A program made the translations under genes and the position numbers. 64,000 nt of DNA, from positions 144,934 to 208,933 of IMG/VR virus record IMGVR_UViG_3300027573_000779. The stretch is one strand, 5' to 3'. This DNA comes from a virus. Below the pieces are notes generated by a model. That model was not told the origin of the DNA, did not search any database, and saw nothing but the letters and a program-made list of their open reading frames with translations. Shown here one piece after another: positions 1 through 64,000 of the stretch (the first letter of the stretch is position 1; each line of letters opens with the position of its first letter).

Positions 1-515
1 TGACCGAACCGCGTAAGAATAGTAACTATTTCATTGTGTCCAGAATTTTGACACTCATCGTAGATAAAGCATTTGGCGTTCCAACTCATTCCTCTAGCAT
101 AATTAGGAGGATAAGAAAAAACCCTTTTCTCTTTTTCTAATGCTTTGACTTGATGTTTAGGCAGAAGTTCTTCAAGTTTGTCCGTAAAAGGAAGGTTATA
201 AAAATAAAATTTATCTGAAACCTCTCCGGGTAAAAAACCGATTTTAAAACTAGAACTTTCAACAGCAGAGCGAATATAAATAAGTTCCGAAACTCGTTTT
301 TGGTCAAGAAGTTTTAATCCGCAATAAACCGCCAAAAGCGTCTTACTTGTCCCTGCTGGACCCGACACAAATATAACTTTAGTGTTTTTATCTAACGCAA
401 TATCTATAAACTCTTTTTGCTTTTTAGTCCATTTAAATTCGCGTATATCAAGGTTTTCCTTAAGCTTGTCCCTTTGATAAACATAGAGAGACTCATCCGT
501 TTTCTTTTCTTTCAT
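1..515 (-). CDS. phoH: PhoH-like ATPase (C-terminus beyond window)
   Basis: The reading frame is open from an ATG at 515 to the window edge, giving 171 codons without the C-terminal end. It carries Walker A GPAGTSKT (about residues 51-58), the Walker B region CFIYDECQN and the following ILTRFG, which matches the PhoH pattern after Walker B. PhoH-family proteins are RecA-like ATPases, common in phages and thought to act on RNA. The next gene upstream (AAA+ ATPase) ends 27 nt away on the same strand, so the two are probably co-transcribed. Identification rests on motifs and overall layout. Confidence 0.9.
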   Translation of the reverse strand, partial: MKEKKTDESLYVYQRDKLKENLDIREFKWTKKQKEFIDIALDKNTKVIFVSGPAGTSKTLLAVYCGLKLLDQKRVSELIYIRSAVESSSFKIGFLPGEVSDKFYFYNLPFTDKLEELLPKHQVKALEKEKRVFSYPPNYARGMSWNAKCFIYDECQNSGHNEIVTILTRFG

Positions 516-542
516 ATTAAAGAACTACACTATGTATTACAC

Positions 543-1691
543 CTACCTAAACAGCATAGTTCCTTTATTCTCCTCGTGAAAAGTTTCAAAGTCCAAATTA
601 TAAATATCGGCAATAGACATTCCCTCCCGGTCAATATGGTTAACATTCTTGCCTAGTTTTTGCGCCAATGTTACTGATTTATCATAAGACAGCTTTTTAA
701 ACTCATATTCAACCTTCAAGCGCCCCTTCCGAAGCAGCGCTCTATCAATTGATTCTTTTTTGGCATTAAAAGTAACTATAATAGAAGTGTTTAAAATTGA
801 ACCCACAATGCCATCAGTTAAATTTAAAACGGTGCTGATGAGAGAATTGTTGCTTCCATCACGTTCCAAAACCGCTTTTTCGGCATCCTCTAAAATCAAA
901 ACAACATTGTTATTATCAGTTAATAATCTAATAAAATCAGGCTCAATTAAAGCATTAACCATATTGGTTGGCACGAATATAAATTTTCGTTGAACACACT
1001 TGGTAAGATGTTTAAGATAGCTGGTTTTTCCTGTGCCGGGGTCGCCGTGAAAAATATACAAACCAGACCGACTGGTGTTTAGGCGCTCAACAATTGAATT
1101 ATGAACATCAATAAATCCTTCTGGATAATTTAATTCTAAGTTAGTGTTTAGGTCGTCAAGAGGAAAATTACTTACTGCTAAGTTTCCAGAATGTCCCTTA
1201 ATTAAAAGACTAACTTCGGAGCGGTTTTTAGGAACAATTGGAAAACGTTCATTTAGTTTATTAAAAATATCAAAAAAATAAACGTCATCAACGCAAATAT
1301 CCAAACTATATTCACTCGCTTTCCCATGATTATTAACATTGAGTTTTAACAAACAATTCCCCTTTTTGTACTTACAAAAAAACACTTCATAAAAAGAACG
1401 GTTTTCGTCATCAGTAAAAATAGCCTGCGTTAAATTATCTGATTTGTTTGTATCACAATTAGATATAGTTTTTTCGCTTCGACTGTTCTTTACAATACTC
1501 CATATTTCAAAATCCTCCCCATCTAATATATGTTTAAAAAGCTCTTCGCTTATATCATTAAAAAAGTAGGTACTTGGTAAAGTTTTATAAAAACATTCAA
1601 ATAAATAGGGCAAACTAATATCACCTAAACTGGCATTATAATAATCAAAAAACTGAAAACTCTTATCCAAAGTTACTTTTTTAATTTCCAT
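543..1691 (-). CDS. AAA+ ATPase, BCS1/AAA-like
   Basis: A 382-residue protein with an uncharacterised N-terminal half and a C-terminal AAA+ module: Walker A GDPGTGKT (216-223), Walker B VLILED (264-269), sensor-1 TFNA (307-310) and an arginine-finger stretch ALLRKGRL near 318-325. This order is typical of BCS1-like and other classic AAA proteins that remodel a protein partner. The start is fixed by an L-promoter (TTGACA, 18 nt, TAGATT, 8 nt before ATG). PhoH lies downstream on the same strand. The substrate is unknown; the N-terminal part presumably recognises it. Confidence 0.85.
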   Translation of the reverse strand: MEIKKVTLDKSFQFFDYYNASLGDISLPYLFECFYKTLPSTYFFNDISEELFKHILDGEDFEIWSIVKNSRSEKTISNCDTNKSDNLTQAIFTDDENRSFYEVFFCKYKKGNCLLKLNVNNHGKASEYSLDICVDDVYFFDIFNKLNERFPIVPKNRSEVSLLIKGHSGNLAVSNFPLDDLNTNLELNYPEGFIDVHNSIVERLNTSRSGLYIFHGDPGTGKTSYLKHLTKCVQRKFIFVPTNMVNALIEPDFIRLLTDNNNVVLILEDAEKAVLERDGSNNSLISTVLNLTDGIVGSILNTSIIVTFNAKKESIDRALLRKGRLKVEYEFKKLSYDKSVTLAQKLGKNVNHIDREGMSIADIYNLDFETFHEENKGTMLFR

Positions 1692-1722
1692 TGTTAATAA
1701 TCTACTAAAATCTTTAATTTTT

Positions 1723-1758
1723 TGTCAATTGACAAATGCACCAAACCCTTCATAAAAT
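1723..1758. promoter_or_regulatory. Back-to-back divergent L-promoters
   Basis: The perfect palindrome TTGTCAATTGACAA at 1722-1735 supplies two -35 boxes facing opposite ways: TTGACA on plus (1729-1734) and TTGACA on minus (1723-1728). The plus promoter continues with 18 nt and TAAAAT (1753-1758), 7 nt before ATG 1766. The minus promoter serves the AAA+ ATPase. Because the two -35 boxes touch, polymerase should bind only one side at a time. Confidence 0.7.
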
Positions 1759-1765
1759 TAAGAAC

Positions 1766-2047
1766 ATGGGTAAATGCGCTAAATGTGATAAAAGAGTTGG
1801 TTTAAACGAAAGTTTTTTAATTGAGTTCACGGCTGAAACTTCGGTCTGGTATCTCAACAAAAAACACTCAAACCGTTTTACGTTTTCAAACATGCTTTGT
1901 GCGGTTTGCGCCCAAAGAGAACTGAACAATGAAACTGCTAACCCTAACGGATGCAACGTTTTACGTAAAAGGGTTACCTGTAATTGTTGCAACGAAGAAA
2001 TTATGACCACCAACCACAAATGTCCCCAAATCCCGCTTTTTACATGA
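1766..2047 (+). CDS. Small zinc-binding protein with three CxxC pairs
   Basis: A 93-residue protein with CAKC near the N-terminus, CAVC in the middle and CNCC plus a final Cys near the C-terminus, which suggests one or two zinc knuckles. The start is taken at 1766 rather than the in-frame ATG at 1736, because the plus L-promoter (TTGACA, 18 nt, TAAAAT) ends 7 nt before 1766 and would make 1736 lie inside the promoter. The stop overlaps the next start as ATGA. Specific function unknown. Confidence 0.7.
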   Translation: MGKCAKCDKRVGLNESFLIEFTAETSVWYLNKKHSNRFTFSNMLCAVCAQRELNNETANPNGCNVLRKRVTCNCCNEEIMTTNHKCPQIPLFT

Positions 2048-2238
2048 TTGACAACCCAAAAAAACATAGTATCATAGCTAGAAAGGTGCAAACCTTTAAT
2101 CATATCACTAATCGTTGGGTAACATTCATATACTTGGATAAACGTGAAAAGTTCGACCCAAAGAACTATTTGGAACAAAATTTCAAATGGCGCATTATTA
2201 AAGAGGTTGTGGAACAGCCTTGGAAAGCTGGCGCTTGA
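2044..2238 (+). CDS. Hypothetical protein, 64 aa
   Basis: Begins at the ATG of an ATGA overlap with the upstream zinc protein, so it is probably translationally coupled to it. The protein is basic and aromatic with no motif I recognise. It ends in Ala-Gly-Ala with the nucleotides GGCGCTTGA, the same terminal string found at many minus-strand gene ends in this window. Its last 41 nt overlap the converging minus-strand gene at 2198-2410. Confidence 0.6.
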   Translation: MIDNPKKHSIIARKVQTFNHITNRWVTFIYLDKREKFDPKNYLEQNFKWRIIKEVVEQPWKAGA

Positions 2239-2410
2239 CCAGCACTTTTTTAATTAATCGTTCCTTATGCTTTTGATAAAAAGCTTTTTGTTTTACCTTC
2301 ATACAACCAATACAGTGATACTGAAGACCATCTTTGGTCCCGGCCTGTTTGCGGAACTCGGTAAGAGGTTTCTCCCTCCAACATTTTGTGCAAGTTTTAA
2401 AGATTTCCAC
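2198..2410 (-). CDS. CxxC...CxxC zinc protein of the HNH-associated type
   Basis: A 70-residue protein starting with GTG. It has CTKC near residue 7 and CIGC near residue 33, separated by the phrase KPLTEFRKQAGTKDGLQ. This spacing and wording is familiar from zinc modules found next to or inside phage HNH/endonuclease VII-like proteins, but no nuclease motif follows, only a basic tail. It is the sole minus-strand gene within the plus-strand block and overlaps its neighbour's 3' end, so expression is less certain. Confidence 0.6.
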   Translation of the reverse strand: MEIFKTCTKCWREKPLTEFRKQAGTKDGLQYHCIGCMKVKQKAFYQKHKERLIKKVLVKRQLSKAVPQPL

Positions 2411-2424
2411 ACTACTCTTTACAC

Positions 2425-2613
2425 ATGATTGCGATTTTTGGCATTTATTGCTTGATTGGCCTGTTATATTCGGTTGTCTCTATTATCTGCCAAAGAAAGA
2501 AGCTGTTGATGTATGAAACATCTAAAGTTTTTCTTGTCCTTTCAATAGTTGTTTTTGGAACGTTTTTGTGGCCAATTGTGGTCTACTGGAAATTTAAAAA
2601 TTTACAACGTTGA
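2425..2613 (+). CDS. Small membrane protein, two predicted TM helices
   Basis: A 62-residue protein. Residues about 2-20 (IAIFGIYCLIGLLYSVVSI) and about 36-52 (LVLSIVVFGTFLWPIVV) are hydrophobic, separated by a basic loop with several Lys/Arg, so a two-helix inner-membrane hairpin is likely. A -10-like TACTCT lies 6 nt before ATG, but its -35 is weak. TGA overlaps the next ATG (TGATG). Function unknown. Confidence 0.6.
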   Translation: MIAIFGIYCLIGLLYSVVSIICQRKKLLMYETSKVFLVLSIVVFGTFLWPIVVYWKFKNLQR

Positions 2614-2834
2614 TGAAAACAAGAAAGCTTGTAGAACTTGATAATCAAATTAAAGCTTCTATCTTACAACAAGCTATGTCACAACAAGCCAATGAAAACT
2701 TAGTAAATAAGATTCATACAATTTATAATAATATTTCCCATGACATTTGGACAAATTTAGGCTCTCAAATATTTTTGTGTGCTTCCTCAACTTTTAAAGA
2801 GGACCAGTTAATCAAACAAACAAATGACTATTGA
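2613..2834 (+). CDS. WDQ-like small protein, plus-strand divergent copy
   Basis: A 73-residue Gln/Asn-rich protein; the stretch IYNNISHDIWTNLGSQIF recalls the WDQ repeat in degenerate form. The start is the ATG in TGATG shared with the upstream membrane-protein stop; a TTG one codon earlier is possible. It begins a run of six short, overlapping, Gln- and Ile-rich genes. Membership in the WDQ family is my inference from composition and spacing, not from a strict match. Confidence 0.55.
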   Translation: MKTRKLVELDNQIKASILQQAMSQQANENLVNKIHTIYNNISHDIWTNLGSQIFLCASSTFKEDQLIKQTNDY

Positions 2835-3027
2835 ATCCTACTACTTAATCAAGGAAGAAGCGCTTTCTGCGCTCCAAAACGAAGTAAACAAGTATATTAA
2901 AGCGGGTTTTGAGCCGCATGGGTCGCTTGCGATTCGAGTTTTGGGCGCTAACAGTTACTTTTACATCCAACCAATGATAAAATATAATTCTTTTTGTAAA
3001 CAAAAAAAGAGCCATGAATTTAGTTAA
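2824..3027 (+). CDS. DUF1737-like small protein
   Basis: A 67-residue protein with the pattern LQNEVNKYIKAGFEPHGS followed by a strand ending YFYIQPMIKY. That matches DUF1737, where a helix with VN-x-I-x-x-G-(W/F)-E-P-x-G is followed by a beta strand ending near Q-(A/P)-M-(I/V)-K. The biochemical role of DUF1737 is not established to my knowledge. It overlaps both neighbours by about 11-14 nt. Confidence 0.6.
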   Translation: MTIESYYLIKEEALSALQNEVNKYIKAGFEPHGSLAIRVLGANSYFYIQPMIKYNSFCKQKKSHEFS

Positions 3028-3205
3028 AATTTATAAAACTATAGTAATAGGTCAAATTTACAAAACGGCTAATTTACTCAACTGTCAGATTTTTGAACAA
3101 ACAAAACTAACACTACCTCCTACATTCCCCCCCCTTCCCTTTGAGATTAAACGAGAAATTCGTAATCAACTTCATGACCAGTTTAAAAAAGAAATTTTTA
3201 GATAA
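3014..3205 (+). CDS. Small Gln/Ile-rich protein, possible WDQ relative
   Basis: A 63-residue protein with repeated QI pairs (VIGQIYKT, NCQIFEQT) and EIRNQLHDQFKKEIF at the C-terminus, which resembles a worn WDQ unit. It contains a proline-rich stretch (LPPTFPPLPF) not seen in the minus-strand family. It overlaps the DUF1737-like gene. Family assignment is tentative. Confidence 0.5.
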   Translation: MNLVKIYKTIVIGQIYKTANLLNCQIFEQTKLTLPPTFPPLPFEIKREIRNQLHDQFKKEIFR

Positions 3206-3218
3206 TTTTTTAGTTGTA

Positions 3219-3368
3219 ATGACTTCAGAAATTAAAATACATAGAGTTGTTCGTGAACAACTTGATGGCAAATTAGATTGGAAAATAACTCCCATCTTTT
3301 CTATGTTTTCGAACAATCGTGAAATAATACAAAAGCAAATAGAAGAGGTGTTGGATGAAGTATTTTAA
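3219..3368 (+). CDS. Small hypothetical protein, 49 aa
   Basis: Start chosen at ATG 3219, just after the upstream stop; a longer in-frame start at 3141 would lie wholly inside the previous gene. It contains VVREQLDGKLDW and a C-terminal IIQKQIEEVLDEVF helix. The compact tiling with neighbours and shared Gln/Ile/Asp composition support coding. It overlaps the next gene by 14 nt. Confidence 0.45.
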   Translation: MTSEIKIHRVVREQLDGKLDWKITPIFSMFSNNREIIQKQIEEVLDEVF

Positions 3369-3552
3369 TTTAGTATATAGCGAAATGAGAAAAATAGATG
3401 ACTCGTTTAACGATTCTATTTCAACTCAAAGTTTGCACTATCCACAGTCATGGATTATTTATATAAAGCTTGACCGCGAAATAATAGCACGTGTCGGAAT
3501 GCCAATTAAACTATTAATGGAGGAGGCTCTAGATGGACTCTTTACAAGATAA
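3355..3552 (+). CDS. Small hypothetical protein, 65 aa, divergent small-protein cluster
   Basis: An AGAGGTG Shine-Dalgarno-like sequence lies just before the ATG inside the upstream gene. The layout (N-terminal helix with DDSFNDSISTQ, then a strand WIIYIKLDREI) resembles the next two genes, where an 'I-N-N/D' helix is followed by YLSLCDE or YLEIDNE strands. The three look like diverged tandem duplicates. Function unknown. Confidence 0.55.
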   Translation: MKYFNLVYSEMRKIDDSFNDSISTQSLHYPQSWIIYIKLDREIIARVGMPIKLLMEEALDGLFTR

Positions 3553-3718
3553 AATAAATAACATAAAACAACCAATACTCAACTCTATTGTGCTTCAAGG
3601 ATATAGATATCCTAAAACCAATTCAGGGACGTATTTATCGCTTTGCGATGAGACAATAAATAATTATCGAATCCAAATTGAAGAGCAAATGTTAATTGAA
3701 ACACAAATGTTTAAATGA
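3533..3718 (+). CDS. Small hypothetical protein, 61 aa, tandem paralogue
   Basis: Preceded by GGAGGAGG upstream of ATG, one of the clearest Shine-Dalgarno sequences in the plus cluster. The sequence runs INNIKQPILNSIVL, then TYLSLCDETINNYRIQIEEQ. The TYLSLCDE strand aligns by eye with WIIYIKLDRE upstream and IYLEIDNE downstream. It ends 4 nt into the next gene. Confidence 0.55.
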   Translation: MDSLQDKINNIKQPILNSIVLQGYRYPKTNSGTYLSLCDETINNYRIQIEEQMLIETQMFK

Positions 3719-3924
3719 ACCGTTTAAAAAACCTTAATTTAAAAAACCTTAATATAGTATTTAATAAGATGACTGAAATAGATGCGTTGCTTGCTAAATC
3801 TATTAATTTTACATATTCAACTCGCCCCTCAGAAATTTATCTTGAAATTGACAACGAAACAGCAAGTATCAAATTTCCAGTTTGTCAAAATTGTGTTTTT
3901 GAAAATGTTTTTATAAATGAATAA
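3715..3924 (+). CDS. Small hypothetical protein, 69 aa, tandem paralogue
   Basis: ATGA overlap with the upstream gene. It begins with a short internal duplication (LKNLNLKNLN) and carries EIDALLAKSINF followed by SEIYLEIDNETASIKF, the same helix-then-strand order as the two preceding genes. It has one CxxC (CQNC) near the C-terminus. Function unknown. Confidence 0.55.
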   Translation: MNRLKNLNLKNLNIVFNKMTEIDALLAKSINFTYSTRPSEIYLEIDNETASIKFPVCQNCVFENVFINE

Positions 3925-4287
3925 TCAGTTTACATTAGTTTTCAGCGCCCAAGAGAAGGAGGAGCTTCTTGAAATCTTTAAAAACCATCCTAAATGGCAA
4001 GAAAAAATTAAAAATTCAAGTAATTCTTTCGTGTGGGAAAACATTATAACTTATCAAGGTTGCGCCGATAGGGGGTTTTGTTTTAAATGTAATATCTTTC
4101 TAGCTGATACATTGTGTTTTTGCGGAGGGGGTTTTTGCCCCAAGTGTGGCGGCTATGTAGCTATGTAGTCCCGCGCTCTTCTCCTGAGAAACTTGATGGT
4201 ATTTTTGAAGTCCATTATACCAACAGTAACATAAAACCCATTAAACAAAGGTTTGAAAATGGTCAGTGGAAGGAAACAATTACTTGA
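3917..4287 (+). pseudogene. Zinc-ribbon gene split by an 8-bp tandem duplication
   Basis: The frame from ATG 3917 encodes an 83-residue protein with CFKC, CFC and CPKC zinc ligands that stops at 4166-4168 right after CPKCGGYVAM. The stop lies in the second copy of an exact tandem duplication of CTATGTAG (4153-4160 and 4161-4168). Removing one copy restores a continuous frame that goes on through EKLDGIFEVHYTNSNIKP and ends at TGA 4285-4287, one nt before the next ATG. The intact protein would be 120 residues. The normal spacing to the next gene supports a recent event; an assembly error cannot be excluded. Confidence 0.7.
4153..4168. repeat. Exact 8-bp tandem duplication (CTATGTAG x2)
   Basis: Two perfect adjacent copies. 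The duplication causes a frameshift and immediate stop in the surrounding zinc-ribbon gene. Slippage here could also restore the frame, so it is a possible on/off switch. Confidence 0.85.
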
Positions 4288-4288
4288 T

Positions 4289-4516
4289 ATGAAAAAACGC
4301 GATTATGTGGCTATTCATTATGTGACTGCCCACCTTCTTTCTAAAATTACATCGTTTACCGGTTTAATAGAAAATAAATGTACCTATAATCCCAAAATAG
4401 AAGCTCTTTACTATAAAATAGGAGAAGCCTCAAATCGAGGCGCAGTTTCCAATTTTTGTATGAAGTTTTTTAGAAATGCTAACATTTTCAATAGAAACAA
4501 AAAAACACAGTTGTAA
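4289..4516 (+). CDS. Hypothetical protein, 75 aa
   Basis: Start taken at ATG 4289, one nt after the restored stop of the split zinc gene; the upstream in-frame ATG at 4259 would overlap it. The protein has a central helix TAHLLSKITSFTGLIE and two scattered Cys, no recognised motif. It may be translationally coupled to its upstream neighbour. Confidence 0.5.
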   Translation: MKKRDYVAIHYVTAHLLSKITSFTGLIENKCTYNPKIEALYYKIGEASNRGAVSNFCMKFFRNANIFNRNKKTQL

Positions 4517-4529
4517 ATATGGAGACCGT

Positions 4530-4739
4530 ATGATGGATATTATTAATCCAGACGAAATAGAAGAGCGGGTTTTTGGAAATATTTTTGGTAAAATATTCAG
4601 TCGCATTGAAATGCCAATAATGGAATCAATTGAAAAACAAATTTTATTACCCGTTGAAAACATAAGAAAGGATATTGAAACGGCAACACTTGAATTTATT
4701 GTTAATAATGTGGTTGATAATAGCCCTTTTATAAACTAA
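4530..4739 (+). CDS. Small Ile-rich helical protein, possible WDQ relative
   Basis: GGAG at 4521-4524 lies 5 nt before ATG 4530, so this start is preferred to the longer frame from 4476. The 69-residue product has the repeated pattern VFGNIFGKIFSRIE followed by IEKQILLPVENIRKDIE, hydrophobics every 3-4 residues. It is the last small gene before the protease and could be a diverged member of the WDQ-like cluster. Confidence 0.5.
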   Translation: MMDIINPDEIEERVFGNIFGKIFSRIEMPIMESIEKQILLPVENIRKDIETATLEFIVNNVVDNSPFIN

Positions 4740-4760
4740 AAAAACAGTGTAATAGCTTTT

Positions 4761-6857
4761 ATGAGTAAGCTATTACTAGTTTTGTGTTTTTTAACTTTCT
4801 TTGGTTTTAATGTAAACGCTCAACAAGCTTGGATAGGCAAGTTTAAAGAGAATGGCGGCAATGGTTTAGCGGGAGAAATTGTTAATTCGCGTCACTTAAA
4901 GCACCTTGATTTGCATAGGTTTGAATTTAAAAACACCGAAGTAGCAGAAAAACTCCTTTCTAGTGGCCGATTTGAGTTTTTGGAGCCAGATGAAGAAATC
5001 TCTATAAGCGCTATACCAAATGACACTTTTATATCTTCTCAGTGGGCAATTACCAACATAGAAGCTGACTTAGGATGGGACATTTCAACGGGTTCTGATG
5101 AGATTGTTGTAGCTGTTGTAGATACGGGCATTTGGACCCAACACAGCGATTTAACCAATAATCTTTGGAAAGACCCTCTCTCGGGCGCAAGCGGTTGGAC
5201 TGCAAGAGGAGGGGTATTAACTGAAGGGGTCACAGATGACCATGGACATGGTACGCATGTCGCGGGAATTATTGGCGCAACAGGTAATAACAATAAAGGT
5301 GTTGCTGGTTTAAACTGGAAAGTGAAACTTGCGGGGTTTAAGTTTATAGGTTCAAGTGGAACGGGCAGCAGAGGAGACGCTTTTTTGTGTCTTGATAAGA
5401 TAATTGAATTAAAGAAACGAGGTATTAACATTAGAGTTGTAAACAACTCATGGGGGAGCACGAGTAAAGATTATACCTTATCTTTGGCAGCAGCTTTTAA
5501 AAAGCTAGAAGAAAACAACATCCTTGCAGTAAATGCCGCAGGTAATGAAAGTCAAAATGGTGACATTAACAGTTTTATGCCAGCTAACCTTACCAATAAT
5601 AATGTCATTTCAGTTATGGCTAGCACCCCCTTTAATAAGAAAGCATCTTTCTCCAACTTCGGGTATACCAGCGTTGATATTGCTGCTCCGGGTTCTAGTA
5701 TCTTAAGCACTGTGCCACAAATAAAAGCCGCTTTAGGAACTTCTACAGGTTATAAAATGGCTAGCGGAACGTCTATGGCCGCTCCTCATGTAGCTGGACT
5801 TGCTGCTTTAGTTTTATCTTTAAATCCTTATTTAACAGTTGACCAAGTTAAAGAAGTTATTTTAAATAATGCTAGTTATGATTTAATGGATAGTCCCACC
5901 AAAAGTCAAACAGGCGGCAAAATCAACGTTAAAAAAACTTTATCGAACCCTCTTGTTTATCGACCAGAGAAGAACCATAGTCCTGTTTTATTTGTTAAAT
6001 ATCCTACCAATGTTGTAGGGGGGCAAAGAATTACAATTTACGCATCTGCGATTGACCCGGACGGCGACCCTGTTAAAATTATTATCTCACCACTTGATAC
6101 ACTTTTTCGAGAAAAAACAAGCACAAACGCTGCCGGAACCAATGTTTCGTTTCTTTCACCTAAATATGTGATTGATTATGTTTGTAAAGCGCGAATTATA
6201 GCATTAGATAATAACGGTTCGTCCGCTGAACAATATATAAATATCAATATCCTTAAAAATGGTATTTATGCGCCAACATTTGGTTTAGAAACTGTTGTTA
6301 TAAATAATCCTACTAATTCTCTGCATCCTATTGCTCGCGCCTGCTTAACCGAAGGAAGTATTATACCTCAGAAGTTAACATATGGTTATCTTTTTGGATT
6401 AAACGGTGGAGTTCAGGCTAATACTAGTTTTTTTGGAACTTTAACCAATTGTGCCAGCAAAACCGCCACATATGCCAACGGCATTTCAAATAAATCAATA
6501 GTTGTTTATACTATAGCAGAGACTCCTAAAAAAGAGTTAGTTTATTCTCCTTATACTTATTTTAGAGTCGGCACAGAAACTAGCTCTACTACTCAAGCGC
6601 CCATTATAGACCTTAAACTGAGCGCCCAATCTGGTTACGGCCCTTTGAACATAGCCTTTGATTTTAGTGGATGTAAAGACCTTTATGGACCTGTAACTTT
6701 TATAATCGACAAAGAATCCAATGGCCAGCGCGTTTATATTCCCGAAAAAGGAACGTTGACCTATCCTAATGTGGGCACTTTCAAGTCAAGATTGACAGTG
6801 CAGGGAAAATATTTTAGTGTGTCGGCATGGTTTTACGTAACTGTGTTAACACAATAA
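4761..6857 (+). CDS. Secreted subtilisin-like (S8) serine protease with C-terminal modules
   Basis: A 698-residue protein with an N-terminal Sec signal peptide (about 1-20, cleavage after VNA), a likely I9-type inhibitor propeptide (about 22-85), and an S8 catalytic domain with Asp121 (VVDTG), His163 (HGHGTHVAG), oxyanion Asn262 (AGNE) and Ser338 (GTSMAAPHVAG). All catalytic residues are intact. After about 400 come beta-rich segments including IDPDGDP, typical of PKD/cadherin-like modules. A -10-like TGTAAT lies 7 nt before ATG, with a weak -35. An exported protease is unusual in a phage. It could process virion or host-surface proteins, or be a gene taken from a host; no cell-wall or T9SS sorting signal is seen. 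Confidence 0.93.
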   Translation: MSKLLLVLCFLTFFGFNVNAQQAWIGKFKENGGNGLAGEIVNSRHLKHLDLHRFEFKNTEVAEKLLSSGRFEFLEPDEEISISAIPNDTFISSQWAITNIEADLGWDISTGSDEIVVAVVDTGIWTQHSDLTNNLWKDPLSGASGWTARGGVLTEGVTDDHGHGTHVAGIIGATGNNNKGVAGLNWKVKLAGFKFIGSSGTGSRGDAFLCLDKIIELKKRGINIRVVNNSWGSTSKDYTLSLAAAFKKLEENNILAVNAAGNESQNGDINSFMPANLTNNNVISVMASTPFNKKASFSNFGYTSVDIAAPGSSILSTVPQIKAALGTSTGYKMASGTSMAAPHVAGLAALVLSLNPYLTVDQVKEVILNNASYDLMDSPTKSQTGGKINVKKTLSNPLVYRPEKNHSPVLFVKYPTNVVGGQRITIYASAIDPDGDPVKIIISPLDTLFREKTSTNAAGTNVSFLSPKYVIDYVCKARIIALDNNGSSAEQYININILKNGIYAPTFGLETVVINNPTNSLHPIARACLTEGSIIPQKLTYGYLFGLNGGVQANTSFFGTLTNCASKTATYANGISNKSIVVYTIAETPKKELVYSPYTYFRVGTETSSTTQAPIIDLKLSAQSGYGPLNIAFDFSGCKDLYGPVTFIIDKESNGQRVYIPEKGTLTYPNVGTFKSRLTVQGKYFSVSAWFYVTVLTQ

Positions 6858-6864
6858 AAAACAT

Positions 6865-7056
6865 ATGAACGTTCACGAAGCTCTTGTGAAATTAAAAGCA
6901 GGTGGATATGTAAAATGCCCCAAGGAATATGTTGGACTTTTTAGGTGGTATGCTGGAAAAATAACTTTTACTTGTCCTGACAATTGCTGTGAATGGGATT
7001 ACACAGAAGAAGAGTTTTTGGAACGAGAAAAAAATTCAGAGTTCGAGGAGCTTTAA
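6865..7056 (+). CDS. Small protein, N-terminus resembling DUF2829
   Basis: A 63-residue protein starting 7 nt after the protease stop. The opening VHEALVKLKAGGYV and the phrase WDYTEEEFLERE recall the small phage proteins of the DUF2829 type, where an 'EAL..L..G..V' helix-strand opens the domain; some of these (Tad2) sequester Thoeris signals. The match is weak and the three Cys (CPDNCCEW) are not typical, so function is left open. Confidence 0.5.
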   Translation: MNVHEALVKLKAGGYVKCPKEYVGLFRWYAGKITFTCPDNCCEWDYTEEEFLEREKNSEFEEL

Positions 7057-7072
7057 AGAGTAAACTCCCGCC

Positions 7073-7106
7073 TTGACAAAACAAAAAAACCTGTTATCCT
7101 GTCTTT
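7073..7106 (+). promoter_or_regulatory. Plus-strand L-promoter
   Basis: TTGACA (7073-7078), 16-nt spacer, TATCCT (7095-7100), then 6 nt to ATG 7107. Same geometry as the minus-strand L-promoters, showing the leaderless design is used in both orientations. Confidence 0.7.
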
Positions 7107-7460
7107 ATGAATAGACGCGGTTTTTTTACGGATTTAGCCTCAGGGTTGATTGTGTCGGCTGCACCGACAATTTTCGCGCCTCAACTCATTAAGCCAATCT
7201 GGAAGCCTTTCAGGTATATCCGCGCAGGGGAGTATATTCGGGTCAACAGACAAAATGTAATTGAAATGGGAGAAATGTTTCATGACCGATTAGCCAATAA
7301 ACTTATACGTAACCCTCTACCTAACTTGTTTGAAATAAATCAAGTGGCGGGTATGACGTGGTATAAACCACGCTTCTATAGTAACACTCCTGTTCTGACT
7401 GAATTAGACATTGTCAATTCTATTATATCTGAATATACAATGGTCGAACTACGTGATTAA
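7107..7460 (+). CDS. Protein with Tat-like N-terminus (RRGFF)
   Basis: A 117-residue protein starting MNRRGFF followed by a hydrophobic segment LASGLIVSAAPTIFAP, which resembles a twin-arginine signal. The remainder (strands around FRYIRAGEYIRVN and MTWYKPRFY) has no known motif. It is transcribed from its own L-promoter. A second gene with the same opening (MNRRNFFTGL) lies at 61720-61899 beside exported and structural genes, so this may be an exported or virion-associated product. Tat use is inferred only from the motif. Confidence 0.65.
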   Translation: MNRRGFFTDLASGLIVSAAPTIFAPQLIKPIWKPFRYIRAGEYIRVNRQNVIEMGEMFHDRLANKLIRNPLPNLFEINQVAGMTWYKPRFYSNTPVLTELDIVNSIISEYTMVELRD

Positions 7461-7461
7461 C

Positions 7462-7797
7462 ATGACTAAAACTTACCGGCTAAAGTTGGACGACAAATAT
7501 TTTGACTATTGTTATAGGGGTCAGATGTTTTGTTGCTGTGATTTTATAGAACGAATTTTTGGGTCTTTGCCCCCTAAGATAACACTCGCCGCTTCAACAA
7601 CAAAAAAACAGGGCACTAGAATTTATGTCAAAAAACAGATATGCGAAGAGGAGACGTTTTGGTGGTGGCGGCACGACTGGGAAAGTAAAACAACAATATA
7701 TACTCTGTCTGGTTGTGTTGAGGAAAAGTTAACCAAGCTGTTTCCGAATGTTAAAGTAGGGGAGCAGATTGCTGTTTGGGTGAACGTTACAAAATAA
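7462..7797 (+). CDS. Paralogue family P4 member, 111 aa
   Basis: Start taken at ATG 7462, just after the previous stop. It shares a layout with the genes at 8042-8404, 29051-29383 and 59823-60197: an N-terminal strand, a helix with F-(I/V)-x-x-(L/I), then PP-K-I-T followed by a Lys/Gly-rich turn and a strand, an aromatic middle (FWWWRHDW here), and a C-terminal helix ending LFPNVK plus a final V-W-V strand. The family is not one I can name. Four diverged copies in one window suggest repeated duplication. Confidence 0.65.
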   Translation: MTKTYRLKLDDKYFDYCYRGQMFCCCDFIERIFGSLPPKITLAASTTKKQGTRIYVKKQICEEETFWWWRHDWESKTTIYTLSGCVEEKLTKLFPNVKVGEQIAVWVNVTK

Positions 7798-7803
7798 TTT
7801 ATA

Positions 7804-8037
7804 ATGAAAAGCCAACTCGTTTTTAACATCTTAAAAAGGCCATTTCCTAAATTAATGCAAATGAAAAGAAAGAATTATATTGTTCTTTTTGAAAAAGATA
7901 GTTGCGGCACTGTAATACATGCCCCTTTAACCCCTCCAGACTGCCAATCTTATAGTTTAGGATATTATGCCGATAATTGGGCTATGGAAGGCTTTGAAGA
8001 AATGCCGGAAGGAACTCAGGTTGTAATTTCAATATAA
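7804..8037 (+). CDS. Hypothetical protein, 77 aa
   Basis: Starts 7 nt after the upstream stop; an internal ATG at 7861 (MKRKNYIVLF) is an alternative. The C-terminal part (NWAMEGFEEMPEGTQVVISI) resembles the minus-strand gene at 23957-24229 (FNWTVGRFEEVPNGDLLLVF), so the two may be distant paralogues. Function unknown. Confidence 0.5.
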   Translation: MKSQLVFNILKRPFPKLMQMKRKNYIVLFEKDSCGTVIHAPLTPPDCQSYSLGYYADNWAMEGFEEMPEGTQVVISI

Positions 8038-8041
8038 GGAG

Positions 8042-8404
8042 ATGAAAATTTTTGAACTTGCTCTTTCGGAGTCTAATTATTGGGTATACGCAGAAAGAAA
8101 TGGAGAAAAAAAGTTACTGCGAGCATTATGCGCAAATTTTGTCTGGCAATTAATTGAAGGAAAACCTGAAAAGATAAGGGTCACTGTCGATACCCAACCG
8201 ATTGAAGGGGCAAAAAAGCTTAAAGTTTGGCCAAACTTTTATGGTTGGTGTTGGTCAAATCCCGAGATGAATTTTACGATGCAAACTGATACTGCGCCAG
8301 TATATACATATGCCTCAGAGGTACTGAATAATATCTTTGGACAACATGTTGGAAAACATAGTGACAACAGCTTTGATATTTGGCTCTTGATTGAACCATC
8401 ATAA
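8042..8404 (+). CDS. Paralogue family P4 member, 120 aa
   Basis: AAGGAG directly precedes ATG. The core PEKIRVTVDTQPIEGAKK aligns by eye with PRHIKITVSTKRIKGHK (29051 gene) and PERIKVTVLTTPIKKGKK (59823 gene), followed in each by an aromatic segment (GWCWSN here) and a helix TYASEVLNNIFG. Globular alpha/beta protein with no signal peptide. Function unknown. Confidence 0.65.
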   Translation: MKIFELALSESNYWVYAERNGEKKLLRALCANFVWQLIEGKPEKIRVTVDTQPIEGAKKLKVWPNFYGWCWSNPEMNFTMQTDTAPVYTYASEVLNNIFGQHVGKHSDNSFDIWLLIEPS

Positions 8405-8407
8405 ATA

Positions 8408-8602
8408 ATGACCCTAGAACAAAAAACTAGAAGTTTATTAAGGCGAGTGCTGCGGCTTGACTGTTTATCTTCTGAGATTGATTATGAAGTGCAACTTTAC
8501 AAGCTCCAAAAAGAAGTTAGAAAACATTTAAAAGAATTGCCAAAGTTACGAAAATGTTTAGGTTGTGGTTTTGTGCATAACGGCGACTGCGCGACTATAT
8601 GA
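8408..8602 (+). CDS. Small helical protein with CxxC
   Basis: A 64-residue, mostly charged helical protein (EVQLYKLQKEVRKHLKELPK) with a C-terminal CLGCGFVHNGDC that could bind zinc. The stop overlaps the next ATG (ATGA), so it is coupled to the following gene. Function unknown. Confidence 0.55.
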   Translation: MTLEQKTRSLLRRVLRLDCLSSEIDYEVQLYKLQKEVRKHLKELPKLRKCLGCGFVHNGDCATI

Positions 8603-8781
8603 AAAACATAAAACTTATAAACATTGTTCAGGCTCTAGATAATGAAGTCGGTATTACTGATAAAGACATGGTTGAAACTATTAAGTTTTTAACTAACGTC
8701 CTTGATTCCAAAGATAGTGTTAAAAAGGTCTGGAAGCATGTTAAAGATGCATATGAATATGAGTTTTGTAAACCATCATGA
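8599..8781 (+). CDS. Small helical protein, 60 aa
   Basis: ATGA overlaps on both sides link it to the genes before and after. The sequence is predicted helical throughout, with VETIKFLTNVLDSKDSVKKV as the core. No motif recognised. Confidence 0.55.
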   Translation: MKNIKLINIVQALDNEVGITDKDMVETIKFLTNVLDSKDSVKKVWKHVKDAYEYEFCKPS

Positions 8782-8906
8782 AACAAACCGCTTTAGATAT
8801 CTTACTTACAGACCCTGAATTTTTGGCCGCTTTCGGCGCTTTTATTACTGGTATGATAATATATGTTGCTGTTATGTGGTATAGAGATTGGAGAAGAGAA
8901 AGATAA
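8778..8906 (+). CDS. Single-pass membrane micro-protein, 42 aa
   Basis: ATG in an ATGA overlap with the upstream stop. The product has a polar N-terminus, one TM helix (about FLAAFGAFITGMIIYVAVMW) and a basic C-terminal tail (RDWRRER), the layout of a small inner-membrane protein. The positive-inside rule puts the C-terminus in the cytoplasm. It could be a holin- or lysis-related peptide or a membrane regulator, but nothing shows this directly. Confidence 0.55.
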   Translation: MKQTALDILLTDPEFLAAFGAFITGMIIYVAVMWYRDWRRER

Positions 8907-8911
8907 AACTT

Positions 8912-9172
8912 GTGAAAATTCAAATCGAAAAATCAGAAGGCCATTATAGGGCAGATTGTCTGGATTTGCCCGGAACTCCTCCTGTAGGATTAGGGGAAAC
9001 GCCAGAAATGGCCGTCGCCTGCTTATTTTATAGGATGATGTTTGAAAGTCCCGGTGGCCCAAACAGTTATCAAAGGTATCGTTGGTTTGATTCAATTGAA
9101 AAAGGCGAGCCTATTATTGTTAATGACAAGATGTGGAGCTATCCCCCTTCTTATTTAAAAGATTTGAGATAA
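8912..9172 (+). CDS. HicB-like small protein
   Basis: Start placed at GTG 8912 (a TTG at 8909 is equally possible); the longer frame from 8888 lies within the membrane micro-protein. The fold-defining stretch VKIQIEKSEGHYRADCLDLPG followed by GLGETPEMAVACLF matches the HicB partial RNase-H-like fold of type II antitoxins. No HicA toxin is next to it, and no DNA-binding domain follows, so it may be a stand-alone decoy or antitoxin-like protein. Confidence 0.65.
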   Translation: MKIQIEKSEGHYRADCLDLPGTPPVGLGETPEMAVACLFYRMMFESPGGPNSYQRYRWFDSIEKGEPIIVNDKMWSYPPSYLKDLR

Positions 9173-9176
9173 AATT

Positions 9177-9365
9177 ATGAGTAAATTGTATCAAATTTAT
9201 GAACATGATTTGGCTATTCTTGAAAGCGAGCTACCAAGGTTGTTAGAAAGGCCAAACTGCGATGATGTAATTGTGCGCAAAAGGTGGGAAGCCATAAAAA
9301 AGATTATTTGTGACATAAGATGGGATTATGGTCCACCGTTAGAGAGTTTTATTATAGAGGAATAA
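9177..9365 (+). CDS. Small acidic helical protein, 62 aa
   Basis: Last gene of the plus-strand block, 5 nt after the HicB-like gene. Charged, helical sequence (HDLAILESELPRLLERPN) with no motif. It is followed by a gene-free convergent region. Confidence 0.55.
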   Translation: MSKLYQIYEHDLAILESELPRLLERPNCDDVIVRKRWEAIKKIICDIRWDYGPPLESFIIEE

Positions 9366-9385
9366 TAATTGGTTTGTCCTCATGT

Positions 9386-9525
9386 TTTGAAAACACCTTT
9401 TAAAAAAGAGCGTCTGGCCGAAATTTTAACTTAGTAAATGGTTTGAAAACTCCACTTTTTAAAATGATGGGTGGGCTTTTATATACAAGAAAGAAAGACA
9501 ATATTTGAAAAGTCACCTTTTAAAA
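9386..9525. repeat. Three degenerate ~22-bp direct repeats in convergent intergenic region
   Basis: Copies at 9386-9406, 9442-9464 and 9504-9525 follow TTTGAAAA-N2-5-CCACTTTTTAAAA in slightly different versions, spaced 56 and 62 nt apart. They lie between converging gene blocks where no ORF is seen. Regular size and spacing suggest protein-binding sites (iterons, partition or packaging related) rather than promoters, because the TTGAAA/TAAAAT-like parts are only about 11 nt apart. Confidence 0.55.
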
Positions 9526-9636
9526 TAGGTAGTGGAACGAATTTAACCCCCCCGCGCCCAATTCCGCCATAAGCCTCCCTTACTTTTTCATTAACACCCC
9601 CCCGGTCGAACTTATACTGCCTTTTCGCGTCAAGGC

Positions 9637-9667
9637 ACAAAAAAAGCGAGCTTATTAGGCTCGCTTG
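9637..9667 (-). terminator. Rho-independent terminator, minus strand
   Basis: GCGAGC (9646-9651) pairs with GCTCGC (9659-9664). Read on minus, the hairpin AAGCGAGC-CTAATA-GCTCGCTT runs straight into seven T. It closes the minus-strand unit ending with the gene at 9717. Confidence 0.8.
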
Positions 9668-9716
9668 TAGTGTTTTTAAGCTAAATTAGTTTACTTTTCT
9701 GTGGGTGTTTGCTTCC

Positions 9717-9944
9717 TCATCCCAAACAAACAGGCTCTTGCCAAGTATCGTAATTGACCCATTGACGCATTAGGAGCTTGTGTGTGTCTTTGCTAATGGT
9801 TCCACCGTCAAGTAGGAATTTAATAAACTCTGCAATGGTCATTAAAGGATAATCTACTGGCATGTTGACTGCATTGTTATAAGTGGCAACGTAAACGCCT
9901 ACAATGGCGCTTGCCCTATCGAGGTCAAGATATTGATTATTCAT
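9717..9944 (-). CDS. Hypothetical protein, 75 aa
   Basis: AAAGGA lies 8 nt before ATG, a classic Shine-Dalgarno spacing, consistent with its place as second gene of a two-gene unit. Alpha-helical protein (YPLMTIAEFIKFLLDGG) with no motif. It is followed by a terminator. Confidence 0.6.
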   Translation of the reverse strand: MNNQYLDLDRASAIVGVYVATYNNAVNMPVDYPLMTIAEFIKFLLDGGTISKDTHKLLMRQWVNYDTWQEPVCLG

Positions 9945-9970
9945 GGTCTAATCCTTTCAGATTAATGGGT

Positions 9971-10207
9971 TTACTTGGCTTCTGGAAAGGTCATCCAGAG
10001 CTTATGCAAAGCAGTCATAGTATTAGAGAAACCTTGACACACATCGTCAACCAAATAGAACTGTAGCTTGCCAAGGTCTGTATCTATTTCCATTCCTTCA
10101 CTGCTAGGTATTTGAGAACAAACCCTAGCGCCAACCGTATTGAATTTCTCCATGAGGGTTTTGACTTCTCCCCTAAGAGCTTTGATATCGTCTTTTATAG
10201 AATTCAT
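9971..10207 (-). CDS. Hypothetical protein, 78 aa
   Basis: L-promoter TTTGCA/17/TAGGAT ends 6 nt before ATG. The protein begins with a coiled-coil-like stretch (IKDDIKALRGEVKTLMEKF) and ends with a helix-rich segment. It is first in a two-gene unit with the gene at 9717. Confidence 0.6.
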   Translation of the reverse strand: MNSIKDDIKALRGEVKTLMEKFNTVGARVCSQIPSSEGMEIDTDLGKLQFYLVDDVCQGFSNTMTALHKLWMTFPEAK

Positions 10208-10242
10208 GCCACAATCCTACTCTACACCTGCCTAAATGCAAA

Positions 10243-10270
10243 CAAAAAAGGGAGGATTTTTTCTCCTCCC
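10243..10270 (-). terminator. Rho-independent terminator, minus strand
   Basis: GGGAGGA (10250-10256) pairs with TCCTCCC (10264-10270); on minus the 7-bp stem is followed by TTTTTTG. It closes the zinc/OB-like gene at 10293. Confidence 0.85.
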
Positions 10271-10292
10271 TATATTGCTCTCCTACAATGAC

Positions 10293-11483
10293 TTAGGAAT
10301 TAATCACTAGTCTACTTACCTTGGTTTGTTTGTTCCCCTTCCATTCTTCATGAGCCTTAACTGTAAAAGTAGCATTGACCATGGTACCCATAGGCACATT
10401 GACGTTTGTTCCACTCTTCCAGATAAGCCTAGAGCCATCATTAGCGCTAAAGGAGTGTATATAGGTGTAACCGTAAGCAGAATCAAACCCAGTAGACTTT
10501 AGGTAGGTTATTGGCTCATTCTTAACCCGTTTACCGACTAGTCCAAAGTAGTTTTGAGTAGCTGCAATCCTAGCTCTTTCAATTGAACGCGCATAGAACT
10601 CAGGGACAAAGGCCAGAATACCCGTATTTTTCCATTCTACAGCCTCACACTTGCAAACTACTAACAGACTATGCTCAAAATCTGTAATGGCCTCAGAGTC
10701 TTTGTTTTCTAGGGTCTCAATAACATACTCCTTTGCCTTACTAGCTAGAATAATATCGCAATCCTCTGGTCTATGGTAGTCAACGCCCAATCTCCAATCT
10801 TTTGCAGGGTGCATCCAGTCAGACGCCCTATCCTTAGTAGCAATACCTAGGGTTTCTTGTGCTTTCTTGCTCCCTATAAACCCAAAAAACCTTATAACGC
10901 ACGCTGCATAGGCCAGAAAACTCTCTACGTGACACAGTGAACGCCCGCAACCATACCCACCTAAGCCTTCTGATATTTCGCAAGCTTCTCTAAGTGAGAA
11001 GGCTAATTCTGCCATAGCTGCCAATCTTTCGGGACTATTGTGTCCCAAAAAATCACGTAAGCAATTGCGCCCTACCATCTTACGTGAACCGTCATCATGC
11101 AAAACAATAAAGGTTTCTATCCTATATCTAGCTTGCTTGCAATGGTCACAGTGTTGCGCACCCGTTCTAAACTCTCCTAATTCCGCCTCAATTCCGGGTG
11201 CTTTCCTTAGGATGTTTCCTTCCTCTGTATGCTCTACTACAGCCGCAAGCGTCCAACCATTAAACTTAGGCGCTTCCCCAGAGACTTCTACAAAATGATA
11301 TCTATCTACTCTGACAACTAGGCCAGAAATATCGTCCTTAATCTGTATGTCCTCCGTTCTGCCCGTCTCATTAAAGACAATTAAAGGGCAACCCAGTTTG
11401 ATAGCTTTCTTGTTAAGCTTGGCAATTTGCTCCCTAAGAGAGTAAAGGTTGCCCGAATAGACTCTATAAACGTTAGAATTCAT
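10293..11483 (-). CDS. Zinc-finger protein with OB-like C-terminus, putative nucleic-acid binding
   Basis: A 396-residue protein. Cys112-xx-Cys115 and Cys141 sit around the phrase FIVLHDDGSRKMVGRNCLRDFLG, known from a family of plasmid and phage proteins with a 'CDHC...VG..C..DF.G' zinc module. The C-terminal 90 residues (LVGKRVKNEPITYLKSTGF... to VPMGTMVNATFTVKAHEEW) alternate strands in a way that suggests an OB fold. I infer DNA or RNA binding; no enzyme motif is visible. L-promoter TTGTGT/17/TAGGAT, 6 nt before ATG; a further TTGACA with a 20-nt spacer lies just upstream, apparently a worn second copy. Confidence 0.7.
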   Translation of the reverse strand: MNSNVYRVYSGNLYSLREQIAKLNKKAIKLGCPLIVFNETGRTEDIQIKDDISGLVVRVDRYHFVEVSGEAPKFNGWTLAAVVEHTEEGNILRKAPGIEAELGEFRTGAQHCDHCKQARYRIETFIVLHDDGSRKMVGRNCLRDFLGHNSPERLAAMAELAFSLREACEISEGLGGYGCGRSLCHVESFLAYAACVIRFFGFIGSKKAQETLGIATKDRASDWMHPAKDWRLGVDYHRPEDCDIILASKAKEYVIETLENKDSEAITDFEHSLLVVCKCEAVEWKNTGILAFVPEFYARSIERARIAATQNYFGLVGKRVKNEPITYLKSTGFDSAYGYTYIHSFSANDGSRLIWKSGTNVNVPMGTMVNATFTVKAHEEWKGNKQTKVSRLVINS

Positions 11484-11537
11484 GTTTAAATCCTACTCTA
11501 GTCGCCCATGACACACAATATCTTTTTTATCCTTATG

Positions 11538-11699
11538 TCAAACTACTTCTTCCTGTTGTTCTTCCTGTTGTTCTTCCATCTCTTTCTCACCTAGGCAATC
11601 ATGACACAACCCGTCAACGTCATTAATGTCAAGTAAGATGTGTATATGAAACACTTGTCCACATTTGGGACATGTAAAGATATTAGACAAAGAATACAT
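11538..11699 (-). CDS. Zinc-ribbon mini-protein with acidic Gln/Glu tail, 53 aa
   Basis: The frame from ATG 11699 to TGA 11538 gives CPKC near residue 10 and CHDC near residue 32 around FHIHILLDINDVDG, a plausible zinc ribbon, followed by a tail of repeated EEQQ (EKEMEEQQEEQQEEVV). The tail DNA is a GAAGAACAACAG repeat in two copies. No clear L-promoter is seen before its start. One of many zinc-ribbon mini-proteins in this block. Confidence 0.6.
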   Translation of the reverse strand: MYSLSNIFTCPKCGQVFHIHILLDINDVDGLCHDCLGEKEMEEQQEEQQEEVV

Positions 11700-11742
11700 G
11701 AGAAGTTAGGGTTTAGTCACCTCACCCCTTTTTGATTTTAGG

Positions 11743-12201
11743 CTATTCGCAGGTTATAGCGTGACTTCGCTCTGTAGCCCATTCTGGCAAATCTCCCTGT
11801 TTTTCTGCCATCCTAAAGTAGGAGTAGGCTTGTGCAAGGGGTTTAATGAAGTAAACGCATTCCATGGCATTCCAGTCCGCCGTTGCTAGTTCTTGTGCCA
11901 CGATTGGCAGTCCGCCACCCTTGACCCCTTTAAACTTCATTAGCTCCTGTTTGTGTGTGCCGTCGACACACATGCGTAACTCTTGACGTATCCTTAGACC
12001 ATAAAGAAACTGTTTAGGTGTAGCAGTAACATAGGCTAACCCATTGTTAAGGAATTCAAGCTCGCCGTCAAAACAGTGAACCGCGTAAAGAGTATTAAAG
12101 GCATTAAGTATGCTTTCCTCTGTACCACTGAATAGCACATAGACGCTAGTACCATTCAATTGCTTTTGAACCTCACAACCACAGATAGTTAATTTATTCA
12201 T
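11743..12201 (-). CDS. Hypothetical protein, 152 aa
   Basis: Start moved to ATG 12201: an L-promoter TTGCAT/17/TATTCT ends 6 nt before it, so the 23 codons upstream to 12270 would be promoter sequence. The protein is mixed alpha/beta (SVYVLFSGTEESILNAFNTL; VECVYFIKPLAQAYSYFRMA type segments) with no recognised motif. It follows the ArdC-like gene on the same strand but is separately promoted. Confidence 0.6.
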   Translation of the reverse strand: MNKLTICGCEVQKQLNGTSVYVLFSGTEESILNAFNTLYAVHCFDGELEFLNNGLAYVTATPKQFLYGLRIRQELRMCVDGTHKQELMKFKGVKGGGLPIVAQELATADWNAMECVYFIKPLAQAYSYFRMAEKQGDLPEWATERSHAITCE

Positions 12202-12266
12202 GCTTAAAGAATAATCCCCACAAGACAAGGATGCAAGTTTTTTTTTAATATTTTTTAATATTTTTT

Positions 12267-13139
12267 TCATGCTGCAACCGCCTCAACATCAAGCTCTTCT
12301 GTAGGCTCTTCTGCCTTTGGATTAAGTTTTTCCATGACCCATTCAAACCTTTTTTGCGCTTGTCCACTAGCGCCAACAATCAGTTTGCAGTCATCACGCA
12401 ATTGACTAATCCAGTTATTAAGATAGGCTCCGCTATTTTTGATTGTCTTACTAATGTCTATTCCGCAGTAGCTAGCAAAAAAGTTTGCACCTATTTCCGC
12501 AGTAAGTTCCTCTTTGCTATAAGATTCGTTCCCAAAATTACAGTCAAGAGTGACGCCTACTTCCTTACTAAGCCAGTGAGTTAATTCATGGAACAATGTG
12601 CAGTAATACTCTTCTACGCTGCCAAATTTCTCCTTTAAGGGCATGTATACAGTATGCTCTGAGGGTCTGTAGCAAGCCCTATCGCCACTATGGATGACAT
12701 TAACGCCCGTAGCCAGTACTAGCTTTTCAGCCTCTTCTATTGGCATAAAGTCAAGTCTGTTTTGCGCTGGCAGCTTGACCTTTACGTTCTCAGTATCTTC
12801 CAAGGCAAACACTGTATAATACCTTAAAAGAGGGATTGTCTTTTCCTCTTTGTTACCCGTAGGGCCGACTTTTTGCTCTTTAAGCATTTTCCAGAATACT
12901 ACAGGAATTCCCTTAGCTCCCTTTTTAATACTTCCGCCCGCTGCCCTTGCTTGATTGAAAGTCAAGAACCATTCTCCCTTGTCAGCTATAGCGCACATAA
13001 GAACATTAACTCCCCTATACGCCTTTTTGCTAATACAGTTACCATACCTAAAGCTACTCCAAGGTTTGTGCCATGGAACACTCTTATTCTCTTCCATCGC
13101 CTTAACTATTCTGTCAGTGATAATTTCATATGTATTCAT
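12267..13139 (-). CDS. ardC: ArdC-like antirestriction protein
   Basis: A 290-residue protein with the ArdC layout: an N-terminal ssDNA-binding domain (opening TDRIVKAMEENKSVPWHKPW, then GVNVLM and FNQARAAGGSIKKGAKG) and a C-terminal metalloprotease-like domain with HELTH (184-188) and a downstream EELTAEIGA that supplies the third zinc ligand. ArdC proteins bind ssDNA and protect incoming DNA from restriction. Start is ATG 13139, because L-promoter TTGCGG/16/TATATT ends 6 nt before it; the longer start at 13154 would sit inside the promoter. A DUF2958 gene, a common companion of ArdC, lies 3.8 kb downstream. Confidence 0.88.
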   Translation of the reverse strand: MNTYEIITDRIVKAMEENKSVPWHKPWSSFRYGNCISKKAYRGVNVLMCAIADKGEWFLTFNQARAAGGSIKKGAKGIPVVFWKMLKEQKVGPTGNKEEKTIPLLRYYTVFALEDTENVKVKLPAQNRLDFMPIEEAEKLVLATGVNVIHSGDRACYRPSEHTVYMPLKEKFGSVEEYYCTLFHELTHWLSKEVGVTLDCNFGNESYSKEELTAEIGANFFASYCGIDISKTIKNSGAYLNNWISQLRDDCKLIVGASGQAQKRFEWVMEKLNPKAEEPTEELDVEAVAA

Positions 13140-13192
13140 AGGCTCAATATACATAATCTTTTTTGCGCCGCAAGCATTATTTTAAAATAAAT

Positions 13193-13227
13193 AAAAAAAA
13201 CCCCTAAAGCATTGAGCTTCAGGGGTT
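13193..13227 (-). terminator. Rho-independent terminator, minus strand
   Basis: On minus, AAACCCCTGAAGC-TCAAT-GCTTTAGGGGTTT forms a long stem and is followed by eight T. It ends the unit containing the zinc mini-protein at 13263 and insulates the ArdC promoter. Confidence 0.85.
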
Positions 13228-13262
13228 TATGGTGGGAGGGGGGAAGGAAACTTAGTAGGTTT

Positions 13263-13427
13263 TTAAACTCCTATTGTTTTCTCTTTTGCTTCTTTTACCG
13301 CTTTTGCATAATTTCTAAGACAAGCGATTTTGCAAAAAGTTTTTCCTTTTAGATGTTCAAACCATCTTGTCTTGTTTTGAGCTTTAACTAAAGCGTTTGG
13401 ATTTCCACACCAATCACATTCATTCAT
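13263..13427 (-). CDS. Zinc-finger mini-protein, 54 aa
   Basis: ATG 13427 lies 6 nt after a near-consensus L-promoter (TTGACA/16/TATTAT). The product has CDWC at residues 4-7 and C-x3-C (CKIAC) at about 34-38, with helix-rich basic sequence after it (NYAKAVKEAKEKT). This treble-clef-like spacing (CxxC, about 26 residues, CxxxC) also occurs in the gene at 14519-14713, so the two are related in form. Confidence 0.65.
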   Translation of the reverse strand: MNECDWCGNPNALVKAQNKTRWFEHLKGKTFCKIACLRNYAKAVKEAKEKTIGV

Positions 13428-13457
13428 CACCCCATAATACAAAACCTTTTTGCGTTG

Positions 13458-14006
13458 TCAACTCTTTAGCTTTAAATAAATTGTATCTCCTTGCAAAGTA
13501 ACGCTTTGCATGTATTCTGGTAGGATAATAAACTCCCTAAACCTACCTATAGGTAGTTCACTTCGCAAAGCTCTTTTAGCAATTGTCAAAGGTCTACTAT
13601 TTACAATCGGGCGTTCGCCCTCTTCTATGACTGTTTTCCTATGCTGTAAACCTGTTACGTTAATTGTTCTGTTACTGATACAGAATTTTAGGCCGGGAAC
13701 GATATCAACGTAAGAATCAGGTTTTCTATAGTCAGGATGAAAACGACCTAAAGAATGACTTTTTAAGCTTTCCTCAAAACTCTCTTTAAGTTGTTGAGCT
13801 GCAAGTATTAAGATAGGATGGTTTAGTGCTGGCCTGATTGCGTCAAGAGCTTCTAAAGACTTCCGAAGTTGATTGTCGTAAGATGCACCATAAATTACAG
13901 TATGGCGAGCTAGTTCGCCAGCTTGTTTGCATCTGTATAGAAATGAGACAAACTGAGCTTTACTGGCAAGCTCCTTTAGGGTGTCGATGACTAATTTTTC
14001 GTTCAT
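13458..14006 (-). CDS. Conserved phage-type hypothetical protein, 182 aa
   Basis: L-promoter TTGACA/16/TATTAT ends 6 nt before ATG. The N-terminal half is helical (LRKSLEALDAIRPALNHPIL, then AAQQLKESFEESLKSH) and the C-terminal half is strand-rich with VNSRPLTIAKRALRSELPIG. I recall this combination of a helical domain and a 'PLTIAK..LR..LP..KFREF' motif from other large-phage proteins of unknown function. No catalytic residues are evident. Confidence 0.65.
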   Translation of the reverse strand: MNEKLVIDTLKELASKAQFVSFLYRCKQAGELARHTVIYGASYDNQLRKSLEALDAIRPALNHPILILAAQQLKESFEESLKSHSLGRFHPDYRKPDSYVDIVPGLKFCISNRTINVTGLQHRKTVIEEGERPIVNSRPLTIAKRALRSELPIGRFREFIILPEYMQSVTLQGDTIYLKLKS

Positions 14007-14028
14007 CTCCCAATAATAAAGAGTTTTT

Positions 14029-14280
14029 TTATCTTGTCAAGCTTTTCTCAAAATGCCTTTGCAATAAGCCACAACGTTTTGAATCAAAAAAGACTATTAA
14101 AGCTATAAAGCTCTCAATTAGCCATCGGGGATAGCGCAATTTTAGCCAAAGAAATTTCCAAATCGGCGCTAATAAGCTTTTCTTATTTTTAATATACTTC
14201 GTTGCTGCCCAACGATTTAAAACCGCAATAGGCTTGTATCCCATGGGGTAAAGCCAGATAAAACGTAATACTTCTGTCAT
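14029..14280 (-). CDS. Basic, possibly membrane-associated protein, 83 aa
   Basis: L-promoter TTGCCA/16/TACAAT ends 8 nt before ATG. The sequence is rich in Trp, Lys and Arg with a hydrophobic stretch LIESFIALIVFF near residues 54-65, so it may sit in or on the membrane. No family recognised. Confidence 0.55.
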   Translation of the reverse strand: MTEVLRFIWLYPMGYKPIAVLNRWAATKYIKNKKSLLAPIWKFLWLKLRYPRWLIESFIALIVFFDSKRCGLLQRHFEKSLTR

Positions 14281-14338
14281 TATTCCCCATTGTATCAGAA
14301 ATTTTTACGTTGGCAAGAGGGGGGACCTCCCCAATGGG

Positions 14339-14497
14339 CTAAACGTAGATTGGATATGGATAATTTTCTTTTTGCTCTTGAGTTAGAAAGATTTGCATCC
14401 AAAGACTGCCAGCTTCAGAGACTTTTATATCTTGTGGAAGCTGCCCTTTGCCTAGCGCCACGAAAAAGTCTTGTCTTCTAATGAGATAAAGCTTCAT
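14339..14497 (-). CDS. Small hypothetical protein, 52 aa
   Basis: ATG 14497 follows directly after a textbook GCC/GGC element that itself follows the stop of the gene at 14519, so this is the second cistron of that unit. The protein (opening KLYLIRRQDFFVALGKGQLP) has no motif. The element-to-ATG arrangement is the main support for the start. Confidence 0.6.
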   Translation of the reverse strand: MKLYLIRRQDFFVALGKGQLPQDIKVSEAGSLWMQIFLTQEQKENYPYPIYV

Positions 14498-14520
14498 ATG
14501 CTCAAGCGCCGCAGGGCTTT
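14498..14520 (-). repeat. GCC/GGC intercistronic element (type copy)
   Basis: On minus, AAAGCCCTGCGGCGCTTGAG lies between the stop of the 14519 gene and ATG 14497. At least 20 related copies occur, e.g. near 16850, 17725, 19957, 20157, 22742, 23002, 25068, 25602, 25784, 27801, 31763, 33297, 33522, 36273, 38894, 39361, 39864, 44117, 49092 and 60235. The constant parts are a GCC/GGC mini-hairpin with a 4-nt loop and the following CGCTTGAG. Confidence 0.75.
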
Positions 14521-14713
14521 ATGAATTATAATCCCTTTCACAAGACCGACTACAAAACACCTTTTCTTGCATCTCGTTCTTGTTTTTATCGTCCCTGTTA
14601 ATACCATACCTGAATTTAGCAGGTTGGCCGCACCACGCGCACTCACCCTCTGCTTTTTGGCGCACAACGTTAAAACGTCCAAAAGGGTCTCTTGAGATTG
14701 ATACTGTATTCAT
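14519..14713 (-). CDS. Zinc-finger mini-protein, 64 aa
   Basis: Start moved from 14878 to ATG 14713, which lies 7 nt after L-promoter TTGCAA/16/TATTAT. The protein has CAWC near residue 25 and C-x3-C (CSRSC) near the C-terminus, a treble-clef-like arrangement, preceded by a strand DPFGRFNVVRQKAEGE. Probably a nucleic-acid or protein-binding mini-module. Confidence 0.65.
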   Translation of the reverse strand: MNTVSISRDPFGRFNVVRQKAEGECAWCGQPAKFRYGINRDDKNKNEMQEKVFCSRSCERDYNS

Positions 14714-14750
14714 GTTCTCAATAATAGAGAGTCTTTTTATGTTTGCAAGA

Positions 14751-14946
14751 CTAAATTTGAGAGTGCCCACATTTTGGACATTTGAGCACGTCAACCATTG
14801 TAACCTTAGAAGGAAGGAAACTAAGCGTATCTCCGTCTCTTGCGGGTTTACCATCAAGGCGACCTGTACCATTGACAAGAGCTTTTACCCTTTTTAAGGG
14901 GAACTTTACATCGCCAGCAAATTTTTGTGCCTTGTTTGGTCTTCAT
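14751..14946 (-). pseudogene. Zinc-ribbon gene with a 1-nt frameshift in an A5 run
   Basis: From ATG 14946 the frame reads MKTKQGTKI and soon stops, but dropping one A from the AAAAA run (plus-strand T5 at 14922-14926) joins it to a 56-codon open frame ending at 14751 that includes KALVNGTGRLDGKPARDGDT and a terminal CPKCGHSQI. The second frame has no start codon of its own. Its promoter is also abnormal: TTGACA and TATAAT are only 11 nt apart. Either a decaying gene or a homopolymer sequencing error. Confidence 0.55.
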
Positions 14947-14987
14947 GCTTTATGTTACTTTCCGTCAAATTATACAATATTTATGTG

Positions 14988-15170
14988 TCAACCGCAAATA
15001 TCTTGTGGTCTATGAGTTACCTGTTCGCCATTTTTCGCCACAAGAACCACTGTTACCTGATATTCTTTGCGAGCTTTAAGCTGTTGCGCCGCTTTCTTTT
15101 GCGCCGAATAGGAGGTTTCAGCTTCGACTTCAATTTCCTTGCCACGATAAAAAGCTTTATATATATTCAT
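14988..15170 (-). CDS. Small phage protein 'KAFYRGKEIEVEA' type, 60 aa
   Basis: L-promoter TTGTAG/16/TATAAT ends 7 nt before ATG. The pattern YKAFYRGKEIEVEAETSYSA followed by QKKAAQQLKARK is a recurring small phage family: a strand pair and then an Ala/Lys-rich helix, probably a minimal dsRBD- or ferredoxin-like fold. The gene at 17291-17500 (YIVYCKGEEIGIIQAGSHNA, then AEKKAQKK) looks like a paralogue. Function unknown. Confidence 0.65.
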   Translation of the reverse strand: MNIYKAFYRGKEIEVEAETSYSAQKKAAQQLKARKEYQVTVVLVAKNGEQVTHRPQDICG

Positions 15171-15213
15171 AAAAGAGATTATACATAGTCTTTTTTATGC
15201 TACAAGCCAAACT

Positions 15214-15408
15214 TTATACTGCTAGGGCTGTATTCGTCTCAATAGGTGGCATACACTGATTAATCACTTCTAGCAATTCTGACAATTTATTGTCATCTAT
15301 GCCAAGAAATTCCCCTATAATACTTCTCATATCCTTATCTGTTAAAGCCACTTGTGCAATTTTAAGGGTTTCGAGTGCCTCTTCTCTTGTAAATTCTTTT
15401 GTGTTCAT
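15214..15408 (-). CDS. Small helical protein, 64 aa
   Basis: ATG overlaps the stop of an upstream 19-codon hydrophobic ORF (ATGA). An L-like promoter (TTGCGG/17/TATTTT, 8 nt before ATG) lies inside that ORF. The protein is helical (REEALETLKIAQVALTDKD) with no motif. Confidence 0.55.
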   Translation of the reverse strand: MNTKEFTREEALETLKIAQVALTDKDMRSIIGEFLGIDDNKLSELLEVINQCMPPIETNTALAV

Positions 15409-15464
15409 TGATTATAAAAATAGCGTATAAGGAGAAGAGCCGCAAGTAAAATTAATATGCTCAT
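15405..15464 (-). CDS. Hydrophobic 19-residue micro-ORF
   Basis: ATG 15464 lies 4 nt after the stop of the 15469 gene, and TGA overlaps the next ATG. The predicted peptide MSILILLAALLLIRYFYNQ would be a single membrane-spanning helix. The perfect fit into the tiling supports it, but the same DNA also holds a promoter-like sequence for the next gene. Confidence 0.4.
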   Translation of the reverse strand: MSILILLAALLLIRYFYNQ

Positions 15465-15468
15465 TTAT

Positions 15469-15738
15469 TTATTCCTGTTCCTCTTCTGTGTCTTTTTCTT
15501 CCAGTTCATCTTCCAGACGTTCAACAACCTCTGCGAGTGTATCACAACTAGACACAACCCACTCTTGACTTGTCGAAATTGCTGGTTCGCAATGCCCTAA
15601 AGTCCTATACTTGAATTGCTGGTACTCCTGTTGAGACATTGACCGCCGACAAATTTCCTTAAACTCGTTTAATCCTTCCTCTAGTTCAGTGGCGAGTTCT
15701 GCGAGACGTTCCCAATTAGCTTTTGTAATTTTATTCAT
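15469..15738 (-). CDS. Acidic helical protein, 89 aa
   Basis: ATGA-type overlap with the upstream gene at 15731. The sequence is strongly helical and acidic, ending in EDELEEKDTEEEQE, with two possible helices around LAELATELEEGLNEFKEICR. Coiled coil likely. No motif. Confidence 0.55.
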   Translation of the reverse strand: MNKITKANWERLAELATELEEGLNEFKEICRRSMSQQEYQQFKYRTLGHCEPAISTSQEWVVSSCDTLAEVVERLEDELEEKDTEEEQE

Positions 15739-15937
15739 TGAGTTTCACTGATTTAATTTTAAATTTTTCGTCTGTTCCCTCGTACTTTTTGACTAGTTCT
15801 GCTAGTTTGGTTTGCGCTGGCGCTAGGTCAAGCCATACACCAAACTCCATACAATGGAGCCAGTCACCATCGCCCACGTTATCCACGTTATCATTATAAC
15901 TAGGACACCACTGCACTATGTAATAAACGCTCTTCAT
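15731..15937 (-). CDS. Small acidic protein, 68 aa
   Basis: Start moved from 15952 to ATG 15937, 6 nt after L-promoter TTGACA/16/TATCTT. Tryptophan- and Asp-rich N-terminal half (VQWCPSYNDNVDNVGDGDW) and a helix LAPAQTKLAELVKKYEG. First gene of a four-gene overlapping unit running to 15214. Confidence 0.6.
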   Translation of the reverse strand: MKSVYYIVQWCPSYNDNVDNVGDGDWLHCMEFGVWLDLAPAQTKLAELVKKYEGTDEKFKIKSVKLNE

Positions 15938-15967
15938 GGTTAAAAGATACAATATCTTTTTTAACTG

Positions 15968-16249
15968 TCAATAGCGGTTATTGTCAATCTTTCTAATCGC
16001 ATTAATCGCTGGTATAATACTTTCTGCACCAAGTTCATATGTAATTGATTCTTCAACAACACACAAAAGAGTCTTGGCTAGTCTAACAGGATGTTCCCCG
16101 TTAGAGGAAAACTTTAGTCTTTCGTCATATGTCAACTTTTTATAAAGCTGTAAAGCTCTCTCTTTTAAAATTTCGCCTGCTTTAACAGACATTTCTTTAA
16201 TAGCAGATTCAAATTCAGCACTACTACGGGCAACTTCTTTAGTATTCAT
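15968..16249 (-). CDS. Hypothetical helical protein, 93 aa
   Basis: Start moved from 16267 to ATG 16249, 9 nt after L-promoter TTGACT/16/TATCTT. Helical protein (EFESAIKEMSVKAGEILKER) with a conserved-looking LAKTLLCVVEESITYELG segment. No motif. Confidence 0.6.
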   Translation of the reverse strand: MNTKEVARSSAEFESAIKEMSVKAGEILKERALQLYKKLTYDERLKFSSNGEHPVRLAKTLLCVVEESITYELGAESIIPAINAIRKIDNNRY

Positions 16250-16289
16250 AAAGTATAAAAGATACAATATCTTTTTTAAAAGTCAACAC

Positions 16290-16514
16290 TCAAGCGCCGT
16301 TTACAGTTAATCTGCTAATTTGACTTCGCGCCATACCGTCAAGGCATTCAAAAGCTTTTCCTTGTCTTTCTATTCTAGTTTTTGCGCCATTGATGATATT
16401 AGCTACCTTTTGCGCATTTTCGCGCCCGCCGCAATCCTGAATCAGGTTAAAGTTCCCGTTAGAGAACACCCACTTGCGAAAGCTCCGATTGAAGTTAAAT
16501 AGTGTTTTATTCAT
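16290..16514 (-). CDS. Hypothetical protein, 74 aa
   Basis: L-promoter TTGACG/16/TATTCT ends 6 nt before ATG. Basic protein with FRKWVFSNGNFNLIQDCGG and KVANIINGAKTRIERQG. The gene ends in Gly-Ala with GGCGCTTGA, and the next L-promoter begins 5 nt after the stop. Confidence 0.6.
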   Translation of the reverse strand: MNKTLFNFNRSFRKWVFSNGNFNLIQDCGGRENAQKVANIINGAKTRIERQGKAFECLDGMARSQISRLTVNGA

Positions 16515-16554
16515 ATTCTGAGAATATAGAATCTTTTTAAAACGTCAATACCTT

Positions 16555-16848
16555 TTAATTTTTTAGAGTATAACCCGCACCTTTTAAAGCTGTTTCGTGG
16601 TCATAACCTCCCCTATAAGACCCTTCAAGCTCGCTCCAATTCAAAATTTTTCCTTCAGAATCAGCAGCAAAGATGTAAGTTTCAGGACCAGTAAACATTG
16701 CATCAGCCGCAGAAACTACTACATATTCATGCTCTTTAACTTCCATCCCCCCAATGTCTTCAGCATAATCTTTTACTTTAATTGGCGGGTCAAGTTTATA
16801 CAAAACTTTACCCTTAGAGAGAGGTTTAATTAGGGTTGCGTAATTCAT
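16555..16848 (-). CDS. Hypothetical protein, 97 aa
   Basis: Not leaderless: its promoter (TTGCAG/16/TATAAT) lies about 50 nt upstream and a GCC/GGC element ends just before ATG. Strand-rich protein (YVVVSAADAMFTGPETYIFA) that looks like a small beta domain. It shows that the element can act in a monocistronic leader as well as between genes. Confidence 0.6.
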   Translation of the reverse strand: MNYATLIKPLSKGKVLYKLDPPIKVKDYAEDIGGMEVKEHEYVVVSAADAMFTGPETYIFAADSEGKILNWSELEGSYRGGYDHETALKGAGYTLKN

Positions 16849-16937
16849 ATGCTCAGTCGCCGCAAGGGCTTTTTGATTGTTTTTTAAATTGTTTAACTTT
16901 TAAGATTATACAATATCTTTTTAAACCTGCAAGACTT

Positions 16938-17255
16938 TTAAGCACCCGCTAAACTAGCTTTTTCCAGCCAATTAACTTCTGGTTTGTCCTGAAAATGATA
17001 GTCCCGTTCTATATAAAGACCAAACTTTAACTTGATAGACTGTAATTCTTTAAGGCTTATAGTGCCGAATTCGACACAACCCATTCCTAAGTCCGCATAA
17101 CCCCAAGCAACATCGTCATCAGGTTCTAGGTAACAAATAAGCCAAGTCGCCGCTCCCATTGGGTTAAAAAACTTAACAATCGGGCGCATATTATCAGGAC
17201 TAGCTTCCCTAAGTTTTCTGTGAAGTTCTTTAGTTAAGAATTTTTGTCGTGCCAT
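16938..17255 (-). CDS. DUF2958 family protein
   Basis: A 105-residue protein with the DUF2958 order: LTKELHRKLREASPD, then IVKFFNPMGAATWLICYLEPDDD, then GYADLGMGCVEFGTISLKEL, and finally GLYIERDYHF. DUF2958 proteins are frequent in mobile elements that also carry ArdC-type antirestriction genes, and the ArdC-like gene is nearby. Exact role unknown. L-promoter TTGCAG/16/TATAAT ends 6 nt before ATG. Confidence 0.85.
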   Translation of the reverse strand: MARQKFLTKELHRKLREASPDNMRPIVKFFNPMGAATWLICYLEPDDDVAWGYADLGMGCVEFGTISLKELQSIKLKFGLYIERDYHFQDKPEVNWLEKASLAGA

Positions 17256-17290
17256 AGTTTAATTATACAATATCTTTTTTGCGCTGCAAG

Positions 17291-17500
17291 TTAAATCTCA
17301 GTATAAGCTACTGAAATTGCAGTATTAAGATTTTTGATTGCATCTTCTCTACTAGTGGTGGGATTTACCCTCATATAAAACTGAATTCTGTCTTCTGTAG
17401 GAGGATATTTCTTTTGTGCTTTCTTTTCCGCCGCGTTATGGCTTCCAGCCTGAATTATGCCTATTTCTTCTCCCTTACAATAAACAATATAATTTTTCAT
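17291..17500 (-). CDS. Small phage protein, paralogue of the 14988 gene
   Basis: L-promoter TTGTAA/16/TATAAT ends 6 nt before ATG. A YIVYCKGEEIGIIQAGSHNA strand pair followed by AEKKAQKKYP matches the architecture of the gene at 14988-15170. It has an extra C-terminal helix (TSREDAIKNLNTAISVAYTE). Function unknown. Confidence 0.6.
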   Translation of the reverse strand: MKNYIVYCKGEEIGIIQAGSHNAAEKKAQKKYPPTEDRIQFYMRVNPTTSREDAIKNLNTAISVAYTEI

Positions 17501-17523
17501 AGTTAAATTATACGATATCTTTT

Positions 17524-17721
17524 TTATCTTACAACCGTAAATTCATCCCACCAAAAGAACTTTTTATAGGGAAATCCATCAATATCAAAAGTCGCGCCGT
17601 TAAAGTGTGGTCCTGATAGTTCAGAAGGAGTATGAACAGTTAGAATTTCTCCCTTTTTAAAGGTTCTGCCAGTCGCGCAAACATCCTTTAACATCTCGAT
17701 TTTATAAGTTTTTAAGTTCAT
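17524..17721 (-). CDS. Small beta-rich protein, 65 aa
   Basis: ATG follows a variant GCC/GGC element formed by the end of the upstream broken gene (GGTGCTTGAGAG then ATG), so it is a second cistron. TFKKGEILTVHTPSELSGPH suggests an SH3- or KOW-like barrel. No defined family. Confidence 0.55.
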   Translation of the reverse strand: MNLKTYKIEMLKDVCATGRTFKKGEILTVHTPSELSGPHFNGATFDIDGFPYKKFFWWDEFTVVR

Positions 17722-17724
17722 CTC

Positions 17725-17893
17725 TCAAGCACCAAGGGGTTGAACTAACTCCTCATCGTCAAAAAACCAGCAAACATAAAGAGAATTTCTGGCATTAGTG
17801 CAAAAATCGCGCATTTGGACAAACTCAGTTCTTAATAAACTCTGAGTTCTGCCACTGAAACCGCTCGCCAATTGCTAAATCCTTAAACCTCAT
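17725..17893 (-). pseudogene. Small gene broken by a frameshift
   Basis: From ATG 17893, 7 nt after L-promoter TTGTCT/16/TATAAT, the frame reads MRFKDLAIGERF and stops at 17825. An overlapping frame continues SGRTQSLLRTEFVQMRD and CWFFDDEELVQPLGA to TGA 17725, just before the next gene's ATG. The two parts together read like one small phage protein ('..LxxGxRFxxxGxx..TxFVxM..'), so a 1-nt insertion or 2-nt deletion near 17850 has split it. Confidence 0.55.
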
Positions 17894-17929
17894 AAGAAAG
17901 ATTATATATAGTCTTTTTAAAAAGACAAA

Positions 17930-17957
17930 GAAAAAAGCCCCCAAAAGGGGGGCTTTA
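17930..17957 (-). terminator. Rho-independent terminator, minus strand
   Basis: On minus, AAAGCCCCCC-TTTT-GGGGGCTTTTTT is a strong hairpin with a T-run. It closes the unit of the gene at 18125 and sits directly upstream of the next L-promoter. Confidence 0.85.
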
Positions 17958-18124
17958 GCCAATTTATTTGATAGACCTATATAACCCTTCAAAAGGGCCG
18001 GTTGGCGGCACTATCTTTTTAACGACTTTTAGCTACGCCGTATGAATTAGCCAACCCTATCACTTGAAAAGCTTAACAGATTTTTTCCAAAAAGCAACAA
18101 TAAAGCCCTTCGGCGTCTGAGAAT
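17958..18124. other. Intergenic region without intact ORF
   Basis: About 165 nt between the terminator and the AT-hook-like gene. Minus-strand frames show short coding-like fragments (for example KKIVPPTGPFEGLYRSIK just before the terminator) but no continuous ORF with a start. A GCC/GGC-like hairpin (CGCCGAAGGGC) lies near 18102-18114. Possibly a decayed gene or a 3' UTR. Confidence 0.5.
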
Positions 18125-18520
18125 TTAAGCTGCAACGGGTTCTGCCACTTCAGTTACAGGAATATTTTCTGTAACGTGCTCAGTCGCAGGCTGTTCGGGA
18201 GCATTGCTCACTCCTGACTTTTCAGCCGCTCGCGCCACCTTTTTGGCCAGTTTTTCAGCCTCTTTAGCCGCCTCTTCCTTGTGTTTATTTTCCCAATAAG
18301 CCTTTTTCGAAGCTGAGATTTTGTCCCTTCCAGCTTGGCTCATCTTACTTCCCTTGGGTCGCCCCTTTCGAGTTTGAGAAGGAGAAGGAAGAAGGCTAGG
18401 AAGAGTTGAGGGAATATTAATTCCACTCATCAACTGATTGTATTCAGACTGCTTTACCGCAATCTCTTCCAGCAACTTTGCCGCTCGCAAGTGAGTTTCG
18501 GGCGTTAACACTATGTTCAT
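18125..18520 (-). CDS. Basic AT-hook-like protein, 131 aa
   Basis: Contains TRKGRPKGSKMSQAGRDKIS, where GRPKGS resembles an AT-hook and the rest resembles NUMOD-type DNA-contact helices. A long helical Lys/Glu/Ala stretch follows, then an acidic Pro/Val tail. Probably binds DNA, perhaps as a small chromatin-like or regulatory protein. Promoter-like TTGCAC/16/TAACGT lies about 85 nt upstream, so this mRNA has a leader. Confidence 0.6.
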   Translation of the reverse strand: MNIVLTPETHLRAAKLLEEIAVKQSEYNQLMSGINIPSTLPSLLPSPSQTRKGRPKGSKMSQAGRDKISASKKAYWENKHKEEAAKEAEKLAKKVARAAEKSGVSNAPEQPATEHVTENIPVTEVAEPVAA

Positions 18521-18649
18521 TTTGTTCTTTCTTTCTTTTTAATTGTTTTTAAAATTTTGTCTTTAACTGACAACACCCATACGTTAACACTACTTTTTAA
18601 ACGTGCAAGACTATTTTTTTTCAATAATCAGTCTTAAGCTAATAACTAA

Positions 18650-19417
18650 TTAAGCTTCAACTAGTTGCGCACTAACTTTTTTCTTATCATAGTGGGCGAA
18701 ATAGTCCGTTTTATACCCGCCTCTTCCCTTCCTTCTAATTAGCTCCCAAGCTTTAGCCGCTTGAGTGCCAGAGGGTTGCACGCCATGAAGCAAGACTGCA
18801 TAATTTTTGTTAGCTTTCCGTGCTAGAGAGTCATCATGGTCAATCTTTAGTCCTAAATCTTTTGCCTCTTTCTCAGAAAAGACAACTTTAACCGATACAA
18901 GCCCATGTTTTTCAATGAGATAGTCAAATTTTCCACCCCTTGAAGCAGTAAGCTTTAGATTATGGGGTATAGACCCTAATCTATTGACCCAAAATGGTAG
19001 AGCTTTGGTGTAGGCATAAAACAGCTTATTGGGGTAGCGCCGAACTACTTCCACCCACGCGTCAAAATAGTCCTGACTGAAAAAGTCGCCTGAACCATGT
19101 ATGCGAATTATGGCATATTTCTTAGAAAAACGTGCAATTTCATTGTCAAGCAACGCGACTATTTGGTTGATTGACTTTCCTTTTACCAAGTCAAAATTGT
19201 TCCATCTGCTATCCCTTGTATTCTGAAAAAGGCTTTCGCCTGAAGCCGCATAACACCTAAATTGAGCGTCGGGTCCTGTTATAATTGGACCGCCAAATCT
19301 AGGAACTTTCGCTAGGCAATCCTTTGCAAAGGGGCAGGACCAACCAGCAGGGAGACTGAATATCTTTGTTTTATCAATCTTGGCGTTACCGTTAGCAAAA
19401 AAGAGTCTGTTATTCAT
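18650..19417 (-). CDS. Gp88-family protein
   Basis: A 255-residue protein with the Gp88 pattern: SLPAGWSCPFAKDCLAK (Cys28, Cys34), RCYAASGESLF (Cys55), RDSRWNNFDLV, then IRIHGSGDFFSQDYFDAW and LFYAYTKALPFWV, and a later LTASRGG. This family is widespread in phages; its activity is not settled, though the conserved Cys and the barrel-like repeats suggest a metal- or cofactor-binding enzyme. L-promoter TTGCTT/16/TATAAT ends 7 nt before ATG. Confidence 0.85.
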   Translation of the reverse strand: MNNRLFFANGNAKIDKTKIFSLPAGWSCPFAKDCLAKVPRFGGPIITGPDAQFRCYAASGESLFQNTRDSRWNNFDLVKGKSINQIVALLDNEIARFSKKYAIIRIHGSGDFFSQDYFDAWVEVVRRYPNKLFYAYTKALPFWVNRLGSIPHNLKLTASRGGKFDYLIEKHGLVSVKVVFSEKEAKDLGLKIDHDDSLARKANKNYAVLLHGVQPSGTQAAKAWELIRRKGRGGYKTDYFAHYDKKKVSAQLVEA

Positions 19418-19446
19418 AAATTGGATTATAAATAATCTTTTTAAAA

Positions 19447-19474
19447 AAGCAAGCCCCCATTTTTTAGGTGGGGG
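19447..19474 (-). terminator. Rho-independent terminator overlapping next -35
   Basis: CCCCCA (19454-19459) pairs with TGGGGG (19469-19474). On minus the hairpin is followed by CTTGCTTTTTT, in which TTGCTT is also the -35 of the Gp88 promoter, so termination and new initiation share DNA. Confidence 0.7.
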
Positions 19475-19507
19475 CCGGGGGGGCAGGGCTACTTATGGGA
19501 GAAGTAT

Positions 19508-19951
19508 TTACATACCAACAGGACTATCAACAGGCACACACTCTCCATAATAATTTAAATTGGGCGTTTGAAACTCAAGGTATCCAACCTTGTAGCGGTA
19601 ATGTTCTTTAGGCTGTTCAAGAGGAACGAATTCTAGGTAAGTAATTTCCTCATATCGTTTTGAGGCCAACTCACAAGCTTGGCACATCAAACCATTTTTG
19701 CGCCCTTTATATTTCTTTGTATCTTGCTCGGAATTAAGTATTTGGAACAAAGACGAATATATTAAAGCGTGTTCAAACTTTTCTTGCGTACTCCAAAAGT
19801 AAGCAAGTGTAGGAGTCAACCAATGCAATTCGCCATTGGTGCCTTCGTGGTTGTAGAAAGAGAAGTATCTTTCTTGAAGTTCGATAGGATTGCTGTCTTC
19901 GATTGCTATTGCAACGTGTAAACCAAAGTTTTGACGATACAACTTTTGCAT
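19508..19951 (-). CDS. Hypothetical protein, 147 aa
   Basis: Start set to ATG 19951 after a GCC/GGC element; an in-frame GTG two codons earlier is possible. Mixed alpha/beta protein with CQACELASKRYEEITYLEF and a C-terminal strand VGYLEFQTP. It has a long leader with a hairpin and T-run (see 19978-20068), which suggests regulated expression. Confidence 0.6.
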   Translation of the reverse strand: MQKLYRQNFGLHVAIAIEDSNPIELQERYFSFYNHEGTNGELHWLTPTLAYFWSTQEKFEHALIYSSLFQILNSEQDTKKYKGRKNGLMCQACELASKRYEEITYLEFVPLEQPKEHYRYKVGYLEFQTPNLNYYGECVPVDSPVGM

Positions 19952-19977
19952 ACGCACTCAAGCGCCGTGGGGCTTAT

Positions 19978-20068
19978 AAAAAAGAAACAGTTTTCCTGAA
20001 CTGTAAATTTTAAAAACTCTGGTGCTTGATTTATATACTCATACTATCAAGGATTTTTCCTAAGTCAA
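19978..20068 (-). promoter_or_regulatory. Promoter with attenuator-like hairpin leader
   Basis: TTGACT (20063-20068), 16 nt containing the perfect palindrome AGGAAAAATCCT, and TAGTAT (20041-20046). About 35 nt further on, ACAGTT-CAGGAA-AACTGT forms a 6-bp hairpin (19987-20004) followed by TTCTTTTTT. This looks like an intrinsic terminator between promoter and gene, either an attenuator or the end of a small RNA of about 60 nt. Confidence 0.5.
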
Positions 20069-20172
20069 CAGGAATAATGGGGGAACAACCTTATTTTTTT
20101 GGACTTTTTTAAGATTTTTTGCTCAATTTTGAGACATTTTAGGGTTTTTTCCTACTCTCAAGCGTCGATGAG

Positions 20173-20481
20173 CTATTTTATAATTTCAGCTAGAGGCCAA
20201 GTGGTTTCGTCCATTTCATAATTTTTATCTCCTTTTGAGAACCAGAATGTCCCTACTGAGCTACTGCAATTAGTAAAGCCGTGTGCGCGACAAGCATCAA
20301 AGACCGCCTGAACATCCTTGTCTTTATCCCATTTAAGTTCTGTACGTATTGCTGTGTATATTAATTCCCATTCTCCAGCACAAGCAACGACTTTAGAATC
20401 AATTCGAAACTGATTCATTTTGTGGATTTGATAGGCCGCGACTGCAATAACAATACTATCGGGCATTTCAACTAGTTCCAT
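20173..20481 (-). CDS. Hypothetical protein, 102 aa
   Basis: Second cistron after the gene at 20509. Contains VIAVAAYQIHKMNQFRIDSK and AVFDACRAHGFTNCSS; mixed alpha/beta. The stop is followed by a GCC/GGC-like element. No family recognised. Confidence 0.55.
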   Translation of the reverse strand: MELVEMPDSIVIAVAAYQIHKMNQFRIDSKVVACAGEWELIYTAIRTELKWDKDKDVQAVFDACRAHGFTNCSSSVGTFWFSKGDKNYEMDETTWPLAEIIK

Positions 20482-20508
20482 AAAGAAAGTTTACAATCTG
20501 AGGGGCTT

Positions 20509-20691
20509 TTAGTTTGATAGAATGATTACTTTTGTGTACCTATCTTTGCACAAGTCATTCGCTTCTTCACTTGTAAGACTTTCATCAATCTCTTTTCCTT
20601 TTACACTGACTGCATTGACAAGTTGAACTATCCTATAACGCTTATCCAACAAGTTTTTTTGCAGCGTAACAGTGGTTTGTTTGTTATTCAT
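20509..20691 (-). CDS. Small hypothetical protein, 60 aa
   Basis: Start moved two codons to ATG 20691, 7 nt after L-promoter TTGAGA/16/TATTCT. Strand-helix-strand sequence ending RYTKVIILSN. No motif. Confidence 0.55.
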   Translation of the reverse strand: MNNKQTTVTLQKNLLDKRYRIVQLVNAVSVKGKEIDESLTSEEANDLCKDRYTKVIILSN

Positions 20692-20743
20692 AAACACAAG
20701 AATACAATATCTTTTTTAACTCTCAAGAACTTTTTGCGCCGCC

Positions 20744-21118
20744 TCAGAGCATTATTTTAGCTTTTTCTTCCATAGTTAAAACCGCCGCGTGAATACTTTT
20801 AATGTCTTCAAAGTCAAGGAACACATCTGTTTGATTACCTATAATTGTTACTCTATCTGGCCGCACTACAGCAATATTTCCAACATTAATAGGTTCAAAA
20901 ATAGTATTATCCGCCTCTATCAGTTCATCAAGGGTGACGCTTTGAACTACTTGGCCACAAGAGCACAGTTCTACAACTTTTGTTTTTCGTCTAACTAGAA
21001 TAAATTTTGAGGTTCCCACATCTCCTAATACGCGATTGTAACCTATTGAGGACAAACAATTTAGGAGCGCCGTTAAATGTGATTTACTTTTAATTGTAAG
21101 TTGGACCGCATCGTTCAT
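20744..21118 (-). CDS. Hypothetical protein, 124 aa
   Basis: L-promoter TTGATT/16/TATAAT ends 8 nt before ATG. The 11-bp tandem repeats at 21204-21236 lie about 85 nt upstream of the start and may be its operator. Beta-rich protein with CSCGQVVQSVTLDEL and IAVVRPDRVTIIG. No family recognised. Confidence 0.6.
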   Translation of the reverse strand: MNDAVQLTIKSKSHLTALLNCLSSIGYNRVLGDVGTSKFILVRRKTKVVELCSCGQVVQSVTLDELIEADNTIFEPINVGNIAVVRPDRVTIIGNQTDVFLDFEDIKSIHAAVLTMEEKAKIML

Positions 21119-21203
21119 ATAGGAGGATTATACAACATCTTTCTATTAAATCAAGGTTTTATGGAGAAATGTTTCGAACTACTATGCATTGCCAAGTAGC
21201 ATG

Positions 21204-21236
21204 TATGTATTTACATTGTATTTACTTTGTATTTAC
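21204..21236. repeat. Three tandem 11-bp repeats (GTAAATACANN)
   Basis: On minus the units are GTAAATACAAA, GTAAATACAAT and GTAAATACATA, adjacent with no spacer. One turn of helix per unit puts all three on the same DNA face, as expected for an operator or iteron. It lies between the 21253 gene end and the 20744 gene promoter. Confidence 0.65.
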
Positions 21237-21252
21237 ATCCTTTAACTCTATA

Positions 21253-21495
21253 TTATATTATACCATTGTCAGTTAACGCCTCAATATACGCCTTGGCATA
21301 CACTCTATGCCTTAACCTCAACTCTTTAGTGTCTTCATTGGCAAGCTTTATCCTCAGAGAATTAAGCTTCTGCAAAGAACTTCTAACGCTATCGGTGATA
21401 GTAGAATCGTCAATATCGGGCATGACCTTGTGAGAGTGCTGGCTTAAGCTGTCAATAACTTCAGTCAGCGCCGCAATTATCTCTAAGTTGCTCAT
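21253..21495 (-). CDS. Helical protein, 80 aa
   Basis: Start set to ATG 21495, after the stop of the upstream gene, with AAGGA 12-16 nt before it; the longer frame to 21528 lies inside that gene. Helical (EIIAALTEVIDSLSQHSHKV) with no motif. Second cistron of the 21811 promoter. Confidence 0.55.
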   Translation of the reverse strand: MSNLEIIAALTEVIDSLSQHSHKVMPDIDDSTITDSVRSSLQKLNSLRIKLANEDTKELRLRHRVYAKAYIEALTDNGII

Positions 21496-21505
21496 AATCA
21501 AAGTC

Positions 21506-21811
21506 TTATCCTTGGAACAGTCCGTCACTATAAGGTTGATAATCCTTTTTGGCCATTATCTCCTTAACCCTTTCCTCTGTCACTTCGCGCCAACCAACGG
21601 GCAAACATTGATACCATTGACCTTTGAACTTCACAAAGTCGCCAGACGACATAGAACGGACATGTAATTTGCAGAAAAGTGTTGATTCACAACCACTTCC
21701 AGCGTTGAAAGCCGCAAAAATGTCCTCTAAGCCCAAATTGTCATCCCACACACTGGAAAACTCTACAGTTTGCGCCGCACCAAAGGAACGGGGATATTTA
21801 ATTTCAATCAT
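21506..21811 (-). CDS. Small protein resembling YodL-type/regulatory domains
   Basis: L-promoter TTGCAA/16/TAGAAT ends 6 nt before ATG. The order 'LEDIFAAFNAGSG' then 'HVRSMSSGDFVKFKGQWYQCL' then GW is like small mobile-element proteins in which an 'IF..FN' helix is followed by an 'RS.S.GD.V' strand (YodL-like). Tentative; function unknown. Confidence 0.55.
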   Translation of the reverse strand: MIEIKYPRSFGAAQTVEFSSVWDDNLGLEDIFAAFNAGSGCESTLFCKLHVRSMSSGDFVKFKGQWYQCLPVGWREVTEERVKEIMAKKDYQPYSDGLFQG

Positions 21812-21924
21812 GCACCCATTCTAGCAAGACTTTTTAAAGTTGCAACCCTAAAAGTTTGCCTAAAATGTAGACACCCAAGAAAAAGAATCAATTAAAGTCA
21901 ATAAGAACAGCAATTAAGAGCCAC

Positions 21925-22131
21925 TTAAGACCCATTATCAAGGTAACTTATCAAAACATCATTCTGTGCTTGGTCCTTTACTTGGTCCCAAATTGAGTCA
22001 TGAATTGGCCAAATTACGTTCCGAACTTGGTTCTCAACTTGGTCTGGAGTCTGGCCTTTAATTTGGCTTCTCATATGCCACATTTGGCTTCTGACGTGCT
22101 GTTGCCAAATTTGAACCTTTAAAGCATCCAT
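21925..22131 (-). CDS. WDQ family protein
   Basis: A 68-residue protein with MRSQIKGQTPDQVENQVRNV and HDSIWDQVKDQAQND, clear degenerate WDQ units. AAAGGG lies just before ATG, and it follows the membrane micro-protein at 22137 closely. It is the most isolated clear WDQ copy on the left side of the family's range. Confidence 0.7.
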   Translation of the reverse strand: MDALKVQIWQQHVRSQMWHMRSQIKGQTPDQVENQVRNVIWPIHDSIWDQVKDQAQNDVLISYLDNGS

Positions 22132-22136
22132 TCCCT

Positions 22137-22286
22137 TTAATTAATACTATCAATTAGCTTACCAAGAACAGAATTTTTATATCCACTCTCCGTTGCATCC
22201 ATTACGAGACAGACCAACGGAAAAATTGTAATTGTACACACAATCAGCAAAAAAAGGATAATTATTGCTCTGGCAAAAACTCTCAT
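22137..22286 (-). CDS. Small membrane protein, 49 aa
   Basis: ATG 22286 begins one nt after the stop of the gene at 22288. The product has a basic start (MRVFARA), a TM helix (IIILFLLIVCTITIFPLVCL) and a polar tail, so it is probably a single-pass membrane protein. Between a conserved cytosolic gene and a WDQ gene. Confidence 0.55.
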   Translation of the reverse strand: MRVFARAIIILFLLIVCTITIFPLVCLVMDATESGYKNSVLGKLIDSIN

Positions 22287-22287
22287 A

Positions 22288-22503
22288 TTAATCTTTTGTG
22301 TTTATGTTTTCTTCTAAACCCTTAACTATACATTCTGCCCATCGTGCGCCGAACCTCTTGTCATCAAGCTCCTTATCAATTTCCTTTAGAAAGGACTGAA
22401 TGTCTCTGCCTAAACCATCAGGGTAGCCGTCGCCATGCCTATAGACAATGGCTCCAGTTGAATCGTCGCTGTAACAGAAATGAATTGTAGCTCTAGTTGA
22501 CAT
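22288..22503 (-). CDS. Conserved small protein 'MSTRATIHFC' type, 71 aa
   Basis: L-promoter TTGACG/16/TATAAT ends 6 nt before ATG, a near-consensus example. The text STRATIHFCYSDDSTGAIVY followed by RHGDGYPDGLG is a widespread small mobile-element family. Function unknown to me. Confidence 0.7.
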   Translation of the reverse strand: MSTRATIHFCYSDDSTGAIVYRHGDGYPDGLGRDIQSFLKEIDKELDDKRFGARWAECIVKGLEENINTKD

Positions 22504-22533
22504 ATTTGGATTATACGATATCTTTTTAAAACG

Positions 22534-22740
22534 TCAAGCGCCCGTTAATGGTTCAAACGTCCTATCTTTAGGCCAACGGGCTAACCTATGGTCGTTAGCG
22601 TATTTTAGCCAAGCTTCTGCTTTTTCTTTATCCTTCCAAATATTCAAGGCAATCTGGCGCATTTCTAGGGCAGTTTGTTCCTCTTGATAATGCCACATAT
22701 CCCTATCATCTGAGGACTTAATGTCACGCCAAGAAATCAT
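22534..22740 (-). CDS. Small helical protein, 68 aa
   Basis: ATG directly after a canonical GCC/GGC element (AAGCCCTGCGGCGTTTGAGC, then ATATG). Helical, Trp-rich (ALNIWKDKEKAEAWLKYAND). Ends Thr-Gly-Ala with GGGCGCTTGA leading straight into the next L-promoter's TTGACG. Confidence 0.6.
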   Translation of the reverse strand: MISWRDIKSSDDRDMWHYQEEQTALEMRQIALNIWKDKEKAEAWLKYANDHRLARWPKDRTFEPLTGA

Positions 22741-22761
22741 ATGCTCAAACGCCGCAGGGCT

Positions 22762-23001
22762 TTAGCTTTTCGTTTTTATAGGTTTCGCGCTTAGCCAGAG
22801 AGTTTGAACTTTCTTTGATTTGGGAAACAACTTATCTAAAATATTTTCTGCTTCTTTAATGTGATGTTCAAGCGCCGCCTTTGATTGTTCTTTATACTGG
22901 TCACTGGACTGAACGAAACTTTTATATAGCTGGACAATCATATCCAATCTACAGTTAGCGTTCTCAGTTTCGCGAATAAAATCTAAAGCGTTTGTCTTCA
23001 T
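22762..23001 (-). CDS. Helical protein, 79 aa
   Basis: ATG after a GCC/GGC element variant (AACCCTGCGACACTTGAGAG, then TATG). Helical (QYKEQSKAALEHHIKEAENI). Second cistron between the genes at 23023 and 22534. Confidence 0.55.
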   Translation of the reverse strand: MKTNALDFIRETENANCRLDMIVQLYKSFVQSSDQYKEQSKAALEHHIKEAENILDKLFPKSKKVQTLWLSAKPIKTKS

Positions 23002-23022
23002 ACTCTCAAGTGTCGCAGGGTT

Positions 23023-23175
23023 TTAATTCCAAAATGCAATTCCGTGGCTAAATTCTTCTAAATGAAGAGGGTTCATTTCAAGGTCATTTAAACCATGTAT
23101 ATCAATGTAGGCGATAGGCAAATCATCTTTAGCGCCGTTTTTCTCCAGCAATTCTTTAAGTTCTTTCCACGTCAT
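23023..23175 (-). CDS. Small acidic protein, 50 aa
   Basis: ATG 23175 lies 7 nt after L-promoter TTGCGG/16/TATTCT. The opening TWKELKELLEKNGAKDDLPI, then AYIDIHGLNDLE and EEFSHGIAFW, is the pattern of small phage proteins of unknown role. First of a three-gene unit joined by GCC/GGC elements. Confidence 0.6.
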   Translation of the reverse strand: MTWKELKELLEKNGAKDDLPIAYIDIHGLNDLEMNPLHLEEFSHGIAFWN

Positions 23176-23213
23176 AAACAAGAGAATACGATATTTTTTT
23201 TATTCCGCAAGCT

Positions 23214-23588
23214 TTAACTTGGGTTAATAAAAGGATTAAACTTAGACTGAGAGTCAAGATTTCTATCTAAGATGCTCTGTTGCAACATCTTAATAGCTTC
23301 AACGCAATCAGCATCTTTAGGTCCGCGCCCTTTGTTCTTTTTAATGTGATTCCAGATTTTATCTGTAGCACAACACCAAGGAAGATTTGTATTCCAATCA
23401 TTGTCTTCTTTTTGGAAGCCAATACCAACTGTGCCAAACTTGGGAAAACATACAATTGCCTGATTCTTACTAACTTTAACCCGCATCAACCAAAAATCTT
23501 CATCCAATGGAGGAGTTATTAAAAGTGTGTTGCCAAAAGGTTTTGGGTCTTGAATTTTGTTTGAATTAAGTTCAATTGTAAGTTTCAT
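23214..23588 (-). CDS. Hypothetical protein, 124 aa
   Basis: Start moved to ATG 23588, 6 nt after L-promoter TTGATT/16/TATCAT. Beta-rich N-terminal half (LLITPPLDEDFWLMRVKVSK; AIVCFPKFGTVGIGF) and a helical C-terminus with CVEAIKMLQQS. Looks like a small globular domain; family not recognised. Confidence 0.6.
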   Translation of the reverse strand: MKLTIELNSNKIQDPKPFGNTLLITPPLDEDFWLMRVKVSKNQAIVCFPKFGTVGIGFQKEDNDWNTNLPWCCATDKIWNHIKKNKGRGPKDADCVEAIKMLQQSILDRNLDSQSKFNPFINPS

Positions 23589-23611
23589 ATTCAGATGATA
23601 CAAAATCTTTT

Positions 23612-23926
23612 TTAAGAATCAAGCTCTTTTTTAGCTCTTATGTCTATCCCAAATCGACAATAGCCCGCCCAAGCTGGAATGTTTGAGGCTGAACAGACCT
23701 GTAAATTATGCCACTTATGGAATTCTTTGGGCCAATACTTAGGGTCTGCAAGCACTCCTAGCCTAAAGTGTTCCCGCGCCTCATTAGGAGAATCTGCTAG
23801 AATAAAACGCCGCTGGTTCTGATAGCAACCCCACTCGCCTGTAGTCAACAAGTGTTCACTGGTAAAAGTAACCATCCATCGCTTGTCAGGGGGATACAGC
23901 TTGATATCAATTGGGTTTTCATTCAT
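23612..23926 (-). CDS. Hypothetical protein, 104 aa
   Basis: L-promoter TTGACA/16/TATGAT ends 6 nt before ATG. Aromatic-rich with RWMVTFTSEHLLTTGEWGCY and an ADSPNEAREHFRLG helix resembling 'anticipated turn' regions of small phage regulators. No assignment. Confidence 0.55.
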   Translation of the reverse strand: MNENPIDIKLYPPDKRWMVTFTSEHLLTTGEWGCYQNQRRFILADSPNEAREHFRLGVLADPKYWPKEFHKWHNLQVCSASNIPAWAGYCRFGIDIRAKKELDS

Positions 23927-23956
23927 ATCCCAATCATATAATATCTTTTTTAACTG

Positions 23957-24229
23957 TCAACCTTGAAAATCTTCTCTAGGGGTTACCTTTATCTCAAGAG
24001 GAACAACCCAAAAAACCAACAAAAGGTCGCCATTGGGAACCTCTTCGAACCGTCCCACAGTCCAATTAAAAGATTTGTAATCTGCTAGCTTTTGCATCAA
24101 ATGAGCGCCGCCATCTAGCGCCCCTTGCGGACTTTTACAGTTTAAGCCATACACATAAAAAGCCCCTACTGATAAACCTCTGAAGTATACTGCCGTATAT
24201 TCTCTGCTTGGAGTAATAATTGTTTTCAT
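23957..24229 (-). CDS. Hypothetical protein, 90 aa
   Basis: L-promoter TTGCGG/16/TAGAAT ends 9 nt before ATG. The stretch SFNWTVGRFEEVPNGDLLLV resembles the plus-strand gene at 7804-8037, suggesting a shared small family. Function unknown. Confidence 0.55.
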   Translation of the reverse strand: MKTIITPSREYTAVYFRGLSVGAFYVYGLNCKSPQGALDGGAHLMQKLADYKSFNWTVGRFEEVPNGDLLLVFWVVPLEIKVTPREDFQG

Positions 24230-24273
24230 TGTTTTTGTATTCTACAACATCTTTTTTAACCCGCAAGCTTTTC

Positions 24274-25065
24274 TCATAACATGTTTATAGGTTTCAGCGC
24301 CCACCCGAATTGTTGGTTAACTTTAGAATAAAGCTCTCTAATCTCTTGTTCTGCTTTCTCAAGTCGTTCAAAATCAAGTGGATGTGCGTTTTTAACGTGG
24401 TCTCTAGCTTGATGATGCCCCGAATATTTACCCTTTAATAAGATTTGAGTATTACAAAATGAACATTTAAAGTATGTTTTCATCCTTGGCCCTAAAATCT
24501 TTTCTATTGACTGCCACCTTGTAAAAGCTTTCCCTATTAGTTTCTTCAGTCTATTGCGCCAATTGGTTATACGATACCTAGATTGATAGGGTCCGCTCAT
24601 AAAAGTGCTGCCTTTTAAGAAAGTAAAAGTATCTAAAACCGCGCCGCTACAGAAGCTAATCTCATCTTTAAACTTAATTTTGTCACCCTTTTTAACCTTT
24701 ACTGTTGACCGCTTCTTAATGTTCTCCCAACACCTATCGCGCCACTGTTGCGCCCATTCATAAGTTGTTGGTGTTAAAAGCTTTAGGATTCTTTCAGGAC
24801 ACTCAGATTCACAAGGTCCCATTTCCTCACTCATATCCTTGTAGCCAAAATTATAGTAATCGTGTGGTTTATAACCCAACAAGCACACAATACCAATAAC
24901 GCTCTTTCTTGTGCCATCTTCGTTCAGACACTCATAAGCTAGGTAGGCTGTGCGATAACCCTTTACCGCGCAATCAATCACACACCCCTGTTTGCCATTG
25001 AATTCCTTCTCAAAGAATTCTCGAACTGAAACGCCTTGATTTTTGTTTGTAAATGTCCAACCCAT
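24274..25065 (-). CDS. DUF6927-like protein with C-terminal zinc finger
   Basis: A 263-residue protein opening with MGWTFTNKN. The central FGYKDMSEEMGPCESECPER, followed by ILKLLTPTTYEWAQQWRDRC, matches the DUF6927 pattern ('GYKDM.E..GP...CP..IL..L.PT....A..WR..C'). It has an added C-terminal CSFCNTQ...HH...H segment, a C2H2-like zinc site. ATG follows tandem GCC/GGC elements; the promoter TTGACA/16/TATCTT is about 80 nt upstream. Role unknown; the zinc site suggests nucleic-acid or protein contact. Confidence 0.65.
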   Translation of the reverse strand: MGWTFTNKNQGVSVREFFEKEFNGKQGCVIDCAVKGYRTAYLAYECLNEDGTRKSVIGIVCLLGYKPHDYYNFGYKDMSEEMGPCESECPERILKLLTPTTYEWAQQWRDRCWENIKKRSTVKVKKGDKIKFKDEISFCSGAVLDTFTFLKGSTFMSGPYQSRYRITNWRNRLKKLIGKAFTRWQSIEKILGPRMKTYFKCSFCNTQILLKGKYSGHHQARDHVKNAHPLDFERLEKAEQEIRELYSKVNQQFGWALKPINML

Positions 25066-25173
25066 ATGCGCTCAAAAGCCGCGAGGCTTAGTAATTTTTT
25101 GGTTAACGCCGCAGGGCTTAATTGCCCTTAAAGCTATAGACAAGATACACTATCTTTTTAAACTGTCAACGCT

Positions 25174-25365
25174 CTATGAAAGGCTATGCTGTATATGAGC
25201 TAAGTATGAGGCTCTTTTAATCTTCTTCTCTGCTAGGTAAGCTGCCTTTCTCTCCCTTTTGTTTGGGAACAAAGAAAGCATAACGTCTTCGTGATTTGTG
25301 GAATTACCTAATGCGTAAAGAAGATTTTCGGTTTCAAATTGGGTTAATTGAAATGTAACTTTCAT
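25174..25365 (-). CDS. Small helical protein, 63 aa
   Basis: ATGA overlap with the KOW gene upstream, so it is coupled to it. LTQFETENLLYALGNST then basic helices; no motif. Possibly a partner of the KOW protein. Confidence 0.55.
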   Translation of the reverse strand: MKVTFQLTQFETENLLYALGNSTNHEDVMLSLFPNKRERKAAYLAEKKIKRASYLAHIQHSLS

Positions 25366-25562
25366 ATTGAATGCAAACCTGTTTTCTCAAGCTCTTCAGG
25401 ACCAAAAGCAACATTTAACATATCAACCGTAACAGAATAGCAACCGTTTTCGGGTATTAGTCTATTTACAACCCCACATTGACCTTTCCATGCGCCAGTG
25501 AGGATTCTAACCCTGTCGCCAATATTAAAGGATTGCTGTTCTTCTTTTGAGTCTTTATTCAT
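25362..25562 (-). CDS. KOW-domain mini-protein
   Basis: A 66-residue protein whose core FNIGDRVRILTGAWKGQCGV followed by NRLIPENGCYSVTVDMLNV is a KOW motif as in NusG and ribosomal L24/L26 proteins, which contact RNA or ribosomes. It has no NGN domain, so a full NusG role is unlikely. L-promoter TTGACA/16/TATAAT ends 8 nt before ATG. It may act on transcription or translation by binding host components; this is inference. Confidence 0.75.
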   Translation of the reverse strand: MNKDSKEEQQSFNIGDRVRILTGAWKGQCGVVNRLIPENGCYSVTVDMLNVAFGPEELEKTGLHSI

Positions 25563-25594
25563 CTGTGGGGATTATACAAAATCTTTTTAAAATG

Positions 25595-25781
25595 TCAATG
25601 CTCCAAAGCCGCAGGGCTTTTTAATATGAATTGAATATCTGTTGTAATTTGGTCCGCAATTGGGTCCCCAATTTTAACCAACTGTTCGGTCCCAAATGTG
25701 ATTTTCAACTTGTTCTTGAACTTGGTCCCTAATTTCGTACCTAACTTGGTCTTCAAGTGTATCCCAAACTTTCTTCCCTAT
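25595..25781 (-). pseudogene. Broken WDQ family copy
   Basis: A frame with VWDTLEDQVRYEIRDQVQEQ and HIWDRTVG is open from about 25781 but has no start codon; after a GCC/GGC element the expected ATG position reads ATAAAT. It stops at 25674, and a shifted frame continues with KIGDPIADQITTDIQFI to TGA 25595. Two lesions (lost start, frameshift) make this a dead copy. Confidence 0.6.
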
Positions 25782-25787
25782 TTATGC

Positions 25788-25994
25788 TCAGACGCCGCAA
25801 GGCTTAAAGTTTATTGGTATCACCATTACTTCAATTGGTTTAGAATGTTCGCTTGTCCCATAACCCATCTTTAGCGCCGCCGCCCTAGATTTAAATAACT
25901 GGTGCGTGTTAGGCAAAAGCCATCTCTTTCTAAGTATATGTTGTGCTTTTTTATGGTGATAACTCTCACACCAAGAACACCAAGGAATTTTCAT
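25788..25994 (-). CDS. Small basic CxxC protein, 68 aa
   Basis: L-promoter TTGACA/16/TATAAT ends 8 nt before ATG. CSWC near residue 6 then basic sequence with SYHHKKAQHILRKRWLLP. The end (KPCGV) is encoded by a GCC/GGC element that doubles as coding sequence, showing the element can sit inside the gene end. Confidence 0.55.
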   Translation of the reverse strand: MKIPWCSWCESYHHKKAQHILRKRWLLPNTHQLFKSRAAALKMGYGTSEHSKPIEVMVIPINFKPCGV

Positions 25995-26019
25995 ATAGCC
26001 AGATTATACAAAATCTTTT

Positions 26020-26289
26020 TTAAGTGTCAATAATTTCCCGCCTATTGATAATCTTTATTCCCGAATGATGACAGTGTGGACACTTTTCCTCTGCAACTTC
26101 CCCCGTTACTTTAAACTGTGTTCCACAATCACAAGTAAAAGGAGCATGTCTGTTAATATCAGAGAAAACATCTACGGGCGCGTCCTGAAGGGTATAAATT
26201 CTTAAAAGACAGTCGCCTCCTTTCGATTGAGCTTCTTGTTCTAAGCCGCAACCGGGACAATGAATGATAACTGTATCGAAACAACCCAT
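26020..26289 (-). CDS. Zinc-ribbon protein, 89 aa
   Basis: L-promoter TTGACA/15/TATACT ends 6 nt before ATG. CPGC near residue 11, CDC in the middle and CPHC near residue 70 give a two-ribbon layout (HCPGCGLEQEAQSKGGDCLL; EEKCPHCHHSG). Proteins of this form are frequent in large phages; role unknown. Confidence 0.65.
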   Translation of the reverse strand: MGCFDTVIIHCPGCGLEQEAQSKGGDCLLRIYTLQDAPVDVFSDINRHAPFTCDCGTQFKVTGEVAEEKCPHCHHSGIKIINRREIIDT

Positions 26290-26362
26290 ATTAAGAGTAT
26301 ACTAAATCTTTTAAATTGTCAATCGTATTTGTTGAGCATTACGCTCAGGGCACATTTCTTTC

Positions 26363-26689
26363 TTACACTTCATATATACGTCGAGTTCCACACTTAGGAC
26401 ACCAACCGCTTTCGTCAAGGTGACGCGCCTTACAAGTAGGACATATTTCTGTGGGATTTTCAAGCTTTTGGACAAGACCGCCCACCGAAACAATGCTCTT
26501 GTCTTCAATTTCTGCCTTCTTACGCAACCATTCAATTTCCGCGCTCTCCGCACTTTTAGCTGTCAATTCCCTTACAATTTGCATAAGTGTTTGAAACGCA
26601 ATGTTTTTGGTTGTACAAAGTCCATAAGACCTATTAACAAATTGTACTCCGTTGCGTTCAAAAGCTTCTTTAATTTCTTGTTCGGTCAT
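26363..26689 (-). CDS. Zinc-ribbon protein with helical N-terminus, 108 aa
   Basis: Start set to ATG 26689 in an ATGA overlap with the upstream gene. Helical N-terminal domain (TLMQIVRELTAKSAESAEIE) then CPTC...CPKC ribbon at the C-terminus. Probably a small adaptor-like or nucleic-acid-binding protein. Confidence 0.6.
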   Translation of the reverse strand: MTEQEIKEAFERNGVQFVNRSYGLCTTKNIAFQTLMQIVRELTAKSAESAEIEWLRKKAEIEDKSIVSVGGLVQKLENPTEICPTCKARHLDESGWCPKCGTRRIYEV

Positions 26690-26922
26690 CACGATTCCTT
26701 TGTAACATAAGGCCAGTAGATAATATACTCTAATCCCATATTGTCTTGGCAGTATTGTTTTAGTTTCCTGTGTTTCTTGGCTAAATCAATCACCAACTGA
26801 GGATTGCCTGTTACAATTCCCATACATTGGCGACCAAACATTCCGCGCCCCGAATAATCATAGCGCACTTCGCCGCCAACTTCTTCTGAGATTTCTTCAA
26901 TGATTTTTTTGTTGGTTGTCAT
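26689..26922 (-). CDS. Hypothetical protein, 77 aa
   Basis: Start set to ATG 26922 next to the stop of the WDQ gene; the longer frame to 27177 is a shadow of the genes in other frames. Contains EEISEEVGGEVRYDYSGRGM and GNPQLVIDLAKKHRKLKQYC, alternating strands and helices. No family recognised. Confidence 0.55.
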   Translation of the reverse strand: MTTNKKIIEEISEEVGGEVRYDYSGRGMFGRQCMGIVTGNPQLVIDLAKKHRKLKQYCQDNMGLEYIIYWPYVTKES

Positions 26923-26923
26923 A

Positions 26924-27148
26924 CTAAGTGTTAAAGTTTTTATCGTCTTCGGCTTCTTTCTGAGACTGGTTCCGAATTTGACTCCCGATTTGTTCCCAAA
27001 TTTGTTCTCCAATCTGATTCTTGAAGTGTTTCCAAGTATATAGCCAAATATGATTCCCGGTTTGTTCCAATACTTGGTTATTAATGCTATCAGATACTTG
27101 CGATATCTGCTCCCAAACCGGCTCTTTTTTAAAGACAATAATATCCAT
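26924..27148 (-). CDS. WDQ family protein
   Basis: Start probably ATG 27148, which overlaps the upstream protease-like gene end by 20 nt; earlier in-frame ATGs at 27166, 27190 and 27217 exist. C-terminal half has FKNQIGEQIWEQIGSQIRNQ, near-regular WDQ units with Gln and Ile. Operon partner of the genes at 26689 and 26363. Confidence 0.65.
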   Translation of the reverse strand: MDIIVFKKEPVWEQISQVSDSINNQVLEQTGNHIWLYTWKHFKNQIGEQIWEQIGSQIRNQSQKEAEDDKNFNT

Positions 27149-27518
27149 AAACACATCTGCTGCCATTTCGGGTGCAATCATGATTGTCATAAACAACCCC
27201 GTCAATAACAGCAACAAAATGTTTACTAACTTGACAAATTAGCTTACCTTTGGGTAGTTCATTAGCTCTCAAGTGAACTTTACAGCCTTGACCAATAAAC
27301 ATAGTTGGCACCCAAGTCCAACCCAAACTCTTTAAATAGGCTCTCAATACTGACCTTTTTACCCCTCCCTGATAGCCCTTTTTTGGCCGCAAAGCGTCAT
27401 AAATCTCCTGATAAGGTTTACCAGTGACAATCGAAACAGCCCTAACAGAACAGTCACCCGTTTTGCCTTTGTAACCAGCATCAACTCTTCCTCCGTCTGT
27501 CAAAACAACATTGTTCAT
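27129..27518 (-). CDS. Papain-like cysteine protease family protein
   Basis: A 129-residue protein with TGDCSVRAVSIVTGKPYQEI near the N-terminus and VSKHFVAVIDGVVYDNHDC later, giving a Cys...His...Asp/Asn order seen in a widespread phage/plasmid family that I read as papain-like. Conserved PTMFIGQGCKVHLRANELP lies between. Start set to ATG 27518, 6 nt after L-promoter TTGATT/16/TATTAT. Substrate unknown; it heads a four-gene unit that includes a WDQ gene and two further small genes. Confidence 0.75.
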   Translation of the reverse strand: MNNVVLTDGGRVDAGYKGKTGDCSVRAVSIVTGKPYQEIYDALRPKKGYQGGVKRSVLRAYLKSLGWTWVPTMFIGQGCKVHLRANELPKGKLICQVSKHFVAVIDGVVYDNHDCTRNGSRCVYGYYCL

Positions 27519-27548
27519 GCTGCAATAATACAAAGTCTTTTTTAAAAA

Positions 27549-27800
27549 TCAACCTAAAAATTCATTACCGCAAGAGCATTTGTAAGTAACTTTAGAACCA
27601 TTCTGAACAGTTATATAAGTGGTCCCCGGTGGAGGCCAAGGTCCATCATAATCAAGACTAAAATCCTTTGGCAAAACCTCTTCGTCATAAGTGATAGGTT
27701 CAGATTTAACTATTGCCTCAGGGCCAATTTCCTCTTGGCACTTTGGGCAAACCCTGATACCGTCATCAACCTCAGGGGGGTCATTCCAATAATCATTCAT
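27549..27800 (-). CDS. Small zinc-binding protein, 83 aa
   Basis: Start set to ATG 27800 directly after a GCC/GGC element; the longer frame is not supported. CPKC near residue 18 and CSC at the C-terminus, with an acidic, Pro-rich middle (DYDGPWPPPGTTYITV). Third gene of the unit from the 28091 promoter. Confidence 0.55.
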   Translation of the reverse strand: MNDYWNDPPEVDDGIRVCPKCQEEIGPEAIVKSEPITYDEEVLPKDFSLDYDGPWPPPGTTYITVQNGSKVTYKCSCGNEFLG

Positions 27801-27819
27801 ACTCTCAAGCGCCGAGGGG

Positions 27820-27870
27820 TTAAAAAAATTTAATATTCCGAACTTGGTCCCCAACTTGACCTTCGTTCAT
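27820..27870 (-). CDS. Minimal 16-residue WDQ-type ORF
   Basis: ATG 27870 lies 8 nt after the stop of the gene at 27879; the peptide MNEGQVGDQVRNIKFF holds one or two WDQ units and stops just before a GCC/GGC element. It may be a relict or the smallest expressed member of the family. Confidence 0.4.
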   Translation of the reverse strand: MNEGQVGDQVRNIKFF

Positions 27871-27878
27871 AATATCGT

Positions 27879-28091
27879 TCAAAGTTTAATGTCTGGCCCA
27901 CCAATACCCTTGATAATTCCGTTTTCAGCATAGGTAACATACAAAACATGTCTCTCTTCCTCTGAAATGAGACCCGCATCGCCCAAGGCATCAACGTAAC
28001 CCGCCAAATAAGGATTTGGAACTTGGTCCGACTCCTCATACATTTGGACCATAGCTTTTTCAATGAGGGTTATTGCGTGTTCTATGTTCAT
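27879..28091 (-). CDS. Hypothetical acidic protein, 70 aa
   Basis: L-promoter TTGCAG/16/TATCTT ends 6 nt before ATG. Helical (HAITLIEKAMVQMYEESDQV) with DALGDAGLISEEERHVLY that resembles an EF-hand-like or helix-turn segment. No assignment. It is followed by a mini WDQ ORF. Confidence 0.55.
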   Translation of the reverse strand: MNIEHAITLIEKAMVQMYEESDQVPNPYLAGYVDALGDAGLISEEERHVLYVTYAENGIIKGIGGPDIKL

Positions 28092-28130
28092 ACTGCAAAG
28101 ATACAGTATCTTTTTAAACCTGCAAGCCTT

Positions 28131-28568
28131 TTATTCATCGTTCCAACATTGGCACCTAGGATTGTTAGACGACCCACAATACTTGCAGTAACTTTCCCAC
28201 AACCCCAATCTCTCTTCATCCGTTAAACCGGATATAAGAGTTTTGAGATTAGTAAAATTTGGTGGTTGAATGCTCAGCCAGTGCCCCCAATAGATAGGCA
28301 CACAGTTCTTTTGCCATTTACTACACCAGCCAATTCTAGGATGGTCTCTATCTGTCCTAAGAATATCAATAGCCTTTAAAGCCTCATCTTTATAGTTCCG
28401 CCAATAACTTTTGGCATAATCCTCTAAAAGTTCAGTCAAATCTTGTTCGTCCTTTGGTGCACAACCAGTTTGAATAAACAAAACTTCCTTAATATCTACC
28501 CTACCCTCGCAAATATCTCTAATACAACAGGATAGAGAGAAACCTATTAAATGGCGTTCCAGTTCCAT
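28131..28568 (-). CDS. Hypothetical protein with Cys-rich C-terminus, 145 aa
   Basis: Follows the 28582 gene closely and is likely co-transcribed with it. C-terminal YCKYCGSSNNPRCQCWNDE has four Cys and could bind zinc; the rest is helical with LLEDYAKSYWRNYKDEALKA. Function unknown. Confidence 0.55.
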   Translation of the reverse strand: MELERHLIGFSLSCCIRDICEGRVDIKEVLFIQTGCAPKDEQDLTELLEDYAKSYWRNYKDEALKAIDILRTDRDHPRIGWCSKWQKNCVPIYWGHWLSIQPPNFTNLKTLISGLTDEERLGLWESYCKYCGSSNNPRCQCWNDE

Positions 28569-28581
28569 AATTAAAAAAATT

Positions 28582-29010
28582 TTAAATAATTCGTTTGATT
28601 AATTTTAATGAGGGACACAAAGCAATCTTTGACCCGTTTAAAAGCTTAGGTTTGAAAAGCGTCTTTCGCTCGGTTCCTAACGCTTCCCAATTATTCCATA
28701 CGTTCAAACAATCATCAACTGTTTTGGGTGCCCAATTTAAATCAGCCTTATGCTCAACTGATAATGTAAATACTTGTAACGAATCGACTTCCCAAAGCTG
28801 CGTATTAGAAGTAATCGTTAAATTGTTGTATCTTTCTTGACCATCCTCTAGGTTATGATAAGCAAATAATGGAGTGTTGCGGACCTTAGGAAAAGTTTCT
28901 ATATTAGGAATATATTCGACCACTCTAAAGTTCATCCCTTCTGTCTTTAAATGTGGAGTCCATGAATAAAGCTTTCCTTCAAATTCTTGAACAAGTTTGT
29001 AAACTACCAT
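28582..29010 (-). CDS. Hypothetical protein, 142 aa
   Basis: Start set to ATG 29010, 9 nt after L-promoter TTGCGG/16/TATCAT. YSWTPHLKTEGMNFRVVEYI and TFPKVRNTPLFAYHNLEDGQ suggest a small beta domain known from other phage hypothetical proteins. No enzymatic motif seen. Confidence 0.55.
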   Translation of the reverse strand: MVVYKLVQEFEGKLYSWTPHLKTEGMNFRVVEYIPNIETFPKVRNTPLFAYHNLEDGQERYNNLTITSNTQLWEVDSLQVFTLSVEHKADLNWAPKTVDDCLNVWNNWEALGTERKTLFKPKLLNGSKIALCPSLKLIKRII

Positions 29011-29050
29011 AAAAAAGGCATGATACAATATATTTTTTAAACCGCAAGCA

Positions 29051-29383
29051 TTATTTGTCTACAGAGATTGAAAGATAGACAGGATAGTTGATACCAGCTT
29101 CGCTATCAGGAAAAAGGTCGCGTAATATTCTCTCTGCGTAAACATATGTCTCTCCACCCTCACCATCCTTCTTATCGAACCAATTCCAACCTCTAGAATG
29201 AGGGGTCACCCAAAGTTTATGGCCTTTTATTCTTTTGGTTGAGACCGTTATTTTGATGTGGCGAGGCTCTTTACCTAGTAACCTATACACAAAACCCGCA
29301 CATATCGCCATGTGGTCGTTATGCCAGTAAGCGCCGTCATCTAAGGTAAGAAAAAAAGTCAGTTTACTAATCAATTTTCTCAT
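29051..29383 (-). CDS. Paralogue family P4 member, 110 aa
   Basis: Shares the PRHIKITVSTKRIKGHK core and the later YVYAERILRDLFPDSE helix with the genes at 7462, 8042 and 59823. The ATG is preceded by a shortened GCC/GGC element. N-terminal strand LISKLTFFLTLDDGAYW. A 20-40% identity family within one phage is likely from repeated duplication. Confidence 0.6.
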   Translation of the reverse strand: MRKLISKLTFFLTLDDGAYWHNDHMAICAGFVYRLLGKEPRHIKITVSTKRIKGHKLWVTPHSRGWNWFDKKDGEGGETYVYAERILRDLFPDSEAGINYPVYLSISVDK

Positions 29384-29388
29384 GGGGC

Positions 29389-29595
29389 TTATTTTATTCC
29401 TGCTTTTCTGTTTTCTTTCATTAATTCAATACTATTAACTTGTTGACTAAAAGAGGAAAAAGGACTCCAATTAGTAACTAAATAAAAATCTCGAAGAAAA
29501 ACCAAACCCTCACTCAAAACATTTAGTTATTCGTCCGACAAACATTCGCCCCTTTCCCAAGAGTTAAACAGTGTGGCTACATCTTTTCCGTTCAT
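29389..29595 (-). pseudogene. Small gene with in-frame TAA at codon 23
   Basis: ATG 29595 opens a frame reading MNGKDVATLFNSWERG, then TAA (29527-29529), then the same frame continues with EGLVFLRDFYLVTNWSPFSS and on to TAA 29389, without another start codon. One frame throughout with a single internal stop points to a nonsense mutation (or sequence error); the gene would encode 68 residues. Confidence 0.55.
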
Positions 29596-29603
29596 AAAAC
29601 AAA

Positions 29604-29798
29604 TTAAGGCTTAATTTTTTTGATTCTGGAGCTATCCATAGTTGAAAACTCATAACCATGTTTATGCAATATTGTTGATAGCTTGTCGCAACACCCTTCT
29701 ATAGTTTCTTTGTCTTCTTTGTTGTTGTCTACGTTCCATAACGCCTTGTGAAGGTTTACAATTGCTCTTGCCACCCTGCTACAAAGTCTCTTTTTCAT
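29604..29798 (-). CDS. Small basic helical protein, 64 aa
   Basis: L-promoter TTGACA/16/TAAAAT ends 9 nt before ATG. Basic N-terminus (MKKRLCSRVARAIVNLHKAL) and Cys-Cys pair; helical. First gene ahead of the disrupted gene at 29389. Function unknown. Confidence 0.55.
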   Translation of the reverse strand: MKKRLCSRVARAIVNLHKALWNVDNNKEDKETIEGCCDKLSTILHKHGYEFSTMDSSRIKKIKP

Positions 29799-29858
29799 GA
29801 TGTTACCATTTTAAAATATTTTTTTAAAATGTCAACCCTTTCTTTTTTGGTCTAACCT

Positions 29859-30272
29859 TTAAATATCGTAGTTAGGATATTCAGGCTGTTTCTTAAAACC
29901 ATCCATCACTCTATGCAAGTACTCATATGCCCATTTTTCATCTATAGCCTTAGTGTGGTCATGGTCCCATCCAAATACTTCTTTATAAGTCATTCTGATA
30001 GTATGAGATTCCCATTTATCCGCTTCGTTATCCTCTTCTCCCGCACCAAAACCCCAAACATTTTTCTCTCTTTTGTAACCAAAAATTACCCCATCCCACA
30101 TCAGATGATAGTGAGAGTCATGTAGCGTGACGCCCACTAACTCTGGATGCAGTCTCCCTACAGCGCACCGAACAGTCCAATCCACAGACTTAGAATATCT
30201 CTCCGCTTCTTGATTTAGCTTAAAAGCTACCTCAGTCAGAACATGCATCTTGAGAAAATCTTCGTGTGTCAT
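29859..30272 (-). CDS. Hypothetical protein, 137 aa
   Basis: Promoter with a weak -35 (TGGACT/16/TATCAT), 8 nt before ATG. Mixed alpha/beta protein with several His/Trp/Tyr (TLHDSHYHLMWDGVIFGYKR; VFGWDHDHTKAIDEKW), a metal-binding possibility. No family recognised. Confidence 0.6.
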   Translation of the reverse strand: MTHEDFLKMHVLTEVAFKLNQEAERYSKSVDWTVRCAVGRLHPELVGVTLHDSHYHLMWDGVIFGYKREKNVWGFGAGEEDNEADKWESHTIRMTYKEVFGWDHDHTKAIDEKWAYEYLHRVMDGFKKQPEYPNYDI

Positions 30273-30297
30273 TTAAGCGCATGATACGATATCTTTT

Positions 30298-30660
30298 TTA
30301 AAAGTCCAGTTCTATTTTAGCGTAAAGAACATCGGGAGGAACTTTAAAGAACAAGGTCAGGGCGTTACAAAGCCAAAAAATCATCCCCTCAGTTTCCCAT
30401 TCGTAAAGCGTCCCCGATTCAGGTTGAACTTCTTTGGGACATTTAGTAGCTTTAGCTGTATAGTTAGGGAAAAACTCGTCCGAGAAAATCAGATTAAAGC
30501 CTTTTTTCATGGTAATTTTACCCTTGAGTTTTAACATTCTATCAATTGCTTGTGTTGCTCCTCCTACGAAAGCCTCTGCGACCAAACCTAAGGTAGGTTC
30601 GTCAAAAACCCAAATTTTGCCTAGCTTATATGGGCGAATTATAAATATTTTATTTTCCAT
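30298..30660 (-). CDS. DUF6717-like protein, 120 aa
   Basis: Contains WVFDEPTLGLVAEAFVGGAT, then GFNLIFSDEFFP, and WETEGMIFWLCNALTLFFKV near the C-terminus, the order I associate with DUF6717 ('FVFDD...GLV.EPFV.GA...ID'). It shares its stop/start with the upstream macro-domain gene (ATGA), so the two are coupled. Function of DUF6717 is unknown; the coupling to an ADP-ribose-type domain is suggestive. Confidence 0.6.
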   Translation of the reverse strand: MENKIFIIRPYKLGKIWVFDEPTLGLVAEAFVGGATQAIDRMLKLKGKITMKKGFNLIFSDEFFPNYTAKATKCPKEVQPESGTLYEWETEGMIFWLCNALTLFFKVPPDVLYAKIELDF

Positions 30661-31118
30661 TAAGCTAGTTGATTGATTACGATAAGCATGTCTGTGTCTT
30701 TAAATACTTCTTCAATCATTACCCTGACAATCCTCCAGTTCCCTCCCGCCAAACCGCACCCCATTTTAAAAGGAATTCCAATAGATTTAATTCCTTTGGC
30801 TACAGCGTCGTTTTTCATTTTGTCGAGGGCTTTATAAAGGGCTTCATAATTTAACGCCCGAAGACCCCCAATTTCAAATTGACCATACAAATTGTAAATA
30901 TGTTTAATGTAATCGCCTGAAACCTGAGAGACTGAAAAGGTTCCGAGTTTTGTTCTTTTCCCGTAAGAAGTATTCTTGTCTGTTTCTAACACTTCTGGCC
31001 ACTGGCGAGCGATAGCAAGAGCTACACCCGCTCCCATGGTGTGAAAACAGTTTGCAACGTGAGCTATAGCATCTGTTTTGGAAAAAACAATAGAACGGTT
31101 TTGAGTAACGCTATTCAT
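30660..31118 (-). CDS. Macro domain protein
   Basis: A 152-residue single macro domain: AHVANCFHTMGAGVALAIAR (residues about 19-38) is the adenosine/ADP-ribose loop and IPFKMGCGLAGGNW (115-128) the conserved catalytic-loop region. Such phage proteins can remove ADP-ribose marks from nucleic acids or proteins. Start set to ATG 31118, 8 nt after L-promoter TTGACG/16/TAGAAT. Coupled downstream to a DUF6717-like gene. In context it may reverse ADP-ribosylation imposed by host defence toxins; this is inference. Confidence 0.88.
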   Translation of the reverse strand: MNSVTQNRSIVFSKTDAIAHVANCFHTMGAGVALAIARQWPEVLETDKNTSYGKRTKLGTFSVSQVSGDYIKHIYNLYGQFEIGGLRALNYEALYKALDKMKNDAVAKGIKSIGIPFKMGCGLAGGNWRIVRVMIEEVFKDTDMLIVINQLA

Positions 31119-31150
31119 AAAAACGCATTCTACAACATCTTTTTCAAACG

Positions 31151-31429
31151 TCAACAATAATCCAAAACCTCTGTAAAGTCTTGTATTTGCTTGGTGCCGC
31201 CCTCTGATTCTTTTATTAGTTTAATATAAGTTTCCTTATTAATAGTCCTTGAAGGCATACTGGCTAGTTCTAATGTAAAAATGTCGGGAGTTGATTGCGC
31301 ATAACTTGAATGCCTAAACAAACAACCAGTTAGTAAATTAGTAAACTTGTAATAGCCCTCAATATAGACCTTTGCGGTTAGATAGTAATTGTGGGGAGAC
31401 AACATCTTAAATTGTTCCTTGAAGGTCAA
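31151..31429 (-). CDS. Hypothetical protein, 92 aa
   Basis: Overlaps the upstream gene end by 23 nt. LTAKVYIEGYYKFTNLLTGC then helical; no motif. Second gene of the 31718 unit. Confidence 0.55.
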   Translation of the reverse strand: MTFKEQFKMLSPHNYYLTAKVYIEGYYKFTNLLTGCLFRHSSYAQSTPDIFTLELASMPSRTINKETYIKLIKESEGGTKQIQDFTEVLDYC

Positions 31430-31718
31430 AATAAGTTTTCATCATGCCTTTCTCTGTATCGTTCGCTTCTTGAATTAGTTTTTTGCGTCTAGCACGCCAA
31501 ACACTCATTGAAGTTTCAAGTTGTGCGTTATAAGGGACGTATCCACTAGAATAAAACCCACACTCGTATCTTTCGAGTCCAATTTTATAACCAATTTTTC
31601 GTGCGTCTGGAATCCCTGCCTTGGTAAGCTGGTCTTTAGTCCAAAATCTTTTGCGCTCTTTGTCTATATAAGCCGCTTCCAGTATTTCGCCTGTTTTAGG
31701 ATAAACAAATTTATTCAT
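31407..31718 (-). CDS. Hypothetical protein, 103 aa
   Basis: One of the few non-leaderless cases: promoter TTGACA/16/TATTCT is 17 nt upstream and GGAG lies 5 nt before ATG, a true Shine-Dalgarno. Basic helical protein with VWRARRKKLIQEANDTEKG. First gene of a two-gene unit. Confidence 0.55.
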   Translation of the reverse strand: MNKFVYPKTGEILEAAYIDKERKRFWTKDQLTKAGIPDARKIGYKIGLERYECGFYSSGYVPYNAQLETSMSVWRARRKKLIQEANDTEKGMMKTYFDLQGTI

Positions 31719-31766
31719 AAATGCTCCAAAACACCAGAATACAGCATCTTTTTAAAATGTCAATGC

Positions 31767-32126
31767 TCAAGCACCGCAGGGCTTCAGTTCTAATCTAATC
31801 CCTTCAATTTTGTTTTTTTCAGTTAAATACCACCCCTCTATTATTAAATCAATATCAATGGTGGTCTTGGGACCAAAGATAGTCCATTTTTTGTTTTCAG
31901 CCTTATCAAACACAAGTAATGTATTACCATAGTTCATAACGTTAGCTTTGTCCCCTTCAATAAAAGGAGCGTTTTCTATAGTCTGACCTAAATCGTCTTG
32001 GATTGTTTTAATTAAGAAAAACATATCAGCCACCACCCACCCTTCGCCCAAATGATTATTTTTTGGGTCCTTTGGTTTTTGACCTATAGACCAAACAACA
32101 ATCTTAGAGATGCTTTTTGATTTCAT
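31767..32126 (-). CDS. Hypothetical protein, 119 aa
   Basis: Overlaps the zinc-domain gene upstream by 23 nt. Beta-rich (VVADMFFLIKTIQDDLG; NTLLVFDKAENKKWTIFGPK). The last codons (KPCGA) and stop are formed by a GCC/GGC element, and the next promoter follows directly. Confidence 0.55.
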   Translation of the reverse strand: MKSKSISKIVVWSIGQKPKDPKNNHLGEGWVVADMFFLIKTIQDDLGQTIENAPFIEGDKANVMNYGNTLLVFDKAENKKWTIFGPKTTIDIDLIIEGWYLTEKNKIEGIRLELKPCGA

Positions 32127-32490
32127 CTGGACAAACTTCTAAAAGATAAATTTTTGTTAGTTTATAAATACCTTCAATTAATTGTTCTCTCTGAGCTACA
32201 ACTTTGTCCACTTCCTGTTTTACTCTTTTGCCTTCTTTTAATGGCAAAGAAGCAAAATATCTAAAATGACCGTCATAAGAACGTATATAGGCATAACCTT
32301 CTCTCCCTAAAAATTTTGGAACTGCAAACCCAACCCCACAAAGAAAACCCGGAAATTGGTCATATTCCCAAAAAAACATCCTTTTTTCGTGTTTTTTGCC
32401 GTCGCCATTACATTCTATACAACGGTTTTTTTCAATAGTCCCTGTTCCTTTACACTCTTTACACTCTCTCTTATTACTTAAATTCCTCAT
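32104..32490 (-). CDS. Protein with DnaJ-type zinc finger, 128 aa
   Basis: Two CxxCxGxG-type repeats near the N-terminus (CKECKGTGTI and CIECNGDGKK) as in the DnaJ/HSP40 zinc finger. The C-terminal part is not a chaperone domain I know (KEGKRVKQEVDKVVAQREQL). Probably a protein-binding adaptor. Coupled to the downstream gene at 31767. Confidence 0.7.
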   Translation of the reverse strand: MRNLSNKRECKECKGTGTIEKNRCIECNGDGKKHEKRMFFWEYDQFPGFLCGVGFAVPKFLGREGYAYIRSYDGHFRYFASLPLKEGKRVKQEVDKVVAQREQLIEGIYKLTKIYLLEVCPDEIKKHL

Positions 32491-32502
32491 ATCATAACTC
32501 CC

Positions 32503-32751
32503 TCAAAATGAGTTTTTGGTAGTTACAAAAACTTGTTCCATAATTTGGAGTCGAACCTGTTCTTGGGTTTGTTCCCAACCTCTTTCTAATTGGTCCCAAA
32601 CTTGGTTTCCAACTTGGTTTCCAATTTGATTGCTAAAGTGATACCTAATTTGATTTAGAATTGTTAAATATTTTTTATCCATTTCACAAACAGGTCTAAG
32701 ACAAAAACCATACCGAATGCTAAAACTAATATTAATATAATGTACATTCAT
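32503..32751 (-). CDS. WDQ family protein
   Basis: ATG 32751 in a TGA-overlap with the WDQ gene at 32748. The middle reads IGNQVGNQVWDQLERGWEQT then EQVRLQIMEQV. Its N-terminal 20 residues are more hydrophobic than in other copies. Tandem duplicate with its neighbour, but well diverged. Confidence 0.7.
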   Translation of the reverse strand: MNVHYINISFSIRYGFCLRPVCEMDKKYLTILNQIRYHFSNQIGNQVGNQVWDQLERGWEQTQEQVRLQIMEQVFVTTKNSF

Positions 32752-32963
32752 TCAACTAAACTGTTGATTTGGTGCTCAATTTGGTAGCCAATTTCTGCCC
32801 ACATTTGGTTTTGAGTTTGGTCCCAAACTTTGTTTTCTATGGTTTGATGCCCAATTTGCTTAGAAATTTGAAGTCTTATTAAGTCCAAAGTATCTGTTAA
32901 GACTTGGCACTGAAACCGGTACTGGTCCCTAATTTGGTCTTTTGTTTTAAATCTCTTCAACAC
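32748..32963 (-). CDS. WDQ family protein
   Basis: Overlaps the upstream gene end by 17 nt. KDQIRDQYRFQCQ at the start, then SKQIGHQTIENKVWDQTQNQ and GYQIEHQIN. Coupled by TGA/ATG overlap to a second WDQ gene (32503). Confidence 0.7.
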   Translation of the reverse strand: MLKRFKTKDQIRDQYRFQCQVLTDTLDLIRLQISKQIGHQTIENKVWDQTQNQMWAEIGYQIEHQINSLVE

Positions 32964-33294
32964 TTAGATTGGTTCTTTGATAAGTTTCGTATACATCAAT
33001 AGGGTCGCTGGCTGTCCAAGGCATTAAAATAAAATTAATTCCAAATGGGTGATACATTTCCATTTTTTCTTTGTCTGTTGCCTCGTCTAAATAGCCAGCC
33101 ACATACCAATCCAGCCCTTCAAATGGGTAGGCCCAGTTTTTTCCTTTCTTATCCGGCCTGTGTCCTACGACATAAATTCTATCTCTGTCGTTTCGTTTAT
33201 AACGCGCCCCTTCCCATTGGTCCGAACCAATCTTTACTTTAACTGGTTGCACGTCAAAACACCCACATTGTTCTAACCATTCTTTTAAAGTCAT
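32947..33294 (-). CDS. Hypothetical protein, 115 aa
   Basis: ATG after a canonical GCC/GGC element. Strand-rich with VKIGSDQWEGARYKRNDRDR, then YVVGHRPDKKGKNWAYPFEG. No motif. Precedes two WDQ genes in the same unit. Confidence 0.55.
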   Translation of the reverse strand: MTLKEWLEQCGCFDVQPVKVKIGSDQWEGARYKRNDRDRIYVVGHRPDKKGKNWAYPFEGLDWYVAGYLDEATDKEKMEMYHPFGINFILMPWTASDPIDVYETYQRTNLSVEEI

Positions 33295-33319
33295 ATGCTC
33301 AAGCGCCGCAGGGCTTAGT

Positions 33320-33520
33320 TTATTCTAATTCCCACCATTCGGGGTCCACTTCTGCCAAAGCTTTACCTAAGTCACTAGGAAAAACAACGGCAATATCATA
33401 AACGGGATTTTCTTTACCTTCACTATCTGATTCTGTCAAACTCAAACCCCTATGATTCAGAGTTAGGTTAGAGACTTTCTTAAAAAATGTTTCTAATTTG
33501 GCTTTATCGTGTTCTTTCAT
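33320..33520 (-). CDS. Small acidic protein, 66 aa
   Basis: ATG directly after a canonical GCC/GGC element that follows the 33547 stop. Contains DIAVVFPSDLGKALAEVDPE; alpha/beta. It ends with an in-frame TAA and then another element, so it sits between two copies. Confidence 0.55.
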   Translation of the reverse strand: MKEHDKAKLETFFKKVSNLTLNHRGLSLTESDSEGKENPVYDIAVVFPSDLGKALAEVDPEWWELE

Positions 33521-33546
33521 ATGCTCAAGCGCCGCAGGGCTTAGTT

Positions 33547-33810
33547 TTATTTATAATAAGTCTGAATATAGGCATCTGCCACCTGTTTGAAATAGCTAAA
33601 AATTCGCTCTTTTGTTTGTTCTGTTCCGTCGCCGCTCATATTAACAGTTACGCCTCCAATCTTGAGAGGCTTTACTTTACCATCCCTAAAAAGCCTCAAA
33701 AAACGCGAAACTGTCATCAGTTCAACCCACCTACGTTCAGGGGTCTTGATTTCGACCTTGAACTTCTTCACCTTTGGAAGGAAGTTGGCTACCAACGTAA
33801 TTGATATCAT
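33547..33810 (-). CDS. Hypothetical protein, 87 aa
   Basis: L-promoter TTGATT/16/TATCAT ends 6 nt before ATG. Strand-rich basic start (VANFLPKVKKFKVEIKTPER) and a helix SYFKQVADAYIQTYYK. First gene of a unit joined by GCC/GGC elements to 33320, 32947 and two WDQ genes. Confidence 0.6.
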   Translation of the reverse strand: MISITLVANFLPKVKKFKVEIKTPERRWVELMTVSRFLRLFRDGKVKPLKIGGVTVNMSGDGTEQTKERIFSYFKQVADAYIQTYYK

Positions 33811-33833
33811 GAAACGATGATAGCGGGTCTTTT

Positions 33834-34028
33834 TTAAAAATCAAGTCGATTGCTCAAGCCGCTCCTAAAAATTTCACTTACAATTTGGTCCCAAATTTGC
33901 CCCTTAACTTGGTTCCAAGTTTGTCCTCCAATTTGGCTCCCAACTTGTTTCCAAACTTGCTCCCAGACTTGGTCCCCAACTTGGCTCCAAACTTGGTCTA
34001 TAATCCTTTCTTTAATTATTTGGGTCAT
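33834..34028 (-). CDS. WDQ family protein
   Basis: A 64-residue protein, mostly regular units: VWSQVGDQVWEQVWKQVGSQ, then IGGQTWNQVKGQIWDQIVSE. Starts with MTQIIKERI, like the MT(R/K/Q)-type openings of several other copies. Its plus-strand shadow is also open in all frames because the unit is 12 nt. Confidence 0.8.
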   Translation of the reverse strand: MTQIIKERIIDQVWSQVGDQVWEQVWKQVGSQIGGQTWNQVKGQIWDQIVSEIFRSGLSNRLDF

Positions 34029-34034
34029 AAAGGC

Positions 34035-34259
34035 TTAAATTTGGTCCCAAATTGCGTCCTCAAGTTGTTTCCGAAGGTTGTCCCAAAGTTGTTCCCTAAG
34101 TGGATTCCAAACTTGTATAACCTGCATCCAAATTGGGTCCCAAACCTGTTCATCAAGCTGACTTTTAACTTGGTCCCCAACTTGGTCCCAAATAATCTTA
34201 CGAATCTCAATATCGGTTTGGTACCAATCCTCCGATAATTTGTCTAGCATCATTTTCAT
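34035..34259 (-). CDS. WDQ family protein
   Basis: Units include IIWDQVGDQVKSQLDEQVWD, IWMQVIQVWNPLREQLWDNL and a terminal AIWDQI. A promoter (TTGATT/16/TAAATG) overlaps the first codons. Followed 6 nt later by another WDQ gene. Confidence 0.75.
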   Translation of the reverse strand: MKMMLDKLSEDWYQTDIEIRKIIWDQVGDQVKSQLDEQVWDPIWMQVIQVWNPLREQLWDNLRKQLEDAIWDQI

Positions 34260-34297
34260 TTATTAAAACTTTTTTAAAAATCAATCACAAAAAGAAA

Positions 34298-34591
34298 CTA
34301 AGGAATTCTTGGTGGCAGTGGTAAAACAATTCCTAATTTAGTAAGGGCTTGTTCATCTGTATTGTTCAACCCGTTATAAATCACTTTTGTAGCTATATAA
34401 AGACACTCGGCTTGTGTCCAATCTGGAAACCTTTTCTCTAAAGAATCACAAAATCTATCCCTTAATTCTTCAACAGGTATGGGATTAGATTTAGAAACAA
34501 ATGTAAAAGCAATTTTGAAAACCACGTCTGCTAAAATTTCAGAATTATCACTTAAATCTTTTAAAATTTTTGGTGAAATTTTCATAACCAT
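34298..34591 (-). CDS. Hypothetical helical protein, 97 aa
   Basis: Overlaps the upstream WDQ gene end by 10 nt. VEELRDRFCDSLEKRFPDWT and YIATKVIYNGLNNTDEQALT suggest a small helical bundle with no motif. It is flanked by WDQ genes on both sides. Confidence 0.55.
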   Translation of the reverse strand: MVMKISPKILKDLSDNSEILADVVFKIAFTFVSKSNPIPVEELRDRFCDSLEKRFPDWTQAECLYIATKVIYNGLNNTDEQALTKLGIVLPLPPRIP

Positions 34592-34797
34592 ATTTGCTCA
34601 AGAACTTGGTTCCGAACTTCCATGAAAACGTCATTCCTTATTTGTTCCCTAGATGGGTTTCCAACATGCTTCATAACTTGGCTCCCAATCTCAGTTCGGT
34701 CCCCAACTTGGTCCATAACGTGGTCCCAAACTTGGTCCATAACGCGGTCCCAAACTTGGTCCACAACTTGATACTGAATTTTGGTGACTAAGCTCAA
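34582..34797 (-). CDS. WDQ family protein
   Basis: TTG start immediately after the stop of the 34798 gene. QYQVVDQVWDRVMDQVWDHV is followed by MDQVGDRTEIGSQVMKHVGN. A clear two-unit array and then degenerate copies. The overlapping downstream gene is not a WDQ gene, so expression may be coupled. Confidence 0.75.
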   Translation of the reverse strand: MSLVTKIQYQVVDQVWDRVMDQVWDHVMDQVGDRTEIGSQVMKHVGNPSREQIRNDVFMEVRNQVLEQIWL

Positions 34798-35094
34798 TCA
34801 ATCCGCTTTTGTTTCAACTTCTTCAATAGAATATTCAGGTAAAGCTTTATTAATCCGCAGTTTAACGCGCTCTATAATTGGTTTTACCACATCGGGCGCT
34901 CTGGCTACGGTTTTGAGTTTATTAGCTCTACCTATAGCTACCCGTAAACCAAAGTCTCTGTTAAACGAGTCTCCAGCATCAATATTGGTATAGCTCCAGC
35001 CAATATGAACCGTTTTGCGGTCATGGTCTTCTACTCCCGCCACAATGCCGCGCCTTTGATTTGTTTTGGGGTCTCTGACAAATTGAATAAACAT
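34798..35094 (-). CDS. Hypothetical protein, 98 aa
   Basis: L-promoter TTGCTT/16/TAAAAT ends 6 nt before ATG. Beta-rich (RRGIVAGVEDHDRKTVHIGW; SYTNIDAGDSFNRDFGLRVA) with a helix VVKPIIERVKLRINKA. Reads like a conserved phage domain; no name available. Ends next to a WDQ start. Confidence 0.6.
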   Translation of the reverse strand: MFIQFVRDPKTNQRRGIVAGVEDHDRKTVHIGWSYTNIDAGDSFNRDFGLRVAIGRANKLKTVARAPDVVKPIIERVKLRINKALPEYSIEEVETKAD

Positions 35095-35132
35095 ATCTGT
35101 ATTTTAAATATTTTTTTTAAAAAAGCAAGCAA

Positions 35133-36128
35133 TTAATAGTCCTGATTTAAAATCTTGACCGACAGTGATTTACCAAGAATTGGGGAATATTTGGGCGTTA
35201 TTGGTCGCAAAACAATCCCCTCTGCCTTGCGCTCTTGTCCTGTAGATGTGAGATAAATAGCCTTGTTAGCTTCTTCCTGAAGCCGCGCCATGGTCCAAGT
35301 ATCATCAAATGTAAAAGGTTCACTAACAGGAATAACCACAGGAATTTGCAATTGGTTGCATAACTCATTTATTTCCTGCCAGTTATACCATTTGCCAGTA
35401 TCAAATTCTTTAACATTAAAGACAAACATCTGAAAACTGTTCAGGCCCAATGGGTTACCTTGAATTTTGCCCCCGCAAGCCTCTGCTTGAATAGCAATGT
35501 TTTTACCCAACTCTTTAAGCTTAGAAGTTAGATTATATTGGTCTGCAATCTTCCAAAAGCCGGTCCCTTCTTTTTGCTCCAGCCGCCGACTGCAAACGCG
35601 AACTTCACCGTTTTCATAAATCACAGTCATTGAAGAACCGTCAGCTTTGATAGTTAAATAACAAAGTTCATTCCTAAACTCTTCTAAAATCTCTGGATAG
35701 TTTTGAATGTTTTCTTCGTCTGTAATTGAGATTAAATGAGTAGGAAAAGAACCCTTGGCGTCTCCATTAACAGAAGAATCAATAGGTTTGTCGTATTTTA
35801 AAATACCTAAAGCTTCCGAAACGTCCGAACCTTCTTCAACCTGATAGTTATAGCTTGGAATGATAGTTAAAGGGCAAACTAAACCCTGAGAAGGAGAGCC
35901 GCGAAACTTGGCGTTCCAGACACGATATTTTTGCCTTTCTAAAAAACTAAAATAAGAATTCGCGCTAGGAACAATAGAGTCAATACGAATAAACACCACT
36001 AAATCGCCGTTTTTATATTCTCCCTTCTTAACCACAACAGGCCATTCTTTAATTTTGGCGACTTCAAGAGAGTCGGCGTTGAAATGTGGTTGGACGCTAT
36101 GAATTCGTTCAATTGTGGCTAATTTCAT
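35133..36128 (-). CDS. RNA ligase, DRB0094/Rnl5-like
   Basis: A 331-residue protein with an N-terminal OB-type domain and a nucleotidyltransferase core: motif I KADGSS with Lys161 as predicted adenylylation site, motif III FQMFVFNVKE, motif IV EGIVLRP and motif V SVKIL. This matches the DRB0094/Rnl5 type, which seals nicked RNA ends. The 5' leader is unusual: it holds a leaderless uORF and three hairpins before the ATG (see 36129-36271). It probably works with the RlaP-like enzyme at 40751 and the cREC-like protein at 52656 in RNA repair. Confidence 0.88.
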   Translation of the reverse strand: MKLATIERIHSVQPHFNADSLEVAKIKEWPVVVKKGEYKNGDLVVFIRIDSIVPSANSYFSFLERQKYRVWNAKFRGSPSQGLVCPLTIIPSYNYQVEEGSDVSEALGILKYDKPIDSSVNGDAKGSFPTHLISITDEENIQNYPEILEEFRNELCYLTIKADGSSMTVIYENGEVRVCSRRLEQKEGTGFWKIADQYNLTSKLKELGKNIAIQAEACGGKIQGNPLGLNSFQMFVFNVKEFDTGKWYNWQEINELCNQLQIPVVIPVSEPFTFDDTWTMARLQEEANKAIYLTSTGQERKAEGIVLRPITPKYSPILGKSLSVKILNQDY

Positions 36129-36271
36129 TTTAAAAGGTACCCACTAGCGAACTGGCTAGTGGGTGGTTTTTTTTACCTTTACTTAACAAGCCTGCAAACC
36201 AACAAACAGGTTAATTTGCAGCGTCTTCCCCGAAGACATTTTAATGATATCAAGCCTTTCTAAAAAGTCAA
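36129..36271 (-). promoter_or_regulatory. Structured leader of the RNA ligase gene
   Basis: Promoter TTGACT (36266-36271)/16/TATCAT (36244-36249). The transcript then holds hairpin 1 GTCTTC-GGG-GAAGAC (36223-36237), hairpin 2 CTGCAAA...TTTGCAG (36192-36221) and hairpin 3 CCCACTAGC-CAGTTC-GCTAGTGGG (36140-36163), ending 11 nt before the ligase ATG. On the plus strand hairpin 3 is followed by eight T and would be an intrinsic terminator for antisense transcripts. Confidence 0.65.
36183..36239 (-). CDS. Leaderless 18-residue uORF before the RNA ligase
   Basis: ATG 36239 lies 4 nt after the -10 TATCAT. The peptide MSSGKTLQINLFVGLQAC ends at TAA 36183 before hairpin 3. Hairpins 1 and 2 are inside the uORF, so translating it would open them. 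Could be a regulatory uORF or a small protein. Confidence 0.45.
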   Translation of the reverse strand: MSSGKTLQINLFVGLQAC

Positions 36272-36318
36272 TCTCTCAAGTGCCGAGGGGCTAAGTTTTC
36301 GCTAAGTGCGCCGCAAGG

Positions 36319-36570
36319 CTAATCTTTTTGGTGAACTTTAAATGCTAGTATCTTAGTGGGGTTTGGACAACGCCAACCGTCAGTAATACACTCATATCCA
36401 AGAGTCCTCAGAACTGTTCTAAAAGTATTTGTTTCACTTAATGATAGTTCTACCGCATCGCCCACATTCATTGTGTTCGCTAAAGTAATGAGATTCTTTA
36501 AGGTTTGTTCTCTTGAACCCCTTCCTTTAGGAATGGGTAAATTTTTATGTATCGTAAAACTTTTAACCAT
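36319..36570 (-). CDS. Hypothetical protein, 83 aa
   Basis: Starts 6 nt after the zinc gene at 36576. SREQTLKNLITLANTMNVGD then AVELSLSETNTFRTVLRTLG looks like a helix-strand domain. It is followed by tandem GCC/GGC elements and the ligase promoter. Confidence 0.55.
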   Translation of the reverse strand: MVKSFTIHKNLPIPKGRGSREQTLKNLITLANTMNVGDAVELSLSETNTFRTVLRTLGYECITDGWRCPNPTKILAFKVHQKD

Positions 36571-36575
36571 TCGTT

Positions 36576-37007
36576 TTATGGTAAAGGTAACATTTTACTT
36601 GGGATTAGCCTAAATCTATCTTTTTTGTTTTTGCTTTGAATATATCTTTTAATATCATCGTGTCTTCCATAAATACCCCTTTCAGAGTATTGATAAGGCT
36701 CCCATGCACCGTATCCATCCCAATCGGTACAAAACTCAATTACTATCTGAAAAACGGGCGCTTTTAAGTGAACCCATTTTCCTAGCTTAGAATCATAAAC
36801 ATGTACTCCAGCATTATCATAATATTTTTTGCGCTCTATTTCTTTATAGGTTGTGCCGCCTTTATTGCCACATTTCGGACAATATTCCCAAGGGTCTTCA
36901 ATATTTAAAGTAAACTGTTTATGGCAGCTTAAGCATTTAAAACGAGCATAATGGCCATCTCCATGGTCTTCTTGCCATTTGGGACTAATTTGTAATAAAG
37001 TTCTCAT
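36576..37007 (-). CDS. Zinc-ribbon protein, 143 aa
   Basis: CLSC near residue 25 and CPKC near residue 43 form a ribbon around HKQFTLNIEDPWEYCPKCG. C-terminal part has VIEFCTDWDGYGAWEPYQYS and DDIKRYIQSKNKKDRFRL. Follows the WDQ array gene by 11 nt. Role unknown, probably nucleic-acid contact. Confidence 0.6.
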   Translation of the reverse strand: MRTLLQISPKWQEDHGDGHYARFKCLSCHKQFTLNIEDPWEYCPKCGNKGGTTYKEIERKKYYDNAGVHVYDSKLGKWVHLKAPVFQIVIEFCTDWDGYGAWEPYQYSERGIYGRHDDIKRYIQSKNKKDRFRLIPSKMLPLP

Positions 37008-37018
37008 ACAGGGCTATT

Positions 37019-37243
37019 TTATTTTTGGTCCCAAACTTGGTCCTCAACTTGGTCCCAAACTTGGCCCTGAACTTGGTCCCAAACTTGGTCCCGAACTTGG
37101 TCCCGAACTTGGTCCCGAACTTGGTCCCGAACTTGGTCCCGAACTTGGTCCCAAACTTGGTCCCAAACTTGGTCCCAAACTTGGTCCCGAACTTGGTCCC
37201 GAACTTGGTCCCAAACTTGGTCCTCAACTTGACCCTCAATCAT
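37019..37243 (-). CDS. WDQ family protein, longest regular array
   Basis: A 74-residue protein made almost entirely of four-residue DQV(W/R) units: after [14 protein letters not shown] come about 16 units that differ mainly by W, R, Q or E in one position, ending VWDQK. At DNA level this is a 12-bp tandem repeat with no stop in any frame. Amphipathic helix periodicity of 4 residues. The copy just upstream (37240-37382) is frameshifted and shares its ATGA junction. Confidence 0.85.
37025..37237. repeat. 12-bp minisatellite inside WDQ gene
   Basis: About 17 tandem copies of a 12-bp unit, on plus AACTTGGTCCCA with single-base variants (C/G at one position, CCC/CTC at another). Because the unit is a multiple of 3, gain or loss keeps the frame, so length variation is expected between isolates. 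Confidence 0.85.
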
Positions 37244-37382
37244 AAAGATTTAGTTTTTAATTCCTCAACTTGCCAATAAACTTGGTCTTTAATTTGTTAC
37301 CATTAACTTGGTTCCAAACTTGGTCCCCAACTTGGTTCCGAACTTGGCCCCAAACTTGGCCCCAAACTTGGTCCGCGTTCAT
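37240..37382 (-). pseudogene. Frameshifted WDQ family gene
   Basis: ATG 37382 opens NADQVWGQVWGQVRNQVGDQ, VWNQV and then runs out of frame to TAA 37257. An overlapping frame carries [17 protein letters not shown] to TGA 37240, which overlaps the next WDQ gene's ATG as ATGA. The lost junction shows the frame was once continuous. Repetitive DNA explains the slippage. Confidence 0.6.
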
Positions 37383-37385
37383 AAA

Positions 37386-37412
37386 AGAAGGGTAGCCCCG
37401 CAAGGCTACCCC
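37386..37412 (-). terminator. Rho-independent terminator, minus strand
   Basis: On minus, GGGTAGCC-TTGCGG-GGCTACCC followed by TTCTTTT closes the DUF932 gene and separates it from the broken WDQ gene. Confidence 0.75.
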
Positions 37413-37420
37413 AAATTAAC

Positions 37421-38425
37421 CTAATTTTTTGGCAAGGTTAAGTCCTGTAGGAGTAAATCAGTAGCCCTCTGTTTGAGATTAGCTCCAGTACCAAGTAGCG
37501 CCGATTCAAACTTTGCTTCCTGTCTATTAGCTCCTTCTTCTGCTCTGGTGCTTCTTTTTTGGTCAACAAATTCAGTTATACTGTTTAGGTAATCATACCT
37601 TGTCTCGCCTACATTCCCTGTGCCACGCTGAAAAAGTTCTGTTACCTGCTCTCGAATATTCTCAGTTCTTGAGCTACATTCATAAAGTCCAGTTTCCTTA
37701 TTCAATTTCCCCGGAAACAAGGTTTCATTGTACCTAACTACCTCTTCTTCATTGCATTTCTGGTCTTTGAGCATTTTCAAGACTAGCTCCAGCCGCCCAA
37801 AATAACCATAAGCAATTCCGAGCGCCCTTTGAACTTCCTCTTTGTGACTCTTAAAACTTTTGGTATGGCGCATCTTAACCTGATTCTTTGCGCCTTTTAG
37901 GGCTGCATTAAGGGTGTTTTGACAGACTACCCGCACCGCTACATTCTGCATCCATACTGAGTGCGTACCATCGTGGCTTGAAATCATCAAAATCCACTTG
38001 TCCATCTTATCGCTAGGGTCAATATACATGGTTTCTGGCAGCTTGGCCATAATCCAGATTTTGCGCCCCTCTCTTAAAGACCCCGCAGTCTCATAAACTG
38101 CCTGACCTTCAGAAATAACCGAATCAAAAAATTCAAAAGCTTCCTCGTTTTGGACTGGCGTATATCGATTACCTACCACTCCCAGTTTAACCCCATTGTC
38201 CTCCCTTACAACAGCTTTATAATCTTCAAATTCAGAAAGACCACTCTCTGTCTGAATAAAAATTGGCTCTTTGCGAACCCTCCAATCCAAATGCGCCAAT
38301 TGGATTGCTTCTTTGGCTGTAACTGTTCCTTTGACAACGCTTCCCAATGAATGCCAAGGAACTATATTATTACCGCTAAAAGTTTCCGCAGTGCCGTCTT
38401 CTCTAATTGTTATTTCGTGTGACAT
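37421..38425 (-). CDS. DUF932 family phage/plasmid protein
   Basis: A 334-residue protein typical of DUF932: WHSLGSVVKGTVTAKEAIQL, then LDWRVRKEPIF, VVGNRYTPVQNEEAFEFFDS, TAGSLREGRKIWIMAKLP and RVVCQNTLNAAL. The family is common in phages and plasmids; its role is unclear, possibly linked to DNA maintenance or transfer. The promoter TTGACG/16/TATGCT is 30 nt upstream, so the mRNA has a leader. A terminator follows. Confidence 0.85.
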   Translation of the reverse strand: MSHEITIREDGTAETFSGNNIVPWHSLGSVVKGTVTAKEAIQLAHLDWRVRKEPIFIQTESGLSEFEDYKAVVREDNGVKLGVVGNRYTPVQNEEAFEFFDSVISEGQAVYETAGSLREGRKIWIMAKLPETMYIDPSDKMDKWILMISSHDGTHSVWMQNVAVRVVCQNTLNAALKGAKNQVKMRHTKSFKSHKEEVQRALGIAYGYFGRLELVLKMLKDQKCNEEEVVRYNETLFPGKLNKETGLYECSSRTENIREQVTELFQRGTGNVGETRYDYLNSITEFVDQKRSTRAEEGANRQEAKFESALLGTGANLKQRATDLLLQDLTLPKN

Positions 38426-38479
38426 ATTGTTTTACAAGTTTGTTTATCTGTCTACAGCATAACAAATCTTTTTAAACCG

Positions 38480-38662
38480 TCAACAGGTTTCTTTTGAAAG
38501 TCTCCCCACTGCTTTTTCAAGTGCAACCATCTTAACCTCAAGTGGTTGCCCAGTCAAAAAAGCAACCAAAAGAGATTGAGACAAATCTTCTATTATCACA
38601 TCAGCCTCTTTTGGAGGAGTAGTACGAGTTTGTGTCCTAATTTTAGACAGGCAGTTCTTCAT
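38480..38662 (-). CDS. Small helical protein, 60 aa
   Basis: ATGA overlap with the upstream gene at 38659. Helical (ADVIIEDLSQSLLVAFLTGQ) with no motif. Precedes the DUF932 promoter. Confidence 0.55.
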   Translation of the reverse strand: MKNCLSKIRTQTRTTPPKEADVIIEDLSQSLLVAFLTGQPLEVKMVALEKAVGRLSKETC

Positions 38663-38895
38663 TGTTTCTTTATAAAAATTACGCTCTCTTCAAGCCCGAA
38701 AGCCCAAAGAAAATTATTCCAACCTCTGTGTCCTAGTCCGCGCATTTTCCAGACTATTCTTTTAGTATCATGAGCATTTTTGATTAACCAGTCTTGTTTT
38801 TGTTCTCTAGACCAGTTAACGTTGTATATTTCATCCACAGGAAAGAATCTTGTGTTGTCAGCTAAAAAATCTTCAATTTCTGGTAAATTTGGCAT
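38659..38895 (-). CDS. Hypothetical protein, 78 aa
   Basis: ATG after a GCC/GGC element following the WDQ gene at 38914. Strands and helices with VDEIYNVNWSREQKQDWLIK; no motif. Confidence 0.55.
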   Translation of the reverse strand: MPNLPEIEDFLADNTRFFPVDEIYNVNWSREQKQDWLIKNAHDTKRIVWKMRGLGHRGWNNFLWAFGLEESVIFIKKQ

Positions 38896-38913
38896 TGCTC
38901 AAGCGCCGCAAGG

Positions 38914-39102
38914 CTAGTTTATTTTTAGGTCTCTAACTTGGTCCCAAATTTGTCCCACAACTTGGCTTCTAAATTGGTCCTGTATTTGGCTTTGGCCCCA
39001 AATTTGTTTCTTGGTTTCATGCCCAACTTGGTCCCAAATTTCGCTCCAAATTTGGTCCCAAACTTGGTCCCGAACTTGTCTTTTTATTAAATTACTATTC
39101 AT
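38914..39102 (-). CDS. WDQ family protein
   Basis: [20 protein letters not shown] then HETKKQIWGQSQIQDQF. Overlaps the upstream zinc gene by 8 nt and ends before a GCC/GGC element. Regular N-terminal array with degenerate end. Confidence 0.75.
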   Translation of the reverse strand: MNSNLIKRQVRDQVWDQIWSEIWDQVGHETKKQIWGQSQIQDQFRSQVVGQIWDQVRDLKIN

Positions 39103-39358
39103 TCAAATAATCATCGGGATTAACTTCTTCGCCAACATCGTCTTCTTCAGTTAAAGGAGAACCACAAATAGCACAAATTTCTTCTAAAAGCGAATAGCTG
39201 CTATGCGCTCCGCCATCTCCCTCTTGAACCAATACTTCAACCAGTTTATAGACGCGCCAATTGACTAACTCTGCTAATACTGGCAAGTCTTCCTTGGTAG
39301 GAGGCCAACAAGAGGCGCAAAGGTCTAAATGTTGGTCGTTAAGTCTTATTCTAGGCAT
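39095..39358 (-). CDS. Zinc-binding acidic protein, 87 aa
   Basis: ATG after a GCC/GGC element. CASC near residue 14 and CAIC near residue 60 could form one zinc site; the acidic tail VGEEVNPDDYLNE follows. Between two WDQ genes. Confidence 0.55.
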   Translation of the reverse strand: MPRIRLNDQHLDLCASCWPPTKEDLPVLAELVNWRVYKLVEVLVQEGDGGAHSSYSLLEEICAICGSPLTEEDDVGEEVNPDDYLNE

Positions 39359-39395
39359 CTCTCAAGCGCCGAGGGGCTAAGTTTTCGCCGCAGGG

Positions 39396-39602
39396 CTAGT
39401 TTATTTTTATGTTCCAAATGTGTTCCACAACTTGGCCTTCTACTTCTTCCCCAACTTCTTCCCAAACTTGGCCCCAAACTTGTTCAAAAACCTGTTCCCA
39501 AACTTGACCTTCTACTTGGTCCCAAATTTGTTCCCCAATATGGTTATGAACTTGGCTCCTAATTTGGTCATCAATTTGCTTCCTAATGTTATCTTTCGTC
39601 AT
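39396..39602 (-). CDS. WDQ family protein
   Basis: Opens MTKDNIRKQIDDQIRSQVHN, then HIGEQIWDQVEGQVWEQVFE and QVWGQVWEEVGEEVEGQVVE. One of the most repetitive copies. Ends before tandem GCC/GGC elements. Shares the MT-K/R-D/N-opening with 39894, 40142, 40344 and 40558. Confidence 0.8.
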   Translation of the reverse strand: MTKDNIRKQIDDQIRSQVHNHIGEQIWDQVEGQVWEQVFEQVWGQVWEEVGEEVEGQVVEHIWNIKIN

Positions 39603-39826
39603 TAACGCGCCGATTTAAATTCTGGTATTTCCATCCAATGCGCCCGAACTGAAGGTAAAGCTATTGTACTCGTATAAGTTAAATCATTGTCCGTCATAAC
39701 AATAATTTTTGTGCCTTGCTGCTCCCATCTTCCAGTAATTTGCTGCCATCCCTCTTTCCGTTTAAGAGACCAAAGAACGGTGGTTTTTTGTGGAGGTTTC
39801 TCTTTCTCGAAATTCTTCCAAATCAT
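39602..39826 (-). CDS. DUF551-like small protein, 74 aa
   Basis: Start moved to ATG 39826, 7 nt after L-promoter TTGACA/16/TATCAT. WKNFEKEKPPQKTTVLWS then a beta sheet and final VRAHWMEIPEF match the DUF551 pattern ('W.....P..G..VLV ... HWMPLPE'). Function unknown. Confidence 0.6.
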   Translation of the reverse strand: MIWKNFEKEKPPQKTTVLWSLKRKEGWQQITGRWEQQGTKIIVMTDNDLTYTSTIALPSVRAHWMEIPEFKSAR

Positions 39827-39893
39827 AAAAACGATGATAATAAAAGTTTTTAAAATGTCAATGCTCAAGCGCCGCAGGGCTTAAGCCCTTTTT

Positions 39894-40127
39894 TTAAAAC
39901 GCCGAGGGGCTAAGCGCCATAGGGGGTTCTGTGTTCCAAGCTTGGTGCCAAATTTGGTTTTCTACTTGGCTCCCAATCTGTTCCCAAACTTGGTCCCAAA
40001 TCTGTTCCCAAACTTGGCCCCAAACTTGGCCTTCTATTTGGTTCCAAATTTGGTCCCCAATATGGTGGTCCCCAATATGGTCCCTAACTTGGTCCATAAC
40101 TTGGTTCTGAATGTTGTCTCTTGTCAT
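39894..40127 (-). CDS. WDQ family protein
   Basis: MTRDNIQNQVMDQVRDHIGD, then IWNQIEGQVWGQVWEQIWDQ and VWEQIGSQVENQIWHQAWN. First of four tandem WDQ genes (39894-40764) running down to the RlaP-like gene. Nearly perfect units in the middle. Confidence 0.8.
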   Translation of the reverse strand: MTRDNIQNQVMDQVRDHIGDHHIGDQIWNQIEGQVWGQVWEQIWDQVWEQIGSQVENQIWHQAWNTEPPMALSPSAF

Positions 40128-40141
40128 GTTCTTAAGGAGGG

Positions 40142-40351
40142 CTAGGTTTCACTAAAACATTTATTTGAAATTTGTATCATAACTTCATGCCGTAATTGGT
40201 TCCAGTGTTCCTGACCTTGGTAAACTTGGTCCCCAACTTGGTTCCAAACTGCTTGGTTCCCAACTAGGTTTTGAATACTCTTAAAAGTTTGCCCCAAAAC
40301 GCCATTATATAACTGATGATGTAACTGATTCTCAATCTTATTTCTAGTCAT
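40142..40351 (-). CDS. WDQ family protein, degenerate
   Basis: MTRNKIENQLHHQLYNGVLG at the start, then LVGNQAVWNQVGDQVYQGQE. Units partly lost. Overlaps the next WDQ gene by 8 nt. Keeps the shared MT-R/K opening. Confidence 0.65.
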   Translation of the reverse strand: MTRNKIENQLHHQLYNGVLGQTFKSIQNLVGNQAVWNQVGDQVYQGQEHWNQLRHEVMIQISNKCFSET

Positions 40352-40553
40352 GTGTCTCTAAAACTTGGTCCCCAACTTGGGTCCTAACTTGGTTCCGAAT
40401 TTCTTCTAAAGATGGATGTAAAAAACGTCGCCCCCAAAGTAACGGGTGCGAAGTCGGGTCTTGGATTTGATTATAAATTTGCTTCAAAATTTGGTCCCAA
40501 GTTTGGCCCCAAACTTTTGCGAACACCTGACTCTTAATCTCATCTTTGGTCAT
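40344..40553 (-). CDS. WDQ family protein
   Basis: Start set to ATG 40553 (MTKDEIKSQVFAKVWGQTWD), since the shared MT-K-D-x-I opening matches the neighbours; the longer frame lacks it. Later EIRNQVRTQVGDQVLE. Insert-like middle (PTSHPLLWGRRFLHPSLE) breaks the repeat. Confidence 0.7.
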   Translation of the reverse strand: MTKDEIKSQVFAKVWGQTWDQILKQIYNQIQDPTSHPLLWGRRFLHPSLEEIRNQVRTQVGDQVLETHD

Positions 40554-40557
40554 GTTT

Positions 40558-40764
40558 TTAGTAAATTTTGCTGCACCGAAAAACTTGGTACAAAATTTCA
40601 TTTTTAATTTCATACCTTATTTGTGGGTCCCAATAATCCTGAATTTGGTTATGAACCTGCTTGCTAATTTGGTTGCCAGCTTGGTTGAACAACGGTCTTA
40701 CAACAAGTTCCGAAGTTTGACCCCGAACAAAAGCATCCTGATTCTCAATCTTATCTTGGGTCAT
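40558..40764 (-). CDS. WDQ family protein, degenerate
   Basis: MTQDKIENQDAFVRGQTSEL then NQAGNQISKQVHNQIQDYWD. Overlaps the end of the RlaP-like gene by 14 nt. Last copy of the four-gene tandem run. Confidence 0.65.
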   Translation of the reverse strand: MTQDKIENQDAFVRGQTSELVVRPLFNQAGNQISKQVHNQIQDYWDPQIRYEIKNEILYQVFRCSKIY

Positions 40765-41488
40765 ATTTTATTAAAAAAGGTAAATACAATTTAATACAAA
40801 TCTCAGTAGCCACTTTTTCATCAAAACAATATGTAATCGTTCGTTTTTCAAAAGCTTTGTCTAATTCTTTTTCAGCTTCATCTACTTGTTTGTTTAAATC
40901 TTCTTTTTTGTAATTAGCTGGATTAGTTTTAATATCTATTAACCGCGCCGCAAAATCAGGGTTATATTTTTTGACATTAACGGGAAAAATCCCGTCAGTA
41001 AAAAAATACTTACCAGCCCAAGCAAGCCTAAATAATTGCACCGCATTCTTAAAAGAATAGCCAAACTCTTCTACCGCCTTGTGCCGCTTTGAACCTAAAA
41101 GCCCAGTCCGCTCGCCGTTCATCAATCTTCTTTCCCCAAACATGTAGCCTTTTAAAGATTTATATAAATGTTTACTATCAAGCAAAGAAAATTTATGAGT
41201 AAGGATTAACGCCCATTCTGGAGAGGGTTTAAAATTCGGCGCTTCATCTGTAAAAAGCAATTCTAAAGCCTGAGTGTTAGTCTTTCTTAAGCTGGATAAA
41301 AAATGTCGAAGCTCAAAAAGAAAAGTATCATCATTTTCTTTTTTAATATCCTGATGGTCGAACCTTTGGAGACCAATAATCTTTTCGGGTTCTTCGTTTA
41401 AAAAACAACCCCTAGCGTCCAAGTCGGACGCTGGAGTATTTAAACCGTAAGCATGACTTCCACCAAGAGTTGAGTAAATAATCTTCAT
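40751..41488 (-). CDS. RlaP-like nucleotidyltransferase (DNA polymerase beta superfamily)
   Basis: A 245-residue protein with the nucleotidyltransferase signature GGSHAYGLNTPASDLDARG (residues about 9-27; G-S then paired Asp22 and Asp24 as metal ligands), then a helical C-terminal domain. This is the RlaP/PF10127 type described as linked to RNA repair ligases. The Rnl5-like ligase lies 4.6 kb downstream on the same strand. Likely adds or trims nucleotides at broken RNA ends. Coupled to the gene at 41485 by ATGA overlap and followed by WDQ genes. Confidence 0.85.
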   Translation of the reverse strand: MKIIYSTLGGSHAYGLNTPASDLDARGCFLNEEPEKIIGLQRFDHQDIKKENDDTFLFELRHFLSSLRKTNTQALELLFTDEAPNFKPSPEWALILTHKFSLLDSKHLYKSLKGYMFGERRLMNGERTGLLGSKRHKAVEEFGYSFKNAVQLFRLAWAGKYFFTDGIFPVNVKKYNPDFAARLIDIKTNPANYKKEDLNKQVDEAEKELDKAFEKRTITYCFDEKVATEICIKLYLPFLIKYDPR

Positions 41489-41766
41489 TTTGCTTCAATC
41501 TCACAGCACCAAGTTTCAAGAGCATCAAGGTTTTCTCCCTTGTAAATTTCTTCCAGTTTATCGAATTCGTTCCTCAACGCCGAATGTAAAATGTCCCCAA
41601 GTTGACCCCAACCTATATCGTCACAGTCTAAAGAGTGTTTGGCATAAGCGCAAAGACAAGCGTGAAGCAACCTGTCGTTTCGCCCATTATGTTCATTTAG
41701 TTTATGGTAATCGGGCTTTATAAGAGCTTGAATTCCCGTCAATAAATCTTTGTTAATTGGTTCCAT
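41485..41766 (-). CDS. Hypothetical helical protein, 93 aa
   Basis: Overlaps the RlaP start (ATGA) and starts 4 nt after the RuvB-like stop. Helical with HACLCAYAKHSLDCDDIGWG and LHSALRNEFDKLEEIYKGE; Cys-rich. Could be an accessory factor of RlaP. Confidence 0.6.
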   Translation of the reverse strand: MEPINKDLLTGIQALIKPDYHKLNEHNGRNDRLLHACLCAYAKHSLDCDDIGWGQLGDILHSALRNEFDKLEEIYKGENLDALETWCCEIEAK

Positions 41767-41769
41767 AAA

Positions 41770-42738
41770 TTATTTAGACAACAGCCTAGGATAGGTTTCT
41801 TTAATTCTATCTAAAATCAGCCGCCCGTTTTCTGTAATTATACGCCCATTTGCCTTCTCAATTTTCATCAAATCGTTCTTTAAGAGATAAATTTCAGCGT
41901 CTCTTTGGACCGCTGTCATGGTCTGTCCCGTCTTAGCCGCCAAAGTGGTTAAAGAAACTCCTGTGCCAGCCTCTAAAATACCCAAAATCTTAACCTCAGA
42001 AGGAAGAAGCCCCAAAGGAAGAATAAACAGTTGCGTCTTAATCTCGTTCCATTCCTTCAAAGATAGAATCCTTCTGTCGTGACTATCCATATAAAGCTTG
42101 ATAGACATAGCTATCTGGAAAGACTGCCGCGCATTACCACGAAAACAATCAGAAATATCTTCTAATGCCTCATCGTGAATTTGATTGGGCGTTATATACT
42201 TGAGAAGTATTTTACCAAGTTGCTCCCGAGTATAGCCTTCTAAATCAACTCGTTCCAGCCTGTTAAGGAAAGCCGCAAAAAGCTTTTGAGGTTCAGATGT
42301 GGCAAATATCCATGTAATCTTCCTCAAGTCAAAAACGTAGTCTTTCCCATTAAACAACAACCTATTTTTATGTTCCTTATTGGGGTTAAGAATAGTCAAC
42401 AACTCTTCCCTCATCATGTCTTTTGGGAGTTCTGCTGCTTCGTCAAAAAATAAGGTGACTTCGTTTTCTATTTTTGGCTGCAAAATTTGAGTCATTAACT
42501 GAAAGAAACTTTTAACACCCCCACAATTAATTATCGTTAGAGGTTTAATTTTGGTAGGGTTACTGGGTGTAATCAATTTACTGCTGAAACTTTCCGACAA
42601 GACTGTCTTGCCATCGCCCTTTGGACCAGTAAATAGAAGAGGGGGAATTATACCACTTCTATAATAGTTTTTTAAAAAGAAGCCAAGTTTTAGCTTGGCT
42701 CCTTCCTGTCCTATAATGTTATCAAACGAAACACTCAT
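41770..42738 (-). CDS. RuvB-like AAA+ ATPase
   Basis: A 322-residue protein in RuvB form: FDNIIGQEGAKLKLGFFLKN, Walker A GPKGDGKT (38-45), Walker B LFFDEA (96-101), sensor 1 FATSEP, then a winged-helix C-terminus (TLAAKTGQTMTAVQRDAEIY, ending GRIITENGRLILDRI). RuvB drives branch migration; no RuvA/RuvC is present here, so a different partner or a loader role is possible. Followed by a coupled helical gene and RlaP. Confidence 0.85.
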   Translation of the reverse strand: MSVSFDNIIGQEGAKLKLGFFLKNYYRSGIIPPLLFTGPKGDGKTVLSESFSSKLITPSNPTKIKPLTIINCGGVKSFFQLMTQILQPKIENEVTLFFDEAAELPKDMMREELLTILNPNKEHKNRLLFNGKDYVFDLRKITWIFATSEPQKLFAAFLNRLERVDLEGYTREQLGKILLKYITPNQIHDEALEDISDCFRGNARQSFQIAMSIKLYMDSHDRRILSLKEWNEIKTQLFILPLGLLPSEVKILGILEAGTGVSLTTLAAKTGQTMTAVQRDAEIYLLKNDLMKIEKANGRIITENGRLILDRIKETYPRLLSK

Positions 42739-42747
42739 TCTTTCTTC

Positions 42748-42984
42748 TCATTCTTTCTCGAAATGAATCTCTGTAGTTTCCAATGGAATATGCGTTATTA
42801 ATGTTTCAAGCTTGGCTGTTATTGGGGTGCCTTTAAGTTTGTTCTGGTCTGCCCATTTGCGCCACACCGGAATTGGATAGTCGGGCTTAAACAGTTTGTT
42901 CAATTCAGACAAAGGCACTTCACAGCAACTCACCGCTCCTGTTTTGCGTCCACTGCCTTCTTTTCTAGGTTTTTTTTCTATCAT
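42748..42984 (-). CDS. Small basic protein, 78 aa
   Basis: ATGA overlap with the gene at 42981. Begins basic (KKPRKEGSGRKTG) and contains PIPVWRKWADQNKLKGTPIT; could be a small DNA-binding protein. No motif. Confidence 0.5.
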   Translation of the reverse strand: MIEKKPRKEGSGRKTGAVSCCEVPLSELNKLFKPDYPIPVWRKWADQNKLKGTPITAKLETLITHIPLETTEIHFEKE

Positions 42985-43208
42985 ACATTAATAAAAACAA
43001 TTTCTAAAAGCGTTTCTTTCACAATCCCGCTACGCAAATCAGATTGCGGCCAAAACATTGCATCCATTTGACTTCTAAAACGGTTGTTAACTTGCGCACT
43101 AATTTTGTCAAGAATAAACCATTCAGTTTTTTGAATTTCTACTCCGACGCTGTTGTGAACGCTGTTTTCTACTTTATTAAGCCGCACTGACAAATCGTCC
43201 ATTTTCAT
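42981..43208 (-). CDS. Small protein, possible diverged WDQ relative, 75 aa
   Basis: Begins inside the rIIB 3' end (32-nt overlap). RLNKVENSVHNSVGVEIQ then FILDKISAQVNNRFRSQMDA with MFWPQSDLRSGI, a weak echo of WDQ spacing. Assignment tentative. Confidence 0.5.
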   Translation of the reverse strand: MKMDDLSVRLNKVENSVHNSVGVEIQKTEWFILDKISAQVNNRFRSQMDAMFWPQSDLRSGIVKETLLEIVFINV

Positions 43209-44082
43209 CGCGCTTATTGTAATAAGTCACCTTAACCTTACCAAGCTTGTTTTTTTCGCTTGCAAACCTGCCAAAGGAGTCGCGCTTAGGGTTGAAAGCT
43301 TTAAGCCTGTTCCCTGTCACTTTACCAGAATACAGCCTTTCTGTCAAGATGTTGCCATTTTCCCATTTTCCAACCACCGAAACAGGAAGATATCTCCAAG
43401 CTCTGCCTTTGGACTTATTTAAATCTTGCGGGATTGCAACAACATCCATTGGATTAACTTTGACAACAACAACTTTAGTTTTGTTGTTTATAATACCCCC
43501 ATAATAAGGCAAATAGGAATAAGAACAAAAATGTAGCCCATTTGAACAAAGCCTGATTCTGCTTGGGTCTACTTCATTGGGGTCCATTTTGACAATCTTG
43601 CCAATAGCATGTTTCAAATGAGTGCCATCAGGAGACTTGTTATAGGAAGTCATGTCTTCTCTCAGCATCTTATAAGCAAGAAAACACCCGTCATCAGTAA
43701 TAGGCATCTCTCCATTTTCAAGAAAATCGTACAGTTCGTTTCGTGCATCTTCTGAAGGATTTTTATAGAGATTAGCCAAAAACCTCACATAAGGTTCATA
43801 AGGGAAACCTCCTTGGACAAACTGTAAAATGCGCTTAACCAAGGTCCCATGAATTTCCTGTCCGTCATAATAAATCGCGCCGCTGTGGACTTTCACTTTG
43901 CCGTAGCTATGCTTTAGGATAGCGCCGGGAAGGTCCATTGCTTCAATCAGCTTCTTGTAATTCTTCTGTCTGTAAAACTCAAGAGCCTTTTGCCAATTTG
44001 GGTGGGTTGAATTGATGGAGTGCCGTTTACCATCTACCACCACAACCAGCACGTTGCCGTTAAAAATTGCTGAAACGTTCAT
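43177..44082 (-). CDS. rIIB: rIIB-like protein
   Basis: A 301-residue protein with the rIIB text DDGCFLAYKMLREDMTSYNK, then HAIGKIVKMDPNEVDPSRIR, LCSNGLHFCSYSYLPYYGG and VVVVKVNPMDVVAIPQDLNK, plus C-terminal RDSFGRF and RDENGRF repeats (GRFx nuclear-basic motifs as in other phage rIIB-like proteins). L-promoter TTGACA/16/TACAAT ends 7 nt before ATG. rIIB works with rIIA at the membrane in T4 and counters RexAB exclusion; here its exact role is not known. Confidence 0.9.
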   Translation of the reverse strand: MNVSAIFNGNVLVVVVDGKRHSINSTHPNWQKALEFYRQKNYKKLIEAMDLPGAILKHSYGKVKVHSGAIYYDGQEIHGTLVKRILQFVQGGFPYEPYVRFLANLYKNPSEDARNELYDFLENGEMPITDDGCFLAYKMLREDMTSYNKSPDGTHLKHAIGKIVKMDPNEVDPSRIRLCSNGLHFCSYSYLPYYGGIINNKTKVVVVKVNPMDVVAIPQDLNKSKGRAWRYLPVSVVGKWENGNILTERLYSGKVTGNRLKAFNPKRDSFGRFASEKNKLGKVKVTYYNKRDENGRFVSAA

Positions 44083-44164
44083 ATTTTTAATTGTATTAAA
44101 AATTTTTAAAATGTCAATGCTCCAAAGCCGCAGGGCTTAACCTTTTTTTAAAACGCCGGAGGGG

Positions 44165-44347
44165 CTAAAAAATGTCAAAAGTTTGGTCCCAAATACGGTC
44201 CAAAACTTGGTCTGCAACTTCATCTCTAAATTCACTAATGTCCCAAATTATAAGCGCAATCTGGCCCTTCACACTCCCCTCAACTTGGTCCGCTATTTGT
44301 CTTACGAGTGTGTCTTTAATTTTTTGGACCTTGTTATTTACTCTCAT
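44165..44347 (-). CDS. WDQ family protein, degenerate
   Basis: TLVRQIADQVEGSVKGQIAL and VADQVLDRIWDQTFDIF. 60 residues. Lies between rIIA and rIIB and overlaps the other inserted WDQ gene by 14 nt. Confidence 0.65.
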   Translation of the reverse strand: MRVNNKVQKIKDTLVRQIADQVEGSVKGQIALIIWDISEFRDEVADQVLDRIWDQTFDIF

Positions 44348-44564
44348 AAAAAATCTGGTTCCAATGGTTTAGAAGGTATTCCCAAATTGGGTCTGCAACA
44401 TCCTCAATCGTAAGTGCAATACTGTCTCTTTGGTCCCAAATCAGGTCTCTTACTGACTGCCCAACGTGGCTTACAATTTGGTCAACAAGGTGGTCGTCAG
44501 ATTCATGAATTCGATTTCTAATTTGATAAAGAGTTTCGCTCTCAATTTTGGTTAAATATATCAT
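44334..44564 (-). CDS. WDQ family protein, degenerate
   Basis: HLVDQIVSHVGQSVRDLIWD then DVADPIWEYLLNHWNQIF. ATGA overlap with the rIIA stop. Units less regular than in the array genes. Confidence 0.65.
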   Translation of the reverse strand: MIYLTKIESETLYQIRNRIHESDDHLVDQIVSHVGQSVRDLIWDQRDSIALTIEDVADPIWEYLLNHWNQIFYESK

Positions 44565-46666
44565 TTTTCCCTTATATAAGCCAAAAGGTCTTTTTGAATG
44601 TCTTCTTCCTCTTTCTCAAAACCGTAACTTTCCATTGCGTGTTTGATATAAGAATACAAAGGATAGTGTTTTAAAACATCGCTCTTAAGGCTCGCAAAAT
44701 CAACACTGGGCGTTTTAGTGCTTTCAGTCGCAAGCATGAAACCTTTCTTTGCCGAATTAATTACATTAATAATAGCAAGTTTTTGGCGTGCCTTTTTGGA
44801 AGCAACCTCTAGCTTAATATAGGCTCTCAAAAGCTCCGCAAAGGGAGAATCTTTTTTCACGCCAGACCATTTATACTCGCCCAAATAACTTTCCTCTATG
44901 CTGTCAAAAGCCTCTTTGTCTGCAATAAGCTGAGAAAGGTCTTCTTTGGCTATAGTCGCCTCAACCGCTTGAATTAAGTAATCCTTAAGAGTAACCCATT
45001 CGCTCAAATCTTCTTTAGCCACCAAAGCTTTCTTAAAACCATAGACTACAGGAACAGGATAATTAAGAGAACGTAAGGTGTCTAAAACCGACTGAATAAA
45101 TTTTGACCGTTTTTTGTCGTTTTCTTCCCAACAAACTTCATACCTGTCAATTTCAACATAGACCCCGCCCTCTTCAAGGTCTACTTCTGCAATATCCCAA
45201 AAATCACTTTTAGCCCTGCCATCAGGATTAAATACAAAGACCTTTTTGGAATTCTTCTCATTATTACCATTATAGGTATTGGGGGGCACAGGAAGCTCTT
45301 TAACCGACTTAAGTTGGGGAACCAAGTCTTCAAGCCCCATCTCTTTAAGTAGTAGCTCCCGATATTCGGGCTTAGTTGCCACAATCATCCAAACATATTC
45401 ACAATAAGTTTCTTTAAAATGATAGGAAACCCTGCTCTTACACCTTGTTGCGTCTTTAATGTAGACTTGCAAGTCTTTCTTAAAAGGCAATCTGTCTACA
45501 ATCTCTAAAGATACCTTTTTGCGCCCGTTCCTATACCAACGCTCAATGAAAACATCATTGGGCTGTAGATTATTACGCTTATAAAAGTCTTCAGGAACCA
45601 TAAAGTTAGTCCCCTTGACAGACTGACCGCCAAACTGAAGGTCTAAACCCTCAATAATATAGCGCAAGTTGCTGCTATAAGCTCCATCTAGAAACAAATC
45701 AGCCCAAATTTCTCTGGCGTTCCAAAGAGTTCTGGCACTGGCAAATTTAGCCTTTACCGTCTCTTCAAATCCACCAATAATTTCTCGACATAAAAGCAAA
45801 ATAGCATTCTTGGTCTTATCTGTATATTGTAAACCTTCCCGATTAACCGCAATATCAAGGTCGCCAATATTAAAATGAAACACTAAACCAGACTGAAGAA
45901 GACGTTCTAGTTTAGCATCAAGACTGGTAAAAACACTGGCGCGAATGGGATATGCAACCTGCCCCATTACCGCATAAGAAGTGGTTTGATTCTTATACAT
46001 CACCCAATTCTTACCACTAAAAGCCTCTTCCAGTGGAATTTGGTTATAGTAACGATTCCCTATAATTTTTGGCGCAACCTTCCAAAACCTAAAAACATCC
46101 TGTGCTTTTAGTCGAAATTCTTCAAAATCAAATTCATTAACAGGGACAATAATTTCAATCCCATCTGGCTCTTCAGTGGGGCTTTTATCCATTTGGGCAA
46201 TACGCCCTTCCTGTGAAGGGTCAATGAAAGCAGTGTAAGTAGTCTTAACGCCTTCCTGATAACTTACAATAGAAAAACTGTCCCCGTAAGCAAAACCCGA
46301 CTTGGAACCAATCCCCAACATCCCAATAGTCGCATTGGAATTTCTTTTCGTTGATTTGCAATACTTTACATAGGTATTGGTTACATCTTCATCGCTGAGG
46401 CCAGTCCCAAAATCGCGCACTCGAAACTCTGGTTCCAAAACATTAGGCAAGTGAACTTGGATAGGAAGGTCCCCTTTTCCAGCCTCTACATTAGCGTCAT
46501 AAGCATTACAGCTATATTCCCTGATAACAGCCTTGGTCTTATCCTCATAAAGACTGTTCCGTAGAATATGAAAAAGCATTGAAAAGTCTTGGGCATCAAT
46601 CCCAAAACTATTCACTTTCAAATCACCTTCTGTTTCAAGAATCCGGCTCTGTTGTGTTAAAATCAT
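44561..46666 (-). CDS. rIIA: rIIA-like protein with GHKL ATPase domain
   Basis: A 701-residue protein with the Bergerat (GHKL) fold: EYSCNAYDAN (N-box, Asn54/Asp57), RVRDFGTGLS (G1, DFGTG 85-89) and MLGIGSKSGFAYGDS (G2, GIGSKS 118-123). Same ATP-binding layout as T4 rIIA, gyrase B and Hsp90. L-promoter TTGCGT/16/TATTCT ends 6 nt before ATG. Two WDQ genes intervene before rIIB instead of the direct T4 arrangement. Confidence 0.92.
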   Translation of the reverse strand: MILTQQSRILETEGDLKVNSFGIDAQDFSMLFHILRNSLYEDKTKAVIREYSCNAYDANVEAGKGDLPIQVHLPNVLEPEFRVRDFGTGLSDEDVTNTYVKYCKSTKRNSNATIGMLGIGSKSGFAYGDSFSIVSYQEGVKTTYTAFIDPSQEGRIAQMDKSPTEEPDGIEIIVPVNEFDFEEFRLKAQDVFRFWKVAPKIIGNRYYNQIPLEEAFSGKNWVMYKNQTTSYAVMGQVAYPIRASVFTSLDAKLERLLQSGLVFHFNIGDLDIAVNREGLQYTDKTKNAILLLCREIIGGFEETVKAKFASARTLWNAREIWADLFLDGAYSSNLRYIIEGLDLQFGGQSVKGTNFMVPEDFYKRNNLQPNDVFIERWYRNGRKKVSLEIVDRLPFKKDLQVYIKDATRCKSRVSYHFKETYCEYVWMIVATKPEYRELLLKEMGLEDLVPQLKSVKELPVPPNTYNGNNEKNSKKVFVFNPDGRAKSDFWDIAEVDLEEGGVYVEIDRYEVCWEENDKKRSKFIQSVLDTLRSLNYPVPVVYGFKKALVAKEDLSEWVTLKDYLIQAVEATIAKEDLSQLIADKEAFDSIEESYLGEYKWSGVKKDSPFAELLRAYIKLEVASKKARQKLAIINVINSAKKGFMLATESTKTPSVDFASLKSDVLKHYPLYSYIKHAMESYGFEKEEEDIQKDLLAYIREK

Positions 46667-46725
46667 GACTTCAGAATACCAAATCTTTTTTGTGACGCAA
46701 GAATTTTTTAAAAAATTTTTAAAAT

Positions 46726-46896
46726 TTATCGGGAACTAATTCGAAAAACATTGGGAGACCGCTTAGACTGCTTGGAAATAGCTTGAATGTGTTCTTGCGC
46801 AAGGCTCTTCCCCTCGGAAGTATTGGGAAAAGCGCCTTGAATTGTGTTATCTTGTTTATCTAGAACAAGTAACATCTTTTTTTTACTCTTTTTCAT
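46726..46896 (-). CDS. Small basic protein, 56 aa
   Basis: Start set to ATG 46896, overlapping the upstream gene end by 14 nt. Basic (MKKSKKKMLLVLDKQ) with SEGKSLAQEHIQAISKQS; no motif. Ends before the rIIA promoter. Confidence 0.5.
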   Translation of the reverse strand: MKKSKKKMLLVLDKQDNTIQGAFPNTSEGKSLAQEHIQAISKQSKRSPNVFRISSR

Positions 46897-47134
46897 TACA
46901 AAGTCTACTAAACCACTCGATAATCTCAAAACCAATTTTATCAAGCTCGCGCTGTTCCATCTGGCACTTTCCTATCAGAGTTTCAAGTTGTTTGGCTTTC
47001 TTTTTAGCCTCTCGCGGACTTATATTATCTTCTTCGGGTTTGATTTTATTAATTTCCCGTTCAAGAAAATCAATACTCTTGTTTAGTTCATCAAGTTTCT
47101 TTAATATTTGTTTGGCTTCTAAGACCTTTTTCAT
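46883..47134 (-). CDS. Coiled-coil protein, 83 aa
   Basis: Heptad-rich from KQILKKLDELNKSIDFLERE to QLETLIGKCQMEQRELDKIG. Start set to ATG 47134, after a hairpin AATACCTT/AAGGTATT (47136-47162) that buries an AAGG Shine-Dalgarno, so translation may be controlled. No other motif. Confidence 0.55.
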   Translation of the reverse strand: MKKVLEAKQILKKLDELNKSIDFLEREINKIKPEEDNISPREAKKKAKQLETLIGKCQMEQRELDKIGFEIIEWFSRLCNEKE

Positions 47135-47135
47135 C

Positions 47136-47162
47136 AATACCTTTTTTTTGTTACAAGGTATT
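47136..47162 (-). promoter_or_regulatory. Hairpin masking the Shine-Dalgarno of the 47134 gene
   Basis: An 8-bp stem AATACCTT (47136-47143)/AAGGTATT (47155-47162) with an A-rich loop; on the minus transcript the AAGG lies 5 nt before ATG 47134 inside the stem. A TATAAT-like box lies immediately upstream. Confidence 0.45.
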
Positions 47163-47177
47163 ATAATTATCTTAGAT

Positions 47178-47402
47178 TTAGTTTTCTATCTTTTCTTGAA
47201 AACAAGTATTAATTTTATCGCCTATAAGAATCTGGCTCTCCTGTCTCATTAAAAACATTGCTTCCTCTCCATCAGTTGTTGTTCCGTTCATTAAGCTAAT
47301 ATTTAAATCTTTAGACATGTCTACCTGTTGGCGAATTGATGTAGCTATGTCTACGAAAACCCTTTCTGATAAGCTTCCTTGAACATAAGTTATGTGAAAC
47401 AT
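47178..47402 (-). CDS. Hypothetical protein, 74 aa
   Basis: Starts just after a bidirectional terminator-like hairpin. Mixed helices and strands (GSLSERVFVDIATSIRQQVD); no motif. Weak -10-like sequence only. Confidence 0.5.
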   Translation of the reverse strand: MFHITYVQGSLSERVFVDIATSIRQQVDMSKDLNISLMNGTTTDGEEAMFLMRQESQILIGDKINTCFQEKIEN

Positions 47403-47412
47403 AAAATAAGAA

Positions 47413-47446
47413 AAACAAGCACAAATTTCTTTATGCTTGTTTTTTT
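47413..47446. terminator. Bidirectional terminator-like hairpin
   Basis: CAAGCA and TGCTTG pair with a loop of about 12 nt. T-runs follow on both strands (T7 on plus, T5 on minus), so it can stop the minus transcript of the 47467 gene. Confidence 0.6.
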
Positions 47447-47466
47447 GCTCTTAATTTTAATTTGAT

Positions 47467-47778
47467 TCAGTCCGCCACTTTCCGAACCATTTCTTGGAAG
47501 TAATCGTACTCCCGAACCCTGCCCACTTCCCACAACCCCTTATCAAGAGTGATAGGGGCGTGCTCTTCATGGACAACGGTCGCTGACTTTTCCAGAGAGA
47601 GAAGAATTCTCTCGCCTTCCTGAATCAGTTCAAACTCGTCCTCTGCTTCGAGAATGTGACTGTGACCAGACTCGCCATGTGCTACCACATAATGTCTTAG
47701 TTTTGTGACCTTGGCTTCCTTGGAAGGAGGTTGGGTCACCCTTTTGAACAGAACGTCGCCTTGTTGTGCGGTTTTCAT
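47467..47778 (-). CDS. Conserved phage hypothetical protein, 103 aa
   Basis: Contains VVHEEHAPITLDKGLWEVGR and VREYDYFQEMVRKVAD, a family seen in many phages ('THEEH.PI.L..G.Y.V..QREYDYF'). Promoter TTGACT/16/TATAAT is 13 nt upstream of ATG. Role unknown. Confidence 0.65.
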   Translation of the reverse strand: MKTAQQGDVLFKRVTQPPSKEAKVTKLRHYVVAHGESGHSHILEAEDEFELIQEGERILLSLEKSATVVHEEHAPITLDKGLWEVGRVREYDYFQEMVRKVAD

Positions 47779-47821
47779 ATATTGTTTCTCTATTATATTA
47801 CAGCTTTTTAAAAAGTCAAGC

Positions 47822-48841
47822 CTAGGTTAATTTCTCTGCATTCGTAAACCAATTACTGTTGCGCCATTTAAGGGCCGCTTCAATCGTGCTACATTCAGGG
47901 GCTACGCCCTCCAAATGCCACACTCCAACTGAAGGATTAAGCATCTTAAGATATTTGGCGTTTGGAACAACGTCTGATAAATTGACACTAAGAAGCTCAT
48001 AGTTGCCAAGCTTTTCCAAAACCTTATGACTTAAGCTTACCAACATGCGCTCAATTCCAATTTTGCGAATTAGCTCTCTCCGCTTGTCCACATTGGTTTC
48101 TTTTAAAACTTCTTTGGGATTGAGTTTTTCCGCAGGAGTTAAAACCTGTTTTGGGGACATAGCTATTCCATTCAGGAAATAAAGCTTCCAACCATCAGAA
48201 TATTCAACCGCTGGAGCTTCATCTTTGTGAAGTCGCCCTTCGCTATTGCGCCAAATTTGGGTTGGCTTGCTGGTAACAATGAGGCAGCTATCAGTAGGGT
48301 AAAAAAGGCCCAAATCCGCGCAAGCTTCAAGCTTATCGTAGTTTTTCATAACTTCAGCGTCAAATTTAACTCCAATCATCTTGTAGGCGCTTACCCACCC
48401 AAAATAATTGGAATAAAAATGACCATCAAAGTAGGGCCAGACAAAAAGCTTAATGGTATTTTTGAGCTTTGTAATAAGGTCCTCTTCTGAAAGAGGATTT
48501 TTGGACTTGAAAGTTATTTGGCTATTAATCTGTTCCCAAGTTGTTTCAAACAAGCCCCGCAAATTCTTATTTATCTCACTAAAACTGGGGCGCTTTGGAT
48601 TCCAGTTTTCATAGCCCCCCTCACTCAAAAGGCAAAAGGCAATCCAACCGCCAAAAGGACTAGAAACATGAATGACGGGGTTTTTCTTGCCCAAAATTTG
48701 CTCGCTCCATTCGCCTCCTAGCCTTTGTGCTTCGCTGGTTGGAACTTGGCGACAGTCAAGCGCCCTGTCCCGCCAGTAATTCTTGATTTCCTCAAGTTTT
48801 TTGACTTGTTCGTCAGTTAGTTTTTCGATTTTATCTGCCAT
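47822..48841 (-). CDS. DUF6745 family protein
   Basis: A 339-residue protein with the DUF6745 order: an N-terminal helical part with VPTSEAQR, a middle with GLFETTWEQINSQITFKSKN and YFDGHFYSNYFGWVSAYK, and a C-terminal part SEGRLHKDEAPAVEYSDGWK. As I recall, DUF6745 relatives often carry WDQVRDQV-like repeats in the segment that here reads TTWEQINSQI. This links the WDQ mini-proteins to a known domain family. Promoter TTGACA/16/TACCAT is 32 nt before ATG. Confidence 0.7.
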   Translation of the reverse strand: MADKIEKLTDEQVKKLEEIKNYWRDRALDCRQVPTSEAQRLGGEWSEQILGKKNPVIHVSSPFGGWIAFCLLSEGGYENWNPKRPSFSEINKNLRGLFETTWEQINSQITFKSKNPLSEEDLITKLKNTIKLFVWPYFDGHFYSNYFGWVSAYKMIGVKFDAEVMKNYDKLEACADLGLFYPTDSCLIVTSKPTQIWRNSEGRLHKDEAPAVEYSDGWKLYFLNGIAMSPKQVLTPAEKLNPKEVLKETNVDKRRELIRKIGIERMLVSLSHKVLEKLGNYELLSVNLSDVVPNAKYLKMLNPSVGVWHLEGVAPECSTIEAALKWRNSNWFTNAEKLT

Positions 48842-48897
48842 ATTTTTTTAAGTTGTTCTCTAAATCTGTAGCTATGGTAACAAAACTTTTTGAAATG

Positions 48898-49092
48898 TCA
48901 ACAGTTTAGAAATTTTGAGCTTTCGTCCCAAATTTGTTCTGAAATTTGTTCCCAAGCGTCTTCAAGTCGAAAAAACTTCTCGTTCGCTATAATTTGGCTC
49001 CGAATTTGGAGATGAACTTGGTTATAAATTTCTCCTCCAATCAAACTCCGAAGTTCTATAATTTTAGTCGTCATCTGGTTCAAACGGTTCAT
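48898..49092 (-). CDS. WDQ family protein
   Basis: ATG after a GCC/GGC element variant. GGEIYNQVHLQIRSQIIANE then RLEDAWEQISEQIWDESS. Part of a three-copy run (48898-49463) upstream of DUF6745. Confidence 0.7.
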   Translation of the reverse strand: MNRLNQMTTKIIELRSLIGGEIYNQVHLQIRSQIIANEKFFRLEDAWEQISEQIWDESSKFLNC

Positions 49093-49111
49093 ATATTCAA
49101 GCGCCGAGAGA

Positions 49112-49297
49112 CTATGTTGTTTTTGTGTTCATAACCGCAACTTGTTCCAAAATTGGGTTCCAAATTTGGTCCCTAAATTGGTCCCGCATTGGAGTCCAAA
49201 CTTGGTACCTAAATTGGTTCTTAATTTGGTCCCCAACTTGGTTATTAATTTTATCCCAAATTTGGTCCCCCATAATCTGAATTTTAGTATTAGCCAT
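49112..49297 (-). CDS. WDQ family protein
   Basis: MANTKIQIMGDQIWDKINNQ then VGDQIKNQFRYQVWTPMRDQ and FRDQIWNPILEQV. The DNA upstream of its ATG (TTAGTAAAGAAACCAGA, 2 nt, TATG) matches the end of the 49460 gene upstream of the next WDQ gene, evidence of a tandem duplication. Confidence 0.75.
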   Translation of the reverse strand: MANTKIQIMGDQIWDKINNQVGDQIKNQFRYQVWTPMRDQFRDQIWNPILEQVAVMNTKTT

Positions 49298-49313
49298 AAC
49301 TCTGGTTTCTTTA

Positions 49314-49463
49314 CTAAGGGCTTAGTGTCTCCCTAAAAACTTGGTTCCAAAGCTGGTCCTCAATTTGGTGCTTGATTCGGTTTTCTATTGTGTCAATAAC
49401 TTTCCCAACTTGGTCCCAAACTTGGCTCCTAGCTTGATTCCAAAAAGCATGAGATATAATCAT
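49314..49463 (-). CDS. WDQ family protein, short
   Basis: Start set to ATG 49463 in an ATGA overlap with the 49460 gene end. Opens MIISHAFWNQARSQVWDQVG, then TIENRIKHQIEDQLWNQVF. 49 residues. Duplicated junction with the neighbour at 49297. Confidence 0.7.
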   Translation of the reverse strand: MIISHAFWNQARSQVWDQVGKVIDTIENRIKHQIEDQLWNQVFRETLSP

Positions 49464-50467
49464 AGTTCTGGTTTCTTTACTAAAGTCATGCGCCGCCATA
49501 TTAATTTGCGCAGTTTTCCTTCAGGACCATGGGGTTGATGGACGAGGCTTTTTCTTCGCCAATGCATCCGTGGAGAAGCGTGATGTCCCCCTAGACTTGG
49601 TGACTCGTGTTCAATCTTATAACCATATCCAACAATATTAGGAGACCAAAGCGCTTCTTTTTTAATTTCTCCCGTCTTAGCCTTTTTCTCGGGTCTTTCT
49701 AAAGATGCTGGCTTAATAAGTTTTGGACTGGTCCCCCAAACCATTAAAGTAAGGATTGTGGCTTGAACGGCCTTAATTAGGATTTTCTGTTCTTCTTCAG
49801 ATGAAGGAGATGGGGATTTGTCGTTTTTAATTTTTTCATATAGTTTTGGTTGGTAGAGTTCATACATTAATTCTTGAACCTTTGTCACATCTTCCCACCT
49901 ACCTTCTTTTTCAGTTAGACCAACAGTACTAATTGGCATATTAGTTGGATACCACGCGGCATAATTAACAAAACGCCCGCTATCCATTAAAAAAGGTAAA
50001 TGAAAACACAAAGTTCCCACATTTACTTCTTGTCCCAAAACAAAATCTCCTTTATCTACAAGTGAAACGCCAATAAAGGGAAATCGCCAGCCTAAATAAG
50101 ATTCAACAAATTGTGTTGGAAACACTAATATAAAATGTTTTAAAGGCAGATAAACTTCGCTAAAACTAAAATCTTGAGGAGGGACAGTCGCCACACATTC
50201 CAACAGAAATTCATGGTCAATAAAATAAGTCGGAACCTGAGTGTCTATCAAATTGTTGGTAACCGTTTTAATTACTTGGTCTGTGTCTCCTTGCAAAGAA
50301 TAAAACCATGAATTAATAATGCCTAAAACAAGACTGTAATATTTTGGGTCATAATACCCATTAGGGCAGACAATTCGTTTCGGGTAAAACAAACTAATTC
50401 TTTCTTGCGCCTTTTCGCAAAGTTCTTTGAAATGGTCCCACTCGTTTTCAAAAATTTCAATCTTCAT
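49460..50467 (-). CDS. Conserved mobile-element hypothetical protein, 335 aa
   Basis: L-promoter TTGCAT/16/TAAAAT ends 6 nt before ATG. C-terminus GGHHASPRMHWRRKSLVHQP then PEGKLRKLIWRRMTLVKKPE matches a common phage/plasmid family ending 'H.SPR.H.RR.H.R....G...W..P..V'. The upstream 250 residues are not assigned; CVATVPPQDFSFSEVYLPLK may be a beta core. Not identified further. Confidence 0.65.
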   Translation of the reverse strand: MKIEIFENEWDHFKELCEKAQERISLFYPKRIVCPNGYYDPKYYSLVLGIINSWFYSLQGDTDQVIKTVTNNLIDTQVPTYFIDHEFLLECVATVPPQDFSFSEVYLPLKHFILVFPTQFVESYLGWRFPFIGVSLVDKGDFVLGQEVNVGTLCFHLPFLMDSGRFVNYAAWYPTNMPISTVGLTEKEGRWEDVTKVQELMYELYQPKLYEKIKNDKSPSPSSEEEQKILIKAVQATILTLMVWGTSPKLIKPASLERPEKKAKTGEIKKEALWSPNIVGYGYKIEHESPSLGGHHASPRMHWRRKSLVHQPHGPEGKLRKLIWRRMTLVKKPEL

Positions 50468-50504
50468 CCCAACATTTTAAATAAAATTTTTAAAAATGCA
50501 AGTA

Positions 50505-51143
50505 TTATTTTTGCTTCAAAATGAAGCTTAACCACTCTACCCTTGGGACAGTTGAAATTTCGCTTGCCGCAGTCCTAGGTAAAGGTTTTTTAGGCTCATA
50601 AAGAAGTCTGTGTCTGAAATTTTCGATAGGCATATTCCCTCTTTCACTGTTTAAGTCCCTATGGGCCAAAACAATATTGGTCCACTCGTCCTTTCCACCA
50701 TGGGATTTGGGTTTAACGTGTTCTAAAGAAGCTTCAGCTAAAGTTAAGATTTTACCACTATAAGCACATTTCTTGCCATAATGACGATAAGCGTTACGTT
50801 TGTTTAGTTTTAACTCCCTGAGGGCTAGACCGTTATAGTTTTTTGCCCTCATCACAATCGGCGCTCTAATAGTTCTTTTAGAGGTATGAATTGGAATGTC
50901 CCATGAACGAACCGGTAAATTCATCCAAGCTTCTAAATTAACTGGTTCCCAATAGCTAACTTTATCGAAATTCGGTCTGCCATCATCATCTAATTCAAAT
51001 TCAATATCAATCCCTTGAGAGGCCATATTGCCATCTTCTGAAGTAGAAAAAAGATTGGTAAGAGCCTTCTTTATTGTCGCGGTGCCTACAACAATATAAA
51101 GACTATTAAGAACAAGAACAAGCTGTTCATTTAAAAGGTTCAC
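50505..51143 (-). CDS. HNH endonuclease
   Basis: A 212-residue protein with the HNH core KCAYSGKILTLAEASLEHVK followed by PKSHGGKDEWTNIVLAHRDL (His142, Asn156, His161). The N-terminal half is a separate domain of unknown type. HNH nucleases in phages cut DNA at packaging or act as homing or anti-host enzymes. Overlaps the next small gene by 17 nt. Confidence 0.85.
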   Translation of the reverse strand: MNLLNEQLVLVLNSLYIVVGTATIKKALTNLFSTSEDGNMASQGIDIEFELDDDGRPNFDKVSYWEPVNLEAWMNLPVRSWDIPIHTSKRTIRAPIVMRAKNYNGLALRELKLNKRNAYRHYGKKCAYSGKILTLAEASLEHVKPKSHGGKDEWTNIVLAHRDLNSERGNMPIENFRHRLLYEPKKPLPRTAASEISTVPRVEWLSFILKQK

Positions 51144-51336
51144 TAAAAAGAATTGTGTCGTTAACTGACCAAAGTAAAGGACTTATATCATTACCGAAAC
51201 CAACTTTTCTTACAATATCACCCCAATCAGAAACTAAAAATGACTGATAAATCTGCGTATCAATTTTTCTTCTTACTACTTTTATCTGGCTATACGGATG
51301 ATTCCAAACTCGGTCGCGAAATATGTTTCTATTCAT
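51127..51336 (-). CDS. Small paralogue family B member, 69 aa
   Basis: Start set to ATG 51336, just after the upstream stop. FRDRVWNHPYSQIKVVRRKI then DTQIYQSFLVSDWGDIVRKV and LLWSVNDTILFSEPFK. Aligns with the 51344 and 51560 genes: HPNxQI, R-x-x-I-x-TQI, W-x-x-I and a final 'LLW..ND.I...E.F'. Looks like a WDQ-derived family that kept I/Q spacing. Confidence 0.6.
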   Translation of the reverse strand: MNRNIFRDRVWNHPYSQIKVVRRKIDTQIYQSFLVSDWGDIVRKVGFGNDISPLLWSVNDTILFSEPFK

Positions 51337-51343
51337 CGTAAAT

Positions 51344-51556
51344 TTATTCAAAAAATTCATTCAAATAAATTGCATCGTTAAGCCTCCAACTTAAAAGAGT
51401 TAAATTGTGCCCAAGATAGGTTCTTATTTCAATGTCGTGCCAAACAGAAGTTGATAATGACTTTAAAATTTGTGTATGAATTTCTTCTCTGATTCTTTGT
51501 ATCTGTATATTCGGATGAACCAAAGTTTGGTTTAAAACCGTGTCTATGTTGTTCAT
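51344..51556 (-). CDS. Small paralogue family B member, 70 aa
   Basis: LVHPNIQIQRIREEIHTQIL then SVWHDIEIRTYLGHNLTLLS and WRLNDAIYLNEFFE. Tandem paralogue of 51127 and 51560. Confidence 0.6.
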   Translation of the reverse strand: MNNIDTVLNQTLVHPNIQIQRIREEIHTQILKSLSTSVWHDIEIRTYLGHNLTLLSWRLNDAIYLNEFFE

Positions 51557-51559
51557 TGT

Positions 51560-51766
51560 CTATTCAAAAACTTTACTAAATACAATTCCCTCCTCAATAG
51601 CCCAAACTAGACGATGATAAGAAAAAGGAATGGTCTTTTTGATTTCTAAACATAAATTTGAGTGAATCTCTGAGTTTTGTTGCACAAGAATTTTGTTTGT
51701 TGCCAGTTTTTCTATCTGGCTATTCGGATGAGTCCAAACTTGGTTCCAAATTATGTTTGTTTCCAT
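51560..51766 (-). CDS. Small paralogue family B member, 68 aa
   Basis: Start set to ATG 51766, overlapping the upstream gene end by 47 nt in a different frame; the longer frame is not supported. IIWNQVWTHPNSQIEKLATN then LVWAIEEGIVFSKVFE. The NQVW at the start is a direct WDQ unit, tying family B to WDQ. Confidence 0.55.
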   Translation of the reverse strand: METNIIWNQVWTHPNSQIEKLATNKILVQQNSEIHSNLCLEIKKTIPFSYHRLVWAIEEGIVFSKVFE

Positions 51767-51974
51767 TATCGTAATCAACTTTATCTTTGATAACCTTGGT
51801 GCCAAAAAGCGCCCCTAAGAAAACACTTAAATTTGTAGGAATTTCAGCTAATTCTCCATTTTTAAGTGAAACAATACCCCAAACAACAAAAAAAAGAAGA
51901 AAAGCAACCGTATTTGCTGTGTTAATAACACAAAACGCTCCGTCTTGCTGTTCACATAACTCCGCTATTCTCAC
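51720..51974 (-). CDS. Membrane protein, 84 aa
   Basis: Two hydrophobic stretches (TANTVAFLLFFVVWGIVSL and TNLSVFLGALFGTKVI) suggest two TM helices, followed by an acidic/basic tail. Form is like small phage membrane proteins, possibly holin-like, but this is only form. Overlaps both neighbours. Confidence 0.55.
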   Translation of the reverse strand: MRIAELCEQQDGAFCVINTANTVAFLLFFVVWGIVSLKNGELAEIPTNLSVFLGALFGTKVIKDKVDYDNGNKHNLEPSLDSSE

Positions 51975-52149
51975 ATATTACATTACACAAATTTTCAGGT
52001 TCTGGCCTTTTAAACTTGCTACAACTTGACCTATGTCTTTCTGGCTGGCTTAAATGCCAGTAATCGCCGCACTCGTTACACCTAGCCGCCCAATTAGCGC
52101 CGTCTACGATTGCACTTGGGAGTAGTGTATATTCAAGAATTGTGTTCAT
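51952..52149 (-). CDS. Small zinc-binding protein, 65 aa
   Basis: ARCNECGDYWHLSQPERHRS then SCSKFKRPE and CNVICEN: Cys-x2-Cys with His and another Cys could bind zinc. ATGA overlap with the 52146 gene. Confidence 0.55.
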   Translation of the reverse strand: MNTILEYTLLPSAIVDGANWAARCNECGDYWHLSQPERHRSSCSKFKRPEPENLCNVICENSGVM

Positions 52150-52328
52150 CGTTCTTCTAAAGCAACCACCCTATCAATTATAAAACTGCGCACTCCATGT
52201 CCAAAAGCGTAAGTAGTAAATTTTTCATCATTTTGTTCAATTGGATTACTAATACGATAACTGTGAATCTGACCGTTGGTTTTGCGATATTTAAGATAAA
52301 ACGTTTTTGCTTCAGGTAAGTTTCTCAT
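52146..52328 (-). CDS. WYL-like small domain, 60 aa
   Basis: KTFYLKYRKTNGQIHSYRIS then TTYAFGHGVRSFIIDRVVAL resembles the WYL fold ('YL.Y.K.DG....R...P ... R.F.LDRI'). WYL domains are ligand-binding regulators of defence and other systems. A free-standing WYL-like protein in a phage could modulate host defence; tentative. Confidence 0.5.
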   Translation of the reverse strand: MRNLPEAKTFYLKYRKTNGQIHSYRISNPIEQNDEKFTTYAFGHGVRSFIIDRVVALEER

Positions 52329-52348
52329 TTTTTCATGTTACCTGAATC

Positions 52349-52594
52349 TTATTTCTTGTCAATATATGATTTTGCGCTTTGAGTAAATTCCTGTATTTTT
52401 GGCAATTCGATAAAAAACTCCTTAAAATTAGTCTTAAAAAAGTCAAACGCCTGCCTTTCATTGATAGGCCCTTGGGTTTTAACATTAGCTTTAAAAAGGT
52501 TGCTGTCTGGAGTCCTAATTGTAATTTCGTAAATCACGCTTCCCCAATTTGTGCCTAAAATTCTGAGGGAAGATTCAAAGCCTTCGATTTGCAT
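52349..52594 (-). CDS. Hypothetical protein, 81 aa
   Basis: Start set to ATG 52594 (the longer frame begins with TTG). Strand-rich with VIYEITIRTPDSNLFKANVK and a helix INERQAFDFFKTNFKEFFIE. No motif. Confidence 0.55.
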   Translation of the reverse strand: MQIEGFESSLRILGTNWGSVIYEITIRTPDSNLFKANVKTQGPINERQAFDFFKTNFKEFFIELPKIQEFTQSAKSYIDKK

Positions 52595-52655
52595 TCGCAA
52601 GTTTTAACCAAGTAATAAACCAGTCACTATTATACCAATTCTCCATCCATAATAT

Positions 52656-53078
52656 TTACACCCAAACACTTTCTACGGGAACGGTACTATCAGAAATCCC
52701 TTCCTGTTTTAAATATTCTCTAATATTCTTCGAGCCTTCCGGGTTGTGACTGTGAACGTAAATTTCTGGAAGTGGCACTTTTGTCTTTCTACAATAACGA
52801 ACCAACCATCTGGCGCAATCAAACCCCGTTAACTCAGTAATCTTGGTATAGTCTATAGGTTTCTTGTGTATTTGCGCAATTTCCCATTCCATAATTGCAG
52901 ACCAATCTAAATCATGGTCTAAACTTACTACTTTAGGAATGCCATTTCTAAGTATAAAATCAATAAAATCCTTACCATTTCGCAAAACGACCCAAGGAAC
53001 AGTTTTTAAATGTTCGGGATATGCAATCCAATAAACCGCCTCAATACCAGAACGTTCATCGTCTAAAAACAAATACAT
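52656..53078 (-). CDS. Cyclic-phosphate processing receiver domain (cREC-like)
   Basis: A 140-residue protein of receiver fold: MYLFLDDERSG (Asp6, Asp7), VVSLDHDLDW (LDHDL 53-57) and YVHSHNPEGSKNI (HSHNPEG 109-115). The pattern 'LFLDDER...DHDL...HS.NP' matches the cREC family proposed to handle 2',3'-cyclic phosphate ends in RNA repair systems. It complements the RNA ligase and RlaP in this window. Short gap to upstream neighbour; promoter not clear. Confidence 0.8.
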   Translation of the reverse strand: MYLFLDDERSGIEAVYWIAYPEHLKTVPWVVLRNGKDFIDFILRNGIPKVVSLDHDLDWSAIMEWEIAQIHKKPIDYTKITELTGFDCARWLVRYCRKTKVPLPEIYVHSHNPEGSKNIREYLKQEGISDSTVPVESVWV

Positions 53079-53081
53079 ATT

Positions 53082-53285
53082 TCAATCAAAAACTCTACTC
53101 GTTTGTTTGTAAATCTCCTCAGAAAGTTGATATTTTATATTCCATAAACGGGAAACAGAAGGTCTCTGCATTTCAAAAGATATTACGCTAAAATTAAGTG
53201 AATCTGATATACTATTGATTGCATCCCTAACCTGTTTCGCTATTCGGTCCCGCAAAGCTATTTGCTGGCTCGTGTCTGTTGCCAT
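53082..53285 (-). CDS. Small helical paralogue (B-like), 67 aa
   Basis: RDRIAKQVRDAINSISDSLN then RLWNIKYQLSEEIYKQTS. Arrangement of Q/I/W resembles family B and WDQ. Overlaps the 53258 gene by 28 nt. Confidence 0.5.
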   Translation of the reverse strand: MATDTSQQIALRDRIAKQVRDAINSISDSLNFSVISFEMQRPSVSRLWNIKYQLSEEIYKQTSRVFD

Positions 53286-53458
53286 ACCTCATATTGATTC
53301 CGCATTTCATATTGAACTGCTTCTTGGATAGCTGTTTCTGCCAGCCCAGTATCATTTGTTATGCCCAATGGATAATAACGAAAACCAAGCCAATCCAATG
53401 CCTGTTTTGGAATAGTAATCGTAATACTAACTGGGTCTAGAATTTGTGTTTGTATCAT
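53258..53458 (-). CDS. Hypothetical protein, 66 aa
   Basis: VSITITIPKQALDWLGFRYY then AIQEAVQYEMRNQYEVWQQT, an amphipathic helix with Q/V/W pattern similar to the WDQ style. Overlaps upstream gene by 32 nt. Confidence 0.5.
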   Translation of the reverse strand: MIQTQILDPVSITITIPKQALDWLGFRYYPLGITNDTGLAETAIQEAVQYEMRNQYEVWQQTRASK

Positions 53459-53657
53459 CTATTTCGCAATATAAAGGTGAATTAAAAAATGGATACCATT
53501 CGGCCCAAACCGGCGTTCCTTCCTGTTCTTTTGGGTCATAAATGTAAGCGCCTAAATTAGTGCAACCCACAGCTATGCCATCAAACAGTTTAAGTTTTCG
53601 GCCAGAGTCAACTTTATAAACTCTGGCCTTTCTGCAAACCTCTGCGTTTATATACAT
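53427..53657 (-). CDS. Hypothetical protein, 76 aa
   Basis: L-promoter TTGAAA/17/TAAGAT ends 8 nt before ATG, with a palindromic operator across the promoter and start (53654-53684). Small beta-rich protein (RKLKLFDGIAVGCTNLGAYI). No motif; regulation seems special. Confidence 0.6.
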   Translation of the reverse strand: MYINAEVCRKARVYKVDSGRKLKLFDGIAVGCTNLGAYIYDPKEQEGTPVWAEWYPFFNSPLYCEIDDTNTNSRPS

Positions 53658-53684
53658 ACCACAGTATCTTACACTATGGTATGT
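53654..53684. promoter_or_regulatory. Operator-like inverted repeat over -10 and start codon
   Basis: On plus, CATACCACAG (53655-53664) and CTATGGTATG (53674-53683) form an inverted repeat with one mismatch (9 of 10 pairs; flanking A/T also pair). It spans the -10 TAAGAT and overlaps the start codon of the 53657 gene, so a repressor or an RNA hairpin at the 5' end could control it. Confidence 0.55.
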
Positions 53685-53696
53685 TTGTTTTCAAGT

Positions 53697-54707
53697 TTAG
53701 TTCAGCACAATCAAAGTAGTGCCGGGAACTAAATTCCTATTAAGACTCTTAGATTGCACAAAAATGTTAAAAGAAGTATGTTTTACTGGGTCAACCTTAA
53801 CTTCATAATCTGGCAGCTTCAAAAAGTCTCTAGCACTGTCGCCAGTATAAACTTTCCCGTTCTTTTTGTCTTCAACACAAATTTGTTTTGTCGCCTGTAT
53901 TGTTTCAGGCTTAGTCAGCATGTAATAAGCACTTCCGATTCTATATGGTTTTTTTGTCCAACCTTCAACAAATTCCTTAATTGCTTTCTTTTGGTGAACA
54001 GAAAGAACCTGATATTCCTTGGGATTAAGTTCAATTAGGTGTTTTTTGACCGCTTTACTGTTAAGATTGGTAGTGTCCACAGTAAACAGCTTCTTCATGC
54101 TTCTAGTTCCAGCGCTACGAGCCGTCATAAAACTTTGGGTGCTCACAGTCATTATATCACCCATTTCTTTAACTCCATCTTTTGAAGCCTCCCAAGTTTG
54201 GATGTTGTCTTTTGGAAAACCAAATCTCAACAGTTCTTTTATTCCGTTTTGATTGGGAACAAAAGCTGCGAAAGTGTAATTCTCCTCCAGTTTTTTAATT
54301 TCCTCAACTAGATAAGCCCCACTTCCTCTACTGTTGTTTTCAAAACCGTCAGTAACACAATAAACAAGGAAAGCATGGTCGCCATAAAGCGTAGCTGTTT
54401 TCCTTAAATCATTGATTGCTCTCAAATTTGCATCGATTAAAGCTGTGTTACCGTATGGTTTGTAATGGCCCTTTATTGAGGGAACCCGCATCACGTCCAT
54501 ATCATATAAAAGACAATTTATGCTAAAATTGTCTGAAAACAAATAAATTGATAGTCTGGTCTCCTGATTCATGTCAACGGATTGTTTGGCAAAGGTTTTA
54601 ATTTGCCCGTCAACGACATTAATAACAGTGTCAGTAAGTCCAGCGCTTTCAATTGAAGAGCTTGCATCAACAACAAGCGCAATGTGGTTAACAAGATTTT
54701 GTATCAT
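53697..54707 (-). CDS. VWA-domain protein
   Basis: A 336-residue protein with a von Willebrand A fold and intact MIDAS: DASSS (14-18), Thr89 in GNTALIDA and Asp120 in VTDGFEN. C-terminal half is beta-rich with a last KSLNRNLVPGTTLIVLN. VWA proteins scaffold metal-dependent complexes; some phage copies are paired with MoxR-type ATPases, and AAA proteins are in this genome but not adjacent. L-promoter TTGTTT/16/TACAAT ends 6 nt before ATG. Confidence 0.85.
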   Translation of the reverse strand: MIQNLVNHIALVVDASSSIESAGLTDTVINVVDGQIKTFAKQSVDMNQETRLSIYLFSDNFSINCLLYDMDVMRVPSIKGHYKPYGNTALIDANLRAINDLRKTATLYGDHAFLVYCVTDGFENNSRGSGAYLVEEIKKLEENYTFAAFVPNQNGIKELLRFGFPKDNIQTWEASKDGVKEMGDIMTVSTQSFMTARSAGTRSMKKLFTVDTTNLNSKAVKKHLIELNPKEYQVLSVHQKKAIKEFVEGWTKKPYRIGSAYYMLTKPETIQATKQICVEDKKNGKVYTGDSARDFLKLPDYEVKVDPVKHTSFNIFVQSKSLNRNLVPGTTLIVLN

Positions 54708-54751
54708 TTTCCCATTGTATTAAAACTTTTTAAAAAAACAAGCAAAAAAAT

Positions 54752-54955
54752 TTAGCCAAAATAGCCGTTTTTGCAGATGAATTCATACATTTTTTCATCA
54801 GCGCCGCACTCCAGTTCAAAACAAAAAAAGAAGGTCCTCGCAAGCCTTTTGTGATAGGCATCAATCCAAGTCAGATTTGCCTTTTCCCAAGCTTTCCCTC
54901 GAAAATCAAACTCTGGATGCTTTTGAACGGTTTCTCGTGAAACATGAATATTCAC
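54752..54955 (-). CDS. Small Cys-containing protein, 67 aa
   Basis: KAWEKANLTWIDAYHKRLAR then CFELECGADEKMYEFICKNG. Starts directly after the stop of the 54956 gene. Function unknown. Confidence 0.55.
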   Translation of the reverse strand: MNIHVSRETVQKHPEFDFRGKAWEKANLTWIDAYHKRLARTFFFCFELECGADEKMYEFICKNGYFG

Positions 54956-55210
54956 TTAAATTCTGTCCACATTCAAATAAATTGCGATTGATGTTTGTTT
55001 TAGGACATCGCTTAAACTGTCAGACGCAAACTGCTCTCTTAGTTCGGGCGGAATAAAACCTATTTCACTTTCTATAGGCCAAATTGTTCTCCCAACTTTA
55101 GTAAGAATTTCTTGCGATATAGTTATATGTAATTTATTAGCAATTGGGAGCCGAATGTTTTCGCGTATTAAATTATAAACCTGTTGATTGAGTTCAGACA
55201 TTAAATTCAT
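54956..55210 (-). CDS. Small helical B-like protein, 84 aa
   Basis: ATGA overlap with the SprT-like gene. LNQQVYNLIRENIRLPIANK then EILTKVGRTIWPIESEIGF and SDVLKQTSIAIYLNVDRI, the pattern seen in family B. Function unknown. Confidence 0.5.
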   Translation of the reverse strand: MNLMSELNQQVYNLIRENIRLPIANKLHITISQEILTKVGRTIWPIESEIGFIPPELREQFASDSLSDVLKQTSIAIYLNVDRI

Positions 55211-55461
55211 TTAGCAATCTTTCTATAATTTTGCTGCCAAATAGCTTTTGTTATATAAGAGGAGGCTTTTCTTACTTGTCCTTCTTCCATTTCTGGAAAG
55301 CAAGCATGAAGAAGTTCATGAATAAGGGTATTTAAGTAATTTTTAGACAACTGGCGAGGGTCAATTTCAATAAGTTTGTTATCGGGCCAAAACTGACCCC
55401 AAGCTCTTTCGCGTCCAAGCTTTCTCTCTACTATAGGGACTCTTTTTCTGCGCCGCTTCAC
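55207..55461 (-). CDS. SprT-like metalloprotease-type mini-protein
   Basis: GTG start at 55461. 84 residues with HELLH (48-52) in LNTLIHELLHACFPEMEEGQ, a zincin active-site motif of SprT type, followed by a basic tail. Its first 83 nt overlap the phosphoesterase 3' end out of frame, unusually long here. SprT-like proteins act on DNA-protein crosslinks or are structural; this one is minimal. Confidence 0.7.
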   Translation of the reverse strand: MKRRRKRVPIVERKLGRERAWGQFWPDNKLIEIDPRQLSKNYLNTLIHELLHACFPEMEEGQVRKASSYITKAIWQQNYRKIAK

Positions 55462-56017
55462 ACATAGTTTTACACCTATTTAGATACCTGTCAACTGTTT
55501 GTAACCTTACCGAATCTGAAGTAATTATACCAACCATTGGAAGGCCAGTAAACGAGCCGGTATTTAAACAAACTATACTATTTATCTTTTCTAACGTAGC
55601 CTGATGATTGTGTCCAACTATAACTACTTGATAATCATTATCTTGCGCAAATTTAACAGCGTTCCTCTTAAGTCCAACCTTAGAGAACCAAGAACAAAAT
55701 TGATGACCATGAATAACACACACATTAAAACCATTATTATTCCAGTGATAACTTGGTAATAAATAGTCTTTTAAATAATCTTCGACTCCAGAAAACGCCT
55801 CATGATTGCCAGAAATCAAAATAGCTTTTCCTTTTTGTGCTAAAAATTTTATCTTTTCTAAAAGAGATTTATCATAAGAGGTCATGCGCCCTTTATAATC
55901 TACAATATCTCCATTGACAATTAATTTATCAAAAGAGGAATTTAAAACGCCGCTTATTGCAGACCTGTCACACCATCGATTCCCAAGATGTAAATCAGAT
56001 ATTATTAGCGTTTTCAA
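55379..56017 (-). CDS. Calcineurin-like metallophosphoesterase
   Basis: A 212-residue protein with the phosphoesterase motifs DLHLGNR (Asp8, His10), NGDIVD, SGNHEAFSG, VIHGHQF and VGHNHQATLE, giving a full two-metal site. TTG start overlaps the stop of a 19-codon ORF upstream. Substrate not predictable; phage versions act on DNA/RNA ends or on nucleotides, and in context RNA-end repair is possible. Overlaps SprT-like gene by 83 nt. Confidence 0.85.
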   Translation of the reverse strand: MKTLIISDLHLGNRWCDRSAISGVLNSSFDKLIVNGDIVDYKGRMTSYDKSLLEKIKFLAQKGKAILISGNHEAFSGVEDYLKDYLLPSYHWNNNGFNVCVIHGHQFCSWFSKVGLKRNAVKFAQDNDYQVVIVGHNHQATLEKINSIVCLNTGSFTGLPMVGIITSDSVRLQTVDRYLNRCKTMCEAAQKKSPYSREKAWTRKSLGSVLAR

Positions 56018-56073
56018 ACTTCTTCCAAGTCTCTTCCATTAATAGCCAACTCATGTAGCACAATTTCTTTCAT
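56014..56073 (-). CDS. 19-residue micro-ORF coupling two genes
   Basis: ATG 56073 is in an ATGA overlap with the gene at 56070, and its TGA (56014-56016) overlaps the TTG start of the phosphoesterase (TTGA). The peptide MKEIVLHELAINGRDLEEV has no motif. The double overlap suggests a translation relay or a real micro-protein. Confidence 0.5.
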   Translation of the reverse strand: MKEIVLHELAINGRDLEEV

Positions 56074-56423
56074 ACCTTTTCAACTAATTTTCTTTCCTGT
56101 CTTTGAATTTTTCGCCGGTTCCTTAAAAGCGCTTTCTTCTCTTTCTTGTTTCTGGCCTTTTCCAGAAATTCGGCCTGCGCCTTCCTTCTAATAGCCATCC
56201 TGAACACATCGAAAACTGATATATGATATCTTTGTTGAGTATGCAAAGGTCTAAACTCTATCAAGTCACCCGATTTTAGGCTAACCACTAGAGGTTTATC
56301 TTTGTCTTTGCCAAAAGTGCCGTCCAAAACACCTTTTGTAACCAAAGAAACAACCTTTTCTTTGTGACTAACAATATTATTATCTTTATCCTTAATAGGA
56401 ACTAGATAGCCAAAACGCCTCAT
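56070..56423 (-). CDS. Basic protein with C-terminal coiled coil, 117 aa
   Basis: Beta-rich N-terminus (RRFGYLVPIKDKDNNIVSHK; VVSLKSGDLIEFRPLHTQQR) and a very basic tail (KARNKKEKKALLRNRRKIQR). The tail suggests RNA or DNA binding. Overlaps the WDQ gene start by 4 nt and the micro-ORF by 4 nt. Confidence 0.6.
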   Translation of the reverse strand: MRRFGYLVPIKDKDNNIVSHKEKVVSLVTKGVLDGTFGKDKDKPLVVSLKSGDLIEFRPLHTQQRYHISVFDVFRMAIRRKAQAEFLEKARNKKEKKALLRNRRKIQRQERKLVEKV

Positions 56424-56632
56424 AAAATACTAGTCTCAATTTGGGCTTCAACTTGGGTCCGAATTTGGCTCAAAAGCCGGTTTCCAGAATACTGAGTTCC
56501 CCAAACTTCTCCTCGAACTTGTCCCTGAACTTGGTTGAAAACTTGACTCACAATCTCATTCTTAACCTTGCCAAGAATTCGCTCAAAAGTGCTGTCCCAA
56601 ATTTGGTTTGGAGATTTTAGGTCATCGGACAT
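56420..56632 (-). CDS. WDQ family protein
   Basis: SPNQIWDSTFERILGKVKNE then IVSQVFNQVQGQVRGEVWGT and LLSQIRTQVEAQIETSIL. Last WDQ copy going rightwards; the promoter region beyond it is shared with a plus gene. Confidence 0.7.
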   Translation of the reverse strand: MSDDLKSPNQIWDSTFERILGKVKNEIVSQVFNQVQGQVRGEVWGTQYSGNRLLSQIRTQVEAQIETSIL

Positions 56633-56676
56633 TTTTAAAGATTTTAAACGAAATTTTTAAAAACACAATAAAAATT

Positions 56677-56719
56677 TTTGCTATTGACGTTTTAAAAAGA
56701 ATTGATACACTTTTAAAAT
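56677..56719 (+). promoter_or_regulatory. Plus-strand L-promoter
   Basis: TTGACG/16/TACACT with 8 nt to ATG 56720. The spacer TTTTAAAAAGAATTGA matches the minus-strand spacer consensus, so the plus gene uses the same promoter class. Confidence 0.6.
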
Positions 56720-57046
56720 ATGAAACATTCAAACATTCCAGAGCCTATACCTGATTTGGGACTAAAGGTCCGTTGTCCAATTTGCGAACAGGAAAAAGGC
56801 AAATCAAAACGATTTAAAAACAGCCTAGGCTATGAATTTCATTTCCATAAAATGCACGAAGATGGATACAGCTTGACTCAGGCTCCTCCCGAAACAATGC
56901 ATGTGAAAACTGAAATTAAGATTTTTTCCTATTTCTGTCCTGTTTGCGCTTACCCTCAAGCAACAATTAAAAAGCAATCCAATTGTGAGAAGTGCGGGAC
57001 ACATCAAGTCGCGATTTTAAAAGGTCTACAGGAAAGTCTTCAATAG
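56720..57046 (+). CDS. Zinc-binding protein, 108 aa
   Basis: CPIC near residue 19, then CPVC and CEKC near the C-terminus; F-H-x-x-H (FHFHKMHEDGY) also could add a C2H2 site. Lone plus-strand gene within the minus region, with its own L-promoter and terminator. Probably a regulator or nucleic-acid binder. Confidence 0.6.
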   Translation: MKHSNIPEPIPDLGLKVRCPICEQEKGKSKRFKNSLGYEFHFHKMHEDGYSLTQAPPETMHVKTEIKIFSYFCPVCAYPQATIKKQSNCEKCGTHQVAILKGLQESLQ

Positions 57047-57061
57047 CGTTCAAACGAAGGA

Positions 57062-57097
57062 GAGGGAAGGGGTCGGTTCCGGCCCCTTTCCCTTTTA
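57062..57097. terminator. Strong terminator, both directions
   Basis: GGGAAGGGG and CCCCTTTCCC with an inner CGG/CCG form a long hairpin followed by TTTTA on plus; the minus-strand gene at 57095 ends right beside it. Serves converging transcripts. Confidence 0.75.
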
Positions 57098-57304
57098 TAG
57101 TAATAAGATAGGGTTTACAATCCCACTTTGTAGGAAAACGCCCTTTTTTCTTCTAAGCTCGAAATCCCATGCGCCTGAAATTTGATAAGGAATGCTAGTA
57201 AGATAGTTTTTCCCTTCAATTACAAAAAGATTAATGTCTGAAACGCCAGTCGGCAACTGGTGAATTCTAGACTGATAGTTGGTTATATCTCCTGTTACAT
57301 ACAT
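57095..57304 (-). CDS. Small probable structural protein, 69 aa
   Basis: MYVTGDITNYQSRIHQLPTG then DINLFVIEGKNYLTSIPYQI and GAWDFELRRKKG. Starts 8 nt after the structural gene's stop and is likely translated from the same mRNA. Small beta-rich protein. Confidence 0.55.
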   Translation of the reverse strand: MYVTGDITNYQSRIHQLPTGVSDINLFVIEGKNYLTSIPYQISGAWDFELRRKKGVFLQSGIVNPILLL

Positions 57305-57312
57305 AATATTAT

Positions 57313-58695
57313 TTACACTCCACTAGGTTCTAAAGATACCATTCCAGTGAAATAACTCAATGGTTGAGTATGGGTAGGCCAAAACCCAGTATAATAGTTA
57401 AAGTGTTGGACGTAACCTGTAGCAGTAAAGTATTGAGTTCTATAGGTCACTCCCGTAGCGCCGCCAAAACCAGTAATTACCACCACGTTCATCTTATAAT
57501 TACGATTTGGAACTACCCCTATACAATGAATGTGTATAGTGCCCGTTACATATTGTATTCCGCTAGTAGTGTTTTTTGGCCTACCATATCTAAAAGGAAT
57601 AACATTGTCATCTTCAGTTAGTTGAGTGGGGGCAGTAAAACCGGGATTATTCCACATTAAATTATTACCAATCAAATCAAAATCAATAGCATCAAAAGGA
57701 GATATCCAAGTTATTGCTGAATTAACACCACTGGTTTCTGAAGTTATTTCATTAAAAAAGGCGTTTTCAGCTAAAGGATTACCTATAGTAACAGCAAATT
57801 GTCTATTGTAATAATCATAGGTTAACAAAGGATACAAACTCCTTATCATTTGAAGACATTTACCTGTTTTTTGGGTAGCCGAACCATCAAGACGAATATT
57901 TAACGCTGTTTCAAAATAATAATCGCCGCTTCCGGGCAAGTCTTGGACAAGTACAAAGGTGCTTGGGCTACCATGACTGCTTGTGTCATAAAATGAAACA
58001 CCTATAGTATCGCCAGTATTAGGCACCCAGTTATCATTAAATTGAACCCATTTAGGACCGTTCACTGTCACTTCTCCAACTTGACCCGATTGAGGGCCAT
58101 TTAAAGCATAAACAAGCCAATCGGTCTGGTTAGACCATCCTGACAATTGACGCCCCCAAACAAAGTTTCCTGAAAGGTGTAGTTTGGTTTGAGCGCCAGT
58201 TTCTATCCCTGTAACTATCCCGCTTTGCCAAAGAGTAAAAATATCACCACCAAAGCCGCCGAAACCCCATCCTGTGCAAAAGAAAGCTTGGCCGCTGTTC
58301 CTGTTAAACTTGGTTATTACGCTCTTGGTTTTTCTAGTAGCGCTATCCCCATTCCATTGAGAGCCAAACATAGAAGGGGGAGCGCCCGAATCAAAAGGAT
58401 AAACAAAATCCCCAGTTAAAGCCTCTTCCCAACCAAAACTAGTTAAATCATGAAAATAATCATAAAAAGCCCCAGTGCCGGTAACAGTATAACCGCTAAA
58501 AACTGGGTAAATCCTTGATATTACGCTACTTACAAGTTGCCTATTTAATGTAATTCCGGTTCCTCCCGTAATTGCACTATAATACCCCGAGGCATAACCT
58601 GAAGCAAAAGGAAAGAAGGTATTATAAGGCTGGCCTGTATAATACCCATGAAGAGTGGCCTCAAAGTGTTGCTGCGTCCCGCTTGCGTATGACAT
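57313..58695 (-). CDS. Probable phage virion (tail/fibre-like) structural protein
   Basis: A 460-residue Gly/Thr/Tyr/Phe/Ser-rich beta protein with many short repeats of (Y/F)-x-TG or SG type (LHGYYTGQPYNTFFPFASG, YASGYYSAITGGTG, GVTYRTQYFTATGYV). Low Lys, no motif of an enzyme. This composition is typical of tail fibre, baseplate or appendage proteins. It marks the start of the virion-related region on the right. Confidence 0.65.
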   Translation of the reverse strand: MSYASGTQQHFEATLHGYYTGQPYNTFFPFASGYASGYYSAITGGTGITLNRQLVSSVISRIYPVFSGYTVTGTGAFYDYFHDLTSFGWEEALTGDFVYPFDSGAPPSMFGSQWNGDSATRKTKSVITKFNRNSGQAFFCTGWGFGGFGGDIFTLWQSGIVTGIETGAQTKLHLSGNFVWGRQLSGWSNQTDWLVYALNGPQSGQVGEVTVNGPKWVQFNDNWVPNTGDTIGVSFYDTSSHGSPSTFVLVQDLPGSGDYYFETALNIRLDGSATQKTGKCLQMIRSLYPLLTYDYYNRQFAVTIGNPLAENAFFNEITSETSGVNSAITWISPFDAIDFDLIGNNLMWNNPGFTAPTQLTEDDNVIPFRYGRPKNTTSGIQYVTGTIHIHCIGVVPNRNYKMNVVVITGFGGATGVTYRTQYFTATGYVQHFNYYTGFWPTHTQPLSYFTGMVSLEPSGV

Positions 58696-58705
58696 TCATC
58701 ATACA

Positions 58706-59248
58706 TTACACTTTTTTAACTAGTTCTTGGGGGATGTCGAAGGTTTTTACGAAATCTATTATTTCGTGTGAAATTTCAAGAGTATGGCAAATTGGGATAT
58801 AATATTCAGTTTTGTGGGATATCACAGCATCCACCCAAAAAGAAGCAGGAACCATTTTACAATCACTCTGTTCCCTATACTCATCACTTAGTTTTTGAAA
58901 ACGATAGTGCGCGACTTCTATAAACCACTTTTTAACCCTTTTAACTTTGCCTTCAGAATTAGCAAAAGCTAAAGTAGTTTCTTTTTGGCATTTATGTTCC
59001 TCAATAACACCTTGAAGGTAGGATATCTTTTTTTCAATAGTGTCAAAAAAGTCCTCTTTTAAGTGACCTTGTAAGTAAATTTTTCTATTGGTTTTTTTGT
59101 CTGCGTCTTCTACTGTGTCGTAACTAAAACCCCCAAAACTCCAACTGAATAATTCTAAAAAAACCGGAGGCTCGGTCATTACATCCCAAAGCGGACTGTC
59201 GTAAAACCCCTTAGCAAACGCCGCTGCTTTATAGATATTAATTTCCAC
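58706..59248 (-). CDS. Hypothetical protein, 180 aa
   Basis: Immediately upstream of the structural gene. Aromatic N-terminus (AKGFYDSPLWDVMTEPPVFL) then a helical middle (FFDTIEKKISYLQGVIEEHK). Reads cytosolic. Could be an assembly or virion factor by position only. Confidence 0.55.
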   Translation of the reverse strand: MEINIYKAAAFAKGFYDSPLWDVMTEPPVFLELFSWSFGGFSYDTVEDADKKTNRKIYLQGHLKEDFFDTIEKKISYLQGVIEEHKCQKETTLAFANSEGKVKRVKKWFIEVAHYRFQKLSDEYREQSDCKMVPASFWVDAVISHKTEYYIPICHTLEISHEIIDFVKTFDIPQELVKKV

Positions 59249-59253
59249 TGTAT

Positions 59254-59451
59254 TTAGTCTGACAATGACAGTTGTTTTTCTGCGCCAACCAAACTTAAAG
59301 CCATTAAACCATTGTCTTTGTTATTATCCACTAGACTCCGAATTTGCCCCGCAATATCGCCAATCCTTCTTTGTTGTTCGGCAGGTAAGGACGCTATTAT
59401 ACCCTTAATCATGAAAACAGTTTCTTCCTCTTCAGATATAAATTTATTCAT
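59254..59451 (-). CDS. Small helical protein, 65 aa
   Basis: Helical (VFMIKGIIASLPAEQQRRIG, then DIAGQIRSLVDNNKDNG). Starts 6 nt after the gene at 59458. No motif. Confidence 0.55.
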   Translation of the reverse strand: MNKFISEEEETVFMIKGIIASLPAEQQRRIGDIAGQIRSLVDNNKDNGLMALSLVGAEKQLSLSD

Positions 59452-59457
59452 TTTTGT

Positions 59458-59826
59458 TTATCTTCCTCTTGCTGTTTTGTTCACAAACTCCATTAAACAA
59501 ACTCTCGGAGCCACTTTGACCTTAACTGCTTTTGCAATATTAACTATAGAAAAAATAAAAAATATCGTCCCAAGAAATAACATTATAGCCCCCGTTACCA
59601 TCATATCACTCTCATTATAAGATTTTTGCGCCTTCCATTTGAAAAACATCCGCGCCAAAATAAAAGCAACAATAGCAAATAATCCTAGAACTGCCGCTAA
59701 AGAGCTATACTTAATAAGTTCCCAATTTAAAAACTCCTGAACCACCAAGGGGGCTTGTTCTTTGACAAAAACGGTCCCTTCTTGAAGGGTGCTGATAATT
59801 ATTTGATTTAAATTAGTGTCATTCAT
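59458..59826 (-). CDS. Membrane protein, 122 aa, two or three TM helices
   Basis: Start set to ATG 59826 (ATGA with the 59823 gene). Two TM stretches (YSSLAAVLGLFAIVAFILAR and MVTGAIMLFLGTIFFIFSIV) and the C-terminal phrase VKVAPRVCLMEFVNKTA, known from a widespread phage membrane protein ('APR.YL.EY'). Possibly holin-related. Coupled to the P4 family gene. Confidence 0.65.
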   Translation of the reverse strand: MNDTNLNQIIISTLQEGTVFVKEQAPLVVQEFLNWELIKYSSLAAVLGLFAIVAFILARMFFKWKAQKSYNESDMMVTGAIMLFLGTIFFIFSIVNIAKAVKVKVAPRVCLMEFVNKTARGR

Positions 59827-60197
59827 ATACTTTTTGCGACAACCCAAACAGTTTTAATCTCATTTGGTTTGGTTCTAGGAAAAATCTTTTGAACCACTTT
59901 CTGTGCGACAGTAGTTAGACAATGACTAATGTCATGAACAAACCTTGTTTCATTAGTGCTATAAAACCAACATTTATAACCACGACCACAATAACCACGA
60001 CCAGTTACTTGTTTCAATAAGTGTATTTTTTTACCTTTTTTAATTGGTGTTGTTAAAACGGTTACTTTTATTCTTTCAGGTAAATTCTCTTCGGGTTTAG
60101 AAAGTAAAAACCCTACAAACTCGTTACAAAGAGCCTCGCTCCCATGTGAATCCACATAAAAAGCCCCGCTCCAATCCAACTCAAATGTTCTTTGCAT
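59823..60197 (-). CDS. Paralogue family P4 member, 124 aa
   Basis: Start set to ATG 60197, 7 nt after L-promoter TTGACA/16/TATCCT. PERIKVTVLTTPIKKGKKIH and the later LTTVAQKVVQKIFPRTKPNE match the 7462, 8042 and 29051 genes. Located beside membrane and virion genes, so the family may have a virion- or membrane-related use. Confidence 0.6.
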   Translation of the reverse strand: MQRTFELDWSGAFYVDSHGSEALCNEFVGFLLSKPEENLPERIKVTVLTTPIKKGKKIHLLKQVTGRGYCGRGYKCWFYSTNETRFVHDISHCLTTVAQKVVQKIFPRTKPNEIKTVWVVAKSI

Positions 60198-60250
60198 TTT
60201 TAAAAGGATAACAAAGTTTTTTGAAATGTCAACTCTCAAACGCCGAGGGG

Positions 60251-60457
60251 TTAATTTTTTGCCGCCTTTATAAAAGAATTAAAAATGCATACCAAAACAC
60301 TATCATGAACTTGGATTTTTGTAGGATTATCTAAAGTTGTGAAATCATCGCAGTATCCATAATAAATTTTACTCCAATCAATTTTCCCCCAAACCTTTTC
60401 GTATATTTTATATTTGATAAAATATTGTTGGTATGTTTGAATTTTATAAAAATCCAT
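60251..60457 (-). CDS. Small protein, B-like paralogue, 68 aa
   Basis: Start set to ATG 60457. KYKIYEKVWGKIDWSKIYYG then KIQVHDSVLVCIFNSFIKAA. Ile/Trp spacing recalls family B and WDQ. Function unknown. Confidence 0.5.
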   Translation of the reverse strand: MDFYKIQTYQQYFIKYKIYEKVWGKIDWSKIYYGYCDDFTTLDNPTKIQVHDSVLVCIFNSFIKAAKN

Positions 60458-60458
60458 T

Positions 60459-60824
60459 TTACTCAATTATTGTCGCCGTTACTGTTCTTACTATTCTACT
60501 CGGAAGTCTAACAATTCCGGTTGTTTGATTAGTAATGGCATTTTTAAAGCTTGTCCTGTGAATAGGTCCTAGCCCAATAGTATGTTCAGAGCCTTCTATA
60601 CTATTTGACACCGTAATGCTAACAAGAGTCATTTTTTCTACTACAAATGATGCATTGGTTGTTAGAACGTTTGTTATAATAGAGCCAAAAAAAATATTTG
60701 GGTCATAATGCCTGATATTAAAAGAAATCCCATTAGTTGGACCTGAATAATTCCAAGTCATTTCGGTAGGAACATCTTGAGCAGTCGCAGTAAAAACCAT
60801 CAACAATCCAAAAAACTTCTTCAT
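60459..60824 (-). CDS. Exported beta-sandwich protein, 121 aa
   Basis: Signal peptide (MKKFFGLLMVFTATAQDV) then a fibronectin-III- or Ig-like sandwich (TEMTWNYSGPTNGISFNIRH; NASFVVEKMTLVSITVSNSI). L-promoter TTGACG/17/TATCCT ends 8 nt before ATG. Probably secreted or displayed; accessory role with the protease at 4761 is possible. Confidence 0.6.
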   Translation of the reverse strand: MKKFFGLLMVFTATAQDVPTEMTWNYSGPTNGISFNIRHYDPNIFFGSIITNVLTTNASFVVEKMTLVSITVSNSIEGSEHTIGLGPIHRTSFKNAITNQTTGIVRLPSRIVRTVTATIIE

Positions 60825-60894
60825 TTAAAAGAAGGATATCAAGCTCTTCTTTAGTCGTCAACAAAATTAGCAATAGTTTTAAAACCTTCATAGT

Positions 60895-61164
60895 TTATTC
60901 AAAATAAGGCAAAAGCATGAAAATTGTTTGGTACTTTCCAAAAACCTTACCGTGAAAGTAATAACAATCTCCACCTATAGCCGCAAACAGTGCATCTATG
61001 TAATTTGGTTCCTTATCTTCATCAAAAACCAACCAAGTGTCATATTTACACCCCTCCTGAATCCGCCCACCCTGCTCTAAAAGGATTGGTAGGAGAGCTT
61101 CTTTCTTCTTTTTTCCTTCAGGAGTAAGCACCCATTCGCCGGAAACTATTATGCCATATGTCAT
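60895..61164 (-). CDS. Hypothetical protein, 89 aa
   Basis: ATGA overlap with the gene at 61161. TYGIIVSGEWVLTPEGKKKK then YIDALFAAIGGDCYYFHGKV. No motif. Confidence 0.55.
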   Translation of the reverse strand: MTYGIIVSGEWVLTPEGKKKKEALLPILLEQGGRIQEGCKYDTWLVFDEDKEPNYIDALFAAIGGDCYYFHGKVFGKYQTIFMLLPYFE

Positions 61165-61385
61165 TTGTTTTTATAAAATTCATCTATTTCAACCCATTCA
61201 GGCACATTGCCTTTCCACCACCATTCGCCAACCCTCTGATGTCTTTCCATTGGCTCAGTAACTAATACTTTCTTAATTGCTGATAAATAATAAGCCGCTT
61301 CGTCATCTAAATAGGTGTCGCCTTCCATCTCTGGATGTGTTGCAGCACAAAAAATCCTCCCATTTTTTCTAATTCTAACAGCCAT
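61161..61385 (-). CDS. Conserved small phage protein, 74 aa
   Basis: MAVRIRKNGRIFCAATHPEM then GDTYLDDEAAYYLSAIKKVL is a known phage mini-protein type ('VRIRKNGRI.CAA...GD.YIDD..HY.L'). Overlaps both neighbours. Role unknown. Confidence 0.65.
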   Translation of the reverse strand: MAVRIRKNGRIFCAATHPEMEGDTYLDDEAAYYLSAIKKVLVTEPMERHQRVGEWWWKGNVPEWVEIDEFYKNK

Positions 61386-61719
61386 AACATTTATATTTAA
61401 TTATTTTTTTATGACCATAAATATCTTTGCTACCAATAAATACTTTTGGAAGTTTTATAATCCTGCTATCAGACTGAAACTGGTCAAGCGTGGGGTCAAT
61501 TATAGTTCCATCTTCCATTTCTAGCCAACAATGATGCGCTCTCATCAATTCTCCCTCCACAAGCGAGGTTTTAACGCCTATTGCTGATAAATAGCCCTGA
61601 AGTGGAAAACACATCATAAAACAGAAATTATCCGAAGACCTTCCGTTAAGCATACCCTTTCTGAAAGATGTGACCAACGAACGTAATTTAAATTTGCTTA
61701 TCACAAGCTTTCTTCTCAT
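61375..61719 (-). CDS. Transglutaminase/papain-like cysteine protease candidate, 114 aa
   Basis: NFCFMMCFPLQGYLSAIGVK then LVEGELMRAHHCWLEMEDGT and IIDPTLDQF give Cys...His...Asp in the order of transglutaminase-like proteases. ATG directly follows the Tat-like gene's TAA (TAAATG). Could act on host or virion proteins. Confidence 0.65.
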   Translation of the reverse strand: MRRKLVISKFKLRSLVTSFRKGMLNGRSSDNFCFMMCFPLQGYLSAIGVKTSLVEGELMRAHHCWLEMEDGTIIDPTLDQFQSDSRIIKLPKVFIGSKDIYGHKKIIKYKCYGC

Positions 61720-61899
61720 TTAGTAAATAACCCTGTTTCTTCCGCCGCCGCCGAATGTCACTACGTATTCTACAAAATTTTTCCCATAGATTCCCCTAAT
61801 TTCGTGTCGTATTTTTGGCTTTTGTTTTTTAAATTGCATTTTTAAATTTGGAAACAATAAAAACGCCGTTAATCCAGTAAAGAAATTACGCCTGTTCAT
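61720..61899 (-). CDS. Small protein with Tat-like N-terminus, 59 aa
   Basis: MNRRNFFTGLTAFLLFPNLK then KIRHEIRGIYGKNFVEYVVT and a Gly-rich FGGGGRNRVIY tail. The opening matches the 7107 gene (MNRRGFFTDLASGL), suggesting a shared signal-like N-terminus. Placed between a lipoprotein gene and a cysteine-protease-like gene, consistent with export. Confidence 0.6.
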   Translation of the reverse strand: MNRRNFFTGLTAFLLFPNLKMQFKKQKPKIRHEIRGIYGKNFVEYVVTFGGGGRNRVIY

Positions 61900-61900
61900 G

Positions 61901-62188
61901 TTATTTGCCTATATAATAAATGTGCTTGGACCCTTCCCAACTAAAACCTCTGCGTCCATTTTTATAATTAACAATAAAAGCTTCTTTGCCTAAAAGGATT
62001 GGCTCTTGCACACAAATAGAAATAATTGCTTTTTCAGCATGAACCTCCGTCCACATTTTCCCCATGTATACAATTCCCATTCCTTTAGCTGAGATAATTG
62101 TACCTACGCTTTCTTTAGAAGCGACTTCAAGATTACGTTCGCAACCAACCAAAACCAAACAAGCAATTAGGATTGTTATTAGTTTCAT
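61901..62188 (-). CDS. Small lipoprotein, 95 aa
   Basis: MKLITILIACLVLVGCERNL has a lipobox (LVGC, Cys16). A small beta domain follows (VGTIISAKGMGIVYMGKMWT). Probably anchored in the inner or outer membrane. Phage lipoproteins often alter superinfection or export; not shown here. Confidence 0.7.
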   Translation of the reverse strand: MKLITILIACLVLVGCERNLEVASKESVGTIISAKGMGIVYMGKMWTEVHAEKAIISICVQEPILLGKEAFIVNYKNGRRGFSWEGSKHIYYIGK

Positions 62189-62196
62189 AAAACAAT

Positions 62197-62487
62197 TTAA
62201 ATCATATTAGCCGCCGCTACCTCATCCTTTATAAAGTAACCGTTGTCATTGTGACCGAAAATCTCTGGCGCGACCTCATCAAAGAGTCCAATGTGCTCTT
62301 TGGGTATATAGAAAGAGTTAATAAAGCTACCAAAAAACCCTCCAAGCATTGGTCCTGCTAGAGTTATCTTCTTACCAACCAAGGCGTTGATTCTATCTTC
62401 AAGAGTTTTGGGATACATTGGACTAGGGTTGCTCATGCGGACGGAACCGTCTTCCATGGTATAAAACTTGTAGTATGTTGTTTCCAT
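62197..62487 (-). CDS. Hypothetical protein, 96 aa
   Basis: Start set to ATG 62487, 11 nt after the upstream stop. Contains TLEDRINALVGKKITLAGPM then FFGSFINSFYIPKEHIGLFD. Between a lipoprotein and a helical gene. No motif. Confidence 0.55.
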   Translation of the reverse strand: METTYYKFYTMEDGSVRMSNPSPMYPKTLEDRINALVGKKITLAGPMLGGFFGSFINSFYIPKEHIGLFDEVAPEIFGHNDNGYFIKDEVAAANMI

Positions 62488-62497
62488 AAGTTTAAAG

Positions 62498-62812
62498 TTA
62501 ATGGTGTTGAAAAGAATAACCTTCTTTAAAAAAAGTATCCATATCAAGCGATAACTCTACCCTGTGTCGAGCACAAAACTCCTTGAATTCTTTAACAAAA
62601 TCATCCAGTTGGAGTTTCTCGTAGAAAAACTTTCGATGCTCCTCATAAAGCGCGTGCATTAAAGCAACATAATATGGATAATTGGTCTGCGCTTCATTTT
62701 TGAGGTTGTCTCGTATGTATTGGTCGAGAACATACGAAGATGGCACCCTTAACGACTCATTAGACTGGAAGATTTGTTTGGCATCTTCTTTAGCTGCTTC
62801 AGGAGTTTTCAT
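62498..62812 (-). CDS. Hypothetical helical protein, 104 aa
   Basis: Helical (DAKQIFQSNESLRVPSSYVL; EKLQLDDFVKEFKEFCARHR). Starts 19 nt from the divergent plus gene, so the two share a promoter region. No motif. Confidence 0.55.
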   Translation of the reverse strand: MKTPEAAKEDAKQIFQSNESLRVPSSYVLDQYIRDNLKNEAQTNYPYYVALMHALYEEHRKFFYEKLQLDDFVKEFKEFCARHRVELSLDMDTFFKEGYSFQHH

Positions 62813-62831
62813 AATATGTGTAATAATTAAT

Positions 62832-63167
62832 ATGAACTTAATCGTTCAAGCATCACTTACTGAACCGCCGACAGACTTTCTTTCTCTTCGCATTATTACG
62901 CAAGTCGCCGTGCAAAGCTTACATCTTGATTGCTTAATCGAAAGCGAGCAAGACATGAAAGATTTATACTTCCATTATCTAGTCAAAAAGGGATTGATGG
63001 ATTTTATTAGCGACATTATCACTCCAGATGACCATATTGAAGGTCTTCGGCTCGCTAACGAACCTGTAGACGCGCCCGTTATCAAAGTGAAAGCAGTCTA
63101 TCCGAATAATTCATTGTATGTCTTAGGTCAGGTGCAAAAAATAATATTGATGAAGTCATATTTTTAA
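62832..63167 (+). CDS. Hypothetical protein, 111 aa
   Basis: Start set to ATG 62832 (longer in-frame start at 62682 would lie over the minus gene). -10-like TAATAA lies 5 nt before ATG. Contains LRIITQVAVQSLHLDCLIES and FISDIITPDDHIEGLRLAN. Only plus gene on the right side apart from 56720. Function unknown. Confidence 0.6.
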   Translation: MNLIVQASLTEPPTDFLSLRIITQVAVQSLHLDCLIESEQDMKDLYFHYLVKKGLMDFISDIITPDDHIEGLRLANEPVDAPVIKVKAVYPNNSLYVLGQVQKIILMKSYF

Positions 63168-63201
63168 TTTTGCATTCTTCGGTTATTCATAATATGAAAA
63201 T

Positions 63202-63492
63202 TTAAGGTTCGTAAATAAAGCCATCTGGTGACGATAGCCATTTTGAGGTATCGCACTCAACCCAACGCTTATGGTCTTCATCAAGACTACCTTTATGAGC
63301 TTCCAAGAAAGAAGCTATCTCTCTACAGGTTGGTCCGTCAATAACCTTCCCATATTGCATATTAATCAATACTGCGAGTTTCTCGGGTGAAAACCCCCAC
63401 TCCTCCAAATAATTAATCAGCCAATTAAATCCTGCTGCGTTGTATCGAAGATGATACCCTGTTTTAGATACCGGAGCAAAGTCAAAACCCAT
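63202..63492 (-). CDS. Hypothetical protein, 96 aa
   Basis: TGYHLRYNAAGFNWLINYLE then VIDGPTCREIASFLEAHKGS and DDGFIYEP-like ending, a small phage family ('LRYN..GW..L...'). Confidence 0.6.
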   Translation of the reverse strand: MGFDFAPVSKTGYHLRYNAAGFNWLINYLEEWGFSPEKLAVLINMQYGKVIDGPTCREIASFLEAHKGSLDEDHKRWVECDTSKWLSSPDGFIYEP

Positions 63493-63551
63493 AAAACCTT
63501 ATGACAATCTTTCTTCTTCGGCTCCACACTCAACTAGAATAAATTGGAAAC

Positions 63552-63830
63552 TCAGGAACCGGGACATGAACGAGACAAAATCTCTAAGTGTTTTGCTTCA
63601 CTATCTATAACTTCTCCACCTATCAATGCGGCCAGCACACACTCCAACTCTGGGTCAACCGACGCGAGGATTTTCTTCTCGTGTTGCGGCCAGCGAAGCT
63701 TACCCACAAAACCTACGTCATCATGATAGACACAAATACAAGTATGTTCGCCACTAATTTCGTCTGGATGGTCGCACAATTCGAGTTTGGGTTGCTTGCT
63801 GATTTCGACAACGGCTTTTAGGAAAGTCAT
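63552..63830 (-). CDS. Hypothetical protein, 92 aa
   Basis: KAVVEISKQPKLELCDHPDE then HTCICVYHDDVGFVGKLRWP; several Cys/His but no clear zinc motif. Downstream of the tRNA on the same strand and possibly in its transcript. Confidence 0.55.
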   Translation of the reverse strand: MTFLKAVVEISKQPKLELCDHPDEISGEHTCICVYHDDVGFVGKLRWPQHEKKILASVDPELECVLAALIGGEVIDSEAKHLEILSRSCPGS

Positions 63831-63845
63831 ATTTATTTTTATAAA

Positions 63846-63922
63846 TGGTTGCGGGAGAAGGATTTGAACCTCCGTCCTCTTGGTTATGAGCCAAGCGAGC
63901 TACCAGACTGCTCCATCCCGCG
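63846..63922 (-). tRNA. tRNA-Met, initiator-type (CAU)
   Basis: 77 nt with encoded CCA (TGG at 63846-63848 on plus). Anticodon CAT in loop CTCATAA. Initiator marks: the first base C faces A at position 72 (unpaired 1-72 typical of tRNA-fMet), A11:U24-type D-stem pair, and the D-arm AGCAG..TGGTAGCTCG matches bacterial initiator tRNA. The anticodon stem has two instead of three consecutive G:C pairs (UGG/CCA rather than GGG/CCC). Most likely reads AUG at initiation; an elongator is less likely given C1:A72. Confidence 0.9.
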
Positions 63923-63944
63923 ATAAAATCTTTTTCACTTTCTA

Positions 63945-63972
63945 AATGTATCAACATTTTTTCTTTTGTCAA
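63945..63972 (-). promoter_or_regulatory. tRNA promoter
   Basis: TTGACA (63967-63972), 16-nt spacer, TACATT (63945-63950); expected start about 63938, some 16 nt before the mature tRNA 5' end. Same class as the protein-gene promoters. Confidence 0.65.
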
Positions 63973-64000
63973 CGTTTTAAAAAAAAAAAAAAAGACGGTC

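Follow-up and report, generated by a model that had tools for sequence, protein, structure and literature searches.

Tetrapeptide repeats encoded by a 12-nt unit have been described in mycobacteriophages, where Tweety gp54, Che8 gp57 and PMC gp51 contain units of two invariant and two variable residues, with invariant third codon positions and a unit number that differs between related phages (48, 26 and 15, respectively); selection for variation in this repeat was proposed already by the authors (PMC2884959). The WDQ genes described here share with the Tweety-type proteins the 12-nt unit, the two fixed and two variable residues and the variable unit number, but the Tweety-type repeat is AA[GWQ][SY], lies in one protein and forms no multi-gene family. 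Nor is Tweety gp54 a DUF6745 protein: a Pfam scan gave no DUF6745 match, and by eye its ends differ. Variable region 2 of bbp36 of Bordetella phage BPP-1 is, like the WDQ arrays, a repeat array of variable number in an early-region phage protein, but it consists of a GTATAGYR octapeptide on a DUF7666 protein, without DUF6745. TAL effectors read DNA with 34-residue repeats, in which a homogenised framework carries a hypervariable residue pair. The WDQ arrays also combine a uniform framework with a hypervariable pair, an analogy limited to the signature of variability, but their unit is of four residues and is predicted to be helical.

The window, that is, the whole stretch of DNA analysed, comprises 64,000 nt (positions 144,934 to 208,933 of IMG/VR record IMGVR_UViG_3300027573_000779, which is 208,933 b long). 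It encodes a DUF6745 protein, as do the Mycobacterium prophage prophiGD102-1 (gp38) and the Microcystis phage Ma-LMM01 (gp174), and in all three a partner protein, P, lies beside DUF6745 (gp37 in prophiGD102-1, gp175 in Ma-LMM01). Most WDQV arrays outside the window form an internal arm of DUF6745, whereas the window and a second lineage have an arm-less core and separate WDQV genes. Our literature searches found nothing relevant on a WDQV repeat motif and no paper naming DUF6745.

The tiny WDQ genes

Each gene was scored with a leave-one-out four-residue cyclic profile against 1000 shuffles. Twenty-one genes beat every shuffle (z 7.0-18.3), while 23 other small genes of the window, the control set, score z -1.9 to 1.9. 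The 21 are the 20 clear copies of the sequence-only reading, all of them found where it had placed them and on the minus strand, plus 37257-37403. The WDQ genes and weaker candidates are as follows.

21925..22131, minus strand: WDQ gene, 68 aa, z 7.3
26924..27217, minus strand: WDQ gene in a 97-aa ORF whose 3' half holds the repeat; the true start is uncertain, z 16.7
32503..32751, minus strand: WDQ gene, 82 aa, 4-nt overlap with 32748, z 14.5
32748..32963, minus strand: WDQ gene, 71 aa, GTG start, z 9.5
33834..34028, minus strand: WDQ gene, 64 aa, z 9.6
34035..34259, minus strand: WDQ gene, 74 aa, z 9.4
34582..34797, minus strand: WDQ gene, 71 aa, TTG start, z 10.3
37019..37243, minus strand: near-perfect WDQ gene, 74 aa; 12-nt array of 17.2 copies, 91% matches
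37257..37403, minus strand: short or truncated WDQ copy upstream of 37019, z 11.9
38914..39102, minus strand: WDQ gene, 62 aa, z 9.9
39396..39602, minus strand: WDQ gene, 68 aa, structure predicted, z 10.1
39894..40127, minus strand: WDQ gene, 77 aa, z 12.9
40142..40351, minus strand: WDQ gene, 69 aa, z 8.8
40344..40613, minus strand: WDQ gene, 89 aa, z 18.3
40558..40764, minus strand: WDQ gene, 68 aa, z 8.9
44165..44347, minus strand: WDQ gene, 60 aa, between rIIA and rIIB homologues, z 7.0
44334..44564, minus strand: WDQ gene, 76 aa, overlaps the rIIA homologue by 4 nt, z 9.6
48898..49092, minus strand: diverged WDQ gene immediately upstream of DUF6745, z 8.0
49112..49297, minus strand: WDQ gene, 61 aa, z 12.8
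49314..49499, minus strand: WDQ gene, 61 aa, z 11.2
56420..56632, minus strand: WDQ gene, 70 aa, overlaps the next gene by 4 nt, z 10.6
25595..25756, minus strand: broken or diverged copy, z 4.9
51127..51805, minus strand: three tiny genes (51127, 51344, 51560) alike among themselves, marginal WDQ signal, z 3.2-4.3
3014..3205, plus strand: possible diverged copy, z 5.1
4476..4739, plus strand: possible diverged copy, z 7.0

The supported copy number is about 21 to 24, fewer than the "about 30" first proposed. Among the suggested diverged or broken copies, the plus-strand genes 3014-3205 and 4476-4739 and the minus-strand 25595 keep a signal and the trio at 51127, 51344 and 51560 is marginal; 42981, 53082, 54956 and the remaining proposed plus-strand genes are not clearly above chance by the cyclic profile. 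A stricter search of the whole 208,933-b record with copy 37019 gave 18 matches, all within the window.

That the copies are genuine coding genes, with a helical repeat of four residues and a place at accessory-gene junctions, holds up well. The sequence-only reading had offered decoys, scaffolds and membrane or nucleic-acid binders as possible roles; of binding to membranes or nucleic acids our results gave no sign. The clear copies are co-directional and frequently overlap or nearly touch their neighbours, and Tandem Repeats Finder, as an independent method, detected a 12-nt period in many of the copies. For each of the 20 copies tested, it is the xxQV frame that stays open, the other five frames having 36-122 stops each, summed over the copies, a result partly built in because the copies had been picked as ORFs. 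AlphaFold2 predicts for the product of 39396 a single helix spanning residues 3-67 (mean pLDDT 87.9). Pfam matches of the repeats to DUF4816, YpjP, EnY2 and pP_pnuc_2 are weak, and we took them as low-complexity chance. A tblastn search of phage records with the repeat returned zero matches, probably owing to the low-complexity filter.

Free genes and internal arms of DUF6745

Where else does such a repeat occur? The sequence-only reading had missed that the repeat is of the type found in the internal arm of DUF6745, and that a repeat-less DUF6745 protein and its partner lie in the same window:

47822..48841, minus strand: arm-less (repeat-less) DUF6745 protein, 339 aa (Pfam PF20530, phrog_31813)
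47467..47778, minus strand: His-rich partner protein P, 103 aa, 43 nt downstream of DUF6745 (phrog_27831, E=1e-8)

The former, the sole DUF6745 in the whole record, belongs to the family by its match to PF20530 (E=3.7e-14; 52.9 bits against a curated cut-off of 27). P is assigned by its phrog_27831 profile match, its position adjoining DUF6745 and its histidine pattern, with H39, H41 and H70 invariant and H73 nearly so in an 18-sequence alignment. In PDB nothing significant was found for DUF6745 by sequence or fold, or for P by sequence, and PADLOC matches to known defence-system proteins are weak and all in repeat regions.

DUF6745 proteins commonly have a tetrapeptide arm between their N- and C-terminal parts, outside the Pfam model; in a full-length model the arm is predicted at pLDDT 38-55. 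The window protein has no xxQV array but a short non-repeat insert in the arm's place. Conversely, a Pfam scan of the tiny WDQ proteins gave no PF20530 match, and all 21 carry the period-4 xxQ[VIL] array that marks a DUF6745 arm (z 7-18).

Among the best 80 WDQV loci in viral contigs, 75 have either a DUF6745 with the repeat as internal arm or free WDQV genes with a repeat-less DUF6745 nearby, and in 40 of the 80 P adjoins DUF6745 on the same strand. The two arrangements hardly mix: a free WDQV gene occurs in one of 73 internal-arm loci, as against 36 of 43 arm-less loci, with about 170 free genes. The other seven arm-less loci lack a WDQV gene, and for L139, L157, L160 and L181 the whole record lacks one. 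Two contigs of 76-80 kb (L043, L066) have WDQV arrays and no DUF6745; these, and the arm-less loci without WDQV genes, may be fragments. The window DUF6745 clusters with arm-bearing proteins (support 100/99), apart from the main arm-less clade, and a single clade of arm-less rows is rejected (p-AU 1.5e-45). The core lost its arm at least twice. An evolutionary link of the free WDQ genes to the DUF6745 arms is well supported. Common descent of the two is likely, though unproven, because short repeats may arise convergently.

Diversification and its possible causes

In the xxQV unit the residues x1 and x2 diversify while Q and V stay constant. Over 99 arrays the median piN/piS of x1+x2 is 5.4, and 76 arrays exceed 2.5; neutral simulation gave medians of 0.83-0.92 and a 95th percentile of 1.7-2.5. 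Within copy 37019, comparison of unit with unit gives piN 0.112 and piS 0. The window copies together have no piN excess at x1+x2 (piN 0.53, piS 0.51); they are older, and the excess is gone. Near-clonal contigs (L144-L148) differ by 0-3 mismatches outside the WDQV genes as against 9-55 plus indels inside, differences to be read with the caution that repeat arrays misassemble easily. In five other pairs of near-identical contigs the WDQV genes are unchanged, and the pair L154/L155 differs in them by one 12-nt gap only. A diversity-generating retroelement was considered and set aside, as a search for the PF00078 reverse transcriptase gave no match in the record or in eight other WDQV phage contigs, with controls detected.

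We propose, at about even confidence, that the tiny WDQ genes are multiplied, free-standing DUF6745 arms, diversifiable and helical, that work in trans with the core. Each small protein would be one long α-helix with a constant Q/V face and a variable x1/x2 face, and would stand in for the missing internal arm by docking, with P, on the DUF6745 core; a single core might then be served by many interchangeable arms. The x1/x2 residues would decide the ligand; since the module sits in phage early regions, this would most probably be a protein of the host or of a defence system, or the replication or recombination machinery. Old copies would drift from the repeat and may gain functions of their own. 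The free-standing-arm reading is supported by the shared xxQV unit, the nearly exclusive link to DUF6745, the either/or pattern of internal arms and free genes and the repeated arm loss, and also by the constancy of Q and V, the x1/x2 diversification in most lineages and the in-frame turnover in one population.

Might helicity alone be what counts? The helices could be structural rulers or self-assembling scaffolds that bundle with each other or with the core, their x1/x2 residues facing solvent and drifting freely. The predicted single long helix, the wide variation in array length between DUF6745 proteins and the differing constant pairs or motifs of other arms (AV, SV, QL, SAT, AAT, SSL), which would follow were helicity and spacing all that mattered, agree with this. 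Free drift, however, predicts piN close to piS, not the observed median ratio, and W/R/G is a recurrent alphabet of x1, in which R is AGG or CGG depending on the lineage; we think rulers or scaffolds somewhat unlikely. Less likely again is a gene nursery, in which 12-nt arrays spread to junctions and their open frames diverge into unrelated small proteins, the DUF6745 link being ancestral only. Divergence is indeed graded from 37019 through to 44334 and 48898, and the rIIA/rIIB junction that holds 44165 is 22 nt and empty in the relative L099, which has zero WDQV matches in 202,704 b yet has other small groups of tiny paralogues. (With rIIA as query, a search for phages closely related to that of the window found a single relative, at 38% identity.) A nursery nevertheless leaves unexplained both the x1/x2 diversification within the arrays of other phages and the either/or split between free genes and internal arms.

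A 12-nt satellite DNA, selfish or neutral, whose open frames are incidental (the DNA-level possibility named at the outset), would suit the near-perfect 12-nt array at 37019 and the indels in multiples of 12 seen in some strain pairs. We find it quite improbable: the copies have start codons, neighbour overlaps and a constant frame, Q is retained in the window (piN 0.27 vs piS 0.59) and the variable residues are diversified outside it, one amino-acid unit is written in different synonymous codons by lineage, and the repeat is nearly restricted to DUF6745. Selection on the antisense frame, an NLVP repeat, has in its favor that sense codon position 1 is antisense position 3, so that position-1 variation at x1 is silent there. 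But the common x2 change D/A (GAC/GCC) reads V/G in antisense, arrays with R, D, H or Y at x1 disrupt the antisense proline, and the antisense frames have 36-82 stops over the copies; on these grounds we rejected an antisense protein, which is scarcely credible.

Arms as a possible code and a possible source of new genes

Could the free-standing arms be one expression of a more general device? A tetrapeptide recognition code is conceivable, if doubtful: helical arrays would present a positively diversified residue pair on a constant Q-V (or A-V, S-V, Q-L) frame. The arrays would be carried inside DUF6745 as its arm or, in two lineages or more, be made as swappable small proteins; in-frame recombination would then redirect a single core as the host or defence target changes. 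Many arrays show strong diversification of their amino acids, and a near-clonal population shows turnover; both point to an arms race that is still under way.

An apparent orphan repeat family has become part of a widespread, hitherto undescribed phage module of DUF6745, P and a diversifying tetrapeptide arm. The module is testable, as the cultured phages Ma-LMM01 and prophiGD102-1 carry it, and the Tweety repeat protein is analogous. The tiny genes match the fast-diversifying arm repeat of DUF6745. Some phages may therefore have split off a variable arm and maintain it in many copies, each a small protein in its own right, which would be a case of new small genes born of a larger protein's arm.

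Tiny repeat genes at gene junctions

The window is the terminal 64 kb of a virus record 208,933 b long, which comes from a large tailed phage. It carries the following repeat genes:

21.9 to 56.6 kb, minus strand: 21 small WDQ genes, 48-97 aa, built from a period-4 unit x1-x2-Q-[VIL]

Scored with a cyclic four-state profile, the gene under test being left out of training, each of the 21 copies outscores 1000 of its 1000 shuffles (z 7.0-18.3), and 23 unrelated small genes of the window, taken as controls, give z -1.9 to 1.9. All 20 copies that the sequence-only reading listed as clear are present, and its figure of about 30 genes finds no support in the profile. Among the diverged kin it proposed, the signal is kept in 3014-3205, 4476-4739 and 25595, is marginal in 51127-51805, and is not clearly beyond chance in the remainder.

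We note several other genes of the window. Within the plus-strand run of tiny genes at 2610-4739, the WDQ-like signal is seen in 3014 and 4476, and not clearly in the others. The product of 4761-6857 (plus strand) has by eye the look of a subtilisin-type serine protease, and a protein of 889 aa that starts similarly sits at the opposite end of the record (L011). An HNH endonuclease-like protein (50505-51143) adjoins the tiny genes at 51127-51805. An RNA ligase and a DUF932 protein are found at 35133-36128 and 37421-38425; another WDQV locus, L053, also has a DUF932 protein.

The WDQ copies act as genes. The open frame is identical relative to the repeat in 20 of 20 copies tested, and each of the remaining five frames has 36-122 stops in total over these copies, partly by construction, the open frames having been chosen. 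Among the copies of the window the Q is under protein-level conservation (piN 0.27, piS 0.59). In many copies the coding sequence overlaps a co-directional neighbor or almost touches it; examples are 44334-44564, at the rIIA homologue, and 56420-56632, at a gene whose end is at 56423. In a relative, contig L099, whose rIIA is 38% identical to that of the window phage, the gene order rIIA, rIIB, 79-aa, AAA-ATPase, nucleotidyltransferase is the same as in the window. The rIIA-rIIB junction is an empty 22 nt in L099, versus two WDQ genes in the window, and a WDQV search of the 202,704-b L099 record gave no match; copies such as the rIIA-rIIB pair are therefore lineage-specific additions at gene junctions. 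L099 has other groups of tiny genes (about 55-65 aa) at gene junctions in 2875-21449, with the pattern MNSLKxxVRxDDSxDxxEY by eye, and phmmer links three pairs of them.

DUF6745, its neighbor P and the repeat arm

Copy 37019, used as query, recovered 250 viral stretches, and the best 80 of these were analysed. A DUF6745 match is found at the locus in 66 of the 80, and in a further 9 a protein that opens like DUF6745 is cut by the contig edge. In most of these loci the repeat is an internal arm, preceded by a 75-aa N-terminal part and followed by a 205-230-aa C-terminal part. In 40 of the 80 loci, DUF6745 has the His-rich protein P as its immediate same-strand neighbor. The surrounding genes are those of phage early replication, recombination and regulation (ERF, RecT, DnaB, YqaJ, RusA, repressors). 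The window has both proteins:

47467-47778: P, the usual DUF6745 neighbor (phrog_27831), with conserved histidines
47822-48841: DUF6745 protein without the repeat arm (52.9 bits, cut-off 27)

Two contigs, L043 (80 kb) and L066 (77 kb), lack DUF6745 throughout the record and have WDQV arrays as long as 220 aa, a warning that the partner may be dispensable. Elsewhere, WDQV arms occur in another, non-DUF6745 protein with the common C-terminal end LGEYDE (L065 9560-10369 and L036 2-412), and in L174-L178, L180, L190 and L191 the DUF6745 arm is built on a different constant pair (xxAV, xxSV, SATx, AATx, xxQL or xSSL).

Are free genes and internal arms found together? Arm-less cores used as queries gave 54 contigs, part of them found before. 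Free WDQV genes, about 170 in all, lie beside arm-less cores in 36 of 43 loci, and beside cores with an internal xxQV arm in 1 of 73, the loci in both sets being partly non-independent, as several are the same phage or one contig twice; left out of the 43 were six proteins of 348-433 aa, in L099 and L174-L178, that have an arm or insert of a different type. A tree built on the C-terminal domain (64 rows) groups the DUF6745 of the window with arm-bearing proteins (100/99), apart from the main arm-less clade. Thus the core has lost its arm at least twice, and free WDQV genes are present both times. A single clade of all arm-less rows is rejected (p-AU 1.5e-45), part of which may be accounted for by L174, L177 and L178, which branch within the arm-less clade and bear other kinds of arm; the placement of the window protein is supported in itself, apart from that rejection.

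The module is present in cultured phages. Ma-LMM01 has an arm-less DUF6745 (gp174) and P (gp175), and prophiGD102-1 has a DUF6745 with an xxQL arm (gp38) and P (gp37). The gene adjoining Ma-LMM01 gp174, gp173, is a middle gene in the published transcriptome (PMC5780444). Among the papers searched, none names DUF6745. The same codon signature as in the WDQV arrays is found in a different protein, Tweety gp54 (PMC2884959), for which a Pfam scan gave no match:

L201 1145-2269: Mycobacteriophage Tweety gp54, AA[GWQ][SY] repeat

Diversity at the variable residues

What keeps the repeat units diverse? In most arrays variation is high at x1 (among others W, R, G) and at x2 (among others D, A, N, G), and the third codon positions are near-uniform inside a locus and different among loci. 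The median piN/piS at x1+x2 is 5.4, with values above 1 in 95 and above 2.5 in 76 of 99 de-duplicated arrays; a neutral simulation, star-like and with recombination between units outside the model, gave medians of 0.83-0.92 and 95th percentiles of 1.7-2.5. Since recombinational homogenisation would erase silent and amino-acid differences equally, selection for diversity at x1 and x2 is the simplest reading. It may be, however, that a position-specific mutation process produces the diversity; a search of nine records for a reverse transcriptase found none.

Among five contigs of a single phage (L144-L148), 0-3 sites differ outside the WDQV genes, and the WDQV genes themselves show indels and 9-55 mismatches, two of these genes being fused in L148. 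The WDQV genes are unchanged in five other near-identical contig pairs, and a further pair, L154/L155, has one 12-nt gap in them. The copies of the window show no excess (piN 0.53 versus piS 0.51), being too diverged; 37019, taken alone, is an exception (piN 0.112 versus piS 0).

A proposed role in trans

Copy 39396 is modeled as one helix (AlphaFold2, pLDDT 87.9, pTM 0.39). For a full DUF6745 protein the model gives a confident core and, at low confidence, a long helical arm. A PDB fold search gave no significant match; the best viral match was to the DUF6745 protein of Ma-LMM01. What the computations show is the association with DUF6745, the loss of the arm more than once, and the diversification. 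We propose that the small WDQV proteins would stand in for the internal arm in trans, and that x1 and x2 would make a variable recognition surface.
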